Positions 1 through 64,000 of a stretch of 64,000 bases of DNA are shown piece after piece. This stretch comes from Spirosoma sp. SC4-14 (GTDB taxonomy: Bacteria > Bacteroidota > Bacteroidia > Cytophagales > Spirosomataceae): the NCBI RefSeq assembly GCF_037201965.1, contig NZ_CP147518.1:5573001-5637000 (forward strand), in the 5' to 3' direction. Made by a program: the position numbers and the translations under genes. Within the stretch, counting starts at the first letter, position 1. Each line of letters opens with the position of its first letter. Below the pieces are notes generated by a model. That model saw only the letters and a list, made by a program, of their open reading frames with translations, searched no databases and was not told where the DNA came from.

Positions 1-313
1 AAAGCTGTTTATTCAGGCGCTCGAAGATTGTTCCCTGCTTACTATTCCCTACGAAGCAAAAGAAGAACTCTTCCGAAAAATACCGGCCATGGAACGGGTG
101 TTTCGACTAATGGTACAGCGCAGCCAGGCCGCCCTACAGGACCGGTTTGTGAGTATTCTGACTCAGCCTGCCGAAGAGCGCTATCTGGCTTTTCTGAAAA
201 AATACCCACAATTTCCGCTACGAATCCCGCAGCATTACATTGCGTCTTACCTCGGCATGACACCCGAATTCCTTAGCAAAGTTCGTCGACGGTTGGCCGA
301 AAAAAATAAATAA
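1..313 (+). CDS. Crp/Fnr family regulator, C-terminal part
   Basis: The reading frame is open from base 2 and stops at 313, so the gene begins left of the window; about 103 residues remain. They correspond to the end of the cyclic-nucleotide-binding domain, the long dimer helix (AMERVFRLMVQRSQAALQ) and a shortened helix-turn-helix region with AEERYLAFLKKYPQF and IASYLGMTPEFLSKVRRRLA. The IASYLG...TPEFLS...R signature is typical of Bacteroidota Crp/Fnr proteins, which are transcription factors in the cytoplasm. A hairpin with a T-run follows the stop by about 35 bases. The effector and targets cannot be judged without the N-terminal half. Confidence 0.9.
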   Translation, partial: KLFIQALEDCSLLTIPYEAKEELFRKIPAMERVFRLMVQRSQAALQDRFVSILTQPAEERYLAFLKKYPQFPLRIPQHYIASYLGMTPEFLSKVRRRLAEKNK

Positions 314-345
314 CATTGCTTACTTTCTTGTTCTGGTTCAATGCC

Positions 346-371
346 TGCAGCCTCGTCGAGGCTGCATTTTT
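346..371 (+). terminator. Rho-independent terminator after crp-like gene
   Basis: Stem TGCAGCCT / AGGCTGCA closes a CGTCG loop and is followed directly by five T residues. It starts about 33 bases after the stop of the Crp/Fnr gene and separates it from the pirin gene. Confidence 0.75.
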
Positions 372-407
372 GTTTCAGAAAACCTAACCATCAGGTTTTT
401 CTGAAAC
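372..407. repeat. Inverted repeat in pirin gene leader
   Basis: Arms GTTTCAGAAAACCT (372-385) and AGGTTTTTCTGAAAC (393-407) are complementary apart from one extra T. The hairpin lies 17 bases before the pirin start codon, immediately downstream of the terminator. It could be an operator, an RNA leader structure or part of the upstream terminator; the sequence alone does not decide. Confidence 0.5.
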
Positions 408-424
408 AAACGAATTATACCCTT

Positions 425-1141
425 ATGAAAAATACAGTTCTGCATAAAGCCGACACTCGTGGTTTGGCTAATCATGGCTGGCTAAAAAGCCAGCAAACTT
501 TTTCATTTGCTAATTACTACGATCCACAACGTATGCATTTTGGCGTTCTGCGCGTGTTAAACGACGATGTTGTGGCACCGGGAAGGGGATTTGGTACGCA
601 CCCACACGACAATATGGAAATCATCAGCATTCCGCTGGAAGGCGATTTGCAGCATAAAGACAGCATGGGCAATGTGGCTACCATTCGCAACGGCGACATT
701 CAGGTAATGAGCGCCGGTACGGGTATTCAGCACAGCGAATATAACGCCAGCAAAGACCAGCCGGTCAAATTCCTCCAGATATGGGTTTTTCCCAACAAGC
801 GGAATGTTGAGCCTCGCTACGACCAGATTTCGCTAAACCCCAACGATCGGCATAATAAGTTGCAACAGATTTTGTCGCCCAACCCAACCGATACGGGTGT
901 CTGGATTCATCAGAATGCGTGGTTTCATCTTGGCAGGTTCGACAAAGATCATTCGGCCGATTATGCCGTAAAAGCCAAAGGCAATGGTTTATATGTGTTT
1001 ACTCTGAACGGCACGATTGCCGTAAATGGGCAAACGCTGAACACCCGCGATGGTTTCGGCATCTGGGATACCGACAAGGTTTCGATTCGTGCCGATAGTG
1101 ATGCAGAGTTTCTGCTAATGGATGTGCCGATGGCTGTCTGA
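425..1141 (+). CDS. Pirin family protein
   Basis: A 238-residue cytoplasmic bicupin. Metal ligands of the family are in place: H59 and H61 in GTHPHDN, H103 and E105 in IQHSEY, matching the His-His-His-Glu iron site of human pirin and E. coli YhhW. The ATG at 425 (MKNTVLHKAD) is preferred over an upstream in-frame start because it matches the usual family N-terminus and lies after the terminator and hairpin. Some members are quercetin dioxygenases, others redox-sensing co-regulators; the physiological role here is unknown. The next gene, an SDR, follows by 65 bases and may be cotranscribed. Confidence 0.93.
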   Translation: MKNTVLHKADTRGLANHGWLKSQQTFSFANYYDPQRMHFGVLRVLNDDVVAPGRGFGTHPHDNMEIISIPLEGDLQHKDSMGNVATIRNGDIQVMSAGTGIQHSEYNASKDQPVKFLQIWVFPNKRNVEPRYDQISLNPNDRHNKLQQILSPNPTDTGVWIHQNAWFHLGRFDKDHSADYAVKAKGNGLYVFTLNGTIAVNGQTLNTRDGFGIWDTDKVSIRADSDAEFLLMDVPMAV

Positions 1142-1206
1142 TTAGTCAAAAAGTGCTAGCTTGCTGGCTAATCAGCTTACTTAATCAGCAGCAAAAACCC
1201 GAACGT

Positions 1207-1890
1207 ATGAAAACTGTACTTGTCACGGGAGCATCCGGCAATCTGGGCACCAGCCTTGTCGAAGAATTACAAAAAGCAGGTTATCGTATCCTGGCAACGC
1301 TGGGTTCTGAAAAAGATCGACATGCTTTCGATTATTTGCCCAACGTCAGTAGCGAGGTCGTTGATGTTCTGAATCCAGAGCAGGTCAATAGCTTCTTAGA
1401 ACGCGTTAAAGGCCAGCCTATTCACGCGGCTGCGCTGTTGGTTGGAGGTTTCACGGCAGGCAGCATTGAGGATACCGACCTGGCTACTCTTGACAAAATG
1501 TACCGGCTCAACTTTGTGTCAGCATTCAATCTTGTTAAACCATTGCTGGCACAGTTTGAAGCGCAGGGAGGAGGACAATTTATTCTGGTTGGCGCCCGTC
1601 CGGCTTTAGTAGCTGAAGCCGGGAAGAATCTGTTTGCTTATTCGATCAGTAAATCACTGATTTTTGAGCTGGCTGATCTGGTAAATGCCCACGGAAAAGG
1701 CAAACACATTTCGGCAACGGTAATTGTACCCAGCACCATCGACACACCTATCAACCGGCAGGCCATGCCCGATGCCGACCATACGAAGTGGATAAGTCCG
1801 GAAGACATCAGCAAAACAATTACATTCATTCTGTCTGACACGGGTAAAACAATCAGCGAGCCTGTGCTGAAATTATATAACCAGTCGTAG
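1207..1890 (+). CDS. SDR family NAD(P)-dependent oxidoreductase
   Basis: A 227-residue short-chain dehydrogenase/reductase. The nucleotide-binding turn TGASGNLG is at residues 7-14, and the active-site YSISK gives Tyr145 and Lys149. The usual catalytic Ser about 13 residues before the Tyr is not obvious: the strand reads FILVGARPAL, with Gly/Ala at that point, so activity may be altered. The ATG at 1207 is preferred to an upstream start because it puts the Rossmann strand at the N-terminus. It follows the pirin gene and is probably in the same transcript. Substrate unknown. Confidence 0.88.
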   Translation: MKTVLVTGASGNLGTSLVEELQKAGYRILATLGSEKDRHAFDYLPNVSSEVVDVLNPEQVNSFLERVKGQPIHAAALLVGGFTAGSIEDTDLATLDKMYRLNFVSAFNLVKPLLAQFEAQGGGQFILVGARPALVAEAGKNLFAYSISKSLIFELADLVNAHGKGKHISATVIVPSTIDTPINRQAMPDADHTKWISPEDISKTITFILSDTGKTISEPVLKLYNQS

Positions 1891-1934
1891 CCGATTTACA
1901 AACCGGAACCGACTACGAGTAAAGTTATTCTTTC

Positions 1935-2252
1935 ATGAAAGCGCACATTCTTTATATCGGTCTTAATTCGGAAATTAATCCGGTTATGCTACGGCTACTT
2001 AATAGCCATAACGAATGGGATGGAGTTGTTGCAGACTCCTGCCCCGAAGCCATTCGTCTCTTCCAGGAGCAGCGTTTCGATCTGGTGTTGCTGGGCAATG
2101 GACTGAGTGAAGCCGAAGAAGCCCAACTCCGGAAACAGTTCTGTAGCCAACAACCCGCCATCATCGTTGTGGAGCACTATGGTGGTGGAAGTGGCTTGCT
2201 GGCTGGCGAAATTCGCCAGGCATTGGCTTCGCTGAACCAAAATAACGACTGA
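1935..2252 (+). CDS. Receiver-like protein lacking phospho-acceptor Asp
   Basis: A 105-residue protein with the length and pattern of a CheY-like receiver domain: an opening hydrophobic strand, a helix with SCPEAIRLFQEQRFD, then strand DLVLLGNG. The phosphorylated Asp should follow LVLL, but the position is Gly54, and the early acidic pair is also missing (GLNSEIN). It is therefore likely a pseudo-receiver that acts without phosphorylation, perhaps by protein contact. No output domain is present. Its stop codon overlaps the left arm of a strong bidirectional terminator shared with the convergent dehydrogenase gene. Function is not recognised. Confidence 0.72.
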   Translation: MKAHILYIGLNSEINPVMLRLLNSHNEWDGVVADSCPEAIRLFQEQRFDLVLLGNGLSEAEEAQLRKQFCSQQPAIIVVEHYGGGSGLLAGEIRQALASLNQNND

Positions 2253-2303
2253 TAAAACGGCACATCCCGAAAGTTTTACGCTTTCGGGATGTGCCGTTTT
2301 ATC
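2251..2303. terminator. Bidirectional terminator, perfect 23-bp stem
   Basis: Arms 2251-2273 and 2281-2303 are perfect reverse complements around a 7-base loop (TTTTACG). The arm ends in GATAAAA/TTTTATC, giving a T-run on either strand. It lies between two convergent genes and overlaps the stop codon of the receiver-like gene. Confidence 0.9.
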
Positions 2304-2316
2304 AGTCAACCCAGGT

Positions 2317-2958
2317 TTATTTCCCCTGCGTTAGCTCACGCTCTTCATAAGCGAGGTTATACTGTTTCAACACCTCATCGGGCACACCATCCCACTGATT
2401 CGGGACATTACCTACATAGCCGATGTCTTTGATCCCCATCTGACTGGTATAAAAACCCGTTGCGGTCAGGTTTCGCATCATCGAAAAAAACGATGCGCCC
2501 TGAGTCATATCGGGCTTTACCTGCTTTGGATAGGCAATTTGCTCCACCATATCGATCTGTTGCGCCTTGGTGCATTGTACGAATGGCTTACCATAACGCT
2601 TCATACAGGTATTGTCGAGCCAGCGGATACCACCCCGCATAGGTGTCTGGTTATTGGGCTGATCTTTCATCATAAACTCGATGAAAGCTGGAACGCCCGC
2701 CTGCGATGCACTTCCAGACCGCTCATCGGCCGGAATGATGATATCGCTCAGCACCGTTACCGTCTGGAGTTCATGTGGAGTAAAGAACTTTTCCGCATTG
2801 AGCTTTGCATCGCGCTCAGCTTCAAATTTCTGCCGACCACCCGGCACTTTAATAGGCGGTTTGACATCGGGTGGAGCCGGAACGGCAGCTTCAACTGGCG
2901 ATACGGCCAGCCCGAACCCAGCCAGGGAAAAAGCTTTTAAGGAATCTCTGCGTTTCAT
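2317..2958 (-). CDS. Gluconate 2-dehydrogenase subunit 3 family protein
   Basis: A 213-residue exported small subunit. The N-terminus MKRRDSLKAFSLAGFG has twin arginines at residues 3-4 followed by a hydrophobic stretch to about residue 25, consistent with a Tat signal. The mature part (FFTPHELQTVTVLSDIIIPAD onwards) is characteristic of the family that partners a GMC flavoprotein in membrane-bound or periplasmic sugar/alcohol dehydrogenases. The matching large subunit is upstream on the same strand, but an S23 gene in repeat arms has come between them. No cytochrome c subunit is visible, so the electron acceptor is unknown. Confidence 0.9.
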   Translation of the reverse strand: MKRRDSLKAFSLAGFGLAVSPVEAAVPAPPDVKPPIKVPGGRQKFEAERDAKLNAEKFFTPHELQTVTVLSDIIIPADERSGSASQAGVPAFIEFMMKDQPNNQTPMRGGIRWLDNTCMKRYGKPFVQCTKAQQIDMVEQIAYPKQVKPDMTQGASFFSMMRNLTATGFYTSQMGIKDIGYVGNVPNQWDGVPDEVLKQYNLAYEERELTQGK

Positions 2959-2974
2959 TCGTTGAAAGTTTTTT

Positions 2975-3457
2975 AGGTTTCTGGTTTATCGTCTCTGGTT
3001 TATGGTTTGGTACTCAATTTCATCCTCGCTCATAAACTTTACACCTTTATAGGAAGATTCTCCCCAATATATCATTAGACTAATCAGCTTCTTGGTTATT
3101 TTATCAGCGTCTTCATAAAGGGCATTACAAAAATGCTCATTTATATGCTTTCTATCGTAAGCGCGGTAAAGTTGAGGCTTAACTTCAGAAACTGAGCCTA
3201 AAGAAAAGCCTAAAAACTGTTTAAACTCTGCACGGCTCCCGCGCCCGAATCCTTCGGCGATATTATCCATTACCGATCCGCTGGAGCCATTTATCTGGTT
3301 TTTAAGTTCAAATTCTTTTGAAAAAGCCCCAGTTTGCGTAAGTTCATAAACCTGGCCCGATAGCATTCTTGCATCCTGCCACACTGTCAACTCTTCAAAC
3401 CGTTGAATAGTCGCCATGGCAGGAACAATAAACGATAAACCAAAAACGATAAACCTT
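2975..3457. repeat. Inverted word repeats flanking the S23 gene
   Basis: Left arm 2975-3010 and right arm 3424-3457 are inverted relative to each other and built from GGTTTATCGT and GGTTTATGGTTT-like words in different order. The left arm runs into the 3' end of the S23 gene, encoding its last residues (QTINQRR) and stop. The right arm abuts the stop codon of the upstream GMC gene. The arrangement looks like a cassette inserted between the two dehydrogenase genes: a stem with an ORF in its loop. No target-site duplication was identified. Confidence 0.6.
2986..3417 (-). CDS. Four helix bundle protein (S23/IVP family)
   Basis: A 143-residue all-helical protein. The start (FEELTVWQDARMLSGQVYELT) and the conserved core (LKNQINGSSGSVMDNIAEGFGRGSRAEFKQFLGFSLGSVSE, quoted in pieces here as QINGSSGSVMDNIAEGFGRG and EFKQFLGFSLGS) identify the family of ORFs first found in intervening sequences of 23S rRNA; related proteins (Avd) accompany diversity-generating retroelements. 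Biochemical function of stand-alone members is not established. The gene sits between the two subunits of a GMC dehydrogenase, inside repeat arms, and its C-terminus and stop are written by the repeat. This suggests a mobile cassette rather than a dehydrogenase component. Confidence 0.9.
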   Translation of the reverse strand: MATIQRFEELTVWQDARMLSGQVYELTQTGAFSKEFELKNQINGSSGSVMDNIAEGFGRGSRAEFKQFLGFSLGSVSEVKPQLYRAYDRKHINEHFCNALYEDADKITKKLISLMIYWGESSYKGVKFMSEDEIEYQTINQRR

Positions 3458-5201
3458 AAATATTCTTCTTCTTAACCTGATCAATTAAATATTCCGACGT
3501 ACGCATCGAACTGGCCAGAATGGTCCAGGTAACGTTTTTATCGCCCTGCGACGGGAATGGCGCGGCATCGACCACAAACAGGTTCTTCACATCGTGTGCC
3601 TGCTGGTATTTATTCAAAGCCGAAGACTTCGGATCGTTACCCATCCGAACGGTGCCCACTTCGTGAATAATTTTACCGGGTGCCTCCAGGCCATAATTAT
3701 TCTCAGGACCAGGCTTGTTGCCTAAGGCAATACCGCCCATCGAATGAATTATTTCTTCGAAGGTATCCTGCATGTGCTTGGCCTGCTTCACTTCATAGTC
3801 CGACCATTTGTAATGGAACCGAAGCACCGGAATTCCGTATTTATCAACCACATTAGGGTCAATTTCGCAGTAGTTGCTTTCCATTGGCACCGGCTCTCCC
3901 CGACCGGCCATACCAACATAGGCACCATAGAACCGGCGGTAATCGTCTTTCAGACCGGCACCATAGCCGCCAGCCGGTTTCATTTTACCATCGCGACCCG
4001 GAATCATGCCATTCAGTGCTTCAACTCCCCAGCCAAAACCGTAGGCAGGCATACCCATGCCACCCCAGTATTCGATGTGATACCCACGCGGGAAATCGAG
4101 CTTTTTGTTGTCGAGCCACCAGGGTGTAAACACGTGCATTCCACCTACGCCATCTTCGTTGTAGCGCTTCCGGTCCATCAGAGCCGGAACAAATGCCGAA
4201 CGACTGGCACCAGTGGAGTCATTAATATATTTACCAATAACACCGCTGGTGTTAGCCAATCCCGTTGAGAATCGAGCCGATTTGGAGTTGAGTAACAACC
4301 GGGCCGTTTCGCCAGCACTAGCCGCCAGCACAACCGTTTTTGCCATCACTGTTTTCTCCTGCAACGACAGCGTATCCACGTAGCTTACGCCAGTTGCCAG
4401 TCCTGTTGCCGGGTCGGTCATAACTTCGCGTACCATGGCACCATTAATCAGCGTTACGTTGCCCGTTTTGAGGGCCGGTTTTACCAATACCGACGACGAC
4501 GAAAAATCGGCATAAGCCTGACACGCCCGTCCGCACTGGCTACAATAAAAACACTGGCCACGCTCATCATTAATGGGTTTGGTCAGAATCGACAACCGCG
4601 ACGGAATAACCGGAATACCAATGCTCCTCGCTCCTTTTCGAATCATCAGCTCGTGTAGGCGCGGTTTTGGCGGAGGCAGAAAAATACCATCGGGTTCAGA
4701 AGGCATGTTTTCTACCGATCCGAATACGCCAATCAATTTATCGACCCGATCGTAGAAAGGCTTCAGGTCGTCGTAACCAATCGGCCAGTCTTCACCCACT
4801 CCCGTCATACTTTTACGACGAAAATCGTCAGGTGCAAACCGGAGCGAAATCCGCCCCCAGTGGTTGGTGCGCCCACCGAGCATCCGCGACCGGAACCAGT
4901 GAAATTCGGTCCCTTTCACCGTTGTGTATGGCTCGCCTTCGATATCCCACCCCCCCCAGGCCGCATCGAAATCACCAAAAGCACGGGTTGTTCCGGCACC
5001 ACGCCGGGGCGACTCCCAGGGCCATTTCAACTGCGTAATATACTTAGGGTCAGCAGGATCGAAGTATCCTCCAGCTTCCAGCAACACAACTTTCGCTCCG
5101 GCTTTGGCAAGCATGTAGGCGGCCATACCACCACCTGCGCCTGAGCCTACAATAGCGACGTCATACTGTGCCGGGGCTTTTTTAATCTGAAAGGAGTCCA
5201 T
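3456..5201 (-). CDS. GMC family oxidoreductase, large subunit
   Basis: A 581-residue FAD-dependent dehydrogenase. The FAD-binding turn is VGSGAGGG near residues 18-25 with LLEAGG at the end of the second strand. The C-terminal signatures HEVGTVRMGNDP and VVDAAPFPSQGDKNVTWTIL belong to the glucose-methanol-choline family. A cysteine cluster CFYCSQCGRAC lies near residue 215, as in bacterial dehydrogenases of this subgroup. It has no signal peptide and is probably carried to the periplasm with its Tat-tagged small subunit. Substrate is likely a sugar, sugar acid or alcohol. Its stop codon touches the right repeat arm of the S23 cassette. Confidence 0.93.
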   Translation of the reverse strand: MDSFQIKKAPAQYDVAIVGSGAGGGMAAYMLAKAGAKVVLLEAGGYFDPADPKYITQLKWPWESPRRGAGTTRAFGDFDAAWGGWDIEGEPYTTVKGTEFHWFRSRMLGGRTNHWGRISLRFAPDDFRRKSMTGVGEDWPIGYDDLKPFYDRVDKLIGVFGSVENMPSEPDGIFLPPPKPRLHELMIRKGARSIGIPVIPSRLSILTKPINDERGQCFYCSQCGRACQAYADFSSSSVLVKPALKTGNVTLINGAMVREVMTDPATGLATGVSYVDTLSLQEKTVMAKTVVLAASAGETARLLLNSKSARFSTGLANTSGVIGKYINDSTGASRSAFVPALMDRKRYNEDGVGGMHVFTPWWLDNKKLDFPRGYHIEYWGGMGMPAYGFGWGVEALNGMIPGRDGKMKPAGGYGAGLKDDYRRFYGAYVGMAGRGEPVPMESNYCEIDPNVVDKYGIPVLRFHYKWSDYEVKQAKHMQDTFEEIIHSMGGIALGNKPGPENNYGLEAPGKIIHEVGTVRMGNDPKSSALNKYQQAHDVKNLFVVDAAPFPSQGDKNVTWTILASSMRTSEYLIDQVKKKNI

Positions 5202-5302
5202 GTAAAAAAGTTGAGGTTATTAATTATGTACTCTACGAAAACAGCCTAAATATACGAGGTAAAGAGAGAAAACGGCCATTATTACCCATCAGTAGGTTAG
5301 GC

Positions 5303-7273
5303 TCAGTCGAACAGATACCAGTCGACTCCAAACGCAAAGCCACGTCGCATGGCCAGATAATCGGGGGCCACAAAATAGCCGGGCTGAAATACCCCCTGAT
5401 TGGCATGGGTTAATTTCACAAACAGCCGGGTTCGATTGACCCGAAAATTGGCGTAAAGATCGGCCAGCACATAGCCTTCTACCTGCTGTTTATTCTGTAT
5501 ATAAAACTGCTGCGTTACGGGCATATAGGCATCTGCATAATATGGCGACTTATAATGCAGATCGATGCCAACCTGAATATATAATGCTTTGGCGTAGAGT
5601 AATTCGTACTGGAACTGGGCATTCATGAAAAATGGGGGTGTCCGCAACACATCCCTTCGGGACTGAACGGTGTAATAGGCCTGACCAGCCGCCAAAAACT
5701 TACCGACTTCCAGTTTGTAGCCTGTTCCTATTCGTAATACGCTAAACGAGCCATTAAGCTGCTGAACTACGGCATTGGTATCGAAATAGACATAATTACT
5801 GAGTAAGTAATAGTCCAGGCCGGGCTGAAGCAATAGCTTTTTATAACGAAGGTTCAACTTCCCAAACGCATGGTTGTAGCCCCGTAGATTGTAGTTATTT
5901 CGCCAGAAAAAAACGTCGCTTTGAAAGCGTTCCTGCAAAAGCGTTGGATTAGCCAATATCGACGAGTAGCCAGCCGTCAGAAACTTGCTGTTTAGTTGTC
6001 CTTCGAGCCGATACCCACCCCCTACCTGATATTCAACCTCGGCCGTTACCTGCGACAAGCTATCGGGAAAATAATAGCCTAACCAACCACCCAGAAATGT
6101 TTCGAACCGGCGTGTTTCGTATTCGTTTTCATTCGTTTCGGAGGTATTGTAACGCGTGTATTGGCCATATACCCGATTCCGCAGATAGGCCCGGTAATTG
6201 AATGCCGATTCGCCCCGTTTATAAATTCCTTTCAAACCAAACTGATTCTCCAGCAATCGGAAGCGCGCATCCTGATAGATATGCGATGTATCGCCCAGAA
6301 TAGCCGGATAAAACGTGTAGTTGAGCGACAGCGCATCGTCGTGATACGAATTTTTGTGCCGCTGGTAATCGAGTTTATGATACGCCTGAAACCCCTGATC
6401 CAGAATATATTGATGGTAAACATGCCAATCGTTACGAATCTCGTTCCCATGTGGCCCCTGCACGGTTGTCGATGTACTGACCAGTCTGGCATCGCCCGTG
6501 TAGGCATACAGGTTTGTACTACCATCGAGATTTGTTCCGGGTAAAACTCCCCCCTGCTCATCGAGGCTATGATTCATGTTGATGAAATGAGCCAGCAGCG
6601 TATACTTGTTGTTTTTGGAATGGTAGTTGGTATGCCCCAGAAATCCCCAGTTCTGCGCCAGAAGCTTTGTAGGATCATTAGCTCCGCTGGTTCCAAACTG
6701 CTTTTGTGACGTAAATCGTTGGGCATTGAAGCCTACATTCCAGCGCGGAGTAATGTTCTGCGCAAAATCGAATCGAAGAATATTCTGATTATGCCCCCCC
6801 AGTGCCAGATACATATCTGTAAAGGGCGACTTGGTGTCGAAATATTTTACCTGCATGGGCTGGTACGCATAGGGCGAAAACACATAGTAGCCCGTTTGGG
6901 CACCCAGTTGCTGGGGTTCCTGAATAAAAACGGGTTTCATGGGTGTACCCAGATTACCCAAATCCTGGTACATATTCAGGCTACGCTGCACATATAAAAA
7001 CCGGTGTACATCGTCCATGGTCGTATCCATGGTATAGAGTTTTTTCCGGTTATTGAACACATCCTCCTCCAGTATATACCGGGTTGTCCGGGGGCCATAA
7101 ATAACTTTGGTTGTATCGTCGATGCCCGTAAAGCCACTGCTTCCGGTCGAGCTACCTGGCCTTGTTGGTTGCCCAAACCCATTCGGTACCTGCAACCCAC
7201 CCGGAAACTGTTGTGCCTGAGCTGTGCCGATCAGGCACACGAGGAAGAAAAGAAAAAATACGCTTCGATTCAT
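5303..7273 (-). CDS. Putative porin (Porin_10-like)
   Basis: A 656-residue outer membrane protein. Residues 1-20 form a signal peptide ending AQAQ. The mature chain begins with a Pro/Gly/Ser-rich linker, then TTRYILEEDVFNNRKKLYTMDT and YQDLGNLGTPMKP-type sequence characteristic of the Bacteroidota putative porin family, and continues as alternating aromatic beta strands to a final aromatic residue pattern (FGVDWYLFD). It probably forms a beta barrel; the cargo is unknown. It lies 52 bases downstream of lpxK on the same strand, and may be transcribed with it. Confidence 0.9.
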   Translation of the reverse strand: MNRSVFFLFFLVCLIGTAQAQQFPGGLQVPNGFGQPTRPGSSTGSSGFTGIDDTTKVIYGPRTTRYILEEDVFNNRKKLYTMDTTMDDVHRFLYVQRSLNMYQDLGNLGTPMKPVFIQEPQQLGAQTGYYVFSPYAYQPMQVKYFDTKSPFTDMYLALGGHNQNILRFDFAQNITPRWNVGFNAQRFTSQKQFGTSGANDPTKLLAQNWGFLGHTNYHSKNNKYTLLAHFINMNHSLDEQGGVLPGTNLDGSTNLYAYTGDARLVSTSTTVQGPHGNEIRNDWHVYHQYILDQGFQAYHKLDYQRHKNSYHDDALSLNYTFYPAILGDTSHIYQDARFRLLENQFGLKGIYKRGESAFNYRAYLRNRVYGQYTRYNTSETNENEYETRRFETFLGGWLGYYFPDSLSQVTAEVEYQVGGGYRLEGQLNSKFLTAGYSSILANPTLLQERFQSDVFFWRNNYNLRGYNHAFGKLNLRYKKLLLQPGLDYYLLSNYVYFDTNAVVQQLNGSFSVLRIGTGYKLEVGKFLAAGQAYYTVQSRRDVLRTPPFFMNAQFQYELLYAKALYIQVGIDLHYKSPYYADAYMPVTQQFYIQNKQQVEGYVLADLYANFRVNRTRLFVKLTHANQGVFQPGYFVAPDYLAMRRGFAFGVDWYLFD

Positions 7274-7325
7274 TAAGTCAAAAGTACAGCAAAACCGCTA
7301 GATGCCCGGAATGTGGTAGTACTGA

Positions 7326-8381
7326 TTAACGTTTTTTAAAAGGAATCTCATCGACCAGTCGATCAAATTCAGTTTTGGAGTTGTCAAGAAACGCCATTTC
7401 AACGGGTAAATAATAGAGGGGTAGCCGGTTTAATTCGTCAGGTTTGAGCAACGCACTCAGTTTTACCCAATCTTTTTCGGTTGTCAGCAAGCTTTCGCCA
7501 GGCTGTAAAGCTGCCAGTAACTGATCGAGTTCAGAACGGGAATAGGCATAATGATCGGCAAACCGATGGTGCGTGCGCATCCGAAACGTTCGGGATACAT
7601 ACTGTTCCAGAGGATCGGCATTACCCAGGCCCGATACAAGCATTACCCGATCCAGATTGGCAAACACCCCCAAACCGGAAAACGGCACGGGGAAGCTATA
7701 CTGCAACCCGGCAAAAAATACAGGCGTTTCGGAGCGGGCGTAGACCCTTATCGACTCCCGGATGCGGTTCTGTTCAATGTCAGAAAGAGTTAAGGGGCAT
7801 TTCGTTACCACCACAGCATCGGCACGGCGAGCCCCATGACGGCGCTCACGTAAACGCCCGGCCGGAAACGGATGATCGGTATAAAAAGGGCGGTTATAGT
7901 CGGTAAGCAGCAGGTTGAACTGAGGCTTCACAGCCCGATGCTGAAAGGCATCATCGAGCAAGATTCGATTTGTTTCGGGATAACTCGCCAGAAGTTTCTG
8001 AATAGCCTCGGCTCTGCGTTCGCCAACGCAGATACGAACTGTTTGATTAAATTTGCGGAATAATTGGAGCGGCTCATCGCCAATTGTCGATGCGGAGTCC
8101 TGTTTGCTGGCAATTCGAAAACCTTTTGTATGCCGACCGTAACCCCGGCTGAGTGTTGCCGTCTCAAGGGGTACAGCCCGACCGGTAAACTGGTACCGTT
8201 TGATCAAATATTCAATCATAGGTGTTTTTCCGGTTCCACCAACCGTTAGATTGCCAACGGCGATTACGCATCGATCCGATTTATAGACAGCATATAAATC
8301 TCTATCGTACAACCAATTACGAATATCCGTAATCAAACCATAGATTCTACTGAATGGCAAGAGTAGTAATAAAGCGGCCAA
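7326..8381 (-). CDS. lpxK: Tetraacyldisaccharide 4'-kinase
   Basis: LpxK phosphorylates the 4' position of lipid A disaccharide at the inner face of the inner membrane. The 351-residue product begins with the short hydrophobic membrane segment (LLLLLPFSRIYGLITD), followed by NWLYDRDLY and the P-loop VGNLTVGGTGKTP at about residues 42-54. LLDDAFQHRAV and GRLRE further on are typical of the family. No ATG lies at the expected place; translation appears to begin at a TTG at 8381, since an in-frame stop lies about 40 bases upstream. A TAnnTTTG box stands at 8425-8432. Porin gene follows downstream. Confidence 0.93.
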   Translation of the reverse strand: MAALLLLLPFSRIYGLITDIRNWLYDRDLYAVYKSDRCVIAVGNLTVGGTGKTPMIEYLIKRYQFTGRAVPLETATLSRGYGRHTKGFRIASKQDSASTIGDEPLQLFRKFNQTVRICVGERRAEAIQKLLASYPETNRILLDDAFQHRAVKPQFNLLLTDYNRPFYTDHPFPAGRLRERRHGARRADAVVVTKCPLTLSDIEQNRIRESIRVYARSETPVFFAGLQYSFPVPFSGLGVFANLDRVMLVSGLGNADPLEQYVSRTFRMRTHHRFADHYAYSRSELDQLLAALQPGESLLTTEKDWVKLSALLKPDELNRLPLYYLPVEMAFLDNSKTEFDRLVDEIPFKKR

Positions 8382-8424
8382 TTGCTTCGCTAATAATTTC
8401 GTAACATTGACTTTATTGAGCTAT

Positions 8425-8432
8425 CAAAAGTA
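8425..8432 (-). promoter_or_regulatory. Candidate TAnnTTTG promoter for lpxK
   Basis: On the minus strand the sequence is TACTTTTG, an exact match to the Bacteroidota -7 consensus TAnnTTTG. It lies about 44 bases upstream of the TTG start of lpxK. No clear -33 TTG was found, so the call is tentative. Confidence 0.5.
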
Positions 8433-8474
8433 GTACTTTTAGGATTGTGAACACCCGCCATACCTTCCGGTACA

Positions 8475-9578
8475 ATGAGTCTTAGAGCTGACTACCTGAA
8501 ATACACATTACATTTTCGCTTCGATGCAGGTACGTCACGCGGCATACTTACGGAAAAAACTTCCTATATCATTCGGTTATTTGACGACGAAGATCCAACA
8601 GTTGTTGGTTATGGTGAATGCGGCCCACTGAAAGGCTTAAGCTACGACGACCGTCCGGATTTTGAACAGCAGTTGGCTCTAAACTGTACGGAATTTAGCG
8701 ATCTGGATTTACAGTTGTTTAGCTGGAATGTGCCTATTATCCTTAATCAACTCATTAGTCCGCAATTTCCAAGCATTTTATTCGGATTCGAAACGGCCAT
8801 GCTCGACTTTCTGGCAGGTGGTCGACGCATCATTCAGGAAACTGACTTTACCCGCGGCCATCGGGCATTGCCTATCAACGGATTGATCTGGATGGGAAAG
8901 CCCGAGTTCATGCGGCAACAGATTGAAGAAAAGCTTCGGGAAGGCTATACGACCCTGAAACTAAAAATCGGTGCTATCGATTTTGAGCAGGAATGCGATC
9001 TGCTGGCTATGATTCGCGAACGTTTTACGCCCGAACAAATCACGTTGCGGGTTGATGCCAATGGTGCCTTCCGGCCCGCAGAAGCCATGAATAAGCTGGA
9101 ACGGCTGGCTACCTACGGACTCCATTCCATTGAGCAACCGATTCGGGCTGGGCAACCAGATCTCATGGCCGAACTCTGCCACCACACGCCCTTGCCGATT
9201 GCTCTCGATGAAGAACTAATCGGGCAAATGGAGTATGTGCATAAATTCAGACTCCTAAAAAAAATTCAACCGCAGTTTATTATTCTGAAACCTACATTGC
9301 TGGGCGGTTTGCGCCATTGCGACGAGTGGATTGAGCTGGCCGGACGATTAAATATTGGCTGGTGGATAACCTCTGCTCTTGAATCGAATATTGGCCTGAA
9401 CGCTATTGCACAGTATACTGCCCAATTCAGGCATCTTATTCCGCAAGGACTGGGAACAGGGCAACTCTATCATAATAATATTGAGAGCCCACTTTTCATC
9501 GAACGGGGTAACCTTTGTTACAACCCGGCCCACGCCTGGGATTTTGCGGCCCTATCGAACGGTAGTATGCAGTCGTAG
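8475..9578 (+). CDS. menC: o-Succinylbenzoate synthase (enolase superfamily)
   Basis: A 367-residue enolase-superfamily enzyme. MenC dehydrates SHCHC to o-succinylbenzoate in menaquinone synthesis. Catalytic features line up: LKLKIG with Lys162/Lys164, metal ligands Asp194 (RVDANGAF), Glu220 (SIEQPI) and Asp245 (ALDEEL), and Lys272 in ILKPTLLGG. The N-terminal capping domain has GYGECGPLKGLS. Divergent from lpxK, with about 93 bases between starts. Other superfamily members such as dipeptide epimerases share the fold, but the GECGPL and KPTLLGG forms favour MenC. No other men gene is visible here. Confidence 0.88.
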   Translation: MSLRADYLKYTLHFRFDAGTSRGILTEKTSYIIRLFDDEDPTVVGYGECGPLKGLSYDDRPDFEQQLALNCTEFSDLDLQLFSWNVPIILNQLISPQFPSILFGFETAMLDFLAGGRRIIQETDFTRGHRALPINGLIWMGKPEFMRQQIEEKLREGYTTLKLKIGAIDFEQECDLLAMIRERFTPEQITLRVDANGAFRPAEAMNKLERLATYGLHSIEQPIRAGQPDLMAELCHHTPLPIALDEELIGQMEYVHKFRLLKKIQPQFIILKPTLLGGLRHCDEWIELAGRLNIGWWITSALESNIGLNAIAQYTAQFRHLIPQGLGTGQLYHNNIESPLFIERGNLCYNPAHAWDFAALSNGSMQS

Positions 9579-9606
9579 TACCGTTCCAGATCAATAAAGC
9601 TTGTTA

Positions 9607-10518
9607 TTAAACCCAGTCGATACCTTTTTGTAGTAGACCGAGTGTATGTTCTTCGCAACTGCCGGGTTCAGGCCGAAAGTCATACGTCCAGTTAGCCTGC
9701 GGTGGCATACTCATCAGAATCGATTCGGTACGGCCATTGGTTTCCAGGCCAAACTTTGTTCCCCGATCCCACACCAGATTAAATTCTACATATCGCCCCC
9801 GACGCAATAGCTGCCACTGTTTTTCGGGTTCACCAAACGGCAAATCCCTATTCTTATGCATGAAATGCGTGTAGATAGGCGCAAACGCGTTGCCTACATC
9901 CTGCACAAAGCTGAACAGCTTAGCTTTGTGTGTGTCGTCTGATGGTTTCAGGTAATCGAAAAAAATACCGCCAATACCTCGTGTTTCCTGCCGGTGTGGA
10001 ATAAAAAAATAGTCGTCGGCCCAGGTTTTAAATGTAGCGTAGTAGGACGCATCGTGCCGGTCGCAAACGTTTTTCAGATAGGCGTGAAACCACTGGGCAT
10101 CCTCCTCAACTACATAGTGTGGCGTCAGGTCAATGCCGCCCCCAAACCAGCTCTGCCCCGTACTCATTTCAAAATACCGAACGTTCATGTGAATAATCGG
10201 CACCATTGGACTATGCGGATGCAATACAATGGAAACTCCCGTTGCGTAGAAATCGGCCGGGGTCGACAGGTTCAGCGTCCGCAATGTAGCCTGTGTAGCT
10301 TCGCCGTACACAGCCGAAAAGCCAACTCCTCCTTTTTCAATAACAGCTCCCTCGGCAATTGTTCGTGATCGGCCTCCGCCCCCACCGGGTCGTTGCCAGC
10401 TATCTTCCCGAAACTGCCCCGCGCCATCGGCTTCTGTCAATGCCTGGCAGATTCGATCCTGGAGATCTGTAAAAAAAGAGGTAATGCTATCTTTATTGAT
10501 AAATTGTTCCGATGTCAT
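9607..10518 (-). CDS. hemF: Oxygen-dependent coproporphyrinogen III oxidase
   Basis: HemF converts coproporphyrinogen III to protoporphyrinogen IX with O2 in haem synthesis, in the cytoplasm. The product is 303 residues, the usual size. Family signatures seen: GGGGGRSR, FFGGGIDLTP-like WFGGGIDLTPHYV, EEDAQWFHAYLKNVCDRHD, RGIGGIFFDYL, RRGRYVEFNLVWDRGTKFGL and SILMSMPPQANW. An upstream in-frame ATG at 10533 exists, but a TAnnTTTG promoter box at 10523-10530 lies downstream of it, so the ATG at 10518 is chosen. The expected transcript start falls on or beside this ATG, so the mRNA may be leaderless. Confidence 0.95.
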   Translation of the reverse strand: MTSEQFINKDSITSFFTDLQDRICQALTEADGAGQFREDSWQRPGGGGGRSRTIAEGAVIEKGGVGFSAVYGEATQATLRTLNLSTPADFYATGVSIVLHPHSPMVPIIHMNVRYFEMSTGQSWFGGGIDLTPHYVVEEDAQWFHAYLKNVCDRHDASYYATFKTWADDYFFIPHRQETRGIGGIFFDYLKPSDDTHKAKLFSFVQDVGNAFAPIYTHFMHKNRDLPFGEPEKQWQLLRRGRYVEFNLVWDRGTKFGLETNGRTESILMSMPPQANWTYDFRPEPGSCEEHTLGLLQKGIDWV

Positions 10519-10522
10519 AGCG

Positions 10523-10530
10523 CAAAGATA
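10523..10530 (-). promoter_or_regulatory. TAnnTTTG promoter of hemF
   Basis: Minus-strand TATCTTTG is an exact match to the Bacteroidota -7 box. It lies in the 19-base gap between the upstream AlbA_2 gene and hemF, ending 4 bases before the hemF ATG at 10518. Transcription would start at or next to the start codon. Confidence 0.65.
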
Positions 10531-10537
10531 CACACGA

Positions 10538-11164
10538 TCATTCTGTAAGCTTCAACGCATACCGCACCGGACGTGGTTTGTCGATCATGAGCAGCAACCC
10601 CTGCTCGGCAAGCTGGCGAAGCAACTTACCCGCCCGGTATTCTGATACATTAATTAGTTTGGCAAACCGATCGGCCGTGATATGATCGTTTTTACGTAAA
10701 AACTGAATGAGTGTTCGGGCAGTAGGCGATTGCAGCAATTGACTCCCGGCAGATTCTGGCGTGATAATTAATCGATTGGTTGGCACTGACTTATCTTTAG
10801 CGCGAACATAAATAGTTCGTTTTCCGGATTCGTCAACTGCATAATGCGGCTTTTCTTCACTTTCAGCAACCCTGATCAGTAAGACAATACGGCCATCGGG
10901 GGCCAATACTTCATAACTTACAGAAAGGGCCGGTTCAACAAATTGGTCAGTTGCTTCTTCAATTTTACGAATTTCCCGAAACTCAGAAGGTACGCCAACA
11001 ATTTTTCCATCGTCAGATACCCCAATCAGCAGTTCGCCCCCCACTGTATTGGCAAACGCTGCTAATGTCCGGGCTATTCGTTGAGGTGAAGAAATAGATC
11101 GTTTAAACTCCAAACGAATATTTTCTCCCTGCGAAATAATACTGTTGAGATCGTTTCTTGTCAT
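10538..11164 (-). CDS. AlbA_2 domain protein with winged-helix C-terminus
   Basis: A 208-residue cytoplasmic protein. The N-terminal half (SQGENIRLEFKRSISSPQ, TLAAFANTVGGELLIGVSDDG) is the AlbA_2/Schlafen-like putative DNA-binding domain, often annotated as ATP-binding. The C-terminal part (TARTLIQFLRKNDHITADRFAKL through GKLLRQLAEQGLL) looks like a winged helix-turn-helix. This domain order is common in bacterial regulators of unknown target. The longer AAA_4 ATPase C-terminal region of some relatives is absent. It is followed by hemF on the same strand, which carries its own promoter, so any functional link is uncertain. Confidence 0.82.
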   Translation of the reverse strand: MTRNDLNSIISQGENIRLEFKRSISSPQRIARTLAAFANTVGGELLIGVSDDGKIVGVPSEFREIRKIEEATDQFVEPALSVSYEVLAPDGRIVLLIRVAESEEKPHYAVDESGKRTIYVRAKDKSVPTNRLIITPESAGSQLLQSPTARTLIQFLRKNDHITADRFAKLINVSEYRAGKLLRQLAEQGLLLMIDKPRPVRYALKLTE

Positions 11165-11695
11165 AGATTAATAACAAAAAAGTTGAAGAGTTGTCCATCT
11201 TTTTTGTTCTCCAGCCATGCACAAGTTAACTTCCCGGAATATTCACTATCGACTCTTTCTATCATTATTCAGAACAGAATAGCTCAGAACTTATAACTGA
11301 AGCTAAATATATAAAAAAGGTATTGATGCCGAAACAGCCAGCGCATCAATACCTTTTTTAGTTCTAGCCCTATTGAAGCTTATAAGTATAGCGTTTTCGC
11401 CTGAATAGCGCTATTGTGGTGTTTTTCAATTAGCAGAAGCCGTAGAACCGATTCAGACAATATAACAAGGCAAATTGCCCATAAGCCACCGTTTAATCTC
11501 TATCCATAAAACGCCAGCTTACAAACAGCAATGCTAATCAAAAACATAAATTACTTATTTACAACTGCTTACGCATTTTTATCAGATTGTATGTTGGCAA
11601 ATCATATTCGTCGATTGAAAAATTGCGGATTCTGCACGAAACGCTCCTAGTCCAAATCTGCAATCAGTTTCATGGGTCCGTTACAGACAAACAGA
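11165..11695. other. Gene-free stretch with one terminator
   Basis: An AT-rich intergenic region of about 530 bases between the AlbA_2 gene (start at 11164) and the 3' end of a small zinc-ribbon gene. Apart from the perfect 18-bp hairpin at 11312-11360 no gene or clear signal is seen. A small RNA cannot be excluded. Confidence 0.5.
11312..11360. terminator. Perfect 18-bp hairpin with A/T tails
   Basis: Arms 11312-11329 and 11343-11360 are perfect reverse complements (TAAAAAAGGTATTGATGC) with a 13-base loop. The six-A and six-T ends give terminator form on both strands. It is 336 bases from the nearest stop codon of a gene reading towards it (11696, minus), so the transcript it ends is unclear. 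Confidence 0.8.
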
Positions 11696-11917
11696 TTAAC
11701 CTATTTTCACAAAGCGCTTCATACACGCGTAGCATATGTAGCCTTTTGTTGGCAAAAAGAACAATAAACTTTTAAAGAGGAAGGGCCTTGCGGTTCGTTC
11801 AAGCGAAATTTCCTGCTTACAAGCCGGACATTGAGCTTTAAAAGTAATCCGGTAATAAATTAGAGAACCTATCAGGAAGACGGCGAACAATACACCAACC
11901 AATAATAATATTTTCAT
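11696..11917 (-). CDS. Small membrane-anchored zinc-ribbon protein
   Basis: A 73-residue protein. Residues 1-24 form one membrane segment (MKILLLVGVLFAVFLIGSLI). After it come two Cys pairs, CPAC and CYAC, about 33 residues apart, the arrangement of a zinc ribbon or rubredoxin-like knuckle. The size, start and paired cysteines support a real gene, although no family is recognised. It stands alone on the minus strand with long AT-rich flanks. A weak TAnnTTTA box lies upstream. Confidence 0.6.
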   Translation of the reverse strand: MKILLLVGVLFAVFLIGSLIYYRITFKAQCPACKQEISLERTARPFLFKSLLFFLPTKGYICYACMKRFVKIG

Positions 11918-12143
11918 AATAGGGAGTACGTTTAAGCGAGTAATTGTATATAAAGTTATTACTGCCTATTGGTATATCTCCCACCTTCTATATATCCTAA
12001 ATAATAAATTTACTAATAGGAGGTTAAGGGTGATAAAATCACAAATAATAGTCTAAAATTTATATTACTATTCTTTTTATTTGCATTCTACAGATAGTAT
12101 AAATTATATAAACTTAAAACGGCTAGTTGAACAGGCTATAAAG

Positions 12144-12173
12144 AAGCCCCGTAAGGACTAGTTTACGGGGCTT
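12144..12173 (-). terminator. Terminator after AT-hook gene
   Basis: Arms AAGCCCCGTAA (12144-12154) and TTACGGGGCTT (12163-12173) pair perfectly over an 8-base loop. On the minus strand the stem is followed by a T-rich tract. It lies 40 bases beyond the stop of the minus-strand gene at 12213. Confidence 0.75.
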
Positions 12174-12212
12174 AATGACTGATACTATTTACTCCAGACA
12201 GTTACTACAACT

Positions 12213-12683
12213 CTATCCTTGTGCTACCTTTGGTTTTCGGCCACGCGGCTTGCCTGTATAAACAGCTTTAGGTGCCTGATCGTTAAGCTGCAATTCATAT
12301 CCTTCTATTCCATCGCCAAAATCGAAGGGCTTAACCGTAAACAGATATTTAGTTCTCGTATAATCAATACCGTTGTTTTGTAGAATAAAAGGTAACGAAA
12401 CGCTATAGCTTTTAGCTGCCTTTTCCAGAACAAACGCACCATCCTGATCGTCGCCAGCAGGAACCAGATATAACGATTTAATTTTCCGTTTTCCTTCTTC
12501 AGCACCTATTTTAAACTTCGCATTGCTCGGGTCAAAGTCTAATTTAGCAATTGATTTCTGCGGAAAAACAAGCTTTCCTGCCGACGAGATATAGCCGGTA
12601 ATGGGGGTTGACTTTGTAACTTTTTTCTCTTTTGGCTTGCTGTTCTCCTGGGGCGAAAAGAACCGAATTTGAGTTGCTTTCAT
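12213..12683 (-). CDS. Conserved-looking protein with C-terminal AT-hook
   Basis: A 156-residue soluble protein of unrecognised family. The N-terminus (MKATQIRFFSPQENSKPKEK) is basic and low in order; the middle reads TPITGYISSAGKLVFPQKSI and KFKIGAEEGKRKIKSLYLVP, which suggests a small beta fold. The C-terminus KPRGRKPKV contains the GRKP/PRGR core of an AT-hook, a minor-groove DNA-binding motif. It may be a nucleoid-associated or regulatory protein. It is monocistronic, with its own terminator at 12144-12173. Confidence 0.72.
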   Translation of the reverse strand: MKATQIRFFSPQENSKPKEKKVTKSTPITGYISSAGKLVFPQKSIAKLDFDPSNAKFKIGAEEGKRKIKSLYLVPAGDDQDGAFVLEKAAKSYSVSLPFILQNNGIDYTRTKYLFTVKPFDFGDGIEGYELQLNDQAPKAVYTGKPRGRKPKVAQG

Positions 12684-13175
12684 ACTAAGCCTAGTTTTTT
12701 ATAGATATAATTCAAACGCGAATATAATAAGTCTGATTGTATATCAGTAATTTTTGCCATTTATTCCGCAAGCATCTTCAATAATAGCTACGGTTTAAAG
12801 CAGGAATTAATAGTTGAGAGAAAAATAAATTAATCGGCTACCAAAATTAAGAAGCTGCTTTTCCAGACAAAAAAGGAATTACTAAAATAGAAGCGGATAA
12901 ATTATTGCCTATGAGCCGGAAACGTTCAATCGTAAACAAAAAGCCATTCCAGATTTTTAAAAAGATGCTCTTTAACAAGGTAACACCTTTCTGCACAAGT
13001 CAATGATTACCTATAGGCAGATACATTAATTATGTTGAACGTATCATTTGCCCTGTACATATGCAAACAAAATCATTTATACGTTTGCTATAACGGCGAA
13101 AAAAATAGCATTCATAAAATGGGCTACTGCCGAATAATCCATCAGGATGAGGATGTACAAATGCTAACGGGTCTT
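12684..13175. other. AT-rich intergenic region, no gene seen
   Basis: About 490 bases between the AT-hook gene start and the end of the histidine kinase gene. Short open frames at 13030-13349 overlap the kinase on the opposite strand or lack any recognisable protein features. No strong hairpin or repeat noticed. Confidence 0.5.
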
Positions 13176-14459
13176 TTAATTTATTTTGTCGGGAAGTGCC
13201 TGCGTCAGGCAAAACAGATGTTGCCCTCCATTTTCTGCGTAAGTTATCTGCAAGCCATAGCTATCGCAGATTTGTTTAACAATCGACAAGCCCAATCCAA
13301 CGGAGTCGGTTCCGGTTCCTTCTTTCTTAAATCGCTCGAAAAGCCGTAGGGGATCATTTACCAGTTTAGCGCCCGTATTGCTCAGGCACAACCACGACAG
13401 CGTCGATTGAAGATTTATCTGACCACCGGGCATATTATGTTTAATGGCATTATTAACCAGATTCATTACCAGACTATCGGCGAGTGCAACAGGCAATTGT
13501 ATAGTGAAAGGTTCATCTGCCTGTATACAAACATCGATTGCCTTAAATGAAAGAACATCGTCCATATCCCGCAATTTTTCGGTTAGCAACTGAGTCAAAT
13601 TAACCCGCTGACTCCCCTGAAACTGGTGATTTTCAATCTTGGCTAATAATAATAATCCCTGATTTAAGCGGGCCATACGCCGGGAAGCCTGATAAATAGA
13701 CTCGATCCAGTTTGTTTGCGATTCAGTCAGTTTTTCGCTCTGAATCAACTGCTCTACCTTTGCATTGATAAGGGCTAGCGGTGTTTGCATTTCATGAGAT
13801 GCATTTTCGGTAAACTCCTTCAGGCTGCGGTAGTCCTGTTGCATCTTATCCGCCATTTTTTTCAGAACTTCGTTTAGTTCATTAAATTCTGTGATTTCAG
13901 AATGAGATAATTTTAACGGATGACCACTAGTGAGATTAAAGACTTTTATCCGCGATAAGGTATCATAAAATGGATGCCAGAGTCGGCCCGATAATTTTCC
14001 CTGAAACCAGAATGTACCCAGGAGTAATATACCTAAAAAAGTAGCCATAGTTACGGTAATTACCTCAATAAGCCGATACGTCTGAATGAGTGACTTACGG
14101 ATAGAAACCCGATGCCATACTCCCTGAATGGGCACATAAAAGGTTAATTGCCGAAAAGGTACCAGCTCGTTGTCGTATCGATTCTGAATCAGCGTATCGG
14201 TTAAAGACTCCTGCAACGACCCAGGCTTATGAGTGAGCGGTATCACCTCAATTTTATTTTCAACAAAATAAGGACTGCTCGACCATGTGTTATGCATACG
14301 GATATAGGCTTCGAAATCCCGGCGTTCGACCTGCAACCGACTTTCTACTTCATCATAAATCAACAGCCGAATAATCTGGTAAAATACCAGTGCTGTAAGC
14401 AAATAAATAACCAGCGAGAAAGCCAGATAGATGCGGTTCGTTTTAACGAGTAGTTTCAC
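13176..14459 (-). CDS. Sensor histidine kinase (HisKA type)
   Basis: A 427-residue inner-membrane kinase. TM1 at about 10-32 and TM2 at about 131-152 bracket a periplasmic sensor region. The phospho-accepting His222 lies in ENASHEMQTPLALI, and the ATP-binding domain has MNLVNNAIKHN (N box) and SVGLGLSIVKQI (G box). It begins with GTG at 14459, overlapping the stop of the response regulator gene by 4 bases (GTGA), so the two are translationally coupled and form a two-component pair. Stimulus unknown. Confidence 0.93.
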   Translation of the reverse strand: MKLLVKTNRIYLAFSLVIYLLTALVFYQIIRLLIYDEVESRLQVERRDFEAYIRMHNTWSSSPYFVENKIEVIPLTHKPGSLQESLTDTLIQNRYDNELVPFRQLTFYVPIQGVWHRVSIRKSLIQTYRLIEVITVTMATFLGILLLGTFWFQGKLSGRLWHPFYDTLSRIKVFNLTSGHPLKLSHSEITEFNELNEVLKKMADKMQQDYRSLKEFTENASHEMQTPLALINAKVEQLIQSEKLTESQTNWIESIYQASRRMARLNQGLLLLAKIENHQFQGSQRVNLTQLLTEKLRDMDDVLSFKAIDVCIQADEPFTIQLPVALADSLVMNLVNNAIKHNMPGGQINLQSTLSWLCLSNTGAKLVNDPLRLFERFKKEGTGTDSVGLGLSIVKQICDSYGLQITYAENGGQHLFCLTQALPDKIN

Positions 14460-15133
14460 AAATTGCTAAATTTATAGCCGATACCATATATAGACTGCAC
14501 ATAGTCGGCACCGCCTTTTTCGATCAGTTTTCGGCGTAGATTTTTAATATGGGAATAGACCATATCGAACGAGTCGACGGAGTCGATGTTGTCGCCCCAA
14601 AGATGTTCGGCAATCGATGCTTTGGTCAGTGCTACATCAATATTCGACAAAAAGTACAATAACAGATCATATTCCTTACGCGACAAAGTTGTGATCTGAC
14701 CATGCACAAAAACCTTTCTTGTATGCGGCACCACCACAATTTCCTGAAAACGAATTTCGGTATGACCACCAAACTGCCGTCGACGAAGCAATGATTTTAC
14801 CCGCGCATTCAGTTCTGATAAATGAAACGGTTTTGTCAGATAATCGTCGGAGCCAATTTCCAGGCCTCTGAGTTTATCTTCCAGAGCATTTCGGGCCGAA
14901 ATAATTATAATTCCGGTGGTGGCAGCGAGCCGTTTCAAAGCCTGAATTAGTTGAAAACCATCGCCATCAGGAAGCGTTAGATCAACAATAATGCAATCGT
15001 AGGTGTAGAGGTATATTTTTTCATCGGCATCCTGAAATGTAGCTGCCGTTTCGCAAACGTATCCTTCTTTCACCATATAATCGGTGATACTTTCGGCCAA
15101 TCCTTTTTCGTCTTCAACTACCAGAACTTTCAT
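14456..15133 (-). CDS. OmpR-family response regulator
   Basis: A 225-residue regulator. The receiver has VVEDE at 5-9, phospho-acceptor Asp51 in CIIVDLTLPDGDG and the switch Lys in DYLTKPF. The C-terminal winged helix (TLSRKEYDLLLYFLSN, LWGDNIDSVDSFDMVYSHIKNLRRKL) binds DNA. The ATG at 15133 (MKVLVVEDE) is preferred over one seven codons upstream because family proteins start here. Its partner kinase overlaps the 3' end. The divergent aldo/keto reductase is 275 bases away and is a possible target. Confidence 0.94.
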   Translation of the reverse strand: MKVLVVEDEKGLAESITDYMVKEGYVCETAATFQDADEKIYLYTYDCIIVDLTLPDGDGFQLIQALKRLAATTGIIIISARNALEDKLRGLEIGSDDYLTKPFHLSELNARVKSLLRRRQFGGHTEIRFQEIVVVPHTRKVFVHGQITTLSRKEYDLLLYFLSNIDVALTKASIAEHLWGDNIDSVDSFDMVYSHIKNLRRKLIEKGGADYVQSIYGIGYKFSNL

Positions 15134-15408
15134 ACCGTTGTTTATCCAGATCAAGTGCCAAAATAGCCGTCAATTCTGGAAAGATTTAGGACATCTTCTC
15201 TCCTTTGTTTTCCGCAATCGCAGTGTTTTCTCCTTAACAGGTAATCCCCGCAAGTTGTCTCCATATCGTATGTACACCATCGACTGAGCAGTTGTGGCAG
15301 CACAACGTTAAACATAATCCTTTATTCGGCCTGTCACCTCTCGTTTCAGATAGTTAGTAACTTGCGCACTACTCACAATGACAGGGTTTCAACATAATTA
15401 AACAACGT

Positions 15409-16446
15409 ATGGACTATAGACGATTAGGTGCTTCGGGGTTAAAAGTGCCCGTACTGAGCTTTGGAACCGCAACATTTGGAGGTGGAACCGATTTTTTCAA
15501 AGCCTGGGGCGCGACCCAGGTAGAAGAGGCAGCCCGAATGGTAAACCTTTGCCTCGATGCCGGTTTAACACTATTTGATACGGCAAATGTTTATTCGCTC
15601 GGTTTGTCAGAAGAAATTTTGGGGAAAGCCATCAACGGTCTTCGGGACAAACTCCTGATTTCGACCAAGGCTACCTTTAAAATGGGCAGTGGTCCTAACG
15701 ACTATGGCTCTTCGCGTTTTCATCTGATCAGGTCCTGCGAAGACAGTCTGCGTCGACTGAATACCGATTATATCGACATCTACCATATGCATGGCTTCGA
15801 TAGCCAAACCCCCATTGACGAAACGCTCAATGCGCTCGACAACCTGGTGCAGAGCGGTAAAGTGCGTTACATTGCCTGTTCGAATTTTTCGGGCTGGCAT
15901 CTGATGAAGTCGCTTTCCATTTCAGAACGCTATGGCTGGTCGAAATATGTGGCGCATCAGGCCCATTACTCGCTCTTAAGCCGGGAGTTCGAATGGGAAT
16001 TGATGCCCCTTGGTCTGGATCAGCACATTGGAACCATTGTCTGGAGCCCGCTCTCGGCTGGGCGTTTAGGAGGTAAGTACCGTCGTAGCCAGCCACTTCC
16101 GCAGGAGAGTCGTATTGCGCAGGGTGGTGGCGAAGGGCCGGCCATTGCGCCAGAATTTTTGTATGGGATAGTCGATGCTCTGGATGAAGTAGCCGAAGAA
16201 ACCGGCAAAACTGTAGCGCAGGTTGCCCTGAACTGGGTATTGCAGCGCCCAACAGTTTGTAATGTGGTCATCGGTGCCCGAAACGAAGAGCAATTGAAGC
16301 AAAATCTGGGCGCAGTAGGCTGGAACCTAACAACGGATCAGATCAAAAAACTGGATGCCGCCAGCAATCGCGACCCGATTTACCCCTATTGGCATCAGCG
16401 CAAATCGCCCGCTCTCAATCCGATCCCTAATTTCTATAGGCAGTAG
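15409..16446 (+). CDS. Aldo/keto reductase
   Basis: A 345-residue NADPH-dependent (beta/alpha)8 barrel enzyme. The family tetrad is present as Asp57 (LFDTANVY), Tyr62, Lys87 (ISTKATF) and His128 (IYHMHGF). The cofactor end carries VVIGARNEEQLKQNL, typical of the YghZ/general-stress-69-like subgroup. Substrate unknown, probably small aldehydes or ketones. Divergent from the OmpR/HisKA pair. An 18-bp stem hairpin follows the stop by one base. Confidence 0.93.
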   Translation: MDYRRLGASGLKVPVLSFGTATFGGGTDFFKAWGATQVEEAARMVNLCLDAGLTLFDTANVYSLGLSEEILGKAINGLRDKLLISTKATFKMGSGPNDYGSSRFHLIRSCEDSLRRLNTDYIDIYHMHGFDSQTPIDETLNALDNLVQSGKVRYIACSNFSGWHLMKSLSISERYGWSKYVAHQAHYSLLSREFEWELMPLGLDQHIGTIVWSPLSAGRLGGKYRRSQPLPQESRIAQGGGEGPAIAPEFLYGIVDALDEVAEETGKTVAQVALNWVLQRPTVCNVVIGARNEEQLKQNLGAVGWNLTTDQIKKLDAASNRDPIYPYWHQRKSPALNPIPNFYRQ

Positions 16447-16447
16447 C

Positions 16448-16491
16448 TTAGTCATTTGTTATTGGGAATCAAGCCAATGGCAAATGACTAA
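16448..16491 (+). terminator. Hairpin after aldo/keto reductase (word repeat)
   Basis: Arms TTAGTCATTTGTTATTGG (16448-16465) and CCAATGGCAAATGACTAA (16474-16491) match at 16 of 18 positions over an 8-base loop. No T-run follows. The TTAGTCATT/AATGACTAA words recur in other intergenic repeats of this window, so it may be a repeat element serving as a terminator. Confidence 0.6.
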
Positions 16492-16508
16492 CCACCAAAG
16501 TTTACTTT

Positions 16509-16778
16509 ATGGCTATGAACGAAAATAGAAAACTCCCAATAGTTATTCTTTGTTATACGTTGGCTACACTGATAGTAGTTTTTAACAATGAACTTTTTAT
16601 CTTTCTAGCCGATGTTTTATCAACAAGGGTGAACGAGCATAGACTGTCTATTTCTTGGTTTTTGCTGTGGATTAGTTTTTTTCCATTAGTACTGATTAGG
16701 TATATAATGAAACAGTTATGGCTAAGTTTTGTCGTCTTCCTAATCTTTGGGTTACTTTTTAAAGTAAATGGGCTATAA
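16509..16778 (+). CDS. Small integral membrane protein, unknown
   Basis: An 89-residue protein made almost wholly of three predicted membrane segments (about residues 10-34, 46-66 and 67-86). Two close ATGs (16509, 16515) could be the start. Codon use is more AT-rich than in neighbours, and no family is recognised. It lies between two word-repeat hairpins, 62 bases after the aldo/keto reductase. It may be real but could be a chance open frame. Confidence 0.45.
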   Translation: MAMNENRKLPIVILCYTLATLIVVFNNELFIFLADVLSTRVNEHRLSISWFLLWISFFPLVLIRYIMKQLWLSFVVFLIFGLLFKVNGL

Positions 16779-16861
16779 CTAACGTACTCATCTTGCCTGT
16801 CGGTGATACAATCACCAAGAAACGATAAGAATGTATTCTTTATCATTGGTTAATTGTAAAC

Positions 16862-16894
16862 AGACCTAAAAGGTTTTGGAAACCTTTTAGGTCT
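16862..16894. terminator. Perfect 15-bp hairpin (AGACCTAAAAGGTTT)
   Basis: Arms 16862-16876 and 16880-16894 are perfect reverse complements around a TGG loop. The AT-rich stem gives T-runs on both strands. It lies 80 bases after the small membrane gene, and is followed by AATGACTAATGAC words at 16929-16941. Confidence 0.7.
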
Positions 16895-16929
16895 AACTTA
16901 GACAAGTACCAGCTAATGACCGATAGCCA

Positions 16930-18024
16930 ATGACTAATGACTATAGCAGACTACCGGGGTTTATTACTGGCCTTTTTCTAGTTTTTTCAGCTAATATATA
17001 TGCGCAGTTTACCTCAACTATAAACTGTTTTTTTCCGAAAAGCTGGGAAGGGCGAGAGGCTATGATTGTAACAAGACCATTGCATCAATCGGTAGTGATC
17101 GACACCGCTGTTGTTCACAACCGAAGTGCTACGTTTTCGGTAAACCTTGCTGAACCGAGCCCGGCTTATCTGTGGGTCGATGGCAACAAAGAAGACGTTC
17201 ATTTCTTTATCGATTCACCGCGTATTGACCTTAGTATCGATCCAACCGCGTCAATTCAACCATTGATTTCCGGTTCGTCCAGTAGTGAACTCTGGTTTGA
17301 GTATAAAACCCGGCAAAATCAACTTCATGATGCTTTGCCTGATTGGCGAATAGAAATGGAGAATGCCCTGCACAATGGCGATAGCCTTACTGCTTTCCGG
17401 CTCAAGCATGAAATTGACTCACTGCTTATCACCGATCAGAATACAATTGCGCAGATGATTCTGGCTCATCCTACAGTACCTTCCAGTTGGTATTTATTCG
17501 CCACATCTTACTTTCCATACGCCCAGAAGCAGGCCATTTTCAGGCAGCTTTCTTCTTTTTCTGCTTATCCTTCCTTCAAAGAAATAAGCCAGAAAATCGC
17601 TCAAAAAAAGTTAGGCCAAAAAGCCCCGGACTTTAGTCTTCCCAACCAAACGGGCACAAACATTACCTTATCCACGCTAACCAACCGATACATCCTGCTC
17701 GATTTTTCGATACCCACTGTGCTCGATTGCCAGCAACGCCATCAGGAATTAAAGCAACTCTATGCTAAGTATTACAAGCTGGGGCTGGAAATTGTAACCA
17801 TTTCAGTAGAATTCGATAAAACCTTGAGATTGGATGCTCTAAAAGACTATCCACTTCCCTGGATTCAGGTTCAGGCCTTCATGAACTCGTCTATCATTCA
17901 GGATAAATTTGCAATAGACCGTATGCCCGATAACGTTTTGCTGGATGCAAACAGAATAATGATTGGTCGGGATATGACAGTAGCGGAACTCGACGCTCAA
18001 CTTAATGATTTGCTTCATAACTAA
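16930..18024 (+). CDS. TlpA-like exported protein with lost CxxC
   Basis: A 364-residue protein with a signal-like segment at about residues 9-26. The N-terminal part (TSTINCFF..., VDTAVVHNRSATFSV) resembles the DUF4369 domain that precedes thioredoxin domains in Bacteroidota. The C-terminal half from LGQKAPDFSLPNQTG is an AhpC/TSA/TlpA fold. At the active site, where relatives read WCGPC, this protein has TVLDC: the nucleophilic Cys is Val, so it should not act as a thiol oxidoreductase. The ATG at 16930 lies in a repeated AATGACTAATGAC word and encodes MTND, so the N-terminal residues may have been supplied by the repeat. Confidence 0.8.
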   Translation: MTNDYSRLPGFITGLFLVFSANIYAQFTSTINCFFPKSWEGREAMIVTRPLHQSVVIDTAVVHNRSATFSVNLAEPSPAYLWVDGNKEDVHFFIDSPRIDLSIDPTASIQPLISGSSSSELWFEYKTRQNQLHDALPDWRIEMENALHNGDSLTAFRLKHEIDSLLITDQNTIAQMILAHPTVPSSWYLFATSYFPYAQKQAIFRQLSSFSAYPSFKEISQKIAQKKLGQKAPDFSLPNQTGTNITLSTLTNRYILLDFSIPTVLDCQQRHQELKQLYAKYYKLGLEIVTISVEFDKTLRLDALKDYPLPWIQVQAFMNSSIIQDKFAIDRMPDNVLLDANRIMIGRDMTVAELDAQLNDLLHN

Positions 18025-18099
18025 TTTGCCACCATTGCGAATGATAGCAATACCAGCCATTGGTTGTTGGCCCTATCTCCAATGAAAAATGGCCGATAA

Positions 18100-18540
18100 C
18101 TACCGTTTCACATACAACCATTCCCATACATCGCCGTCTTCCTCGTCCCAAACCATTCCCTGCCATTCAAATCCATTCTTTTTCAGAACACGGGTCGAAT
18201 AATTTTCTTCGGGTAATGTTCTGGCCGTAATGGCAACAGCAGAATCGGTTGCCAATGCCAGCTCAACCAGCTTTTGGCAAATTTGCGTACCGATTCCCTG
18301 GTTTTGATAACGGGCTACTGTTCCATACGCAATTTCGACCCGGCCGTTTTTTGGTTTTCCCTTAAAAGCCGCACTTCCTACTATTGAACCATCAAGCTGC
18401 ACAAAATAACCATTCCAGGGCGGGTCATACCCTATTCGATTAAAAAAATCGACACTCATTTGCAGGGCAGGTTCGCAGTCGGGATGCCCCAGAAACTGCC
18501 GATTTTCTGTCAGGGTTTGGTAAATAGGAAGTAGGTCCAT
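18100..18540 (-). CDS. GNAT family N-acetyltransferase
   Basis: A 146-residue acetyl-CoA-dependent transferase. The cofactor loop is YQNQGIGTQICQKLVELA, matching the Q/RxxGxG/A motif, and the C-terminal half has ENYSTRVLKKNGFEW typical of motif B. ATG at 18540 (MDLLPIYQTL) is preferred over a TTG twelve codons earlier. Converges with the TlpA-like gene. The acceptor substrate is unknown. Confidence 0.9.
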   Translation of the reverse strand: MDLLPIYQTLTENRQFLGHPDCEPALQMSVDFFNRIGYDPPWNGYFVQLDGSIVGSAAFKGKPKNGRVEIAYGTVARYQNQGIGTQICQKLVELALATDSAVAITARTLPEENYSTRVLKKNGFEWQGMVWDEEDGDVWEWLYVKR

Positions 18541-18747
18541 TGCTGTAGATGAATTACCTGCTTGTTTACGCCCCAATTATGAATGAACGAAGAAACCCGT
18601 TCGAATGACTGGGTTTAGTATCTCTTTTACGCTATCAATCGACAAAAGGTACTATCTATTTTATTAATCGTCAAAAAAAGCGCTAAATCATCTGACTAAG
18701 ACCCATTTTCCCAAATGTTTCCAGAATTGAAATCGTGTTTTGCAGCT

Positions 18748-18781
18748 ACCTGTCCGTGAGCCAGACCATAGCCGGACAGGT
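18748..18781 (+). repeat. Leader hairpin before efflux cassette 1
   Basis: Arms ACCTGTCCG (18748-18756) and CGGACAGGT (18773-18781) pair perfectly over 16 bases. The right arm ends 9 bases before the tolC-like ATG at 18791 and would cover the ribosome entry region. It may be a translational control hairpin or the end of an upstream transcript. Confidence 0.45.
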
Positions 18782-18790
18782 TGACACCAA

Positions 18791-20221
18791 ATGATCTACT
18801 CGCGTTTTCTGGAGGCTCCTCAACCGATTCGGGTCAGGTACCGACGAAAAAAAAGCTGGCTTCTATACGTAGGTGCCAGTCTCATAACGGTTCATACACA
18901 GGCTCAATCTCTGAATTTGAATCAGGTTCTTGACCAAAGCATCCGACAGTACCCCTTGCTTAAGGCTAAACAGGCCGAAGTTAGTAGCGCAGAACGACGA
19001 CTTCAGGCCAGTCGTACGGAGTTGTTGCCCATTATGATTGTACAGGATCAGTATAATTATGCAACCAGCAATAGCCTCAACAACTCGTTTTTTCCGAACG
19101 AAGGCACCAATATTTCAACTTCGGGTGGCGTACGGGCCGTGCCTGTCTCACAGGCCAGTTTCGGAAGTTTCACAAGTGCCTCCATCGAGTGGCGAGCCAT
19201 TACGTTCGGACGGATAAAAGCTACTATCGGCACTGCTAAAGCGGAACTCCAACGCAGCCAGGCCGACTATGAAAACGAGCTTTTCCAGCACCAGGTCCGT
19301 ACCATCGACGCATATCTGCTTCTATTAATCAACCAGAAACTGGTTCAGATTCAGCAGAGTAGTTTCGAACGGGCCCAAACCTTCAAACAGGTAGTCGACT
19401 CGGGCGTCCGCTCAGGAATGCGTGCCGGTGTTGATAGTGCACTGGCAACGGCCGAAGCCGTTCGGGCCCGGATTCTGCTACTCCAGAGTCAGCAACAGGA
19501 ACAAGTCCAGCGGCTGCGGTTGTCCGAACTGGTGGGGCAACTTCAGAACGGTATACAGATCGATAGTATGCAGTTCTATAGCACAATTCCCAACGGCAAC
19601 TTTTTGTCGGATTCTCTGTCGCCAAAGAACCCGGCTCTACGGCTCTCTCACTCACAGATCACATTATCGGCGGCTCGCAGTTTAGCGACCCAACGCTCGG
19701 GTATGCCGCTTATTTCGGTAGTTGGCGCTGGCAATGCCCGTGGCTCAGGGTTTGCCAGTCAGGGCGATATGTTTCTCAACAATCAGATCAACGGACTTGG
19801 CTATCAGGTAGGCAACTACCTGGTTGGGTTTGTTGCCCGCTGGAATCTAACCAATCTGCTGCGAACCCGTCAGGATTTTCGTGCCGATCAGTTTCTGGTG
19901 GAGCGATCGCGCCAATTGTATAACACACAACGACTCCAAATCTCGCGTCAATATCAGGAAGCTGAAACGCAATATCAGGTGGCGCTGGAACAGGCCCGGC
20001 AGGCTCCCATTCAGCTACGGGCCGCCCGTAAAGCCTACGATCAGGCTCAGTCGCGCTACCAGAACGGCCTGACCGACCTGCCCACCCTACTGCAAAGTGT
20101 AGTTACGCTCAACCGGGCCGAAGTCGACGGCTATGTCGCCATCAGCAATGTCTGGCGGTATCTGCTTCTGAAAGCGGCCGCTGAGGGTGACTTGTCCTTA
20201 TTTATGAATCAGGTGAAATAA
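18791..20221 (+). CDS. TolC family outer membrane efflux protein (cassette 1)
   Basis: A 476-residue outer membrane channel. An unusually long basic N-region (residues 1-22) precedes the signal core WLLYVGASLITVHTQAQ. The mature chain has two coiled-coil repeats typical of OEP proteins (QAEVSSAERRLQASRTELLP; RAARKAYDQAQSRYQNGLTDL). It is a paralogue of the protein at 47259-48686, sharing FFPNEGT and STSGG. It exports substrates with the RND pump and adaptor that follow. A 96-base gap with an inverted word repeat separates it from the pump gene. Confidence 0.92.
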   Translation: MIYSRFLEAPQPIRVRYRRKKSWLLYVGASLITVHTQAQSLNLNQVLDQSIRQYPLLKAKQAEVSSAERRLQASRTELLPIMIVQDQYNYATSNSLNNSFFPNEGTNISTSGGVRAVPVSQASFGSFTSASIEWRAITFGRIKATIGTAKAELQRSQADYENELFQHQVRTIDAYLLLLINQKLVQIQQSSFERAQTFKQVVDSGVRSGMRAGVDSALATAEAVRARILLLQSQQQEQVQRLRLSELVGQLQNGIQIDSMQFYSTIPNGNFLSDSLSPKNPALRLSHSQITLSAARSLATQRSGMPLISVVGAGNARGSGFASQGDMFLNNQINGLGYQVGNYLVGFVARWNLTNLLRTRQDFRADQFLVERSRQLYNTQRLQISRQYQEAETQYQVALEQARQAPIQLRAARKAYDQAQSRYQNGLTDLPTLLQSVVTLNRAEVDGYVAISNVWRYLLLKAAAEGDLSLFMNQVK

Positions 20222-20228
20222 GCGAATT

Positions 20229-20312
20229 GTAAGTTTTCAGTTTTCAGTGCTCCGCCATGTTTAGGTTTCCTGCTTCTGTGGAGCACTGAAAACTGAAAAC
20301 CGAAAACTTTAC
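20229..20312. repeat. Intergenic inverted word repeat inside efflux cassette 1
   Basis: Left arm 20229-20253 and right arm 20280-20312 share a perfect 21-bp stem (starting GGAGCACTGAAAACTGAAAA on the right). The right arm then carries an extra 7-base word CGAAAAC before rejoining the left-arm end. The loop is 26 bases. It fills nearly all of the tolC-rnd gap, which is one base long in cassette 2. Confidence 0.85.
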
Positions 20313-20317
20313 AAACT

Positions 20318-23300
20318 ATGTATAATATCATTCGATCTGCGTTGCGGAAGCCGATTTCGGTGGTGGTAGCCGTGCTTGGGTTGCTCTTCTTTTCCGTCAT
20401 GTCGCTGTTTACGATTCCGGTCGATATTTTCCCCAACCTCGATCTGCCCACCATCTATGTTGTGCAGCCCTATGGTGGTATGGCTCCAGACCAGATGGAC
20501 GGTTTTATTGCAACCCGCTATCAGGATCACTTCCTGTATGTGTCGGGCATTCGCGATGTCGACGTGAAAACCATACAGGGCCTATCGCTTATCAAACTCT
20601 CCTTTTATCCGGGTACCGATATGGCCCAGGCCGCTGCCGAAGTGGCCAACAACGTTTCCCGGGCAAAAGCCTATATGCCCGAAGGAACCGTACCTCCGCA
20701 GGTTGTTCGGTTCGATGCCAGTTCGGTTCCGGTTGGTCAGTTAGTCTTCGAAAGCCCCAGTCGCTCGTTGAACGAAATTCAGGATTTTGCTTCGTCGCGG
20801 GTGCGGCCCATGTTCTCCCGAATTCCGGGCGTATCCAGTCCTCCGCCCTTCGGAGGTAACCAGCGAACCATTGTTATCAAAGTGAACCCGCAACTGGTCC
20901 GCAGTTATCAACTTACTCCCGAAGAGGTTATCAAATCCATCGTCACCAACAATCAGCCATCGCCCGCCGGTAATATTCGTATTGGCGACAAAGCGTTGAT
21001 GACACCAGTGAACTCGCTGGTTAAACGCCCTGACGACTTCCTGAACATACCAATTCGGGTAGGCTCGGGCCCAACAGTCTTTGTGCGCGATATTGCTACA
21101 GTTGAAGATGGTGCCGACGTCACGGTGAGTTATGCTCTCATCAATGGTCGTCGGGCAGTTTATATTCCGGTGGTCAAAAAATCGGATGCCTCAACACTGG
21201 ATGTGGTTAGCAATATCCGGAAAGCTATGCCCGAATTACAGGCAGCGGTTCCTGAAGACATTAAAATCTCGTATGAATTCGATCAGTCGGTCTACGTAAC
21301 CAATGCCCTGAAAAGCCTCGTAACGGAAGGTATTCTGGGTGCTGTGCTAACGGGTCTGATGGTGCTGCTGTTTCTGCGCGACTGGCGCAGTGTAATTATT
21401 GTGGTCGTTACGATTCCCATTTCGATCCTGTCGGCAGTGATTATGCTCAACTTATGTGGGCAAACCATCAACATCATGACCCTATCGGGGCTGGCACTAG
21501 CCATCGGGATTCTGGTCGACCAGGCCACGGTAACGATTGAAAACATTCACCAGCATCTGGAAACGGGTAAACCCAAAGCCGTAGCCATCTGGGACGCCTG
21601 TAAGGAAATCGTCTTTCCCGAATTTCTGATTCTGCTGGCGATTCTGGCCGTTTTCGCCCCCGCGTTTGTGATGAGTGGCGTTCCCCGATCCATGTTTCTT
21701 CCGTTATCGCTATCGGTAGGTTTTGCCATGATTGCGTCGTTCCTGCTTTCGCAGACTTTTGTGCCGGTGCTGGCCAACTGGCTACTGAAAAGTCATCCCG
21801 AGCACGAAGCTCCCACGCTTGCTCTCGATGCACAGGAACGCCACGCCATTATTGATGACGCAGCCCATAAAAGCACCCACCCAACTGGTTTCGAAAAGTT
21901 TAAACAGCGGTATTCAACCCTTCTGGAAAACGTGCTGAATCGCCGGGGACTGGTTGTGGGGAGCTATCTGGCGGGCTCTCTGGCCTTGATTGTTGTTTGT
22001 TTTATGGTGATCGGTACCGACATTCTACCCCACGGCAATAGTCATCAGTTTCAGATGCGATTGCGGATTCCCGACGGAACACGCGTAGAACGCACCGAAC
22101 TGGCCACGCTGAAAGTGCTCGATATTATAAAGGATGAAGTTGGCGCCGAAAACGTAGAAATATCATCGGCTTACGTCGGCACCGTTCCATCCAGCTATGG
22201 AACCTCCAACATCTTTGTGTTCAATAGCGGCCCCCACGAAGCGGTGATGCAAGTCTCGCTGAACGAAGAGCATCCGGTAAAGATGGACGACCTGAAAGAG
22301 CAGTTGCGTACCCGCATTGCCAAAGCCCTGCCTAATGCCAATGTGTCGTTTGAGCCGATCGAGCTTACCGAAAAAATTATGAGCCAGGGCTCTGCAACGC
22401 CCATCGAAGTAACCGTTGCGGCCAAAGACCTGAAAGAAGCCGGACGGTTTGCGAACAAAATCCGTGAACAAATGGCCAAAATCGATTTCCTGCGCGATGT
22501 ACAGATTGCCCAGCCATTGGCGTATCCAGTTCTGAATGTAACCATGAACCGCGAACGGGCCGGACAACTGGGCGTTACGTCGACACAGGTAGCCCGGTCT
22601 ATGGTGGCAGCCACTTCGTCGAGCCGATTTACAGACAAAAATCTCTGGCTCGATGATGCCAAAGGACTCGCTTATCAGGTTCAGGTTCAAATTCCCGAAT
22701 ACCAGATGAGCAGCACCAACGACATCGGTAATATTCCGCTGAAAAGTGGAGCCATGCACCCACTGCTTTCTGATGTAGCAACGTTCTCCGAAGGAACTAC
22801 CCCCGGCGAATACGACCGCGCTGGCCCAAATCGACTGGTGACCATTACGGCCAACCTACAGAAAAAAGACCTCGGTACGGCCCAGAAAGCAGTAGAGCAG
22901 GCCATCCGGAATGCGGGCGAACCGCCCCGCGGTGTTATTGTTGAGATGGGTGGGCAGACCAGTCTGCTGACCGATACGCTGAGCAGTTTACAAACAGGGT
23001 TGCTGGTTGCCATTGTCATTATCTTCCTGTTGCTGGCTGCAAATTATCAGTCGTTTAAACTCTCGCTCGTGATTCTGTCGGCCATTCCGGCCGTAGTTGC
23101 CGGAGCGTTGCTGATGTTGCTGGCCTGTGGTGCCACGCTGAATCTGCAATCGTACATGGGATTAATCATGTCGGTGGGTGTATCGGTTGCCAATGCCATT
23201 CTGATGGTGACAAACGCAGAAAACTTGCGGCTGGATGTTGGCGATAGCCGCAAGGCCGTTGTGCTGGCAGCTAACAGCCGGATTCGGCCCATTCTTATGA

Positions 23301-23560
23301 CCAGCATTGCCATGATTGCTGGCATGGTACCAATGGCATCGGGACTTGGCGAAGGGGGCGATCAGATTGCCCCACTTGGTCAGGCTGTTATTGGTGGTCT
23401 GATTGCCTCTACACTGGCAGCCCTACTGATTCTCCCCTGCGTATTTAACCAGCTCCAGGCTAAATCAAGTACGCAATCGGTATCTCTCGACCCGGAAGAT
23501 CCGGAGAGCAAATTCTTTAACAATCAACTGACCCCGGCACCGGCGGTCCGCTCCCTATGA
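20318..23560 (+). CDS. RND efflux permease (cassette 1)
   Basis: A 1080-residue inner-membrane pump of the AcrB/MdtC superfamily, with twelve predicted membrane segments and two large periplasmic loops. TM4 reads AIGILVDQATVTIEN: the first Asp of the AcrB pair is kept, the second is Gln. TM10 reads VGVSVANAILM, where AcrB has its relay Lys, so that position is Ala; the Arg of TM11 (RIRPILMTS) is kept. The proton relay may therefore differ from AcrB. Substrate unknown. The adaptor gene overlaps its stop by 4 bases (ATGA). Confidence 0.94.
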   Translation: MYNIIRSALRKPISVVVAVLGLLFFSVMSLFTIPVDIFPNLDLPTIYVVQPYGGMAPDQMDGFIATRYQDHFLYVSGIRDVDVKTIQGLSLIKLSFYPGTDMAQAAAEVANNVSRAKAYMPEGTVPPQVVRFDASSVPVGQLVFESPSRSLNEIQDFASSRVRPMFSRIPGVSSPPPFGGNQRTIVIKVNPQLVRSYQLTPEEVIKSIVTNNQPSPAGNIRIGDKALMTPVNSLVKRPDDFLNIPIRVGSGPTVFVRDIATVEDGADVTVSYALINGRRAVYIPVVKKSDASTLDVVSNIRKAMPELQAAVPEDIKISYEFDQSVYVTNALKSLVTEGILGAVLTGLMVLLFLRDWRSVIIVVVTIPISILSAVIMLNLCGQTINIMTLSGLALAIGILVDQATVTIENIHQHLETGKPKAVAIWDACKEIVFPEFLILLAILAVFAPAFVMSGVPRSMFLPLSLSVGFAMIASFLLSQTFVPVLANWLLKSHPEHEAPTLALDAQERHAIIDDAAHKSTHPTGFEKFKQRYSTLLENVLNRRGLVVGSYLAGSLALIVVCFMVIGTDILPHGNSHQFQMRLRIPDGTRVERTELATLKVLDIIKDEVGAENVEISSAYVGTVPSSYGTSNIFVFNSGPHEAVMQVSLNEEHPVKMDDLKEQLRTRIAKALPNANVSFEPIELTEKIMSQGSATPIEVTVAAKDLKEAGRFANKIREQMAKIDFLRDVQIAQPLAYPVLNVTMNRERAGQLGVTSTQVARSMVAATSSSRFTDKNLWLDDAKGLAYQVQVQIPEYQMSSTNDIGNIPLKSGAMHPLLSDVATFSEGTTPGEYDRAGPNRLVTITANLQKKDLGTAQKAVEQAIRNAGEPPRGVIVEMGGQTSLLTDTLSSLQTGLLVAIVIIFLLLAANYQSFKLSLVILSAIPAVVAGALLMLLACGATLNLQSYMGLIMSVGVSVANAILMVTNAENLRLDVGDSRKAVVLAANSRIRPILMTSIAMIAGMVPMASGLGEGGDQIAPLGQAVIGGLIASTLAALLILPCVFNQLQAKSSTQSVSLDPEDPESKFFNNQLTPAPAVRSL

Positions 23561-24693
23561 AACCGTTTATTCGATTAGTCTGGCCGGTATCGCTGGCCGC
23601 TGGCATAGCCGCCTGTTCATCCTCTGGCAACGATACCAAACAGAATGCTCACCCAGACGTAGCCGAACCTCAGATAGTTACCGTTGCCGTACGGGCCTTG
23701 CAACCCAGTAAACGGGTTACACTACCGGGTGAGCTGAAACCCTGGAACCGGGTGAGTATCTACGCTAAAGTGAAAGGGTTCGTGCGCGATATTCCCGTCG
23801 ATCGGGGAACGTTCGTTCGGAAAGGTCAGCTATTGGCCCGGCTCGATGCACCAGAAGTGCTTTCCGAACTGAGTCAGGCGCAGGCGCAGGTACAGGCGCA
23901 GGAAGCAGCTTTGGTTGAACAAACGACCCGCGCCCGCGCCAGTCGGCTCACCTACACTCGGCTTCAGCAAACCGCCCGAATGGAAGGAGCGGTGTCGGCC
24001 AACGAGCTGGATCAGGCTCTGGCCAAAATGCAGGCCGACAGCGCAATGGTTGCCGTAGCTAAAGGATCAGTGCAGGCTGCCCGTTCGAACTACCAGGCCA
24101 AAACCGAACTTCGACAATACCTGACCATTACGGCACCCTTCGACGGAATGATTATCGAACGAAATATCAGCCCCGGCGCTCTGGTGGGTGCTGCCGACAA
24201 CGGAAAACCGCTTTTTGTACTGGAAGACAGCCGAACCCTGCGCCTGACGGTGGCTATTCCCGAAACATTTGCCAATCAGCTACCGGCCAAAAGTTCGGTT
24301 TCGTTTACGGTCAATGCCATTCCCGAACGTCTGTTCAATGCCAAACTGGCCCGCAGCGCCGAAAGTCTGGTTGAAACCAACCGCGCCATGATGGCTGAAT
24401 TTGATGTTAACAACACCTCGCACGAACTAAAATCGGGCATGTATGCCGATGTAACATTACCCATCGAGCGTTCATCTCAGACATTGTTCGTGCCTGCCAC
24501 ATCGGTGGTGAGTTCGAGCGAAAAAATGTTCGTGATTCGGGTCCGCAACAATCATGCGCAATGGGTCTCGGTGCAGAAAGGCAACGTAGTCGACAGTCTG
24601 GTCGAAGTCTTTGGCGACCTGAAACAGGGCGAACCTATTGTTAAAGCGGCATCCGAAGAAATACGGGACGGACAGGCTATAAAAACGAAGTAA
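23557..24693 (+). CDS. RND efflux periplasmic adaptor lipoprotein (cassette 1)
   Basis: A 378-residue membrane fusion protein. Residues 1-20 are a lipoprotein signal ending GIAAC (Cys20). It has the order hairpin, lipoyl, beta-barrel: the barrel/lipoyl entry VSIYAKVKGFVRDIPVDRG, a coiled-coil helix rich in QAQAQVQAQEA, and TITAPFDGMIIERNISPG. It bridges the RND pump and TolC channel. Translationally coupled to the pump gene; a terminator follows at 24712. Confidence 0.94.
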   Translation: MKPFIRLVWPVSLAAGIAACSSSGNDTKQNAHPDVAEPQIVTVAVRALQPSKRVTLPGELKPWNRVSIYAKVKGFVRDIPVDRGTFVRKGQLLARLDAPEVLSELSQAQAQVQAQEAALVEQTTRARASRLTYTRLQQTARMEGAVSANELDQALAKMQADSAMVAVAKGSVQAARSNYQAKTELRQYLTITAPFDGMIIERNISPGALVGAADNGKPLFVLEDSRTLRLTVAIPETFANQLPAKSSVSFTVNAIPERLFNAKLARSAESLVETNRAMMAEFDVNNTSHELKSGMYADVTLPIERSSQTLFVPATSVVSSSEKMFVIRVRNNHAQWVSVQKGNVVDSLVEVFGDLKQGEPIVKAASEEIRDGQAIKTK

Positions 24694-24711
24694 TTCGTTG
24701 TCTTTCTGGTC

Positions 24712-24744
24712 AACTCCCCGCCTTAACCACAGGCGGGGAGTTTT
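24712..24744 (+). terminator. Terminator of efflux cassette 1
   Basis: Arms AACTCCCCGCCT (24712-24723) and AGGCGGGGAGTT (24731-24742) are perfect complements over a 7-base loop, followed by a short T-run. It lies 19 bases after the adaptor stop. Confidence 0.88.
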
Positions 24745-24768
24745 CATTTGTAGCCCACCCATACAGAT

Positions 24769-24978
24769 TCAGCCTCTGGGTTCATAAACTTTTATGACCG
24801 TATACGCCCACATGGCTTCTTTCTGCCGTTTGATATAATCAATGGCCGACTGTTCGGTTTTATGTGGATTAGGTTCTGTTTTAGGCAGATCAAATAATTT
24901 AGGGCTAGTTGTCCGAGGTTCGTCGAGGTTCGGAACCCGATGAACTTTATATACGTAATAAACGGCTTCTACAGGCAT
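24769..24978 (-). CDS. Small hypothetical protein
   Basis: A 69-residue soluble protein starting MPVEAVYYVYKVHRVPNLDE. It is rich in Tyr, Pro and charged residues, with a helix (EQSAIDYIKRQKEAMWAYT) before the end. No family is recognised. The ATG at 24978 is preferred over an upstream TTG. It converges with efflux cassette 1 and is followed by a long gene-free stretch. Confidence 0.55.
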   Translation of the reverse strand: MPVEAVYYVYKVHRVPNLDEPRTTSPKLFDLPKTEPNPHKTEQSAIDYIKRQKEAMWAYTVIKVYEPRG

Positions 24979-25437
24979 GATGCTGGTTAGTTTCGAGGTT
25001 GACAATCGGAATTATGCGGTTTAAATTTCATACCACATCAGAGTAGTTGCCAGTCGTTATCGGATAAACTGTATAGAAAAACCACCCAACTGTCAAAAGA
25101 GCCCTGTGAATTGATAAGCACCGACACACGATTGAGCTTTTTCAGACGTTTATTGGGATAGATGTTATTCCAGTATAACTACAAAGAAAAACGACTAGTA
25201 AACCTCTGCTAATTCGCTTACGATCTCCCCGGCTCCCAATCTGCCTCTAACTCTAAAAACAATCGTTAACGAGCTATTAATCTTTATAGTGAATTCACTG
25301 TCTAATCCATAGTGCTGTCGAAATCAGCCACAGGCTACTGCGGGTTTGAGGTAGCTTTTTCATCATTCAACGTATCAATAATCATAAGCCCACTTTTCTG
25401 AGTTTATAGTAAACAACAGTCGATCATTAATCAATTT
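24979..25437. other. Gene-free stretch upstream of DUF2147 gene
   Basis: About 460 bases with no credible coding frame. A weak 5-bp stem GCTAC/GTAGC followed by TTTTT lies near 25340-25365. No exact TAnnTTTG box was found for the DUF2147 gene. Confidence 0.4.
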
Positions 25438-25893
25438 ATGAATGCACACCGCCTTGTTGCCTTGCTCTTACTACTTACGGTGACACTTTCGGCTTTCTCT
25501 TCTCAACCGGGCAACCCCGATGCTGTACTTGGCAAGTGGTTGAGTGCTCGAAAGAAGAATCAGGTTCAGATTTATAAACAGGGCAACAAATACTATGGAA
25601 AGCTGGTCTGGATGGCCGAGCCAAACGATCCGTTGACCAACAAACCCAAAGTAGATAGCCAAAACCCCGACGAGAAGCTACGAAACCGCCCATTGATGAA
25701 TCTGCCAATTTTGAGTAATCTGGTCTACAAAGGCGGAAATGTCTGGGCCGAAGGTCAGATCTATAATCCAGAAGATGGAAAAACGTATAATTGCGATGTC
25801 ACGCTAAAAGATGAGAATTCGATGGATTTTCACGGCTATATTCTGGGAATGCCCTTTCTTGGGAAAACCAAAACCTGGACTCGGGTGAAGTAA
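25438..25893 (+). CDS. DUF2147 domain-containing exported protein
   Basis: A 151-residue protein with a signal peptide at residues 1-22 (LLLLLTVTLSAFSSQ). The mature part has the DUF2147 pattern: LGKWLSARKKNQVQIY near the start, then IYNPEDGKTYNCDVTL and FHGYILGMPFLGKTKTWTRV at the end. The family forms a small periplasmic or extracellular beta barrel of unknown function, common in Bacteroidota. Stands alone. Confidence 0.9.
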   Translation: MNAHRLVALLLLLTVTLSAFSSQPGNPDAVLGKWLSARKKNQVQIYKQGNKYYGKLVWMAEPNDPLTNKPKVDSQNPDEKLRNRPLMNLPILSNLVYKGGNVWAEGQIYNPEDGKTYNCDVTLKDENSMDFHGYILGMPFLGKTKTWTRVK

Positions 25894-26157
25894 ATTAGAA
25901 ATAAAAGCCAATTCACGGTAGTGAAGCCGTGACCACAAGTTGAACGTGACTCCGAGACGAACCGTAATTTTTCGGATCGGCCCGTACCATTTTATAGACG
26001 TCCCTTATATTGATATTGGATTGAATTTAGGCTGGTCGTCACAGTCAAATGAGGTGAGTTGTCAGGATCAAGAAGTGGTTAAGGCCGGAATATGGCTGAT
26101 TCTGCATTGCATCGTCAGCCACCATTATTTACTATTCAGTTAGCTTTCCCGCCATGA

Positions 26158-26895
26158 TTAGGGCAATGGATTCTTAGAGATGTAGACGACACCCCGCCCA
26201 TTTTTACTATTACAAAACGAAAAGGCTTGCCCTGAGTGGCCTCGCCCACAGACTGCATCTGTACCGGAGATGTAGAGCCGTTGTTGCGTATCTAAGTATA
26301 AACTGTTCAGTTGATGCAATTGAGGTAGCTCAATGACACGACCACTGTCTGTAATTACACCTGGTGTTTCATAGGTCCCACTCGTTGCCGAACCCGTAAT
26401 AAACTCCCGGTTAATAGTATAGATCGTACCCGTTTTGGTCGTGACCGGATTAATGTAGAGCTTCTGATCAATAGGCTCTAATCTGGGTCGATCAAAATAG
26501 GGATTGTATTTTCTATAAACTTGCCAGGTTTGGCCTTCATCGACACTGTATTTTGCTACATTACTCATGATCTGCCTGAAGCTACCATTAGTTCCGTATG
26601 TGGTGATACCATTCATGACAAATAGGGTATCTTGGTGTTGAACAATGCCAGAAATACCCTGTTGCTGTTGATCGACTTGTTGCCAGCTTTTGCCTTGATC
26701 CGTGGAGCGAAATAGCCTGTATGTAGTGGCAATCAATAAAGTCTCCTCCCATTCACCCCATATCGCCTGAATAGGTTCGTCAATGGGTGCTTTGAGAGTG
26801 TACCAGTCGTGATACTCAGGGGCAATGGTATCAGGTTGGGTCTTTTGGCAAGACAAACCAATTGCGATCAGAAGACAGCAGAGTAAAGTTTTCAT
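26158..26895 (-). CDS. Lipoprotein with sialidase-like BNR repeats
   Basis: A 245-residue lipoprotein: signal ending IGLSC at residue 16. Two Asp-box (BNR) repeats are visible, STDQGKSW and SVDEGQTW, typical of beta-propeller glycosidase-like proteins. The chain is short for a full six-bladed sialidase, and the catalytic Arg triad is not recognisable, so enzymatic activity is doubtful. A surface or periplasmic binding role is possible. Confidence 0.72.
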   Translation of the reverse strand: MKTLLCCLLIAIGLSCQKTQPDTIAPEYHDWYTLKAPIDEPIQAIWGEWEETLLIATTYRLFRSTDQGKSWQQVDQQQQGISGIVQHQDTLFVMNGITTYGTNGSFRQIMSNVAKYSVDEGQTWQVYRKYNPYFDRPRLEPIDQKLYINPVTTKTGTIYTINREFITGSATSGTYETPGVITDSGRVIELPQLHQLNSLYLDTQQRLYISGTDAVCGRGHSGQAFSFCNSKNGRGVVYISKNPLP

Positions 26896-27137
26896 AGTTG
26901 CTGAGTAAATTACAGGAAAAAGAGACGCTCGTTCCTATGAATATAATTAAGACAAAACTCATGTCCATATAAATCTGGAAACAAAGCGCCAAGTTGTTGA
27001 AGGAGGGCATCTGCTTGAGTAGTGGAATTAGTGCCTATTAACCTGGCACATGTCCCCTATCCGCCCCATAAAATCCCTTCCCTCATGAGACGAATAAGGG
27101 TCCATAATAAGTTATATATATGCAATCCGGGCAGGCT

Positions 27138-27599
27138 TTATATCACCCTGTTAACTTCGAGAATCTGTTTTATCTGCTCTAATACAGCGTTCCAGCCGCC
27201 TTCGCTCAGTGTATCCTGGTAGCGTTTTTCGCCGTCGGCCACAGTTGCATAATTGCCCTGTGTAACAGCTAGACGGGTTTGCTTTCCTTCTGCCGATACA
27301 GCATAAGTAACGGTCAAATAATTTTCCGGTATGTCTTCAATGGCCGAATTAGGGTCAATTGTGGTGTAGGTCAGAAAGTATCCAGGTTCAATTTTCAGAA
27401 TCGTTCCTTTCACGGCAACCAGTTCGGTTCCATCAAAACTTCCTTTCCACAACAGCGGACTGCCCACCTGCCAGTCGGTTATGGGCTCACAGCCAAACAT
27501 ATACTTTTTTGTTTGCTCCGGATTGGTCAGGGCATCCCAAACGGCTGCTGGTGCGGCATTAATCAGAATCGTGTTTTCAATAATCAACTGGTTTTCCAT
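27138..27599 (-). CDS. SRPBCC/AHSA1 domain protein
   Basis: A 153-residue START-like protein. It begins ENTILINAAPAAVWDALTNP, the standard opening of the AHSA1 (activator of Hsp90 ATPase homologue) branch, with WKGSFDGTELVAVKGTIL and GGWNAVLEQIKQILE at the end. The ATG at 27599 is preferred over a start ten codons upstream. Such proteins bind hydrophobic ligands; function here is unknown. Confidence 0.9.
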   Translation of the reverse strand: MENQLIIENTILINAAPAAVWDALTNPEQTKKYMFGCEPITDWQVGSPLLWKGSFDGTELVAVKGTILKIEPGYFLTYTTIDPNSAIEDIPENYLTVTYAVSAEGKQTRLAVTQGNYATVADGEKRYQDTLSEGGWNAVLEQIKQILEVNRVI

Positions 27600-27785
27600 G
27601 TCCTTGCGTTTGTGTTGGTTTGTTAACAAAGCAAAGTCTGGAAAGTGACAACCTTATGTCAGTAGCCTCACGTGAGTGCACTCTTTCCCTGAAGTTATCT
27701 GATTGATTCGGCTTTTTTCGGGCGTTAATTAGCTGGTACGCTGGTTTTTCGAAGCCTGTAAAGCCACCTCAATATCACGGCCTAC

Positions 27786-28037
27786 CTACTGGCCCATTTC
27801 ACTCAGATAGTATTGATTAGAAGTATCCTGCCGGGTGGAGTAATGGGCTGATACGGTACAGTTCAGAAAAGAGTAGGCACGTTCGTAGACGGCTTTTTGT
27901 GAGCCCGATGTTTCCGTAAACTGTTGATGCAACAATTGTAGAATATCGACCATCAACTCATTTACGGCATCTACATCGGTAGCAACAGCAGCTGCCGCCT
28001 TAAGTTCAGTATATTTTTGCAAAAGAAGCGATGGCAT
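27786..28037 (-). CDS. Small helical hypothetical protein
   Basis: An 83-residue, mostly helical soluble protein (SLLLQKYTELKAAAAVATDV, ELMVDILQLLHQQF). No signal peptide or family signature. The ATG at 28037 is preferred over a TTG three codons earlier. It lies 186 bases upstream of the SRPBCC gene on the same strand. Possibly real. Confidence 0.5.
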   Translation of the reverse strand: MPSLLLQKYTELKAAAAVATDVDAVNELMVDILQLLHQQFTETSGSQKAVYERAYSFLNCTVSAHYSTRQDTSNQYYLSEMGQ

Positions 28038-28246
28038 AACGATCAAGTAACGGGAGGTAGGTTAATTGCTGCCAAAAATACGCAGTACTTCTTATTCATT
28101 GTGTACATAATACACCAATTGTTACTATATTTATTATATGGTATCTGCTTATCAGTAAAGGTTGGATTCATCACAAAGTTGCTGTGTTCTTAGGGTAAAA
28201 TGGCCCATAATTTGCAGGTTCTATTTTAAGCCAACCACCATTCTCC

Positions 28247-28777
28247 ATGCGTTTATTCATTCGCATCTGCACTACCCAGTTACGTAGCCGACCGGTTTCC
28301 CGTTTTTTGGGAATAGCTTGTTTTCTGCTATGCACTCAGAGCGCGTTTTCTCAACAGGTAAAAATGAAAGATCTGCTTACCTACATGAGCACTCCGCCAG
28401 CCCAGTTCGATCAGTACATGTTTCATAATAATTTTATATGCTACAAAAGCGAAGGGGGACTCACGGGGTGGACCTGTTTGTTTGCTTATTCGGGCAATAC
28501 GCTGCTGAACCGACCAACCGTGGCGTCATCTGTTATTCAATATGTTCGAACAAGCCGTTCAGACATACTGCTCTATCAGGTTCATTCTAAAGAACAATGC
28601 GAAGAATTGCAGAATGAGCTAATTCGCCTGGGCTATACTATTGACCCAACAGCCACAAAGCGACTAACCTACACCCAAAACAACACCGTTGTAACCTGCC
28701 AGAAAACCGATACAAACAACGGAATTTCAGGTAATTATTCGGGCTATACGCTCTCATTGGTAAGGCGCTGGTACTAA
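28247..28777 (+). CDS. Exported hypothetical protein
   Basis: A 176-residue protein. A basic N-region followed by FLGIACFLLCTQSAFSQ forms a signal peptide of about 35 residues. The mature part has four Cys residues in two regions (FICYKSEGG / WTCLF; KEQCEELQ; VVTCQKTD) that may form disulphides. No family recognised. A hairpin (28824-28853) separates it from the next lipoprotein gene. Confidence 0.72.
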   Translation: MRLFIRICTTQLRSRPVSRFLGIACFLLCTQSAFSQQVKMKDLLTYMSTPPAQFDQYMFHNNFICYKSEGGLTGWTCLFAYSGNTLLNRPTVASSVIQYVRTSRSDILLYQVHSKEQCEELQNELIRLGYTIDPTATKRLTYTQNNTVVTCQKTDTNNGISGNYSGYTLSLVRRWY

Positions 28778-28823
28778 ACCGGATCGGACAAGTGCTTTGG
28801 GCGCGGGTCATACGCTATGAATT

Positions 28824-28853
28824 TTAAACCGTCTGTAGCATCAGTCGGTTTAA
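28824..28853 (+). repeat. Hairpin between exported protein genes
   Basis: Arms TTAAACCGTCTG (28824-28835) and CAGTCGGTTTAA (28842-28853) match at 11 of 12 positions over a 6-base loop. It lies 47 bases after one stop and 6 bases before the next ATG, so it could terminate the first gene or shape the leader of the second. Confidence 0.5.
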
Positions 28854-28859
28854 GCGTTC

Positions 28860-29294
28860 ATGGCAACATTATTGAAATCGATCCTTCAACGGATCAACGG
28901 AGGCTTTTTGCCTTCACGACAACCAATCGGACCAATTCTACAGATAAGTCTGTTAGTCGCCCTTAGTGCGTGTAGTTCCGATAAGCCGTCGGGTGCACCT
29001 AAACGGGTCAAACTAAGCGTTGGCGAAATACAGGAGATTTCATTATCTGACCGTGGAAGTAATTCAATGCAGTTAATTGGCACTTCGGACAACGAAGAAA
29101 TCGTGGCCGTGTCGCGACCAGACCTGGCTCCCGCCGTTGACACATTGAATCGGGCTCAACCAGCAAAGGCAGTTTTCCAGCTCAAAGGCATTACCGCCGG
29201 AACGGCCAATGTTACCTTTACGGAGAAAGCACCTAATGATCCCGGACCAGGTCAGATCAGGAAAATAGTTAGTGTTCGGGTTAGCGCAAAATAA
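28860..29294 (+). CDS. Putative lipoprotein
   Basis: A 144-residue protein with a lipobox LVALSAC near residue 38 after an extended N-region. The mature part (VKLSVGEIQEISLSDRGSN, VFQLKGITAGTANVTFTEKA) has the spacing of a small Ig-like beta domain, similar to bacterial BIG-type modules. Function unknown. ATG at 28860 follows a hairpin; no nearer start better fits the lipobox. Confidence 0.62.
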   Translation: MATLLKSILQRINGGFLPSRQPIGPILQISLLVALSACSSDKPSGAPKRVKLSVGEIQEISLSDRGSNSMQLIGTSDNEEIVAVSRPDLAPAVDTLNRAQPAKAVFQLKGITAGTANVTFTEKAPNDPGPGQIRKIVSVRVSAK

Positions 29295-29333
29295 GTCGAA
29301 AAAGCGAATCAGCCTACCACATACTGCACACAA

Positions 29334-29669
29334 TCAGCCAATTACTAATGATATCAATTCACTAATCACAGCCAGTATACCTAACGTTATGGCTAAACGG
29401 GAATAACCCGTTTGGTATAGCATAAAGAAAGCAAGCCCAAATATAGCCAGCACAAAGAGGGTTCGATACGGAAAGCCCAATTGATGGGTGGAGCGGGGAG
29501 CCGCAAAAACACCCCATACTGCTGCTGCTAGTAGCGGTAAGCCTATAGCGAGCAGATACTTCCCGTAGGGATGCTGGCTATTCTGAAATCCTGCATAGCC
29601 AAAAGCGCCCAACATACAGAGTTCCAGCAAAAAATAAACGGCCTGATTAAGTCCTTTCAATAGCTGCAT
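29334..29669 (-). CDS. YrdB family (DUF2568) membrane protein
   Basis: A 111-residue protein with four predicted membrane segments. The pattern LNQAVYFLLELCMLGAFGYAGF, GVFAAPRSTHQLGFPYRTLF and the aromatic/Gly-rich helices match the YrdB/DUF2568 family of unknown function. ATG at 29669 is preferred; an in-frame TTG at 29693 would put the start inside a GGGTTCCC/GGGAACCC hairpin. Confidence 0.8.
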   Translation of the reverse strand: MQLLKGLNQAVYFLLELCMLGAFGYAGFQNSQHPYGKYLLAIGLPLLAAAVWGVFAAPRSTHQLGFPYRTLFVLAIFGLAFFMLYQTGYSRLAITLGILAVISELISLVIG

Positions 29670-29802
29670 AACTTTCGGAATCAGGGTTCCCAACCGGATT
29701 ACCCCTTCGGGAACCCACCGACGTTAAATAAATTAGTGAATAACCAATTGATTTACAGTAAACCTTCTGTTCAGTTAATCCGATTTAATTCTGCGCGATT
29801 GC

Positions 29803-30960
29803 TCATGTCCAATACGTAAACTTTTTCTTCGTAAAAATCGACTTAGGAATCATGGCATGCACACCCAGCGTCTGATCGACAACCTGGCTCACTTCGAAAT
29901 CGACGCCCGTACTGGCTATCGACAGCGCTTCGTTGAACGTAAACCCTAATTCATTGTTGATGAAGGCGCAGGCTTCTGAGAGTGCATTTTTCATGGCCTT
30001 GTTCAGGTCTTTATCCAGACCGACGGCAATGAAATGAGTGGGCGTTTCGGCACGGGGCATTTTCAATGGTTTGCCTTTGTGGACAATGAACTTGACCGTC
30101 AGATTAATTGCCGTTTCGATAGCCACTCCACTTACTTCACCGTTACCCTGCGCACCGTGTCCATCGCCAGTGGTAAACAGGCCACCAGCCACCGAAACTG
30201 GCAAATGGAGCGTTGTTCCTTTCACCAGGTGTTTAATGTCGAGATTGCCACCAAAAAATGCCGGAGGAATCGAGCTTACGCGTCCGGTTTCGGGCGGTGG
30301 CGCCAGGGCCATAACCCCCATAAATGGCTTTAGCGGAATTTCAACGCCCTCTTTCAACGTGGCCACCTTCCGTTTAGCATCGTAACGATACACGAACGTT
30401 TCACGCGTTTTCACCTCATCGGGAATACCACCACCGCCGGGCCAAACGCTGTTGACACCAAATCCAGCCGGAAAGGTCAGGTCGAGAATCCGAATTTCCA
30501 GGCTATCGCCCGGCTCCGCACCTTCTATATATACTGGCCCCGTCAGCATATGCCCACGAATTCCCGATGGTTCTGGTTTTACATTCTTCAGGATGGCAAT
30601 TACCTCCTGTGCGTGCGCATCGATGGGCAATTGATTTTTGGTGTAAAATTCTTCCGGGTTTGTTCGGCTCACCCCCGACGGATTCACCGTCTGAATTTCG
30701 ACCACATCACCATCTTTCACGTTGTAGGCCGGTGGTACATCGGCGCCAAAATAACCCCAGACCATATTCTCCGGGAGCGAGCGCACAATATGATCAGGTT
30801 TCAGTGCCCGCAATTCAGCCAATTCGTCCGCCGAAGAAAAGGCGGATGCCTCAGCAGGAAGCGCGTTTAGAGCAAGGGCAGCAAGGCCACTTTGGGTAGT
30901 GTTTCGTAGAAATTCACGTCGCGATGTTGTCATCAGGTTGTCTTGTTGATTGAAGTTCAT
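29803..30960 (-). CDS. Tat-exported acetamidase/formamidase family protein
   Basis: A 385-residue protein. The Tat motif SRREFLRNTTQSGLAALAL follows the start; a second ATG at 30933 (MTTSRREF) would shorten the N-region. The body has PVYIEGAEPGDSLEIRILDL, PPAFFGGNLDIKHL and GDGHGAQGNGEVSGVAIET, which are hallmarks of the FmdA/AmdA fold that hydrolyses short amides. Export by Tat is unusual for the cytoplasmic amidases, so the substrate may be periplasmic. Confidence 0.9.
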   Translation of the reverse strand: MNFNQQDNLMTTSRREFLRNTTQSGLAALALNALPAEASAFSSADELAELRALKPDHIVRSLPENMVWGYFGADVPPAYNVKDGDVVEIQTVNPSGVSRTNPEEFYTKNQLPIDAHAQEVIAILKNVKPEPSGIRGHMLTGPVYIEGAEPGDSLEIRILDLTFPAGFGVNSVWPGGGGIPDEVKTRETFVYRYDAKRKVATLKEGVEIPLKPFMGVMALAPPPETGRVSSIPPAFFGGNLDIKHLVKGTTLHLPVSVAGGLFTTGDGHGAQGNGEVSGVAIETAINLTVKFIVHKGKPLKMPRAETPTHFIAVGLDKDLNKAMKNALSEACAFINNELGFTFNEALSIASTGVDFEVSQVVDQTLGVHAMIPKSIFTKKKFTYWT

Positions 30961-31136
30961 GGTTAAAAACCTTCAAGATAAAGAAACGGCTGTTATGTCG
31001 TTCGCTAATCCTCAGAAAACCGGTCCGCTCTTTTCAGGACACAAACAGAGAGAGGTTTTGTTGAGCCATGATTACGACTAAACAAAACCCCTGTTTTCTT
31101 CATCAATACAACTTCATTGTCGACGCGGTATTCTGC

Positions 31137-32174
31137 CTAGCTTAGCGCATTCCGGCAAAAATTAACGCACTTCCTGACTTCGGCTACCGAAGTTGAGCCT
31201 TCGGGTACTTTATACTCCAGCTCAACCACCGCCGGGAATGTATATTTCTGTTCGTGCATCAGTTTCAATACCTGCTTAATCGGCGTATCGCCCTGCCCCC
31301 ACGGCAAATTTCCTTTTCCGTGCTCGGCGGTTTGCCGGTCTTTCATGTGCATACTGGCAATGCGGTTGTGTTTTTCTTTCAGGAATATGAGCGGATCGGG
31401 GTTACCTGCCGCAACGTAGTGCCCTAAATCGAAATTGATGGCGTTGGCAGGCGACTGAGCCAGTGCGGTGTCCCAGAAGGTGGGGGTTTGCTGTTCATGG
31501 CCATGATAGGCAACCCGAATTCCGTTTTTTTCCGCCAGTTTACCTAATCGAAGCGTATGCGCATCGTTGCTGGGGTGTTCGAGCGTAACCTGATTGGCAC
31601 CCAAAAGTTTAGCGGCCTTCATTCCGTAGTTAATTTCACCATCGGAACTTTGCATACCAAAGGCATCGGGTTTAAATGCATAGATTTTTACCCCCGCCTG
31701 ATTATACAGTTTACGTACCTGCTCAAACTTATCCATAGGAGCCGATAGCCGCCATTTGGTAAGTTCGGCCCGGTAGGCTTTCATTTGCGCTTCGGCCTCG
31801 TCGAGTTGCTTCTTTTCGTCGTCGGTAAGCTCCTGTTTCGCAGAACGTTTTCGCATCAGCGGAAAAACAGACCGCATATCAACCGTATTTTTGGGCGCTC
31901 CCGCAAATGATTCGGCCGGACCGCCCATCAGCTCAATAGCATTAATACCCGAGTCTAATACGTACTGAAGAGTCGCTTCGGCACTTTGGTCGGGCATATC
32001 CCGAAACGAATAAGTGATAACACCAATCTGCACGCCGTCGATGAGCGAATTTGGCTTATCCAGACTTCGAATAATAGCAGGAGCGCCAAACAGTTTATTA
32101 CTGCCCACCGCCACCCCAGAAACGAGTGCTGCTGCGGTTCCTAAAAACTGACGCCGTGTCGGAGAGTTTTTCAT
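31137..32174 (-). CDS. Tat-exported sugar phosphate isomerase/epimerase
   Basis: A 345-residue xylose-isomerase-like TIM barrel protein. The Tat signal is TRRQFLGTAAALVSGVAVG. Barrel segments include GINAIELMGGP, the His of RVAYHGHEQQ, FDLGHYVAAG and SMHMKDR, with a catalytic-type Glu in VVELEY near the C-terminus. Such Tat-tagged members are common in Bacteroidota and Planctomycetes and are thought to act on sugars or inositols. About 180 bases upstream of the formamidase gene on the same strand. Confidence 0.9.
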   Translation of the reverse strand: MKNSPTRRQFLGTAAALVSGVAVGSNKLFGAPAIIRSLDKPNSLIDGVQIGVITYSFRDMPDQSAEATLQYVLDSGINAIELMGGPAESFAGAPKNTVDMRSVFPLMRKRSAKQELTDDEKKQLDEAEAQMKAYRAELTKWRLSAPMDKFEQVRKLYNQAGVKIYAFKPDAFGMQSSDGEINYGMKAAKLLGANQVTLEHPSNDAHTLRLGKLAEKNGIRVAYHGHEQQTPTFWDTALAQSPANAINFDLGHYVAAGNPDPLIFLKEKHNRIASMHMKDRQTAEHGKGNLPWGQGDTPIKQVLKLMHEQKYTFPAVVELEYKVPEGSTSVAEVRKCVNFCRNALS

Positions 32175-32401
32175 GAGTTACAATCGGTTAAATTACCTGG
32201 GTTTCAGGAATTACAAAAGCCAAATTCATTGTACAAATACTTTCAATTTGCCTATGAGCCCGCAAATTTCTCCCTTCGCTGCTGTTGCTGCGTTTCGGGC
32301 TGCTTTCGGCAACCCTGCGCCCAGTACTCCAGCAGCTGTTTTTCCAATCAAACAAGCGGTTGGTTTAGCCAGTTACACTCAGGAAGTAACCCTATTCCTC
32401 T

Positions 32402-33826
32402 GTGACCTCTCCAGCCACTCAGTTCGAATCATCGGCCCCTAATAAATGGATCATTCTGGGCACAGTGATGTTCGGTACGTTCATGTCTACACTCGATAGC
32501 AGCATTGTCAACATTGCCTTACCAACCATCCGTCGGGAGTTGAATGCTGGAGATAGTGTTGAATGGGTCGTTCTCTGCTATTTGCTTACCACAACCAGCA
32601 CCCTGCTAATTATGGGCAAACTGTCGGACTGGACCGGTCGGCGGCAACTGTACATAACGGGTTTCTGTGTATTTGTTTTCGGTTCGCTGCTCTGCGGGCT
32701 AGCCTGGAATCTATGGTCGCTGGTGGCTTTTCGGGTAGTTCAGGGATTGGGAGCCTCCATGATTTATGCTATTGGCCCGGCCATCATCAGCGATACGTTT
32801 GCCCCGAATGAGCGGGGACAGGCACTGGGGCTAATGGGGTCGGTAGTGGCAGCGGGTTCCAGCGCAGGCCCCGTGATTGGCGGATTACTGCTCGGCAAAT
32901 TTGGCTGGGCCAGTATTTTCTTCGTAAACGTACCAATTGGACTGATTGCTATCTGGCGAGCCTGGACCATTTTGCCGAAAAGTCCTAAAGCAAACGCCCA
33001 ACAGTTCGATTTGGTTGGAGCAGGCTTGTTTTTAGTAGGCGTTACATCCTTACTTACCGGACTTGATTTTGGCCCAGAACCTCGCTACGGCTGGAACGAC
33101 GCGCTCGTAATAGCGCTTTTGTCGATTGGGGCTGTGCTATTGCTCCTGTTTCTTGTCTGGGAAATGCGGGTTAAAGAGCCTATGCTTCGGCTGGGCCTGT
33201 TCCGCATTCGTCCGTTCACCTCGGCCATTATGGCTGCCTTTTGCGGTTTTGTTGCATCGGGCGGCAATCTGTTTGTGATTCCGTTCTTTTTACAGCAATT
33301 GCTGAAACTAAACCCAGAACGGGCCGGGCTGGTTTTGCTGGCGGGTCCATTAACCCTCAGCGTTGTGGCTCCATTGGGGGGCTACTTATCCGGCCGAATC
33401 AGTACGCGCTGGTTATCCAGTGTAGGACTACTAATCACGGCCGGAGGTTATTTTGCCTTTAGTTTTCTGGACGACCATTGGACCTGGCAGGAGGTGGTCT
33501 GGCGGAGTTCGCTGGTCAGCCTGGGATTTGGTTTATTTCAGTCGCCCAATAGCAGCAGCGCCCTCAATGCAGCGCCATTGGCCCAACGGGGCATTGCCAG
33601 TAGCATGATTGCGTTTATGCGAAATTTAGGATTTGTGGTTGGCATTGCCCTGGCAGCCGCTGTTTGGTACAGCGTCCGCAATCGATATGCATTGGCCAAT
33701 CATACATCGTCCGAAGCCCCGCCAGCCCAGCTACTGGGAATGCATTACGCCTATCTGACAATGGCCGGGCTGGTATTTGCCGGTGCCCTCATCTCCTTCA
33801 CCCGCGGTCAGAACCCGGCCCCGTAG
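32402..33826 (+). CDS. DHA2-type MFS drug exporter
   Basis: A 474-residue major facilitator with fourteen predicted membrane segments. Motif A is GKLSDWTGRRQLY; motif C-like GSVVAAGSSAGPVIGGLL marks an antiporter; motif D1 is FMSTLDSSIVNIALPTI. This places it in the DHA2 (14-TM) H+ antiporter group (QacA/EmrB). The start is GTG at 32402. It is divergent from the Tat isomerase and ends near a strong bidirectional terminator. Substrate unknown. Confidence 0.9.
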   Translation: MTSPATQFESSAPNKWIILGTVMFGTFMSTLDSSIVNIALPTIRRELNAGDSVEWVVLCYLLTTTSTLLIMGKLSDWTGRRQLYITGFCVFVFGSLLCGLAWNLWSLVAFRVVQGLGASMIYAIGPAIISDTFAPNERGQALGLMGSVVAAGSSAGPVIGGLLLGKFGWASIFFVNVPIGLIAIWRAWTILPKSPKANAQQFDLVGAGLFLVGVTSLLTGLDFGPEPRYGWNDALVIALLSIGAVLLLLFLVWEMRVKEPMLRLGLFRIRPFTSAIMAAFCGFVASGGNLFVIPFFLQQLLKLNPERAGLVLLAGPLTLSVVAPLGGYLSGRISTRWLSSVGLLITAGGYFAFSFLDDHWTWQEVVWRSSLVSLGFGLFQSPNSSSALNAAPLAQRGIASSMIAFMRNLGFVVGIALAAAVWYSVRNRYALANHTSSEAPPAQLLGMHYAYLTMAGLVFAGALISFTRGQNPAP

Positions 33827-33886
33827 CCAACGACACGGTTAGTGGGCTCCATGCCGAACACGATGGGCCAGACAATTTCCTGATAG

Positions 33887-33930
33887 TAAGGGTTGGATAA
33901 CTGAAGAATCGCTCAGTTATCCAACCCTTA
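33887..33930. terminator. Bidirectional terminator, perfect 18-bp stem
   Basis: Arms 33887-33904 (TAAGGGTTGGATAACTGA) and 33913-33930 are perfect complements over an 8-base loop. It lies between the convergent MFS and Dabb genes. Confidence 0.88.
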
Positions 33931-33936
33931 TAATGA

Positions 33937-34341
33937 CTAACGCTTTGGGCCTATCGAATCATAAATAACTACTTTGTCCCAGAGCGAAGAATAATTATTT
34001 CGAAAATCGTCGTGGATGGGATGTTTCTGATAGCTTTCTTCATCGGCTGGACTATCGAAAAAACAAAGCCAGGAATAGGTGTAGGTTCGCTCAATTACAT
34101 CACGATTGGTGGCAGCGGGCGTACCAATATTCACCAGTTTAATGGTTGGGCATTTGGCGAGTTTGTTCAATCCTTCCAGCAACTTTGCCTTATCGGCCTC
34201 ACTACCCGGATTTTTCAGGTAAAAGAGCACGTGATGGACAAACAATTCTTTTGGAGCAAGTTCGGTTGTGGCCGGAAGAGCAGCCCCTAAACCGGCGGCT
34301 ACACTATGTTTAACAAATGATCTGCGCGATTGCTCATTCAT
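33937..34341 (-). CDS. Tat-exported Dabb domain protein
   Basis: A 134-residue protein. The N-terminus NEQSRRSFVKHSVAAGLGAAL is a Tat signal. The mature part has HHVLFYLKNPGSEADKAKLL and the C-terminal YQKHPIHDDFRNNYSSLWDKV, typical of the stress-responsive dimeric alpha/beta-barrel (Dabb) domain. Usually a dimer; function in the periplasm is not known. Confidence 0.92.
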   Translation of the reverse strand: MNEQSRRSFVKHSVAAGLGAALPATTELAPKELFVHHVLFYLKNPGSEADKAKLLEGLNKLAKCPTIKLVNIGTPAATNRDVIERTYTYSWLCFFDSPADEESYQKHPIHDDFRNNYSSLWDKVVIYDSIGPKR

Positions 34342-34456
34342 AACGAATCAGGTTGTTTAGTGCGGTAGTCCGCTTGCAACGACAAAAATGAACAACTGTT
34401 GCTCGCCAAACAACTCTCTGCATCAACAATTAGCCGAATCCCCCGCCTGCGAGGCA

Positions 34457-34843
34457 TTATTTTTTGTTCTTCAGATATTCCTGCCAAACCGGCACAAAAT
34501 CGTAGGTAGGATAAAATTCGGTCGAATAAGCGCCCCAGGCACCGTTTTCAATGGAAAGATTTAGGGTTCTGAGCTCTTTGGCCGGAATCTTCACCGTAAC
34601 CACCTGCCCTATACCCATCATCACATACCACGACACCACCCGTGCCTGCCGGGGCGGAAACATTTCCAGAAACTTGTTTTTCCCCTGAATTTCCTGAATT
34701 GTTTTCAGGCTTTTATCCTGCTGATGCTTCAGGAAAATAGTAATCATTATACTATCGGATGTTGCTTTAACATCGGTTGGCTGCTGAGCAAAACACAGAC
34801 CAGAACTTAATAGAGCAATTGTAAAAAATAGGCTTGGCTTCAT
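34457..34843 (-). CDS. Exported hypothetical protein
   Basis: A 128-residue protein with a signal peptide ending CFAQ near residue 20. The mature part contains ITIFLKHQQDKSLKTIQEIQ and a Tyr/Trp-rich end (EFYPTYDFVPVWQEY). The pattern of a short ferredoxin-like fold can be imagined, but no family is assigned. It lies 115 bases upstream of the Dabb gene. Confidence 0.7.
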   Translation of the reverse strand: MKPSLFFTIALLSSGLCFAQQPTDVKATSDSIMITIFLKHQQDKSLKTIQEIQGKNKFLEMFPPRQARVVSWYVMMGIGQVVTVKIPAKELRTLNLSIENGAWGAYSTEFYPTYDFVPVWQEYLKNKK

Positions 34844-35208
34844 TTTTTGCGTTGATTAATTCATTGATTCTTCACTCTCCTTTATTTCATATGCAGGAAC
34901 AACCATAAAACACTGATGTTTCATTCGCTCAAAAGAAATCAAAAACAGTGTCGCTCAATGTAAGCATTGGCACAGCTATTGATGCAATTTTTCAACAGAA
35001 TAATTTGACAAAATATAGTACTTTATAGCCCCTAGTGTTACTATCGTTTTAGTGATTGGGTTTTGCTACTATTTATTCAGTTCATTTCTAAACAAGTGCT
35101 TTTCTTTCAGCTATAATTTAGTGTATCGACGTTAAATAAAATTTAACTTACCTAAAACCCAGAATTAACCTAACTTCGTATATATCAGCCTTTATAACGC
35201 TACTCTCA
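34844..35208. other. AT-rich intergenic region
   Basis: About 365 bases between two divergently read genes, with no coding frame of note. It carries TAACTTCG near 35167-35174, one mismatch from the TAnnTTTG box, about 35 bases before the next gene. Nothing else was recognised. Confidence 0.4.
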
Positions 35209-35541
35209 ATGGCCATGAATTTGCACAGCAATGAGGATAATAGCCCCGAACATCAGCTCGCCGAATTACGACATGCTTTACTGGAATGGAATAAGGCGCT
35301 TGATAATTACACCAAACAATACCGAGAAATAGAAGTAACAATATCAAAATTTTCAAATGCGCTAAAGTCGTTAAAGAATGCTCGAAAAGAAACAATTTTT
35401 ACGCTCGAAACTTTATTAAACAGTATACCTTCCAGCAATATACTTAATCATATTAATGCCAAAGAACTACGCGCCCACACAAAAACCTTAAAAGACCAAT
35501 GTCAAACTATTAAGTTCCTCCTCAATCAGTTGCGTTCGTAA
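35209..35541 (+). CDS. Coiled-coil hypothetical protein
   Basis: A 110-residue soluble protein made of helices with heptad-like spacing (QLAELRHALLEWNKALDNYT; KQYREIEVTISKFSNALKSL). No signal peptide. Codon use is AT-rich relative to neighbours. No family recognised; possibly a small adaptor or transferred gene. Confidence 0.55.
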   Translation: MAMNLHSNEDNSPEHQLAELRHALLEWNKALDNYTKQYREIEVTISKFSNALKSLKNARKETIFTLETLLNSIPSSNILNHINAKELRAHTKTLKDQCQTIKFLLNQLRS

Positions 35542-35779
35542 AGTAAGTTCATCTCTATATACAATAAGTATACACCTTAAAAAATAATAGCTAATAAAAG
35601 AATTAATTGGCAGTATTTATCAACAATACAGACAATACTACGTCTGTATAAATTTCCAAAACAAAACTTTCAATAAGCCACGAAAAACACACTAATAATT
35701 GGCAAAGCATTTATTTTTACACGTTTTCAGATGCTTACCCTGTGTATCCGTGAAAAAACAGCTACTCTGGCTTATCCCA

Positions 35780-36226
35780 ATGCGATTCTTCATTTCTTTC
35801 CTGCTCGTTCTGAGCGTAGTGGTTTCAGTTTCGGCGCAAACTAAACAGATTATTCAGCCTAAAAGCGTCCCGCCAATGCCCTACCCTTTTAGCCTGGGGG
35901 TAATTAGCAATGGATTTTTATTTGTAGCCGGTCAGGTTGGCACCGACCCGCAAACGGGCAAACTAGTGGCCGGTGGTATTGAAGCCGAAACAACCCAGAC
36001 GATCCAGAATATAAAAACCATTCTGGAAGCAGGGGGCGCTACTTTGGATGACGTTGTGTCGGTAACCGTATACCTGAGTAATATGGATGAATTTCCGAAG
36101 ATGAATGCCGCCTACCAGAAATTCTTCAAAGCTGGTAGCTACCCCGCCCGAACAACCGTTGGTGTATCCAAACTGGTATTTGGAGCCGCCGTTGAAATAA
36201 CGATGACAGCGGCTATCCCTCACTGA
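35780..36226 (+). CDS. RidA family protein, exported
   Basis: A 148-residue protein of the YjgF/YER057c/UK114 family. Start at 35780 gives a signal peptide (RFFISFLLVLSVVVSVSAQ). The domain has PYPFSLGVISNGFLFVAGQ, GIEAETTQTIQNIKTILE, and the C-terminal PARTTVGVSKLVFGAAVEI with the Arg that binds the substrate carboxylate. Cytoplasmic RidA deaminates reactive enamines; the role of exported forms is not known. Confidence 0.9.
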   Translation: MRFFISFLLVLSVVVSVSAQTKQIIQPKSVPPMPYPFSLGVISNGFLFVAGQVGTDPQTGKLVAGGIEAETTQTIQNIKTILEAGGATLDDVVSVTVYLSNMDEFPKMNAAYQKFFKAGSYPARTTVGVSKLVFGAAVEITMTAAIPH

Positions 36227-36485
36227 TTGTGTGAAATTAATGAGTAGGCAATTCTTATATCAATAAGCAAAAAAAAGTAGCTGACAATCAACTATTATTG
36301 AATAATAGGGCTTTTTCATAAAAACTTATAACCATGTAGTGCCGGGCTACCGGTGCGGTGGCATCTTAGTAGTACTGATGGGCATTTCCTGTATGTATAG
36401 CTACTACGATGACATGCCTACGGCATTTTTATAAAAAGCACTGGATTCTTAAACGACTTCAAATCGGTAAGCGCTATAGTAACGA

Positions 36486-37577
36486 CTAAGGCACAAGCGG
36501 AATTTTCACCCGAAATTCGCTCCCATCTTCTTCGACCGTTGGAGTCGGCTGGCCCAGAATCTGGTATTTGGTCAGAATATTATTGAGCCCGATTCCATTC
36601 GAAAATGCCCGACTAGGCTTCCGTTGCAGGTTATTGCTAACCACCAGGTGCGATCCATTGGTAGAGAGCACAATGACTAGTGGCTGTTCGGGCAGAATAA
36701 TATTATGCTTTACGGCATTCTCGATCAGCAGTTGCAGCGTCAACGGGGGGAGTTGCAGCGCTTCGGAGCCTGGGCAAATGTTCGTTTTCAATAAAAGTGA
36801 ATCGCCATACCGGGTTTTCAGTAACTGGTAGTATGACCGGATAAACTCCAGCTCGTTGGCCAGCGGTGTTAGCGGTCCTTCATTAGTTCGGAGCAGGTAG
36901 CGATACACCGAACTAAGCTCTTCGGCAAAGGCTTCGGCTTTACGCGGGTCTTCGCCAATAAGCGAAATCAGCGAGTTAAGGCTATTGAACAAAAAATGTG
37001 GGTTTACCTGCTGCCGTAATGTGTCCAGTTGGGCCTGTAGCTGAGCTTTGCTGAGCGTATCGACTTCCATCCGCGATTGTTGCCAGTTACCAAATGTATC
37101 CATGCTTTCGTAGGTAATGACCACAATGGCAACGATAATGATTGTGAATAGCAAAGCCAGCGTCAAACGCATACTGGAAGGTTCAAAATCTCCTACTCCA
37201 ATTAGCCAGTACACAAAAAAAAGCACCAGCACATGTAGCATTGAGCTGATCGAACAAAAAAGAAAACGCCGAAACGCTCGCCTGACATACTCCTGAGGGT
37301 CTGGATGGAGTTGATTGACCTTTAACGCAATGTTGTTATTGACATACCAGTTAAAAAATGAATCGATCAGTGAGATAACCGTGGCCAGAGAAAACGTTGC
37401 CCAACTCTGCCAGTAAGCATTTCCGAGTAACAACCAGTTCAACACACTGATATACAGCGGCAGAACAATGAGTTGAAGAAGCCAGTCGTAACGAGAATAG
37501 GCCGTAAATTTCATCTGAACAGGTAGAGGCAAGGCAACCAAATCTACAAAATTCTGCCAATAAAACAACCTTTTCAT
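36486..37577 (-). CDS. LytS-type sensor histidine kinase
   Basis: A 363-residue membrane kinase. Four predicted membrane segments at the N-terminus (to about residue 150) are followed by a His_kinase domain with QVNPHFLFNSLNSLISLIGE, the phospho-accepting His being in NPHFLFN. The ATPase part has QLLIENAVKHNIILPE and SNGIGLNNI. Such kinases normally signal to LytTR-type regulators, none of which is seen in the window. It is a paralogue of the kinase at 39401-40735. Confidence 0.92.
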   Translation of the reverse strand: MKRLFYWQNFVDLVALPLPVQMKFTAYSRYDWLLQLIVLPLYISVLNWLLLGNAYWQSWATFSLATVISLIDSFFNWYVNNNIALKVNQLHPDPQEYVRRAFRRFLFCSISSMLHVLVLFFVYWLIGVGDFEPSSMRLTLALLFTIIIVAIVVITYESMDTFGNWQQSRMEVDTLSKAQLQAQLDTLRQQVNPHFLFNSLNSLISLIGEDPRKAEAFAEELSSVYRYLLRTNEGPLTPLANELEFIRSYYQLLKTRYGDSLLLKTNICPGSEALQLPPLTLQLLIENAVKHNIILPEQPLVIVLSTNGSHLVVSNNLQRKPSRAFSNGIGLNNILTKYQILGQPTPTVEEDGSEFRVKIPLVP

Positions 37578-37802
37578 CTATCCTTCGGTCGGCGCATTCT
37601 GAGGTCGTTCGGCATCAACAGAACCGTATTACAAGTACATCTACTGCCGGAACAATAGCACATTCGCCCAAGCTCGTCTTCAACAACCAACAGTTCAACC
37701 TCGCCTTTTACCGTTTCATACGAGTCGTTGTTTCCGGCCGCAGCTCCCGCCAATACCTTTGAAGCCGTTAAACAGCAAATACCGTTCTGCGGTCCTCTTT
37801 TC

Positions 37803-39320
37803 ATGAAATCAATCACGTATACCCTTTCTGCCCATTTTACGGTCTCGGTCGTCAATCCGATTAAAGCCCTGATTATACTGATGTTTGCCAGCCTGTTTCT
37901 GCTAACGGGCTGTAAGAAAGAAAACGATGTAAAACCCGTTGGAACGGTTACAGCCAATGCCGGAGTCGATCAATCGGTGCAGGTCGGCCAGACCGTTACG
38001 CTCGATGGATCGGGGTCCAGCGATAGCGAAGGCAAACCATTGACCTATCAGTGGACGCTCGTTCGGAAACCGGCCAAAAGTACCGTAACCCTGACCGAAG
38101 CCACTTCGTTTAAGCCAAGCTTCAAGCCCGACGAAGTTGGCGAATATGAACTGGAACTGGCCGTTAACAGCACCAATGGCAAAAGCACCGATAAGGTAAT
38201 TGTGGCCGCATCAGTAGCCGAACCGCTGGCCATTACGGCCAATATTACCGTTAAAACAACCCTGGTCGACCGCGTTCTGAATCCGAACCTTCCCGACTAT
38301 ATTGTTACAAAAAGCATCGACGTTACCAACGAACTGACCATTAATCCGGGCGTTGTGATTGCCTTCGAGCGCGATGTTCGGATGAACGTAAACGACAATG
38401 GCGGCCTGCTCATTGCCAAGGGAACCGCCGACAATCGAATCAAATTTGTGGGCGTGCAAAACACCAAAGGCTATTGGATTGGGCTAACCCTCTACTCGGG
38501 CAGCAACGCCAACGTGATGGAATACGTCGATATTATGAATGCGGGGAGCCGCACCACGTATAGTACCACCAAAGCCGCACTCCTGTTGTCGGGAGGAAGC
38601 AAAGCCCAGATTGCGCTTAAAAACTGCCTGTTTTCGCAAAATGACGGTTATGGTCTCTACGTTCTCGATGGCGGTATCCTGCGCGAATTTGCCCAGAATA
38701 CCTTCACCAGCAACACCGAAGCCGGGATTCTGCTCAATGCCGAAAACGTAGTCAAACTGGACGCGGCATCGACCTTCACGGGCAATAATGGCCGCAATGT
38801 GGTTGAGATTTTCCAATCGGATCTGAAAGGCACAAACGAAATTGTGTGGCCCGGTTTTACCGACAAAACTCCTTACCGCATCAACGGCGTATTTTCGGTC
38901 AATACGGGCTGGAAACTGAACCCCGGCGTTACGCTCGAAATGAACCGCGACGCTATTATTCAGATCAACGTATCGGGTTATCTGCTGGCAAAAGGTACTA
39001 CCACCGACAAAGTCGTGTTTACGGGTGCCGACCGCAGCATTCCCTACTGGAAAGGAATTATCTGCTACTCGCAGGATGCCAAAAATATCCTCGAAAACGC
39101 CGAAGTCAGTAATGCTGGTAGCATCGCCATTGTGTCGGGCAAGAAAGCGAATATTGCTATCTACGGTACCAAAGCCCTGATGTCGATCAAAAACACCCGA
39201 ATTACCGGTAGCGGTGGCTACGGTGTATTTGTCGCCTATGGCGCTTCGGCCAACACCGATCTGGCAACCGCCAACACGTTTGAATCCAACGCCCAAACGA
39301 ATGTCCTGATTGAGAAGTAA
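37803..39320 (+). CDS. Beta-helix lipoprotein with PKD domain
   Basis: A 505-residue lipoprotein with lipobox LLTGC near residue 35. The start at 37803 is preferred over one 25 codons upstream. A PKD-like Ig domain follows (ANAGVDQSVQVGQTVTLDGS, LTYQWTL), then right-handed parallel beta-helix turns (GYGLYVLDGG, GGYGVFVAYG, repeated IKNTRITGSG patterns). Two similar GYWIGLTLYSGSN/YWKGIICYSQDA modules are seen. Likely surface-exposed carbohydrate or matrix binding; enzymatic function not shown. Divergent from the LytS-type kinase. Confidence 0.85.
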   Translation: MKSITYTLSAHFTVSVVNPIKALIILMFASLFLLTGCKKENDVKPVGTVTANAGVDQSVQVGQTVTLDGSGSSDSEGKPLTYQWTLVRKPAKSTVTLTEATSFKPSFKPDEVGEYELELAVNSTNGKSTDKVIVAASVAEPLAITANITVKTTLVDRVLNPNLPDYIVTKSIDVTNELTINPGVVIAFERDVRMNVNDNGGLLIAKGTADNRIKFVGVQNTKGYWIGLTLYSGSNANVMEYVDIMNAGSRTTYSTTKAALLLSGGSKAQIALKNCLFSQNDGYGLYVLDGGILREFAQNTFTSNTEAGILLNAENVVKLDAASTFTGNNGRNVVEIFQSDLKGTNEIVWPGFTDKTPYRINGVFSVNTGWKLNPGVTLEMNRDAIIQINVSGYLLAKGTTTDKVVFTGADRSIPYWKGIICYSQDAKNILENAEVSNAGSIAIVSGKKANIAIYGTKALMSIKNTRITGSGGYGVFVAYGASANTDLATANTFESNAQTNVLIEK

Positions 39321-39327
39321 ACGAGCC

Positions 39328-39360
39328 ATACCTCCATCTGCCTTTGTCAGATGGAGGTAT
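39328..39360 (+). terminator. Terminator after beta-helix lipoprotein
   Basis: Arms ATACCTCCATCTG (39328-39340) and CAGATGGAGGTAT (39348-39360) are perfect complements over a 7-base loop, starting 8 bases after the stop. The following kinase gene starts at 39401. Confidence 0.8.
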
Positions 39361-39400
39361 TCGCCTATTTACGTTTCTGAACCATCGCCACCGACAACTC

Positions 39401-40735
39401 ATGACCTTTCAGATTTGGGGAGCACTCTTTACCGGCATGGTCCTGTCGATTATGTTGTTGAACATAATTCAGTGGCATACCTACCGACACAATTGCTACG
39501 GCCACTACACGCTCTATATGCTGGCGTGGCTTTTCTATTTTGGTTTGCGCGTCCACGAATTTCGCGACTGGTTTTCGGCAGAAACAAACTACTTTGTCCG
39601 GGCGGCTGCACCCATGGGCGCCTATTACGTGTACTTCGATTTTACGGATTCCGTGCTCCACCTTCGCCAGCGGCTTCCGCATTTCTACAACCAGCTACAA
39701 CTGGTTAAGATTGCCCTTGTCGTTTATGTGATAGTCCAGGTAATGCTTTGCTATCGGTTGGTGGGCTGGCATCCGCATCTATACGAAAGCTCATTTGTGG
39801 CCATGCGGCTGGCCATGGCGGCTCTGGCAATTTATGGTATCCGGCAGATGCGGCTGCTGGGCGACGCCGTATCGCGGACCTACGCGCTGGGCACTGCTTT
39901 TCTGCTAACGGGCGGCCTTACGGCCATGTTTCTCTCACTGGCCCGCCCCGGCGAAAACTGGTCGGGGCCGTTCTGGAATGTATCGCTAACCTACATGCAA
40001 CTGGGCATTATTGCCGAACTCGTTTGCTTTTCGCTGGCTCTCAGCTATCGCCAGCGGCAAACAGCTATCCGAACGGCTATAATGGAGCGTGAGCTGACCT
40101 ACGAACGGGAAAAACACCACCGCGATCAGCTCGAAGCCGAGCTGGCCGTTCAGCGTTTAGAGCAGGAGAAAAACGAAGTGCAGATACGGGCACTTCAGGC
40201 ACAAGTTAACCCACATTTTCTGTTCAATAGCCTTAATTCGCTAAGTGCGCTGATTGAAGATGCCCCTAAACAAGCCAGCATCTTTCTCGATGAGCTAAGC
40301 TCGGTTTATCGGTATCTGCTGCGGGCCAATGAGCAGGCGCTGGTTTCTCTGGCCGACGAACTGGCCTTCATTCGCTCCTACTGTCATTTGCTCCAAACCC
40401 GACATGGCGCGGCCCTTCATATTGTCTGCCAGATTGCACCATCGCTGCTAAACCGGCAGTTGCCCCCCTTAAGCCTGCAACTACTGGTCGAAAACGCGGT
40501 GAAACACAATATCATTCTGACCGACCGTCCCTTAACCATCGCCATTGCAACCGACAGCCATGACCGGCTTCAGGTGCGCAACAATGTGCAGCGCAAGACC
40601 GTACGTGTCGCTTCGGCAGGGGTTGGTCTGGCCAATATCTGGTCGAAATACCAGATGCTAAACCAACCCATACCGAGCATTTCGGAGGTCGATGGTTTCT
40701 TTATTGTCACGCTGCCTCTTATTCAGAAACAATGA
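39401..40735 (+). CDS. LytS-type sensor histidine kinase, 7TM sensor
   Basis: A 444-residue kinase. The N-terminal half has about seven predicted membrane segments (FQIWGALFTGMVLSIMLLNI through the 210s), as in 7TMR-DISM sensors. After a coiled coil (HRDQLEAELAVQRLEQEK) comes the His_kinase domain QVNPHFLFNSLNSLSALIED and the ATPase region LLVENAVKHNIILTD with SAGVGLANI. The ATG at 39401 follows the terminator. It converges with an OmpR-type regulator 27 bases away, an unusual pairing for this kinase class. Confidence 0.9.
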   Translation: MTFQIWGALFTGMVLSIMLLNIIQWHTYRHNCYGHYTLYMLAWLFYFGLRVHEFRDWFSAETNYFVRAAAPMGAYYVYFDFTDSVLHLRQRLPHFYNQLQLVKIALVVYVIVQVMLCYRLVGWHPHLYESSFVAMRLAMAALAIYGIRQMRLLGDAVSRTYALGTAFLLTGGLTAMFLSLARPGENWSGPFWNVSLTYMQLGIIAELVCFSLALSYRQRQTAIRTAIMERELTYEREKHHRDQLEAELAVQRLEQEKNEVQIRALQAQVNPHFLFNSLNSLSALIEDAPKQASIFLDELSSVYRYLLRANEQALVSLADELAFIRSYCHLLQTRHGAALHIVCQIAPSLLNRQLPPLSLQLLVENAVKHNIILTDRPLTIAIATDSHDRLQVRNNVQRKTVRVASAGVGLANIWSKYQMLNQPIPSISEVDGFFIVTLPLIQKQ

Positions 40736-40762
40736 TCTCACGCCCATTTCGATCTCTGTAGC

Positions 40763-41446
40763 CTACGCTTCTTTCATGATATACCCCATCCCAACACGGG
40801 TATGAATGAGTTTCTTTTTGTAATCTTTATCAATCTTTTTGCGTAGCGCATATACATACACATCGATCAGATTTGTGTTGATTCCTGATGGAACAGACCA
40901 AACTTTTGCCGCAATTTCTTCGCGGCTCAAAACCTCCCCTTTATGCCGTAAAAAGTACTCCAGCAGAGCCAGCTCGCGGGATGTAATGTTGATCGAATGC
41001 CCGGCCCGGCTGACCGTTTTTGCCCGCAGGTCCAGAATCAGATCGCCCATAACCAGCAGATTGGTATCGGTAGAATGGTAGATAAGTTGATTTCGTTTCC
41101 GGTTTACCTGAATTCGGGCCAGGAGTTCGCTGAACTCGAAAGGCTTAACCATAAAATCGTCGGCTCCGGCATCAAAACCCGACAGTTTTTCGTCGAGCGA
41201 GCCCGTCGACGAAAGCAGAATGATGGGCATATGGCCATTGAGTGCCCGCAGATCCCGGCATAATGTACAGCCATTATCGTTGGGCAGGTTCAGATCCATT
41301 ATAACAAAATCAACTCCTCCGTGCTCAACGGCTTTACGGGCGGTTTCCCCGTCCAACGCAACAGTGACCTGAAAAGCATATTCTTCCAGTTCTTTTTTCA
41401 GGTTCACAACTAATTTGATCTCATCTTCTACTACCAGTATATGCAT
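40763..41446 (-). CDS. OmpR-family response regulator
   Basis: A 227-residue regulator. Receiver: VVEDE at 5-9, Asp51 in FVIMDLNLP, Lys in DDFMVKPF. Winged helix: INITSRELALLEYFLRHKGE and VYVYALRKKIDKDYKK. ATG at 41446 (MHILVVEDE) is chosen because an exact TAnnTTTG box (41453-41460) lies just upstream; the longer frame would start before the promoter. A palindrome at 41504-41520 is shared in part with the upstream region of efflux cassette 2, which begins further down the same strand, so autoregulation and control of that operon are plausible. Confidence 0.93.
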   Translation of the reverse strand: MHILVVEDEIKLVVNLKKELEEYAFQVTVALDGETARKAVEHGGVDFVIMDLNLPNDNGCTLCRDLRALNGHMPIILLSSTGSLDEKLSGFDAGADDFMVKPFEFSELLARIQVNRKRNQLIYHSTDTNLLVMGDLILDLRAKTVSRAGHSINITSRELALLEYFLRHKGEVLSREEIAAKVWSVPSGINTNLIDVYVYALRKKIDKDYKKKLIHTRVGMGYIMKEA

Positions 41447-41452
41447 ACGTAG

Positions 41453-41460
41453 CAAAGCTA
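41453..41460 (-). promoter_or_regulatory. TAnnTTTG promoter of response regulator
   Basis: Minus-strand TAGCTTTG is an exact match to the -7 consensus, ending 6 bases before the ATG at 41446. The transcript start would fall at or just before the start codon, giving a very short or no leader. No clear -33 TTG seen. Confidence 0.6.
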
Positions 41461-41503
41461 AGTGGGTTGAATAAATAGAGCGGAAACCAACGCATTGTCG
41501 ATC

Positions 41504-41520
41504 GTTTGAATTTTTCAAAC
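41504..41520. promoter_or_regulatory. Palindrome GTTTGAATTTTTCAAAC, candidate operator
   Basis: Perfect 7-bp arms around TTT, 44-60 bases upstream of the -7 box of the OmpR-type regulator gene. The core TTGAATTTTTCAA also occurs at 48814-48826, upstream of efflux cassette 2, and was not noticed elsewhere in the window. Confidence 0.45.
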
Positions 41521-41679
41521 AGTATCGCAGTATTGTCTTTTATGCTTGTAGTTCCAACTCGGTCAGGAAAATGGTTTATGGTTGTTTCAGGTGTGGTATA
41601 CCCTGCTCTCATGCGTTTCAACTGGCCGAAGAGACAATTTTCATGGAGTAATCCTTCGGCATCTTTCTGCTTACGATTG

Positions 41680-41715
41680 CCCAACTGACCGCAGCCAGCG
41701 TGTCGGTCAGTTGGG
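41680..41715 (-). terminator. Terminator-like hairpin of efflux cassette 2
   Basis: Arms CCCAACTGACCG (41680-41691) and CGGTCAGTTGGG (41704-41715) are perfect complements over 12 bases. It lies about 100 bases beyond the stop of the outer membrane protein gene, the last gene of the minus-strand operon. The 372-base region 41447-41818 holds no other gene; it contains this hairpin and the operator/promoter of the regulator. Confidence 0.65.
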
Positions 41716-41818
41716 TATTTATTACGCCCGGATTAAGCAATCGGAGCCTAATAAACCAATTTACAATCCGTTCCTATTCGTCAAATTCGTACCATGCCCT
41801 GTTCCTGGTTAAAGGAAA

Positions 41819-42631
41819 TTATCGTTTGAAGAAATGCACCCGAATGCCCACGCACTGAAATACATTAAGCGGCACATTGAACTTGTTTTCGTCCTGATAC
41901 CGAACGTATCCATATAAGGTAGCTCTGGGCGATAACTCATATTCACAATCGACCTGCGTGAATGGCTCATTGGTCTGATAGGGGTTGAAGACATCGTATG
42001 TCCCGAAAACACCTTCAACAAAACCTCTTGGGTCGAACCTGTAGCGGATAGCCGCTTTATACAGAATATGACTTGTTTCTGAACCGGCCGTGACCGGCGA
42101 CGCTTCGACATCGTTGTTTTTCTGAAACGAATACACATAACCCAGCCCCCCCACGGCCATAAACCGTTTCGAAAGCGGAAACTTCCCTTCGGCCACACCG
42201 ATATAGTTACTTTTGGTGTAGGTAGGTTGTGGTGCTTTGATAATATTCGTCGACATACGGGCAATGAACCGTAGTGTATTCCAGAACGATTTCGTTTGCA
42301 ATTCTATCTTGTAGTGGTCATAGGCATCAACCCGCTGTGTTTGCGGGCGTTCGCCAATCCGAAAACCCAGTTCCAGCTTCAGGAAGCTATTTAACCGAAT
42401 GTTCGGCACAAAATTCTGATCGGTTCGCACATGACCATTGGCGTCGATAATGGTACGATTATAGATCAGCAGACTCGCCGTTTCTTTTCGAACAGGTTCG
42501 GGTTTTGTATCCCGAACATCGTCAGCTTCTTCAACCGTTTGTGTGTCGACGCTCATTTGGGCACATACAGGTTTGGCCAATAGAGATATGCTCAGGGCCA
42601 GGAAGCCAGCCACAGTTACTTGTTTCATCAT
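41819..42631 (-). CDS. Predicted outer membrane beta-barrel protein
   Basis: A 270-residue protein with signal peptide ending PVCAQ (about residue 25). The mature chain shows alternating aromatic strands (SFLKLELGFRIGERP, VGGLGYVYSF, AAIRYRFDPRGFVEGVFG, ATLYGYVRYQ) and ends in VHFF, as expected for a small barrel. Family not recognised. It follows the adaptor gene of efflux cassette 2, with a word repeat in between, and may be a cotranscribed partner. Confidence 0.72.
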   Translation of the reverse strand: MMKQVTVAGFLALSISLLAKPVCAQMSVDTQTVEEADDVRDTKPEPVRKETASLLIYNRTIIDANGHVRTDQNFVPNIRLNSFLKLELGFRIGERPQTQRVDAYDHYKIELQTKSFWNTLRFIARMSTNIIKAPQPTYTKSNYIGVAEGKFPLSKRFMAVGGLGYVYSFQKNNDVEASPVTAGSETSHILYKAAIRYRFDPRGFVEGVFGTYDVFNPYQTNEPFTQVDCEYELSPRATLYGYVRYQDENKFNVPLNVFQCVGIRVHFFKR

Positions 42632-42651
42632 GAGTAGGTTGGTTGTATTCG

Positions 42652-42763
42652 GTATTGAGTTTACGGTTTTCAGTATTGGGTTTGTGGTTACGCTGCATTA
42701 GAAGAGCAACTGCTGCCAGGGGAAGCAACTATAAACCACAAACTGAAACCGTAAACCCAATAC
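42652..42763. repeat. Intergenic inverted word repeat (GTATTG...TGGTT)
   Basis: Left arm 42652-42690 and right arm 42731-42763 are inverted copies that differ mainly by one extra 7-base word TATTGGG in the left arm. The loop of 40 bases starts CGCTGCATTAG. It fills the gap between the cassette 2 adaptor and the outer membrane protein genes, both on the minus strand. Confidence 0.82.
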
Positions 42764-42767
42764 ACTT

Positions 42768-43934
42768 TTACAAAGTACTGGCTACCGAATTACCGGCAGC
42801 GGGTTCTGTTTTGATCTGGGTTCCATCCTGAACCTCATCCGTACCATTTTTCAGGACAACATCGCCTGCGTGTACGTTACCAAACACTTCCGTCTGGCCG
42901 TTCATTTCCATCCCTTTCTGAACATTCACCCGTTTTGCCTTTCCATCGGCAACCTCAACCACAAACTGCCCCTGCATGGTTGTTACAACCGCTGTGGTTG
43001 GCACCACCAGACTGTCGTGGTTGCGCTGCACCGGAATCTGAACCTGCGCAAACTGCCCCGGCACCAGTCGATGACCTGAATTAGGAATCAGGATTTCGAC
43101 TAGCATAGAACGAATCTGCCGTTGTACACTGTAGGATATACGTCCTACTTTACCGGTAAAGGTCTGGTCGGGGAGACTATTAACCGTGAAGTGAATGGGT
43201 GTTCCCTGCCGAACGTCGCTCACATATTTTTCGGGAATTGTTACCTGCAACCGCAACTGATCTTCCTGTTTGAGCCGGAAGAGCGGAGTTGTTGCTTTTT
43301 CGTTTGGTCCTACCAATGCCCCCGGCGCTAGCTGACGATCGGTAATAACTCCTGAAAACGGTGCCCGTAATTTCAGGTAGCTGACCATTTCCTGAGCAGA
43401 CTGATAGCGTGCCTGAGCACCTACCCAACTCAGGCTATCGCCAATTACTTTTCCCCGAGCCACATCAATATCGTAGGGAGCAATGGCTCCCGGTGTCTGA
43501 TTCGCTTTCAGATACCGACGATAGGTAGCCCGGTCGGCCGCCAGCAGTGCTTCGGTATTTTTAACCTGAGCAAACGCATCGGCCAGTTTAGCCGTAAGTT
43601 CGGGGGCTTCCATATCGGCCAGCACCTGCCCTGCCTTTACGTGATCGCCAATATCGACATACATTTTCCGAACGTAGCTGTCGACTTTCGGATAGAGGTC
43701 GGTTTCGTAATAACTAATCAACTCACCGGGCAGCGACAATTCGCTGGACGGTTTCGATGTCGTGATTTTAACAACCGGATAAACCGTTGCTGAGGTCGTA
43801 TCGGCCACTTCGGTACTTTCTTCCGACTTGCTGGCGGTCTGCTCGTTTTCGCTGGCCGCACTATGGCATCCGTTTAGCGTAATCGCTAATCCAAGAGCGG
43901 GCAAGCCATACCGGAACAATTGAGGTAGTTGCAT
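42768..43934 (-). CDS. RND efflux periplasmic adaptor lipoprotein (cassette 2)
   Basis: A 388-residue membrane fusion protein with lipobox LNGC (Cys23). Its order is the same as in cassette 1: DLYPKVDSYVRKMYVDIGDH, a helical hairpin (AKLADAFAQVKNTEALLAADR), then LRAPFSGVITDRQLAPGAL and a beta-barrel. It joins the RND pump (gap 68 bases, containing a hairpin) and the TolC-like channel. The protein is a clear paralogue of 23557-24693. Confidence 0.94.
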   Translation of the reverse strand: MQLPQLFRYGLPALGLAITLNGCHSAASENEQTASKSEESTEVADTTSATVYPVVKITTSKPSSELSLPGELISYYETDLYPKVDSYVRKMYVDIGDHVKAGQVLADMEAPELTAKLADAFAQVKNTEALLAADRATYRRYLKANQTPGAIAPYDIDVARGKVIGDSLSWVGAQARYQSAQEMVSYLKLRAPFSGVITDRQLAPGALVGPNEKATTPLFRLKQEDQLRLQVTIPEKYVSDVRQGTPIHFTVNSLPDQTFTGKVGRISYSVQRQIRSMLVEILIPNSGHRLVPGQFAQVQIPVQRNHDSLVVPTTAVVTTMQGQFVVEVADGKAKRVNVQKGMEMNGQTEVFGNVHAGDVVLKNGTDEVQDGTQIKTEPAAGNSVASTL

Positions 43935-43955
43935 AATTGTAAGAGCATTATCCGT

Positions 43956-43980
43956 GCCGGAGCCGATAGCTGGCTCCGGC
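43956..43980 (-). repeat. Hairpin between pump and adaptor genes of cassette 2
   Basis: Arms GCCGGAGCC (43956-43964) and GGCTCCGGC (43972-43980) are perfect complements over 7 bases. No T-run follows, so it may stabilise or process the transcript rather than end it; cassette 1 has a 4-base gene overlap here instead. Confidence 0.6.
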
Positions 43981-44002
43981 CGAATAGGTTAAACTGTGTT
44001 TA

Positions 44003-47000
44003 TTAGATAGCTTCAAGTTCAGGACTCAACTTCCCATCGTAGTAGGGGCTTTCGATATCTTCGGGGTTGAGCGATACCGATTCGAAGGTGGTTTTCTGCT
44101 GTACCAGTGCAAACGCAACCGGCAGAATCAGCAAGGCCGCAAACGTTGAGGCCAGCAACCCACCAATAACCGCCCGACCCAATGGTGCCGTCTGATCGCC
44201 CGATTCGCTCATCCCGCTGGCCATCGGAATCATACCCACAATCATAGCAATGGCCGTCATCAGAATCGGACGCAAACGGGTTGCGCCAGCCACGCGGGAG
44301 GCTTCAGTGGCACTCCGGTATTCGAGTCGCAGGCCTTCGGCACTGGTCACGAGCAACACGGCGTTAGCCACCGACACCCCTACCGACATGATGATACCCA
44401 TGTACGATTGAAGGTTCAGCGTACTGCCCGTAGCCAGCAATAACCCCAGCGACCCGGCCAGTACGGCAGGCACCGTTACCAGCACCACAAACGACACTTT
44501 AAAGGACTGGAAGTTTGCCGACAGCAACAGGAAGATTACAATAACCGCCAGCGCCAGCCCCGACTGAAGACTGCTGAATGTATCGATCAGCAATTGAGCC
44601 ATACCACCCAGATTGGCAATAGTTCCTTTAGGTGGCTGCCCAACTTCTTTCATGGCCTTAGTCACATCGCGGGTGGCCGTGCCCAGGTCTTTCTTATAAA
44701 TATTGGCCGATACCGTTACCAGACGACGAGGGCCGTTCCGGTCAAGCTCGCCCGGCAGGGTACTCCGGCGAACCGTAGCCACATCGCCCAGTGTTGGCCG
44801 AAGCTGCCCTTTCACCAGCGGTACGTTTTCAATATCCTGCATCGAATTCATCTGGTATTCGGGCAACTGAACCTGTACCTGATAGGCAAAGCCTTTGCTC
44901 TTGTCGAGCCAGAAGTTCTTGGCCGTAAACCGACTCGACGAAGTAGCCGCCACCAGCGACCGGGCAATCTGGTCGGCCGTTAGGCCCATTTGTGCCGCCC
45001 GCTCCCGATCGATCTCAATATCAATCGACGGATAGTTCAAGGGTTGATTGATACGAATGTCGCGCAGGTACGGAATCGTATGCAGTTTGGCTTCCAGCTT
45101 TTTGGCATAGTCTTCGGCATCATTCAGGTTCTTACCAGCTACCGCAATCTCGATGGGTGTATTGGCGCCCTGGCTCATGATTTTATCGGTCAGTTCGATT
45201 GGCTCGAACGAAATGTTGTCTTCGGGCAGTTGTTTATGTACAGCCTGCCGAATTTTCTCTTTCAGATTATCGAGCGATGCCACTTCGTATTCTTCTGACA
45301 GGTTCACCTGAAGCACCGACTCGTGCGGACCGGCATTGAAAATATACAGCGCACTGGTACCATAGCTGGATGGAATCATACCGACGAATGCCGACGAAAT
45401 TTCCACGTTTTTCGCCCCAACAATGTCTTTGATGAGGTTAATGACCCGGATGGTCTGCTGTTCTGTTTTTTCGATACGGGTTCCTTCGGGTGCCGTAATC
45501 CGAAGCTGGAACTGACGGGCGTGGTCCTGGCGGGGCATCAGGTCCTGACCAATCAGAGAAAACCCAAGCGCCGTCAGGCCAAAGCTAATCAGCAGATATA
45601 AGCCAATCACGATTCTACGCTGTTTTAACAGCCCATCCAGCATCCGCAGATAGCGAAGTTTGAACCGTTCAAAACCGGTCACTTCGTTCTGGTGTCCTTT
45701 CTCGTAGCCTTCTACGACATGCTCTACATTCAGCGACAAATCTTTAGCTACCTCAAGCTGATGCGGAGATTCATGTTCATGATCTTTCAACCACCAGTTA
45801 GCCAAAACCGGAACCAGCGTTTGCGAGAACAGGAACGACGCAATCATGGAGAAGCCAACGGCCAGCGACAGCGGCAGGAACATCCCACGGGGCACGCCCG
45901 TCATCAGAAAGGCAGGGGCAAACACCGCCAGAATACAAATCAGAATCAGCAGTTTGGGCAGCAGAATTTCCCGACAGGCATCCAGAATAGCACGTGCTTT
46001 GGCCTTACCCATTTCCAGATGCTGGTGAATGTTTTCTACCGTTACGGTGGCTTCATCGACCAGAATACCTACGGCCAGCGCCAGCCCCGACAGGGTCATG
46101 ATGTTAATGGTCTGCCCAAAGAGGTTCAGCAAAAATATGGAACTCAGCACTGACACCGGAATGGTCACAATAACCACCAGCGACGACCGAATATCGCGCA
46201 GGAACAAATACACCATCAGGCCCGTCAGCAAAGCCCCGATAATCCCCTCCGACGCCAGACTTTTTACGGAATTGATTACGTAAACCGACTGGTCGAACTC
46301 GTATTGGATCTTAATGTAATCGGGCAGCAGCGACTGCATTTCGGGCAGTTTCGCTTTTAGCGCACTAACCACATCCATCGTACTGGCATCGGCCGTTTTC
46401 GTAACCGGAATATAAACCGACCGCTTTCCATTAACCAGGGCATATCCCACCGTCACGTCAGAAGCATCTTCAACCGTAGCAATGTCGCGCAGGAATACGG
46501 TTGGTCCGGCTCCCTCTTTAACAGGAATATTCAGAAAATCACTGACTTTGTCGACCAGCGTATTGGTCGGTGTCATGAGCGTATAATCGCCGATACGCAC
46601 GTTTCCAGCCGGAGAAATCTGGTTGTTTTTCATCACCGCCTGCACCACATCGTCGGGCGTCATTTCGTAGCTACGCATGGCTTCGGGGTTTACCCGGACC
46701 ACCACCGTACGTTCGTTACCCCCAAACGGCGGTGGCGACGAGGCCCCCGGAATCTGCGAGAAAAGTGGCCTTATACGGGTTGAGGCAAGGTCTTGCATTT
46801 CGTCCAGGCTGGCTTTTTTGCTACTGAACACCAGCTCCCCCACCGGCAGGCTCGTAGCATCGAACCGCACAACGGTGGGCGGCACGGTGCCGGGTGGCAT
46901 GTAGTTCATCACGCGGCTCACCTGATTGGCAACCTCGCCAGCCGCCTGTGCCATGTTCGTACTTTCGTAGAAGCTGAGCTTTACGATACAAAGCCCCTGT

Positions 47001-47257
47001 ACGTTTTTTACTTCTACGTTTTTGATCCCCGACACATACAGCATCTGGTTCTGGTAGCGCGTGGCAATAAAGCCCTCCATCTGAGCCGGTGTCATACCGC
47101 CATAGGGCTGGGCAATATAGATTGTTGGCAGATTGAGTTTCGGGAAAATATCGACCGGGATTTGCAGCAAGGCCATGACCGCGAAGACAACAACGCCCAG
47201 CACAGCCACAACTACGGTAATTGGGCTCGAAAGTGCCCCTGTGATCAGTTTTTTCAT
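44003..47257 (-). CDS. RND efflux permease (cassette 2)
   Basis: A 1084-residue pump, paralogue of the cassette 1 pump over its whole length (QPYGGM, GVSSPPPFGGN-type motifs). TM4 reads AVGILVDEATVTVEN (second Asp of AcrB replaced by Glu), and TM10 reads VGVSVANAVLL (AcrB Lys replaced by Ala). The TM11 Arg is kept (RLRPILMTA). It follows the tolC-like gene with a one-base gap (TAA G ATG) and so is tightly cotranscribed. Confidence 0.94.
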   Translation of the reverse strand: MKKLITGALSSPITVVVAVLGVVVFAVMALLQIPVDIFPKLNLPTIYIAQPYGGMTPAQMEGFIATRYQNQMLYVSGIKNVEVKNVQGLCIVKLSFYESTNMAQAAGEVANQVSRVMNYMPPGTVPPTVVRFDATSLPVGELVFSSKKASLDEMQDLASTRIRPLFSQIPGASSPPPFGGNERTVVVRVNPEAMRSYEMTPDDVVQAVMKNNQISPAGNVRIGDYTLMTPTNTLVDKVSDFLNIPVKEGAGPTVFLRDIATVEDASDVTVGYALVNGKRSVYIPVTKTADASTMDVVSALKAKLPEMQSLLPDYIKIQYEFDQSVYVINSVKSLASEGIIGALLTGLMVYLFLRDIRSSLVVIVTIPVSVLSSIFLLNLFGQTINIMTLSGLALAVGILVDEATVTVENIHQHLEMGKAKARAILDACREILLPKLLILICILAVFAPAFLMTGVPRGMFLPLSLAVGFSMIASFLFSQTLVPVLANWWLKDHEHESPHQLEVAKDLSLNVEHVVEGYEKGHQNEVTGFERFKLRYLRMLDGLLKQRRIVIGLYLLISFGLTALGFSLIGQDLMPRQDHARQFQLRITAPEGTRIEKTEQQTIRVINLIKDIVGAKNVEISSAFVGMIPSSYGTSALYIFNAGPHESVLQVNLSEEYEVASLDNLKEKIRQAVHKQLPEDNISFEPIELTDKIMSQGANTPIEIAVAGKNLNDAEDYAKKLEAKLHTIPYLRDIRINQPLNYPSIDIEIDRERAAQMGLTADQIARSLVAATSSSRFTAKNFWLDKSKGFAYQVQVQLPEYQMNSMQDIENVPLVKGQLRPTLGDVATVRRSTLPGELDRNGPRRLVTVSANIYKKDLGTATRDVTKAMKEVGQPPKGTIANLGGMAQLLIDTFSSLQSGLALAVIVIFLLLSANFQSFKVSFVVLVTVPAVLAGSLGLLLATGSTLNLQSYMGIIMSVGVSVANAVLLVTSAEGLRLEYRSATEASRVAGATRLRPILMTAIAMIVGMIPMASGMSESGDQTAPLGRAVIGGLLASTFAALLILPVAFALVQQKTTFESVSLNPEDIESPYYDGKLSPELEAI

Positions 47258-47258
47258 C

Positions 47259-48686
47259 TTATGGTTGAGAAGTCAGTTTAAGAAAATCGTCGATACTCCC
47301 GGCAGCAGCTGCTTTCAGCAGCAAGTACCGCCAGACATTGTTGACAGCCACCGACTGATCAATTTCGGCACGATTCAGCACCGCTGTTGCCTGCGTGAGT
47401 TCCAGAATACTGCTCAAACCCGCTCCGTAGCGCGAGTTGGCCTGCGAAAAAGCGGCCTGAGCCGCTGCCAGTTGAACCGGCACTTTCTTCAGTGCTTCGT
47501 AGGCATTACCCAATTGAAGCTCGGCCGTTTCCTGCTGGGTTTTAATACGCAACGCCTGTTCATCATAATCGTGCCGGGCACTCTCGTTCCGAAACTGCTG
47601 GGTTTGTTCTTCGCGCCGAATCCTGAAAATATCCGATACGCGCCAGTTCATGCTAACCCCGGCCAGGTAGTTATAGGCCCGAAATGGCAACCCGGCTCCC
47701 AGCGACGAATTGTAGATAAAATCGCCATTGTCGGCCGTTTTATCGCTAATCCCCGATCCTCTGGCCCACAAGCCACCAATAACCGAAATACTGGGCCAGT
47801 ACGACTGCCGGATAGCACGCTGACGAGCCTGCCCAAAGTCGATCCGACGGCGGTAATAGCGTAGAATGGGATTGGCCGCAATACTGGAATCAGGAATTTC
47901 GAATACCTGAGGAGCAGCCCGCCGAAAAGCCGTCGTATCGAGTTTAATGGAGGCTACCGGAACGCCCGTCAGTTCGGATAGCCGTAAACGTTGCGCCTGC
48001 GCAATACGCTGACTTTCGAGCAGCAGGAGTTCGGCTTTCGATACTTCCGCAGCCGCCAGTGAACTATCGACACCCGGCCGAAGCCCGGCCCGTGAACCCG
48101 CCAGCATCACCGTCTGAAAATCGCGTACGCGATTTAGATTAGCCTGCTGAATGCGTGTTGCCTGATCGAAAATAATGGTTAGCAGATAGGCATCGGCGGT
48201 TTGAACACGCTGCTCGAATAAAGCCCGATCGTAGGCAGCCTGCGCCGTGGCTTCGCCCGCATGGGCTGCACTCAGATCGGCTTTATACTTACCGAAATTA
48301 ATGGCTTTCCAGTTTACAAACAGGGTGCTGAAGCTTGTCCAGACGGCATTACTGGTGTAGCCATTTGGCTTAATACCGCCCGAGGTTGGAATAGCCGTCC
48401 CTTCGTTCGGGAAGAATGTACCCCGCACCTGATTGGAGGTAGCATAAAGGGCCTGATTTTGCCAGATAACCGATGGCAGATAGCCCGCCTTCATGGCGTT
48501 CGTCTCCGAACGGGCAGCAGCGGTTTCGGCTAGTCGGGCTTTTAACGCCGGGTAATTGCGGGCCGTGGCATCCAGAGCCTGCGCCATTGTCAACGTCTGT
48601 GCTGACTGAGCGTTGAGTCGATTACCCGTGGCGAGCAGAAGAATTGCAGCCGGCAGAAACAGCCGGGAAACACGATTTTGGCTCAT
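47259..48686 (-). CDS. TolC family outer membrane efflux protein (cassette 2)
   Basis: A 475-residue channel with a signal peptide of about 26 residues (LFLPAAILLLATGNRLNAQ). It shares FFPNEGT, TSGG and the DAYLL/QTADAYL repeats with the cassette 1 TolC. Two coiled-coil regions are present. It is the first gene of a minus-strand operon tolC-rnd-adaptor-outer membrane protein. A TTGAATTTTTCAA sequence lies about 130 bases upstream. Confidence 0.92.
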   Translation of the reverse strand: MSQNRVSRLFLPAAILLLATGNRLNAQSAQTLTMAQALDATARNYPALKARLAETAAARSETNAMKAGYLPSVIWQNQALYATSNQVRGTFFPNEGTAIPTSGGIKPNGYTSNAVWTSFSTLFVNWKAINFGKYKADLSAAHAGEATAQAAYDRALFEQRVQTADAYLLTIIFDQATRIQQANLNRVRDFQTVMLAGSRAGLRPGVDSSLAAAEVSKAELLLLESQRIAQAQRLRLSELTGVPVASIKLDTTAFRRAAPQVFEIPDSSIAANPILRYYRRRIDFGQARQRAIRQSYWPSISVIGGLWARGSGISDKTADNGDFIYNSSLGAGLPFRAYNYLAGVSMNWRVSDIFRIRREEQTQQFRNESARHDYDEQALRIKTQQETAELQLGNAYEALKKVPVQLAAAQAAFSQANSRYGAGLSSILELTQATAVLNRAEIDQSVAVNNVWRYLLLKAAAAGSIDDFLKLTSQP

Positions 48687-48813
48687 AGGGTGTGTCCTTG
48701 TTTTTATGAAAACAAAAGAAACACGACCCCATTGGAGCGGTCTTGGAAATGGATTAGAAGTGAATTAGAAACTGGTTAACTACTGATTAATTAAGTATTT
48801 ATCCACTTGCAAA

Positions 48814-48826
48814 TTGAATTTTTCAA
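48814..48826. promoter_or_regulatory. TTGAATTTTTCAA, second copy, candidate operator
   Basis: The 13-base core is identical to that at 41506-41518, upstream of the OmpR-type regulator gene. Here it is about 130 bases before the tolC start of efflux cassette 2, in a 277-base gene-free region. The extended 17-base palindrome of the first copy is not complete here. Confidence 0.45.
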
Positions 48827-48963
48827 ATACAACCTCGGTTTAACAGCGTAATTCCCTTATCAAAATAGCATTCGCATTAGTAAAAAATACGAATAGCTTC
48901 TCAGAAAATAATTACCCACAAAAGCAGGCCTGCCGTCGCAGTAATCTATACCACAATACTCTT

Positions 48964-49902
48964 TCACCCAGGCAACACCACAAGTTTTCCCTGCGTTTTG
49001 CCGGTTTCGATTTGCTGATGAGCTTTTTTCATTTCATCGAATCCAAACGTTTGCGACACATGCGCTTTCATCCGGCCATCGGCCAGCAGGTCGGCAAGTT
49101 GCTTCATATCGCCCCCGTTCGACTGCACCCGGATTGGGTAGCCAATCATTCCGTTGGCCTCGGCTTTCTCCTTCACCAGTTCATTCTTTCCCGATGGAAT
49201 GCTGATGATGGTTGCTCCCGGCTTCATTACGGCCAGCGAATGGTCGATGTTTTCACCACCGATGGCATCCAGTACGAAATCAATATCCTGCGTTGCTTCG
49301 GCCAGTGGTTGCGCTTTGTAGTCGATATGTTCATTGGCCCCGATCGACAGTACAAAATCCCGGTTTTGTGCCGACGCCGTACCAATCACATAAGCGCCCA
49401 TCTGCCGGGCAATCTGCACCGCAAAATGCCCAACACCACCCGCAGCTGCGTGAATGAGTACGCGCTGACCGGGCCGAATGGTTGCGTGTGAAACCAGTGC
49501 CTGCCAGGCCGTCAGAGCCGCCAGACTGGCCGCTGCGGCCTCTGCATGAGAAATAGACGCTGGTTTTAGCGTCAGATGGTTAGCTGGAACCGATACGTAT
49601 TCAGCGTATGTTTTGCCCAATCCCGGAAAGTTAGCCATCCCAAACACCTCATCGCCCGGCTTAAATACCGCCGTTTTCGACTCGACCACTACTCCCGAAA
49701 TATCCCACCCCAGAATCATTGGCTGCGTATTTTTCAGGAGAGCCGACACGCCTTTGCCCGCGCGGGTTTTCACATCAATCGGATTCACGCTAATTGCGCT
49801 GGTTTTTATCAGCACATCGCCATTGGCAGCAACTGGCACCTCTATATCGCTCAACACCAGATTATCAACACTCCCGAAATCGGTAAGAATGATTGCTTTC
49901 AT
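48964..49902 (-). CDS. NADP-dependent oxidoreductase (zinc-free MDR)
   Basis: A 312-residue medium-chain dehydrogenase/reductase of the quinone oxidoreductase type. The cofactor loop is VLIHAAAGGVGHFAVQIAR, and there is no zinc-binding Cys set, as in quinone oxidoreductases (crotonyl-like). The end LADGRMKAHVSQTFGFDEM is typical. ATG at 49902 is preferred, as an earlier in-frame GTG at 49926 overlaps the exact TAnnTTTG box (49926-49933). Confidence 0.92.
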   Translation of the reverse strand: MKAIILTDFGSVDNLVLSDIEVPVAANGDVLIKTSAISVNPIDVKTRAGKGVSALLKNTQPMILGWDISGVVVESKTAVFKPGDEVFGMANFPGLGKTYAEYVSVPANHLTLKPASISHAEAAAASLAALTAWQALVSHATIRPGQRVLIHAAAGGVGHFAVQIARQMGAYVIGTASAQNRDFVLSIGANEHIDYKAQPLAEATQDIDFVLDAIGGENIDHSLAVMKPGATIISIPSGKNELVKEKAEANGMIGYPIRVQSNGGDMKQLADLLADGRMKAHVSQTFGFDEMKKAHQQIETGKTQGKLVVLPG

Positions 49903-49925
49903 GAGTAATTCCATTTTGTCTGGCA

Positions 49926-49933
49926 CAAAATTA
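49926..49933 (-). promoter_or_regulatory. TAnnTTTG promoter of oxidoreductase gene
   Basis: Minus-strand TAATTTTG, an exact consensus match, 23 bases before the ATG at 49902, giving a short leader of about 18 bases. Confidence 0.55.
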
Positions 49934-50007
49934 TACGGGCAGCCTCACAGCCGCCCGGTATATTCTTTCGCTATTTCGGTATAATGATGTCACTAGTGCC
50001 AGCAGGT

Positions 50008-52050
50008 CTACCATACCTTTGCCTGATCGACTTCCGGTTTATACATTTTCTGGCCCGGCTGCACATTAAACGCCCGGTAGAATGGCTCGAAGTTGGTTAG
50101 TGGACCATTGACCCGGAATTTAGCTGGAGAGTGCGGATCGGTTGTGATGCCAGCCCGTTCGGTTTCGTCGCGTACTTTGATGCGCCAAACCTGCGCAAAG
50201 CCGAGAAAGAATCGCTGATCGGGCGTAAAACCGTCGATTTTCTCTGTACTTTGTCCCTCTTTGGTCAGTTTAAATGCTTCATAAGCCAGCGTAATGCCGC
50301 CCAGATCGGCCAGATTTTCGCCCAATGTCAGTTTACCATTCAGGTGCAGATTGTCCAGTACGGTGTAGCCATTGTATTGGGTAACAATTGCCTGAGTTTT
50401 TGTATTGAATCGTTCGGCATCGGCTTTGGTCCACCAGTCGCGCAGGTTGCCGTTGGCATCGTATTGGCGACCCTGATCATCGAACAGGTGGGTCATTTCG
50501 TGCCCAATCACCATACCAATGCCACCGTAGTTAATGGCATCATCGGCATCTTTATCAAAAAACGGAAATTGCAGAATCCCCGCCGGAAACACCACTTCGT
50601 TGTTGGTTGGATTTGCATAAGCATTTACGGTTGGGGGCGTCATACCCCACTCGGTGCGATCGACGGGGCGATTGATTTTGGCAAAATCCTCCTTGTAATG
50701 ATGCACCCGCGCCCGCTGCACGTTGCCATAAAAGTCGTCGCGTTTGATGTCTACATCCGAATAATCTTTCCATTTGTCGGGGTAGCCAATTTTCTTAACA
50801 AATTTATCCAGCTTTGTCAGCGCCACTTTTTTGGTTTCGGGGGCCATCCAATCGAGCTTTTCAATCCGCTCGCGATACACTTTCTGCAAGTTATCGACCA
50901 GGGTCAGCATTCGTTCTTTGGCCTCAGCCGGGAAGTATTTCTTTACCCACAATTGCCCCAATGCTTCACCCAGTGCCCCATCGGTGCGGTCGGCCATGCG
51001 TTTCCAACGTTCGGGTTGCTGGGGCTGGCCGTAGAGTGTTTTGCTGTTGAATTCGAAACTGGCCTTCTCAAACTCTTTGCTGAGCAGGCTGGCATTATGA
51101 TCCAGCAAATCGAAAACAAGCCGATCTTTCAGCAGACTGATGGGGGTAGTAGGCAAAGTTTTATCTAATGCCTGATAATAGCCGGGCTGCCCTACCAGCA
51201 CCGTATCGACCCGTTCGAGTCCCATTGTGTTGAGCAGGTTTCGCCAGTTCAGGTTAGGCATCTGCCGGGTCAGATCGGCTACAGCCAGTTTGTTGTAATT
51301 GGCAACCGGATCGCGCAGGTCGGCCGGTGCTTTGTGCGATTTGGCCAGGGCCGTTTCAAATTCCAGAATGGCATCGGCTTTAGTACGCGCCGACACCGAA
51401 TCAACACCAACCATCGTAAACAGCCGGGTTATGTAGGCCACAAAGGCCGACCGGATTTTTTTCGTGGCTTCGTCGGTGCGGGTATAGTATTCTTTTTCGG
51501 GCAGCGACAATCCGGCCTGAATGAAATTAATACGGTTTATCGAACTCTGTCGGTCATCGGCCCCAACATAAAAACCGATAAACTCCCCCCCCCGATTGGT
51601 TTGATCGGCGGCCAGATAATTCAGAACTTGCTTGTAATCGGTCAGTGCGGAAATTTTGGTCAGTTCGGCTTTTATAGGCTCATACCCAAGTTTATCGATG
51701 GTAGTGGTGTCCATGCCGCTGGCGTAGAAATCGCCCACCTTCTGCTCAACACTTCCGGTTTTGGCATCGGCTTTTGCCGCTTCTTCCAGAATCGAGCGGG
51801 TTTTCTTCTGGTTGTCGTCATAAATCTGATAAAACGATCCCCAGCCGGTCTGGTCGTCCGGAATTTTGGTTTTTTTCACCCAGTTTCCGTTGGCATAGGT
51901 AAAAAAATCGTTACCTGGCAGCACGGTCGTATCCATTCCCGATTTATCGAAGAAGGTTGTACGGACTGGGGTCTCATCGTTTTCTTTAGTCTGGCAGGCC
52001 GCAACGGCCAGCACGCTCAATCCGATAAAAAAGCCTTGGTATAGTCGCAT
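50008..52050 (-). CDS. M13 family metallopeptidase lipoprotein
   Basis: A 680-residue neprilysin-like zinc endopeptidase. ATG at 52050 gives MRLYQGFFIGLSVLAVAAC, a lipoprotein signal. The zinc site is VIGHEMTHLFDDQG and the third ligand ENLADLGG; the substrate-binding VNAYANPTNNEVVFPAGIL is also seen. N-terminal lobe begins DFFTYANGNWVKKTKIP. It is expected in the periplasm or on the surface, cutting peptides. Divergent from the DUF4920 gene, with a word repeat in between. Confidence 0.96.
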   Translation of the reverse strand: MRLYQGFFIGLSVLAVAACQTKENDETPVRTTFFDKSGMDTTVLPGNDFFTYANGNWVKKTKIPDDQTGWGSFYQIYDDNQKKTRSILEEAAKADAKTGSVEQKVGDFYASGMDTTTIDKLGYEPIKAELTKISALTDYKQVLNYLAADQTNRGGEFIGFYVGADDRQSSINRINFIQAGLSLPEKEYYTRTDEATKKIRSAFVAYITRLFTMVGVDSVSARTKADAILEFETALAKSHKAPADLRDPVANYNKLAVADLTRQMPNLNWRNLLNTMGLERVDTVLVGQPGYYQALDKTLPTTPISLLKDRLVFDLLDHNASLLSKEFEKASFEFNSKTLYGQPQQPERWKRMADRTDGALGEALGQLWVKKYFPAEAKERMLTLVDNLQKVYRERIEKLDWMAPETKKVALTKLDKFVKKIGYPDKWKDYSDVDIKRDDFYGNVQRARVHHYKEDFAKINRPVDRTEWGMTPPTVNAYANPTNNEVVFPAGILQFPFFDKDADDAINYGGIGMVIGHEMTHLFDDQGRQYDANGNLRDWWTKADAERFNTKTQAIVTQYNGYTVLDNLHLNGKLTLGENLADLGGITLAYEAFKLTKEGQSTEKIDGFTPDQRFFLGFAQVWRIKVRDETERAGITTDPHSPAKFRVNGPLTNFEPFYRAFNVQPGQKMYKPEVDQAKVW

Positions 52051-52060
52051 TCTATTTTGT

Positions 52061-52145
52061 TTGTCAATGGTCATTGGCAATTAGTGATTGGTTATTAGTT
52101 ATTGGAGTATCTATTTTCTAATGAACAATCACTAACTAATGACAA
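52061..52145. repeat. Intergenic inverted word repeat between divergent genes
   Basis: Left arm about 52061-52098 and right arm 52118-52145 share TTAGTGATTG/CAATCACTAA and TTGTCA/TGACAA words, with extra GTCATTGG words in the left arm. The element lies just upstream of the M13 peptidase start and 87 bases before the DUF4920 promoter, so a terminator role is unlikely here. Confidence 0.7.
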
Positions 52146-52231
52146 TTTTCCATCAAACCTACTGAAATTGAGCCTGAAATTTGATAACCGACCACAAACG
52201 AAGGTTCAAAGGCAAAGCCACGATCATTCTG

Positions 52232-52239
52232 TATATTTG
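52232..52239 (+). promoter_or_regulatory. TAnnTTTG promoter of DUF4920 gene
   Basis: TATATTTG is an exact -7 match, 30 bases before the ATG at 52270, giving a leader of about 25 bases. The -33 element is not clear. Confidence 0.6.
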
Positions 52240-52269
52240 TCCATCTAATTGTCAAATACGTCTACGATC

Positions 52270-52722
52270 ATGAAAAAACTGTTGATCATTGGTTTACTGA
52301 CTGGCGCTTCGTTTGGTGCATTGGCGCAGGGCGTAAGCTATCATGGAAAAAAAATCACAGAAAAAGGTGCCATTCCGGCCACCGAGCTAACAACCAAAAT
52401 GGGCAGCAGCGATAAAATGCCCGCCAAAGTTGAAGGAACGGTCGAATCGGTTTGCCAGGTAAAGGGGTGCTGGATGAAGGTTAAAACCGGCGATGGGCAA
52501 ACCATGCGGGTAACCTTCAAAGATTATGGTTTTTTTGTACCGAAAGATATTGTCGGCAAAACGGTAGTTGTTCAGGGCACGGCCGAAACAACCGTAACGC
52601 CCGTGGACGAACTTCGTCATTATGCCGAAGATGCAGGTAAATCGAAAGAAGAAATTGCCAAAATTAACGAGCCCGAAAAAGCATTGACTTTTGTGGCCGA
52701 TGGCGTAATTGTAAAAAAATAA
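52270..52722 (+). CDS. DUF4920 domain-containing exported protein
   Basis: A 150-residue protein with a signal peptide (KKLLIIGLLTGASFGALAQ). The mature part has VEGTVESVCQVKGCWMKVKT and FKDYGFFVPKDIVGKTVVVQG, with the paired Cys of CQVKGCW, as in the DUF4920 OB-like family of Bacteroidota. The CxxxxC pair may bind metal or form a disulphide. Function unknown. Promoter and start are clear. Confidence 0.92.
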   Translation: MKKLLIIGLLTGASFGALAQGVSYHGKKITEKGAIPATELTTKMGSSDKMPAKVEGTVESVCQVKGCWMKVKTGDGQTMRVTFKDYGFFVPKDIVGKTVVVQGTAETTVTPVDELRHYAEDAGKSKEEIAKINEPEKALTFVADGVIVKK

Positions 52723-52779
52723 GTTGGCAGTCCAACGGTTTTTCCAGCAGCGGAATCCTTAAGAAAAATACTAAGGACT

Positions 52780-53214
52780 ATGTTTGATTACACAAAACGA
52801 CTTGCTGGTTTACTCATCGTTGGAACCGTTTTTTTTACAGCCTGTAACTCTTCTTCAGAAACAACGCCAACCGATCGGGTGTCGCTAGGTATTCATCAGT
52901 CGGGCCGCGTTGGAACCGATGTTGCCGTACGGGTCGACTCCATACAGGACAGTCGCTGTCCGATGGACGCCAATTGCATCTGGGCTGGTGAAGCCAAGGT
53001 AAAACTTCTCTTAGCGAACGATTCGGATTCAACCACGGTGCGGCTGGCTATCGGAGCCGGCATTAAACCATCAGACCCTGACCGTCGGGATTCCACCGGT
53101 GTTTTGCTGGGCAATTCGACCTATAAGGTGCTTTTGCGCGAAGTGAATCCTTATCCGAGCACCTCTACCGTTGGGCAACCACAAACAGCGGTTGTTCAGG
53201 TCACCAAATTATAA
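52780..53214 (+). CDS. Putative lipoprotein
   Basis: A 144-residue protein with lipobox FFTAC (residue 22). The mature part has DSIQDSRCPMDANCIWAGEA, a Cys pair in a pattern met in many small Bacteroidota lipoproteins of unknown function, and then beta strands to the end. It follows the DUF4920 gene by 57 bases and is likely in the same transcript, ended by the terminator at 53246. Confidence 0.78.
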   Translation: MFDYTKRLAGLLIVGTVFFTACNSSSETTPTDRVSLGIHQSGRVGTDVAVRVDSIQDSRCPMDANCIWAGEAKVKLLLANDSDSTTVRLAIGAGIKPSDPDRRDSTGVLLGNSTYKVLLREVNPYPSTSTVGQPQTAVVQVTKL

Positions 53215-53245
53215 AAGATGTTCGGTGTCTTTTTTGTAGATTAAG

Positions 53246-53274
53246 GGCTGCAACGATTGGTTGCAGCCTTTTTT
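53246..53274 (+). terminator. Rho-independent terminator
   Basis: Stem GGCTGCAAC / GTTGCAGCC with loop GATTG, followed by six T residues. It ends the transcript of the lipoprotein gene, 31 bases after its stop. Confidence 0.92.
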
Positions 53275-53295
53275 GTACCCAACCAACAATCTTTT

Positions 53296-54573
53296 ATGAG
53301 AAAACTATACTTGCTGGCAGGGCTATCGCTGCTGACGGCTCCTTTGTTTGCCCAGCGCACCCTCATTCATTGCGGAAACCTGTTCGACGGCACCGGCAAC
53401 ACGCTTCAACCCCAAATGACCGTTGTTGTTGAAGGTAACAAAATCACTGCCGTTCAGAAAGGCTATATGACCCCAGCCGGAAAAGATGTAGTGGTCGATC
53501 TGAAATCAAAAACCGTATTGCCCGGCCTGATCGACATGCACGTTCACCTCGAAAGCCAGACTCGCCGGGGTGGTGCGATTGACGGATTTACCAAAAACGT
53601 TCCTGACATTGCTTTTCAGGCTTCGAAATATGCTAAAACCACGCTCCTGGCTGGTTTCACAACCGTTCGCGATCTGGGTGGCTCGGGCGTAAACGTTGCG
53701 CTTCGCAATGCTGTTAATGGTGGTCTTGTCGATGGTCCGCGCATTTTCACGGCAGGTAAAGCCATTGCCACTACGGGGGGCCATGCCGACCCAACCAACG
53801 GTTACCGTAAGGATCTGATGGGCGATCCGGGCCCAGCCGAAGGCGTTATTAACAGCCCTGAAGATGCCCGAAAAGCCGTTCGTCAGCGCTATAAAGACGG
53901 CTCCGATGTGATTAAGATCACCGCAACGGGAGGGGTGCTAAGCAATGCCAAAGACGGTTCGGGCCCCCAGTTTACGGAAGAAGAAGTGAAGGCCGTTGTC
54001 GATGCAGCTAAAGATTATGGGTTTTCGGTAGCAGCCCATGCTCACGGTGCCGAAGGGATGAAACGAGCTATTCGGGCCGGTGTGCAGACCATTGAACACG
54101 GCACCTATATGGACGACGAAGCCATCGAGCTTTTCAAAAAATACGGTACGCATTTTGTCCCAACCATCATTGCCGGAAAAACCGTTGCCGATTCCGCCCG
54201 AATGTTTGGCTACTATCCAGCTTTAGTAACCCCAAAGGCACTGGCTATTGGGCCAAAAATTCAGGCTACGTTTGCCAAAGCCTACAAAGCGGGCGTAAAT
54301 ATTGCGTTTGGCACCGATGCCGGGGTGTTTATTCATGGCTACAACGCCAAAGAATTCGAATACATGGTTGAGGCTGGTATGCCTGCTGTAGAAGCTATCA
54401 AATCGGCGTTGATGACCAACGCCAAGCTACTGGGCATGGATGCGCAAATTGGTTCTATCGAAACCGGAAAGCTGGCCGACATTATTGCCGTAGGCGACAA
54501 CCCTCTTCAGAATATCAAAACGCTCCAGACGGTTCAGTTTGTTATGAAAGACGGTAAGGTATATAAGCAATAA
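53296..54573 (+). CDS. Exported metal-dependent amidohydrolase
   Basis: A 425-residue amidohydrolase-superfamily enzyme with a signal peptide (KLYLLAGLSLLTAPLFAQ). Metal ligands: HVH in LIDMHVHLES, Lys in DVIKITATGG, His in AAHAHG, the EHGTYMDD stretch and Asp in FGTDAGVF. This is the Xaa-Pro dipeptidase/imidazolonepropionase-like subgroup common in Bacteroidota periplasm. Start at 53296 sits after the terminator; the earlier in-frame start would overlap it. Confidence 0.93.
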   Translation: MRKLYLLAGLSLLTAPLFAQRTLIHCGNLFDGTGNTLQPQMTVVVEGNKITAVQKGYMTPAGKDVVVDLKSKTVLPGLIDMHVHLESQTRRGGAIDGFTKNVPDIAFQASKYAKTTLLAGFTTVRDLGGSGVNVALRNAVNGGLVDGPRIFTAGKAIATTGGHADPTNGYRKDLMGDPGPAEGVINSPEDARKAVRQRYKDGSDVIKITATGGVLSNAKDGSGPQFTEEEVKAVVDAAKDYGFSVAAHAHGAEGMKRAIRAGVQTIEHGTYMDDEAIELFKKYGTHFVPTIIAGKTVADSARMFGYYPALVTPKALAIGPKIQATFAKAYKAGVNIAFGTDAGVFIHGYNAKEFEYMVEAGMPAVEAIKSALMTNAKLLGMDAQIGSIETGKLADIIAVGDNPLQNIKTLQTVQFVMKDGKVYKQ

Positions 54574-54629
54574 CTTGTTTTGGGTCGGTTGAAGCCGTGG
54601 CACGGTTACAACCGGCCTAAAACAAGTTA
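54571..54629. terminator. Bidirectional hairpin between convergent genes
   Basis: Outer arms TAACTTGTTTT (54571-54581) and AAAACAAGTTA (54619-54629) are perfect, and pairing continues inward through GGGTCGGTTG / CAACCGGCC with G-U pairs. It overlaps the stop codon of the amidohydrolase gene and serves the minus-strand hydrolase gene as well. Confidence 0.82.
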
Positions 54630-54642
54630 CCATACGTATCTT

Positions 54643-55494
<852 letters not shown>

Positions 55495-55506
55495 AATCGG
55501 GAATGA

Positions 55507-55599
55507 GGTCATTAGCCTACGGCGTCATTGGGCACTGGTGATTAGTCATTATGAACTGCTTTTTTTTCTAATAACCAATGACGCCGTAGGCTAATGACC
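55507..55599. repeat. Perfect 25-bp inverted repeat, 43-base loop
   Basis: Arms 55507-55531 and 55575-55599 are perfect reverse complements, made of GGTCATTAGCC, TACGGCG and TCATTGG words. The loop contains further related words (GGTGATTAG, CTAATAACC) and a run of eight T. It lies between the hydrolase and uxaC genes, both on the minus strand. Confidence 0.92.
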
Positions 55600-55605
55600 A
55601 ACTTA

Positions 55606-57033
55606 TTAAAACCCAAAATACTGTTCGGCATTTCGGTAGCAAATGTCCTGCACAATCTGACCAATCCAGTTCACATCGTTGGGCAATTCGCCGTTTTCGA
55701 TGTCGTTGCCAAAGAGGTTGCATAGAATTCGCCGGAAATATTCGTGGCGGCTGTAGGAGACAAAACTTCGCGAATCGGTCAGCATACCCACAAAAGCACT
55801 CAGTAGACCCATGTTTGAGAGCGCATTGATTTGTTTTTCCATGCCATCTTTCTGATCCAGAAACCACCAGCCCGAACCAAACTGAATTTTGCCCCGCACG
55901 GAGCCATCATTGAAATTGCCAACCATAGTAGCAATCACTTCATTATCGGCAGGATTCAGGTTATACAGAATGGTTTTGGCCAGTTTATTCCGGTTATCGA
56001 GTTCGCCCAGAAAGCGCGACAGGGCTACGGCCTGCGGGAAATCGCCAATACTGTCCCAGCCCGTATCGGGCCCAAGCGTGCGCAATTGCCGAAGATTATT
56101 GTTCCGTAAAGCCCCCAGATGAAACTGCTGGGTCCAGCCTTTTTCGTGATCCCATTCGGCAAACTGAACCAGCATAAACGACTTGAATTTTAGGTTATCC
56201 TTTGGACTCAGGACGTGCAAACCATCGCTCCAATTCAGCATCAGGTTATCGAAAATGATCTTGATTTCGTTTTCCAGATACGGCTCGGCATATACCGTTT
56301 CCAGTCCATGGTCCGACAGGCGGCAACCCATCCCGGCAAAATAATCGTGACGGGATTTCAGGGCATCAAGATATTCATCCAGCGTGCGTATGTCGCGATT
56401 AGTGACCTCAGCTACTTTGCGAACATACGCTCTGAACGCCCTCGGATCATCGACGGCCATTGCTTTGTCGGGCCGGAAGGTGGGCAGCACTTTCACCGAA
56501 AACCCACTTTTGGCAATCGTACGGTGATATTCCAGCGAATCGGTTGGATCGTCGGTTGTACAAACTACCCGAACATCGAAATGCCGAAGCAGTGTCCGGG
56601 TCGATAAATTGGGCAATTGCTCGTTGCAGGTATCATAAACTGATTGCGCCGTTTCCGGACTCAGAACATCGGTCAGGCCAAATGGATTTTTTAGCTCCAG
56701 ATGCGACCAGTGGTAGAGTGGATTGCGAACGGTATAAGGCACGGTTTCGGCCCATTTTTCAAATTTCTCCCAATCCGATGCGTCGCCTGTACAGTAGCGT
56801 TCGGAAATGCCGTGTGTACGCATGGCCCGCCATTTGTAATGGTCGCCATAGAGCCATAGCTGCGTCATGTTCTCAAACTGCCTGTCGGCGGCAATCTGAT
56901 CGGGTGGCAAATGGCAGTGATAATCAATAATCGGCATCGCCTGGGCATACTCATGATAGAGCCGCCGGGCCGTTTCGGTCTGGAGCAGAAAATCGTCGGA
57001 CAGAAAAGCGGGGGATTGCAAATGTGTATTCAT
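55606..57033 (-). CDS. uxaC: Glucuronate isomerase
   Basis: UxaC interconverts glucuronate and fructuronate, and galacturonate and tagaturonate, the first step of hexuronate breakdown in the cytoplasm. The product is 475 residues, close to the E. coli enzyme. The metal-binding IIDYHCHLPP has His39 and His41; QLWLYGDHYKWRAMRTHGI and RHFDVRVVCTTDDPTDSL are characteristic. ATG at 57033 is preferred over one 35 codons upstream. Next in the minus-strand block to uxuA, with a word repeat between them. Confidence 0.97.
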   Translation of the reverse strand: MNTHLQSPAFLSDDFLLQTETARRLYHEYAQAMPIIDYHCHLPPDQIAADRQFENMTQLWLYGDHYKWRAMRTHGISERYCTGDASDWEKFEKWAETVPYTVRNPLYHWSHLELKNPFGLTDVLSPETAQSVYDTCNEQLPNLSTRTLLRHFDVRVVCTTDDPTDSLEYHRTIAKSGFSVKVLPTFRPDKAMAVDDPRAFRAYVRKVAEVTNRDIRTLDEYLDALKSRHDYFAGMGCRLSDHGLETVYAEPYLENEIKIIFDNLMLNWSDGLHVLSPKDNLKFKSFMLVQFAEWDHEKGWTQQFHLGALRNNNLRQLRTLGPDTGWDSIGDFPQAVALSRFLGELDNRNKLAKTILYNLNPADNEVIATMVGNFNDGSVRGKIQFGSGWWFLDQKDGMEKQINALSNMGLLSAFVGMLTDSRSFVSYSRHEYFRRILCNLFGNDIENGELPNDVNWIGQIVQDICYRNAEQYFGF

Positions 57034-57094
57034 ACCTATAAAAGCGAAAACCGGGCTTTTCTTCCCGGCTTTCTGCTTATTTTTTAGGAATAAT

Positions 57095-57183
57095 GAGTGA
57101 ATCAGCGGTTGAGTGATTAACCTGTAGATTAGCCACATGACCCACTATAGAGCATATAGTATTCACTCAATCACTCAATAAAC
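57095..57183. repeat. Intergenic inverted word repeat (GAGTGATT)
   Basis: TTGAGTGATT on the left (57109-57118) and AATCACTCAA on the right (57169-57178) pair; GAGTGAAT/ATTCACTC words add further pairing. The right end reaches the stop codon of uxuA at 57183. It lies between uxuA and uxaC, both read on the minus strand. Confidence 0.7.
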
Positions 57184-58361
57184 TAGCTCAACAGCGCCAC
57201 CATCAGGCCGCGCAACTCGGCCAGTCCACGCAGCCGACCTATGGCCGTGTACCCCGGATTGGTTCGCTTACCCGATGTGAGGTCGTCGAGCATCCGGTGG
57301 CCGTGGTCGGGTCGGAAAGGCATCCGTAAATCATTCCGTCCTTCGGCTTCCCGTCGTTTGCGTTCGTTGAGCAATGCCCGCATCACCCCCACCATCGGCA
57401 CATTTCCTTCCAGATGGTTCGCTTCCTGAAAACTGCCGTCGGCAAACCGCTCGGTACTGCGCAGGTGAATAAAATGCATTTTATTCCCCAACCGTTCAAC
57501 CATTCCGACCAGGTCATTGTCGGCCCGAACGCCATAGGACCCCGTACAGAAACAGATACCATTGGCTGGCGAATCGGCCGCAGCCAGCAGCGCCCGGGCG
57601 TCGGCTTCGGTGCTTACTACCCGAGGGAGCCCCAGAATCGGATACGGCGGATCGTCGGGATGGATCGACAGTCGAACACCGACCGACTCGGCTACTGGAA
57701 CAATTTCGCGCAAAAACGCATATAGATTCTGCCGCAGCTCGCGGTCGCTGATGTCTTTATACGCATCCAAGGCGTCACGAAATTTCTCTACGGTATAGCT
57801 TTCTTCCGATCCTGGCAAGCCAGCTATAATGGTTCGGGTGAGCCGTTTAACATCTGCATCGCTCATTGAATCGAGCTTCACTTTAGCTGCTTTTTTCTGC
57901 TCATCGGTATAGAGATAATGAGCGCCAGGGCGTTGCAAAAGATAAAGCTCAAAGGCGGCAAACTCGGTAGCATCGAACCGAAGGCCGGTAGATCCATCGG
58001 GCATTGGGTAATCGAGATCCGTTCGGGTCCAGTCGAGAACAGGCATAAAGTTATAACAAACCGTATCGATGCCTGCCTGAGCCAGATTAACAATCGACTC
58101 CTTATAGTTTTCGATGTATCGCAGAAAGTCGCCCGAACGGGTTTTTATGCCTTCATGAACGGGTATACTTTCAACCACCGACCATGTCAGTCCAGTTTGT
58201 TCAATTTGTGTTTTTCGGGTTTTGATTTCATCGATAGGCCAAACGTCGCCATTCGGGATATGATGCAGCGCTGTTACGATGCCGGTAGCTCCGGCCTGTC
58301 GTACATCAGGCAGCGATACGGGGTCGTTAGGACCGAACCATCGCCAGGTTTGTTCAAGCAT
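57183..58361 (-). CDS. uxuA: Mannonate dehydratase
   Basis: UxuA dehydrates D-mannonate to 2-keto-3-deoxygluconate. The 392-residue product fits the family and starts [20 protein letters not shown], with [41 protein letters not shown] and [11 protein letters not shown], all typical of UxuA. It is the first gene of the minus-strand arm of the divergent hexuronate cluster; the MFS transporter reads the other way. Confidence 0.97.
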
Positions 58362-58371
58362 AGATTAACGA

Positions 58372-58446
58372 GTTAGAAATTGGTGGTTATCGTCGGGAAT
58401 TGGCTGCGAACTTACGACCAATCCTTAATTTCTAACCACCCGATTA
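58372..58446. repeat. Inverted word repeat in divergent promoter region
   Basis: GTTAGAAATT and GGTGGTTA on the left (58372-58390) correspond to AATTTCTAAC and CACC on the right (58427-58440) in shuffled order. It occupies the divergent region between uxuA (start 58361) and the MFS transporter (start 58514), where a terminator would be out of place. Confidence 0.65.
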
Positions 58447-58513
58447 GGTAAAAAAGCACTTCGGACTTCTTTTCTCCCCAACTAGCTACCACTGCTTTGG
58501 CAGTCCGATTGTT

Positions 58514-59875
58514 TTGCAAACACTCACAACACCCGGTCGTTTCCGCTGGCGAATTGTCGCGCTGCTGTTTCTGGCAACGACCATCAATTATATTGATCGG
58601 CAGGTACTTTCGTTTACCATGACCGACGATCTTTTCCGAAAAGAAATGCTTGGCCTGCCTCTCGATCAGGAACTGACCAAGGAGGCCATTGACCGATTCA
58701 AGATTTTGTATAGCGATGTTGATGCGGCCTTTAAATTCGCCTATGCTATTGGCTTTCTGCTAGTTGGCTGGTTAATTGACAAGATTGGTACCCGACGAGG
58801 TTTTGCACTGGGCATTATGGTATGGAGCATTGCGGCCACCCTAACAACGTTTGTTCAGAGTATTGTAGGGTTGCGGTGGACACGCGCCATCCTGGGCCTG
58901 GGCGAATCGGCTAATTTCCCGTCGTCGGTCAAAACCATATCAGAATGGTTTCCTCGCCGGGAGCGATCCTTTGCGCATGGGCTGTTCAATGCCGGAACCA
59001 ATGTAGGTATTATTCTGACAGCGCTGGTTATACCCTATCTGATTCTGCAACTAGGCTGGCGAAGCTCGTTCTTCCTGACTGGCGTTCTGGGCTTTGTGCT
59101 ACTGGGCTTCTGGTGGTTCACGTATAGCAAGCCGGAACGAAATACGAAAGTTTCGTCGGCAGAGCTGGCCTACATTCGTCGAGGGCAGGAAAAGCCGACT
59201 CCCATACGACCATCGTGGGGGCAACTACTGGGCTTTAAACAAACCTGGGCATTTGCCGTTGGTAAGTTCCTGGCCGATCCGATCTGGTGGTTTTACATGA
59301 CCTGGCTACCCGATTTTTTCAACTCAAACGATGCTCTTGATCAAAAACTCGACCTCAAGAGTTTTGGTCTTCCCTTTCTGATCATTTATGTTGTTTCCGA
59401 TGCGGGAAGCATATTTTTCGGCTGGCTCAGCACGCAGTTTATGAGCCTGGGCTGGTCGGCCAACCGGGCCCGTAAAACCACAATGTTAATCTGCGCCCTG
59501 TGCGTAGTACCCATATTTTTTGCCGCCCAAACCAACAGCCTGACCGTGGCCATTGGGCTCATTTCGCTGGCCACGGCGGCTCACCAGGGCTGGTCGGCTA
59601 ATATGTACACCTTTGCGTCGGATCTGTTTCCGCGTAACGTGGTGGCATCCGTTACAGGTATTGGCGGCATGTTTGGAGCGGTAGGCGGAATATTGCTGGC
59701 CCTGCTGTCGGGCCGAATCATAACGGCCTTCGGCTACTTACCGATGTTTATCATAACCAGCGGTGCTTACCTGACGGCCCTGATCATTATTCATTTAATT
59801 TTACCCAAATTAGATCCTGTAAAAGCCGAGGAACTGGAAAAAGCTGGTCATTGGGGCGTATTAAGTCCTAAATAA
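58514..59875 (+). CDS. MFS hexuronate transporter (ExuT-like)
   Basis: A 453-residue major facilitator with twelve predicted membrane segments. ATTINYIDRQVLSFTM is the family opening (anion:cation symporter), with GWLIDKIGTRRGFALG as motif A and ESANFPSSVKTISEWFPRRE. Adjacent uxuA, uxaC, kdgK and kdgA make glucuronate or galacturonate the likely cargo. No ATG is found at the expected place; translation appears to start at TTG 58514. Confidence 0.9.
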   Translation: MQTLTTPGRFRWRIVALLFLATTINYIDRQVLSFTMTDDLFRKEMLGLPLDQELTKEAIDRFKILYSDVDAAFKFAYAIGFLLVGWLIDKIGTRRGFALGIMVWSIAATLTTFVQSIVGLRWTRAILGLGESANFPSSVKTISEWFPRRERSFAHGLFNAGTNVGIILTALVIPYLILQLGWRSSFFLTGVLGFVLLGFWWFTYSKPERNTKVSSAELAYIRRGQEKPTPIRPSWGQLLGFKQTWAFAVGKFLADPIWWFYMTWLPDFFNSNDALDQKLDLKSFGLPFLIIYVVSDAGSIFFGWLSTQFMSLGWSANRARKTTMLICALCVVPIFFAAQTNSLTVAIGLISLATAAHQGWSANMYTFASDLFPRNVVASVTGIGGMFGAVGGILLALLSGRIITAFGYLPMFIITSGAYLTALIIIHLILPKLDPVKAEELEKAGHWGVLSPK

Positions 59876-59941
59876 ATACTACCCTATTTTTAACAGGATG
59901 CCTTAACTTGCCACTTTCTCATTTACCTTCTGTTATCATAA

Positions 59942-60934
59942 ATGAAAGTTATCACTTTCGGCGAAGTCATGCTCCGGCTTAGCCCTCCGGGGGTTGAACG
60001 TTTTATACAAACCAATTCACTAACGATGCACTTTGGCGGCACAGAAGCAAATGTTGCTGTGTCGCTGGCCCAATTAGGACTCAATACGGCCCACGTTACC
60101 CGTTTCCCCAATCACGCACTGGGGCGGTCGGCTGCGGGCTATCTGCGCCGGTATGGTGTAGGTACGCAGCATGTCAGCTATGGCGACGGGCGGCTGGGGC
60201 TGTATTTTCTCGAAATTGGTTCTGGAAGCCGGGCTAGCCAAATCGTTTACGACCGGGCCGACTCGGCGTTTGCCCGCATCAGCGACAATGATGTCGACTG
60301 GGATGCGGTTCTGGATGGGGCGTCGTGGTTCCACTGGACAGGCATTACGCCTGCTCTGTCGCAGGGCGCGGCAGATTGTTTGCTGGCAGGTATCAAAACA
60401 GCTAACCGGCTCGGAGTTCCGGTTTCGGGCGATATTGTTTACCGCAGCAATCTATGGCAATATGGCCGAACACCCCAGGAGATTATGCCAGCCATCACAG
60501 AAGGCTGTACACTCGTTTTGGGCAATAAGGCCCTGTTTTCTGAGCTGTATGGCGTGGTAGGCAGCACGTTTCAGGAGGCAGGCCGTGCTATGATGCAGCG
60601 ATTCCCCAATATTAAATACATCACCGACACAAAACGGAATTCCGTAAGCGCGTCGTACAACCAGCTATCGGCAAAAGTATTCGACGGAAACACAGTCTAT
60701 AAATCGAGAGTTTATGACATCCAGCCCATCATCGACCGCATTGGCACGGGCGATGCCTATATGGCCGGACTGATTTATGGGCTGCTGACGTTTCGGGACC
60801 CACAACGAGCCGTCGAATTTGGCGCAGCCGCTTCGGCGCTGAAACATACCATTCCCGGCGATGTTAACCTGGCGACCGTTACAGAAATAGAAACCCTCGA
60901 AGCCGGAGACAGCTCCGGGAAATTGAGAAGATAA
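59942..60934 (+). CDS. kdgK: PfkB-family sugar kinase (KDG kinase)
   Basis: A 330-residue kinase of the PfkB/ribokinase family, phosphorylating 2-keto-3-deoxygluconate to KDPG. GGTEANVAVSLAQLG is the N-terminal substrate site and DRIGTGDAYMAGLIYG the C-terminal signature with catalytic Asp. In the third region the usual DxNYRxxLW reads GDIVYRSNLW, with Val at the Asn position. Second gene of the plus-strand arm; kdgA follows after a word repeat. Confidence 0.92.
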   Translation: MKVITFGEVMLRLSPPGVERFIQTNSLTMHFGGTEANVAVSLAQLGLNTAHVTRFPNHALGRSAAGYLRRYGVGTQHVSYGDGRLGLYFLEIGSGSRASQIVYDRADSAFARISDNDVDWDAVLDGASWFHWTGITPALSQGAADCLLAGIKTANRLGVPVSGDIVYRSNLWQYGRTPQEIMPAITEGCTLVLGNKALFSELYGVVGSTFQEAGRAMMQRFPNIKYITDTKRNSVSASYNQLSAKVFDGNTVYKSRVYDIQPIIDRIGTGDAYMAGLIYGLLTFRDPQRAVEFGAAASALKHTIPGDVNLATVTEIETLEAGDSSGKLRR

Positions 60935-60938
60935 ATTC

Positions 60939-61021
60939 GGTTTATGGTTTATAGTTTATGGTTGCTCCGCTCATTTAGGTCATGAATAGGCTGCGCAACC
61001 ATAAACCATAAACTACAAACC
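60939..61021. repeat. Intergenic inverted word repeat (GGTTTATGG)
   Basis: Arms 60939-60965 and 60995-61021 match at 24 of 27 positions, built from GGTTTATGG, TTTATAG and TTATGGTTGC words. The loop begins TCCGCTCATTTAGGT. It lies 4 bases after the kdgK stop, between codirectional kdgK and kdgA. Confidence 0.85.
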
Positions 61022-61038
61022 ATAAAACCCAAACACGA

Positions 61039-61701
61039 ATGGCTCGTATTTCACGACTAGCGCTTTATCAGACAATTAGGCAGGTACCACTGGTTCCCGT
61101 ATTTTACCACCCCGACGACGAAATTTGTATGGGCGTTCTGTCGGCCTGCTACCGGGCTGGTGTTCGCGCCTTTGAGTTTACCAATCGGGGCGATTTTGCC
61201 CACGAACGATTTGCAAACCTGAGCCGGATTTGCGCTTACGAATTTCCGGACCTGGCTCTTGGCGCAGGTACCATTCTCGATGGGCCAACGGCGGCTCTTT
61301 ATTTGCAACTCGGTGCCGATTTCATTGTTGGACCTACTTTCAACGAAGAAATTGCCCGGCTCTGCAACCGTCGAAAAGTAGCTTATATGCCCGGTTGTGC
61401 AACATTAACTGAAATCACTACGGCTCACGAATGGGGTGTTGAAATTGTAAAGGTTTTTCCGGGCGAAGTGCTGGGTCCAACCTTTGTTAAAAGTCTGAAA
61501 GGGCCACTTCCGTTTGCTACGGCCATGGTAACGGGCGGAGTAGAACCCAATCGGGAAAGCCTGTCAAAATGGTTTACGGCCGGTGCTGTTGCGGTTGGGA
61601 TGGGATCGCAGCTTTTCCCAAAAGATCTCTTGGCGAATCGTGCGTTCAATAAAATTGAGGAAACGGTTAGCGAGGTTATCCGTATTATTGCCGAATTATG
61701 A
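61039..61701 (+). CDS. kdgA: KDPG/KHG aldolase
   Basis: Cleaves 2-keto-3-deoxy-6-phosphogluconate to pyruvate and glyceraldehyde-3-phosphate, the end of the hexuronate route. At 220 residues it fits the Eda/KdgA class. Schiff-base Lys138 lies in EIVKVFPGEVLG, catalytic Glu46 in AFEFTNRG, and GAGTILDGPTA, MPGCATLTEI and VTGGVEPNRE are as expected. Downstream is uxaB. Confidence 0.95.
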   Translation: MARISRLALYQTIRQVPLVPVFYHPDDEICMGVLSACYRAGVRAFEFTNRGDFAHERFANLSRICAYEFPDLALGAGTILDGPTAALYLQLGADFIVGPTFNEEIARLCNRRKVAYMPGCATLTEITTAHEWGVEIVKVFPGEVLGPTFVKSLKGPLPFATAMVTGGVEPNRESLSKWFTAGAVAVGMGSQLFPKDLLANRAFNKIEETVSEVIRIIAEL

Positions 61702-61787
61702 AAAATGAACGATACATTTCATTTTTACACAATACTTAATGAATTTCTTATCTGATGATTGCAGAGAAGACTGCTGCCCACCCAACT

Positions 61788-63299
61788 ATGTCTAAACTAT
61801 CCCGCTCGACGAATCCCGCTCCTGCTTTGCCCGAAAAAATCCTCCAGTTCGGCACGGGTGTGCTGCTACGCGGCCTTCCCGATTATCTGGTCCAAAAAGC
61901 AAATTCAGAAGGACGGTTCAATGGTTCGATTGTTGTTGTCAAATCGACTGATAACCAGACTAACGAATTCTCGGATCAGGATAACCTGTATACGGTAGCT
62001 GTTCGGGGGGTTCGGCAAGGCAAGGAGGTAGCAGAAACAACTGTTGTGTCGGCAATTAGCCGCGTACTGGCGGCACAGACACAATGGAACGAAATTCTGC
62101 TCCTGGCCCGAAATCCTAAACTTCAGATCATTATCTCCAACACTACGGAAGTTGGTCTGAATTACACCGAAGAAAGTATTTTTCAACACCCCCCTCAGTC
62201 GTTTCCGGCTAAGCTCACGGCGTTTCTCTACGAACGTTTCCGTAGCGTTGGTGGCTCTAAAGCCAAGGGGCTGGTGGTGATTCCAACCGAACTCGTTACT
62301 GACAATGGGCTGAAGCTCCGCGAAGCAGTCGAGAAATTAGCCGCCTTCAATGAGCTAGGCAAACTGTTTACCAAATGGCTCAAATTCCACGTCCGCTTCT
62401 GTAATTCGCTGGTCGACCGGATTGTTACCCGCCCGACCGACGAGGCCAAGCAGGAACTGGAACAGGAACTGGGCTATGAAGACGATCTGCTGACGTTCAC
62501 TGAGCCTTATCATTTGTGGGCGATTGAAGGTGACGACCGCGTTAAACAAACACTTGAATTTGCCGGACCGGGCACTCCGCAGATTATTATCGACGAAGAC
62601 ATCAATTTCTACAAAGAGCGCAAGCTCCGCGTGCTGAACGGCACCCATACGCTCACCATGCCACTGGGCTATTTGCTGGGTCTCGAAACGGTGGCCGATG
62701 AGATGAAGCACCCAACGATGAGCAAGTTTGTCGAGTCGCTGATGCTCAATGAAATTGTGCCGACCGTACCAGACTATGGCATTCCGGGCATGGATAAAGC
62801 CGATGTTGCGCAATTTGCCCACGACGTTCTCGATCGCTTCAGTAATCCCTATCTCGATCATTTGCTACTGAACATTTCACTTCAGGAAACAGCTAAAATG
62901 CAGGCCCGGAACGTCGAAACCATTCAGCGCTATTATCAGCAGTTCAACGCCGTCCCGAAACTTATGTCGCTGGGCTTTGCTGCTTATCTGCTATTCATGA
63001 AAGCCATCCGGCAGGAAAATGGTCAGTTCTACGGTGAGATTTCGACAGGCGGGGGCGTTGTAACGTACCCCATCCGCGACGAACGTGCAGGCTATTTCTA
63101 CGGCGACTGGCAAACTGTGAAGGAAAACGACTATGCGTCGGTTCTGGCGTTCGTAAAAAGTGTTTTGTCCGACAAATCGCTCTGGCTAACCGACCTAACG
63201 GCCTTACCGGGTTTTATGGATGCTGTAGCCGAAAAACTCGATGCATTGCTGAAAGAAGGGGCCGAAACGGTTCTGAGTAAGGCATTGGAGAATGATTGA
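61788..63299 (+). CDS. uxaB: Tagaturonate reductase
   Basis: A 503-residue NAD-dependent long-chain mannitol-type dehydrogenase. UxaB reduces tagaturonate to altronate. ILQFGTGVLLRGLPDYLVQK, KSTDNQTNEF, ISNTTEVGLNY and VLNGTHTLTMPLGYL match UxaB. The ATG at 61788 (MSKLSRSTNPAP) matches family starts better than an ATG eleven codons upstream at 61755. The last residues END and the stop codon are encoded by the AATGATTGA repeat that follows. Altronate dehydratase (uxaA) is not seen in the window. Confidence 0.93.
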   Translation: MSKLSRSTNPAPALPEKILQFGTGVLLRGLPDYLVQKANSEGRFNGSIVVVKSTDNQTNEFSDQDNLYTVAVRGVRQGKEVAETTVVSAISRVLAAQTQWNEILLLARNPKLQIIISNTTEVGLNYTEESIFQHPPQSFPAKLTAFLYERFRSVGGSKAKGLVVIPTELVTDNGLKLREAVEKLAAFNELGKLFTKWLKFHVRFCNSLVDRIVTRPTDEAKQELEQELGYEDDLLTFTEPYHLWAIEGDDRVKQTLEFAGPGTPQIIIDEDINFYKERKLRVLNGTHTLTMPLGYLLGLETVADEMKHPTMSKFVESLMLNEIVPTVPDYGIPGMDKADVAQFAHDVLDRFSNPYLDHLLLNISLQETAKMQARNVETIQRYYQQFNAVPKLMSLGFAAYLLFMKAIRQENGQFYGEISTGGGVVTYPIRDERAGYFYGDWQTVKENDYASVLAFVKSVLSDKSLWLTDLTALPGFMDAVAEKLDALLKEGAETVLSKALEND

Positions 63300-63404
63300 A
63301 TTGTTGAATGATTGAATTGTTGAATGATTGAATTGTTGAATGATTGAATTGTTGAATAAGTAGCACACGCTCAATCATTCAACAATTCAATCATTCAATC
63401 ATTC
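63291..63404. repeat. Four 16-bp tandem repeats plus inverted copy
   Basis: AATGATTGAATTGTTG occurs four times in a row (63291-63354). After a 16-base spacer the complementary words follow at 63371-63404, with a 26-bp or longer perfect stem possible. The left end encodes the last residues and stop of uxaB; the right end encodes GMIE and the stop of the minus-strand phosphodiesterase gene. Confidence 0.92.
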
Positions 63405-64000
63405 CCAAAAGCAGTTCGGGCTCGTTGGTGGTAATGAAATTGACGTGCCGCTCCAGAAACCACCGCAAACTGTCCTGATCATTGACCGTCCAGACATTCA
63501 CGGTGAGTTTGCGTTGCTGCGCGTCGCTGATCCAGCCTTCGTTCTTTTTCAGCACGCTGAAATGATAGTCCAGGCCGTCTACATGGTCGGCGGCCAGTTG
63601 CTCGGGCGATTTATCACCGTTCAGGTAGGTTACAGTAGCATCCGGGTTGAGTTCCTTCACTTTTTTGCAGACATCATAATCGAACGCGATGTAGTCGACC
63701 CAGGCTTGTGCTTTCAGACGGTGGACCATCCGCAAAATCCGTTCGGTCAGCGCCATCGATCGTTCCTTGCCCAGTGTCGATGTTTTTATTTCCAGAATCA
63801 ACCGCGTATGGTTTTGTTTGATGCCCTCGGTCAGATACGCTTCCAGCGTTGGTAACGATTCTCCATTGCTGAGTTTCAGTTTTTTCAGTTCGGCCGACGG
63901 CGTTTTTTCTATTGCCAGTCCCTGAATATGAGCATCGTGATTTACGAATAGCACCGAATCGGCCGACATATGCACGTCGAATTCGCTGCCCATACAGCCT
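63391..64000 (-). CDS. Glycerophosphodiester phosphodiesterase, C-terminal part
   Basis: The frame is open to the right window edge, so the N-terminus is missing; about 202 residues remain. It has SEFDVHMSADSVLFVNHDAH (metal-binding Glu/Asp and His), LPTLEAYLTEG, RLILEIKTS and VNVWTVNDQDSLRWFLERHV plus ITTNEPELL at the end, all typical of GDPD. Expected to hydrolyse glycerophosphodiesters, often in the periplasm. The final residues GMIE and stop lie in the repeat at 63371-63404. Convergent with uxaB. Confidence 0.93.
   Translation of the reverse strand, partial: GCMGSEFDVHMSADSVLFVNHDAHIQGLAIEKTPSAELKKLKLSNGESLPTLEAYLTEGIKQNHTRLILEIKTSTLGKERSMALTERILRMVHRLKAQAWVDYIAFDYDVCKKVKELNPDATVTYLNGDKSPEQLAADHVDGLDYHFSVLKKNEGWISDAQQRKLTVNVWTVNDQDSLRWFLERHVNFITTNEPELLLGMIE

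Follow-up and report, generated by a model that had tools for sequence, protein, structure and literature searches.

The window analysed here, a stretch of 64,000 nt from Spirosoma sp. SC4-14, carries inverted repeats at ten intergenic places (Table 1). The longest, at 2975–3457, is not a single short hairpin: about 410 nt separate its arms, and between them lies an open reading frame (ORF) whose product (2986–3417) matches PF05635 (Pfam, E = 2.8e-30) and TIGR02436 (NCBIfam, E = 9e-28), the 23S rRNA-intervening sequence protein (IVP or S23). The element is bounded by the stop codon of a GMC oxidoreductase gene (3456–5201, minus strand) and by the start of a gluconate 2-dehydrogenase subunit 3 gene (2317–2958, minus strand). 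In another species of the genus (G024, L154) only 5 nt separate the same two genes, leaving an empty site; the orthologous site is present in L154 and absent from 20 further stretches examined. Because it is placed between two protein genes and not in rRNA, the window element is termed IVS-like and not an rRNA intervening sequence (IVS).

Each site was scored arm to arm and compared with 500 letter shuffles. The original prediction of word-built inverted repeats was confirmed at all ten places, and eight scores were reached by no shuffle (2975–3457, 20229, 42652, 52061, 55507, 60939, 63291 and 16448); 57095 and 58372 were reached by 11 and 15 shuffles, respectively, and both sites are therefore weak. 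By eye, the place of the 58372 repeat in relatives contains other AGTNAGTN-like words. Where the 55507 hairpin stands, 12 of 18 relatives have an orthologous spacer of 3–18 nt (hit to hit), and the other six have different inverted repeats there. Rfam gave no match in the window, and its 26 matches on 15 hairpin loci were all sub-threshold, 25 of them being to microRNA precursors, as any long hairpin would give.

Table 1. Positions and composition of the inverted-repeat features in the window (strand as assigned; a point marks features without strand).
Feature	Position	Strand	Remarks
ORF-bearing IVS-like element, whole insertion	2959..3455	-	empty site in relative; arms score 20, 0/500 shuffles
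IVP, S23, 23S rRNA-intervening sequence protein, four helix bundle	2986..3417	-	loop between arms
IVP element arm	2976..3010	.	words GTTTATC/GTTTATG
IVP element opposite arm	3424..3455	.	
Short hairpin	16448..16491	.	TTAGTCATT; 0/500 shuffles
ORF-less hairpin	20229..20312	.	word GTTTTCA, cap GTGCTCC; right arm longer by one word
ORF-less hairpin	42652..42763	.	arms GTATTGA/GTTTACG/GTTTTCA/GTTTGTG, order same both sides, whole-word differences
Hairpin	52061..52145	.	words GTCATTA/TTAGTGA; flanking genes divergent
Hairpin	55507..55599	.	perfect 25-nt arms, words GTCATTA/GTCATTG
Weak inverted repeat	57095..57183	.	TTGAGTGA words; 11/500 shuffles
Weak inverted repeat	58372..58446	.	divergent uxuA/MFS spacer; 15/500 shuffles
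ORF-less GTTTAYG hairpin	60939..61026	.	GCTCCGC-type cap; among 42 copies read
ORF-less hairpin	63291..63404	.	8-nt words TTGAATGA/TTGAATTG; flanking genes convergent

The genome was sampled over 864 kb (the window and 40 stretches of 20 kb), in which a simple gene call by longest ORF delimited 467 spacers. Within these spacers 159 inverted repeats were counted, whereas 20 dinucleotide shuffles averaged 1.85 (maximum 4); periodic inverted repeats with words of 7 or 8 nt numbered 18, against none in the shuffles. Ordinary terminators account for many of the 159. Across the whole sample 31 repeats are periodic, with periods of 7 (14 repeats), 8 (13), 9 (2), 11 (1) and 6 (1), the single period-6 repeat being a masked N run, and G exceeds C in the 5′ arm of 27 of the 30 usable ones.

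GTTTAYG hairpins constitute a dispersed family, and the 42 copies read are homologous through loop and cap. In relatives a conserved cap, GGCTGACGC-loop-GCGTCAGCC, stands between arms of varied words, and a single cap accompanies differing arm words in 23 of 36 genomes. The outer arm sequences vary among copies, unlike the fixed terminal inverted repeats of a DDE-transposase MITE. Among 52 capped loci, the 5′ arm contains more G than C in 51, with one tie; the own partner arm is best or tied in 35, some loci being poorly paired; and the arm vocabularies fall into 13 single-linkage clusters (34, 6, 2 and ten singletons), the largest of which is mainly GTTTAYG-like with other words included. Of 395 genomes in the wider phylum, three have the cap, all of them within the same family, and the capped hairpin had no match on public plasmids. 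Words without the exact cap are common in the sampled genome. The cap also matched 46 of 2.9 million viral contigs searched; these were dropped as presumed chance matches given the number of contigs, not checked singly, and the analysis was redone on the 52 loci. Including them (90 loci) weakens the signals (own arm 14.5 versus other 6.2; G over C in 65, C over G in 21, four ties). A literature search for six arm words as text found no occurrence.

The association of IVP genes with word-built arms extends beyond the window. The set examined comprised the window element and 25 plasmid loci, the latter not all independent (L282, L296 and L299 have an operon in common; L290 and L291 are near identical). 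Inverted arms flank the gene at 23 of the 26 loci (E ≤ 1e-3, with L294 just at the limit) and paired arms are missing at L278, L295 and L297; at L276 the words adjoining the gene are codirectional, with the inverted partner at a greater distance. All but one of the 23 are periodic (period 7 in 18, period 8 in four). With flank lengths as in the main control, 14 of 15 IVP loci had inverted arms, against none of 119 other genes of 100–200 aa in this genome; in a second control, on two Nostoc plasmid regions, arms were found at three of 46 small genes. The 5′ arm is richer in G than in C at all 23 IVP loci with arms, and exceptions among periodic repeats number one of seven on L301 and two of three on L171. 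A telomerase-like writing of G-rich words, raised from this polarity, was set aside as having no direct support. Vocabulary is common to IVP-bearing and ORF-less hairpins in this genome (GTTTAT words) and on a Nostoc plasmid (AGGAGTC/CAGAATT); on L301, one of the two Nostoc plasmid regions, the words of the ORF-less hairpins differ from those of the IVP element.

Reciprocal empty sites also occur on Nostoc plasmids and in a ribonucleotide reductase pair, and in all four empty sites read the ORF and the arms are absent together. The mobility and dispersal that had been proposed are thus supported by empty sites against insertions, both for the window element and elsewhere. By eye, the four empty-site comparisons contain no target-site duplication longer than 3 nt, the flanks being diverged enough for a short one to escape. 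An Azospirillum copy (L286), the one fetched IVP locus tested and confirmed in rRNA, lies inside 23S rRNA. No IVP relatives were confirmed in viral contigs.

The arms of orthologous hairpins change in concert: paired arm positions co-changed 27 times against 5.9 expected, and 26 of these remain paired. Because some of the hairpins compared are terminators or other families, such co-change is not peculiar to arms built of words. Within GTTTAYG, arms of the same locus are more alike than arms of other loci (23.5 versus 20.2; 0 of 5000 permutations). Transitions make up 16 of 24 double changes and eight of 24 include transversions, with adjacent runs present; the apex is inverted between orthologues in one of 14 compared; and a GC-rich inset occurs in mirrored form in the two arms of L160 but in a single arm of other copies. 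The proposal of arms that stay complementary is supported by the concerted changes and by the likeness within loci; the changes are best read as copying between the arms, although selection for pairing could also produce them. The related claim, that arms differ by whole words and not by scattered mutations, is borne out in part: when the two arms of each of the 42 GTTTAYG copies are aligned, there are 12 gaps of 7 nt against three of 6 nt and two of 8 nt, but gaps of 1–5 nt, which are partly flank alignment noise, are commoner (74 in all).

The ten sites comprise seven codirectional, two divergent and one convergent gene arrangement. Strict independence of transcription direction fails in larger sets, which avoid divergent spacers: among classified loci, two of 41 GTTTAYG copies and one of 32 capped loci (most of these capped loci being from other genomes) lie in such spacers, whereas 85 of this genome's 345 spacers of at least 80 nt are divergent (3/73 versus 85/345; Fisher p = 2.5e-5). 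Orthologous spacers often hold other words, other hairpin families or nothing, and not the same repeats with ordinary divergence throughout; in the closest pair some common hairpins differ by a few ordinary changes only (95883, 97518 and 201064).

ORF-less IVSs are known, and the STRRs of cyanobacteria are tandem heptamer repeats. Although no named element had been thought to behave in this way, among named kinds the 23S rRNA IVS with an S23/IVP gene comes nearest: a hairpin with complementary ends, the gene in its loop and a sporadic distribution (PMC4990558). Complementary ends forming a long stem and an IVP/S23 ORF in the loop are both present in the window element, and ORF-less hairpins by definition lack the latter. 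The Coxiella IVS carries tandem heptamers (GACAGAT) upstream of its ORF, in numbers that vary between strains (PMC4990558). The present case departs from the 23S rRNA IVS in the position of the window element between protein genes, in its locus-specific words and in a genome-wide ORF-less swarm, many members of which have a common cap. PF05635 has been described as resembling Avd of diversity-generating retroelements (PMC10053308), and IVP proteins give weak Avd scores, all below cut-off (NF033474 in seven of ten, PF22296 bAvd in five of ten), but all ten belong to TIGR02436 and not to Avd. TAACTGA arrays of Cyanobacteria, Bacteroidetes and sulfur bacteria likewise consist of 7-nt words, mostly intergenic; the paper on them finds no evident mechanism, reports indels between two strains mostly in 7-nt steps and treats mainly direct repeats of one word, mentioning other heptamers and one indirect repeat (PMC4679880), whereas the hairpins here have inverted arms, many words and a cap or IVP in the loop. 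BrickBuilt of Porphyromonas gingivalis, also in Bacteroidota, is an always intergenic MITE with an internal tandem repeat, but its unit is 23 nt, and it is described as having tandem repeats between small inverted ends with words not mirrored in two arms (PMC4596501). Template-switch mutation predicts multi-base compensatory changes and apex inversion (PMC8794818, PMC8604942); it is a mutational process and not an element, and would act here on a mobile family.

Taken together, the word-built hairpins are probably IVS-like mobile elements, mostly ORF-less. The gene of the longest hairpin, known from parasitic rRNA inserts, would place the swarm in a class of mobile element that has received little notice, and common architecture and vocabulary would link the ORF-less members to that class. 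In a full element, two inverted arms built of tandem words of 7 or 8 nt would enclose an IVP/S23 gene, and the element would insert at gene junctions or within 23S rRNA. Bare hairpins make up most copies; these would derive from, or be moved by, IVP elements, with the ORF lost or never present, and in many species of the genus they carry the conserved GC-rich cap at the apex. An ORF-less copy arising from an IVP element was not seen in the loci examined. The fixed cap and short loop leave no room for IVP, and capped copies may therefore be a separate line. Arm shape alone would matter: pairing would be kept while slippage adds words, and one arm would be rewritten from the other by template switching inside the hairpin. 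When transcribed, the long double-stranded stem would probably become a target of RNase III, the enzyme that cuts classical 23S rRNA IVSs. Such cleavage would account for why the hairpins are tolerated within operons and why their letters matter little. No moving enzyme was found. A wider and more tentative proposal is that word-built hairpins and IVP/S23 genes of Bacteroidota, Cyanobacteriota, Proteobacteria and others might be one shape-recognised mobile class, in which G-rich, C-poor arm words are written and rewritten by a polymerase, either dedicated or borrowed (possibly a reverse transcriptase with an Avd-like IVP as helper), and ORF-less swarms are the MITEs of the class.

That two separate phenomena are involved, IVP elements using nearby word repeats while ORF-less hairpins arise by slippage and template switching, seems unlikely. 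Matched arms surround 23 of 26 IVP genes and disappear with the ORF in the four empty sites read, against which stand the frequency of words without the exact cap, the far smaller number of IVP genes than of word hairpins (only one in the 2.76 Mb examined, overlaps included and mostly of this genus, versus dozens of ORF-less hairpins) and a report that template switching creates and maintains perfect stems (PMC8794818). Somewhat less probable again is an origin in place as ordinary bidirectional terminators or as 3′ hairpins that stabilise mRNA, with compensatory selection keeping the arms paired and the words being slippage noise. The avoidance of divergent spacers, the predominance of transitions among double changes and the several terminators among the shared hairpins compared would suit such an origin, but not the homology of dispersed copies across loop and cap, one cap with differing arm words in 23 of 36 genomes, the empty sites or the mirrored L160 inset. 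Movement of a REP-like family by a Y1 (RAYT) transposase is highly improbable: REPs are, like the hairpins here, dispersed extragenic palindromes of high copy number, downstream of genes and chiefly between codirectional or convergent ones (PMC3733652), and this genome has one Y1 gene, but the arms here are tandem words without fixed sequence, no unpaired GTAG or CGTC end motif was noticed when the 42 copies were looked over by eye, no word hairpin lies within the 3.3 kb examined around the Y1 gene, and Y1 had no match in G001, G018 or G029, the last a hairpin-rich genome (second-highest number of GTTTAYG match rows, 17 exact caps) because of which Y1 is rejected as the mover.

The reading of the hairpins as IVS-like mobile elements bears on two matters: the function of the widespread IVP/S23 genes is not settled, and heptamer repeats in the genomes of Cyanobacteria and Bacteroidota are a recognised puzzle. 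Besides the Coxiella IVS heptamers (PMC4990558), no paper joining the two was found in searches whose longer result lists were covered partly. Should both belong to one element, what S23 proteins do and how word repeats originate would become testable together, and these genomes would serve as a natural system for following two DNA arms that are free to evolve yet stay complementary.

The original prediction held that intergenic sites of the window carry inverted repeats spelled in short words, and their presence was borne out at all ten sites listed. Eight of these exceed every one of 500 shuffles of their own letters, whereas the repeats starting at 57095 and 58372 are weak, being reached by 11 and 15 of the 500 shuffles, respectively. 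The window (G000:C1:5573001-5637000; 48% G+C) belongs to a genome of 8.1 Mb, which was sampled as the window plus 40 spread 20-kb stretches (864 kb, 467 spacers), with genes assigned by a simple longest-ORF call. The sampled spacers contain 159 inverted repeats, whereas 20 dinucleotide shuffles average 1.85; since terminators make up many of the 159, only the periodic (word-built) count is informative for word hairpins, and this is 18 versus none in the 20 shuffles. The whole sample holds 31 periodic repeats, 27 of them with a period of 7 or 8. G exceeds C in the 5' arm of 27 of the 30 usable ones (two have fewer, one is a tie and the 31st is a masked run), which by eye represent about eight or nine word families and so are not 30 independent cases. 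Non-periodic repeats in the same sample divide 66 (G > C) versus 61 (G < C), with 15 ties.

Locations of individual hairpins and related features (L, fetched locus; G, genome of a relative)
Location	Source	Feature	Observation
2247-2307	Window	Non-periodic hairpin	Perfect 27-nt arms; directly downstream of gluconate 2-dehydrogenase subunit 3 gene
2975-3457	Window	ORF between inverted arms	23S rRNA-intervening sequence protein (IVP), PF05635, E = 2.8e-30
16862-16894; L021 9697; L022 18442; L023 14459; L025 130	Window (first copy)	Small palindromes AGACCTAAAAGGTTT-NNN-AAACCTTTTAGGTCT	Outer bases co-vary from copy to copy
60939-61026	Window	GTTTAYG hairpin used as search query	
L154 713-781	G024	Capped word hairpin	Close to 3' end of gluconate 2-dehydrogenase subunit 3 gene
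L044; L149; L012 18076		CCCCAACCCCC/CCCCTAAAT hairpins	5' arm C-rich; dispersed in G024, also in own genome
L079; L049-L068	G001; G018	Non-periodic hairpins, conserved CGTGCCACGGTT core	Outer arms very different yet well paired; one 85-nt insertion versus empty site
L160 737-891	G029	GC-rich inset GGGCCGCC[CG]G[AG]GC within word arms	Mirrored in both arms
L195 1484; L179 1478	L195, G029	Same inset	One arm only
L300 22423-22623	Nostoc plasmid	66-aa hypothetical gene	Between same word arms as IVP element; possibly other cargo
L300 12244-12437; 28232-28390	Nostoc plasmid	Two ORF-less word hairpins	Long loops alike by eye, suggesting a common loop sequence other than IVP
L171 2972-3279	HSG2, a GTTTAYG-bearing contig	Hairpin, 124-nt arms of hexamers TCTTTA/TCTTGC	5' arm pyrimidine-rich, opposite of usual polarity

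The window repeat that encloses the IVP gene has counterparts elsewhere. In the relative G024 a spacer of 5 nt, versus 497 nt in the window, separates the same downstream gene from the 3' end of the same upstream gene, which places the window element precisely at the junction of a stop codon and a start codon. Plasmid tblastn searches returned 20 records with the window IVP and 31 with one of its Nostoc relatives as the query; 25 fetched plasmid loci (duplicates and a few others omitted) and the window form a set of 26. Inverted flanking arms are found at E <= 1e-3 in 23 of the 26, with a period of 7 in 18 and of 8 in four, and G exceeds C in the 5' arm of all 23. The loci without paired arms are L278 and L295, both with words on one side only, and L297, with no words. 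In L276 direct words adjoin the gene and the inverted partner lies further out; the gene is broken in L294, L295, L296 and L298, the outer ends of which were placed by eye. With a right flank of 180 nt, inverted arms are detected at 14 of the first 15 IVP loci, and among 120 own-genome genes of 100-200 aa the single one passing is IVP itself; in two Nostoc plasmid regions three of 46 small genes pass, all less than 3 kb from IVP and with the same words. An Azospirillum copy is located inside 23S rRNA. Two Nostoc plasmids have reciprocal empty sites within one operon and a Calothrix plasmid has an empty site matching the IVP copy at ribonucleotide-reductase; by eye, these comparisons show no target duplication longer than 3 nt.

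Hairpins lacking an ORF are far more numerous here. The 60939 hairpin as a query gave many dispersed matches, present in nine of 36 genomes of the genus, and 42 distinct copies were fetched and read. Each is built around a GGTTGC-NNN-GC core or a variant, which a variable loop separates from its near mirror image; the arm words are GTTTAYG-like and differ in number and spelling. The two arms of one copy match each other more closely than arms taken from different copies do (23.5 versus 20.2; permutation s.d. 0.55; 0 of 5000), a shift of the mean rather than a rule for each copy, because the own partner is the best match in seven of the 42. Gaps between aligned arms measure 7 nt 12 times, 6 nt three times and 8 nt twice, those of 1-5 nt being commoner (74), and rare words recur in mirrored order, for example in L135, L136, L123 and L138. 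In relatives the same words surround a different core, the cap GGCTGACGC-loop-GCGTCAGCC. This cap, in its exact form, is present in 23 of the 36 genus genomes, with up to 26 copies per genome (backwards control, 0 or 1). Of 395 genomes sampled across the phylum, three carry it; these three belong to the same family, and one, from another genus, has 50. The 52 distinct capped loci readable in the fetched DNA are not a random sample: 23 were taken one per genome from the cap search and 20 stretches were chosen from G028. Their arm vocabularies vary (AAGTCGT, GGAGTGA, GTAAGT, TTAGTCG, GTTTAYG and others), and own arms match at 20.7 versus 8.3 for other arms (permutation maximum 11.1); the own partner is best or tied in 35 of the 52, and pairing is poor in L202 and L205. 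Up to 40 nt from the cap the 5' arm has 9-11% C and 24-31% G; the bias then fades, the two bases reaching about 21% and 26%, respectively, at 50-60 nt. In 51 of the 52 loci the arm has more G than C, and the remaining one is a tie. In Larkinella sp. C7 one hairpin with GTTTAYG arms bears the full cap, and roughly 500 nt from it lies a TGAAGAG-arm hairpin with only the left cap half in its loop. An exact GTTTAYG hairpin pattern recurs in two Larkinella and in Fibrisoma limi, a member of Spirosomataceae, and matches in these two genera make the Spirosomataceae of the original prediction credible; outside the phylum, two contigs of Desulfobacterales bacterium HSG2 carry the pattern too.

The original prediction also proposed a mobile element with arms kept complementary by copying, and this reading appears largely right. 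Orthologous spacers, the comparison it had called for, were read around the uronate operon in 20 relatives: the spacer corresponding to 55507 measures 3-18 nt in 12 of 18, while the other six have inverted repeats there that differ in sequence. An 85-nt hairpin, non-periodic and of a different family, is present or absent between two genomes 94% identical over the region, and the same spacers of G028 and G024 hold hairpins with altered words or of different families. Turnover is not universal, however, as the closest pair shares hairpins with few or no changes (95883, 97518 and 201064). Among 29 orthologous inverted repeats, 24 passed the alignment filter (488 aligned pairs, plus 55 gapped). 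Both sides are changed in 27 of the 488 pairs versus 5.9 expected, with pairing kept in 26, a co-change general to hairpins here because the set takes in terminators and other hairpin families; with the partner slid by 1-3 nt, one to three such pairs remain. The 24 double changes scored across all 29 repeats comprise 16 transitions and eight transversions, several of them adjacent. The apex is inverted in one of 14 comparable hairpins, a footprint attributed to template switching in PMC8604942. Selection for pairing would favour matched changes too, but would hardly be expected to yield the GC-rich inset mirrored in both arms of L160. We read the mirrored inset, together with the co-change, as arm copying.

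The simplest account is that IVP elements and ORF-less word hairpins constitute one class of element. GTTTAT words are common to the window IVP arms and the 42 ORF-less hairpins, and on Nostoc pNsp_a three ORF-less hairpins are spelled in the words of the local IVP element. Counting against this account are the single IVP gene in the 2.76 Mb examined, the absence of any observed conversion between ORF-bearing and ORF-less forms, the polarity exceptions in L301 and L171, and the failure to find a moving enzyme for the hairpins. A Y1 transposase is excluded as their general mover. A reverse-transcriptase partner of the IVP proteins would be thinkable, since these weakly resemble Avd (a resemblance also described in PMC10053308). 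PMC4990558 describes rRNA IVS hairpins, one with an S23 ORF among them, as cut by RNase III, and heptamers GACAGAT preceding the ORF of the Coxiella IVS. Confidence in the overall verdict is slightly lowered because ORF-less hairpins on one of the two Nostoc plasmid regions, the stretch read of pC052_D, differ in words from its IVP element. The inverted repeats themselves stand as observed, and their nearest known kind is the IVS/S23 element, from which they differ in lying outside rRNA, with free words and in ORF-less swarms.
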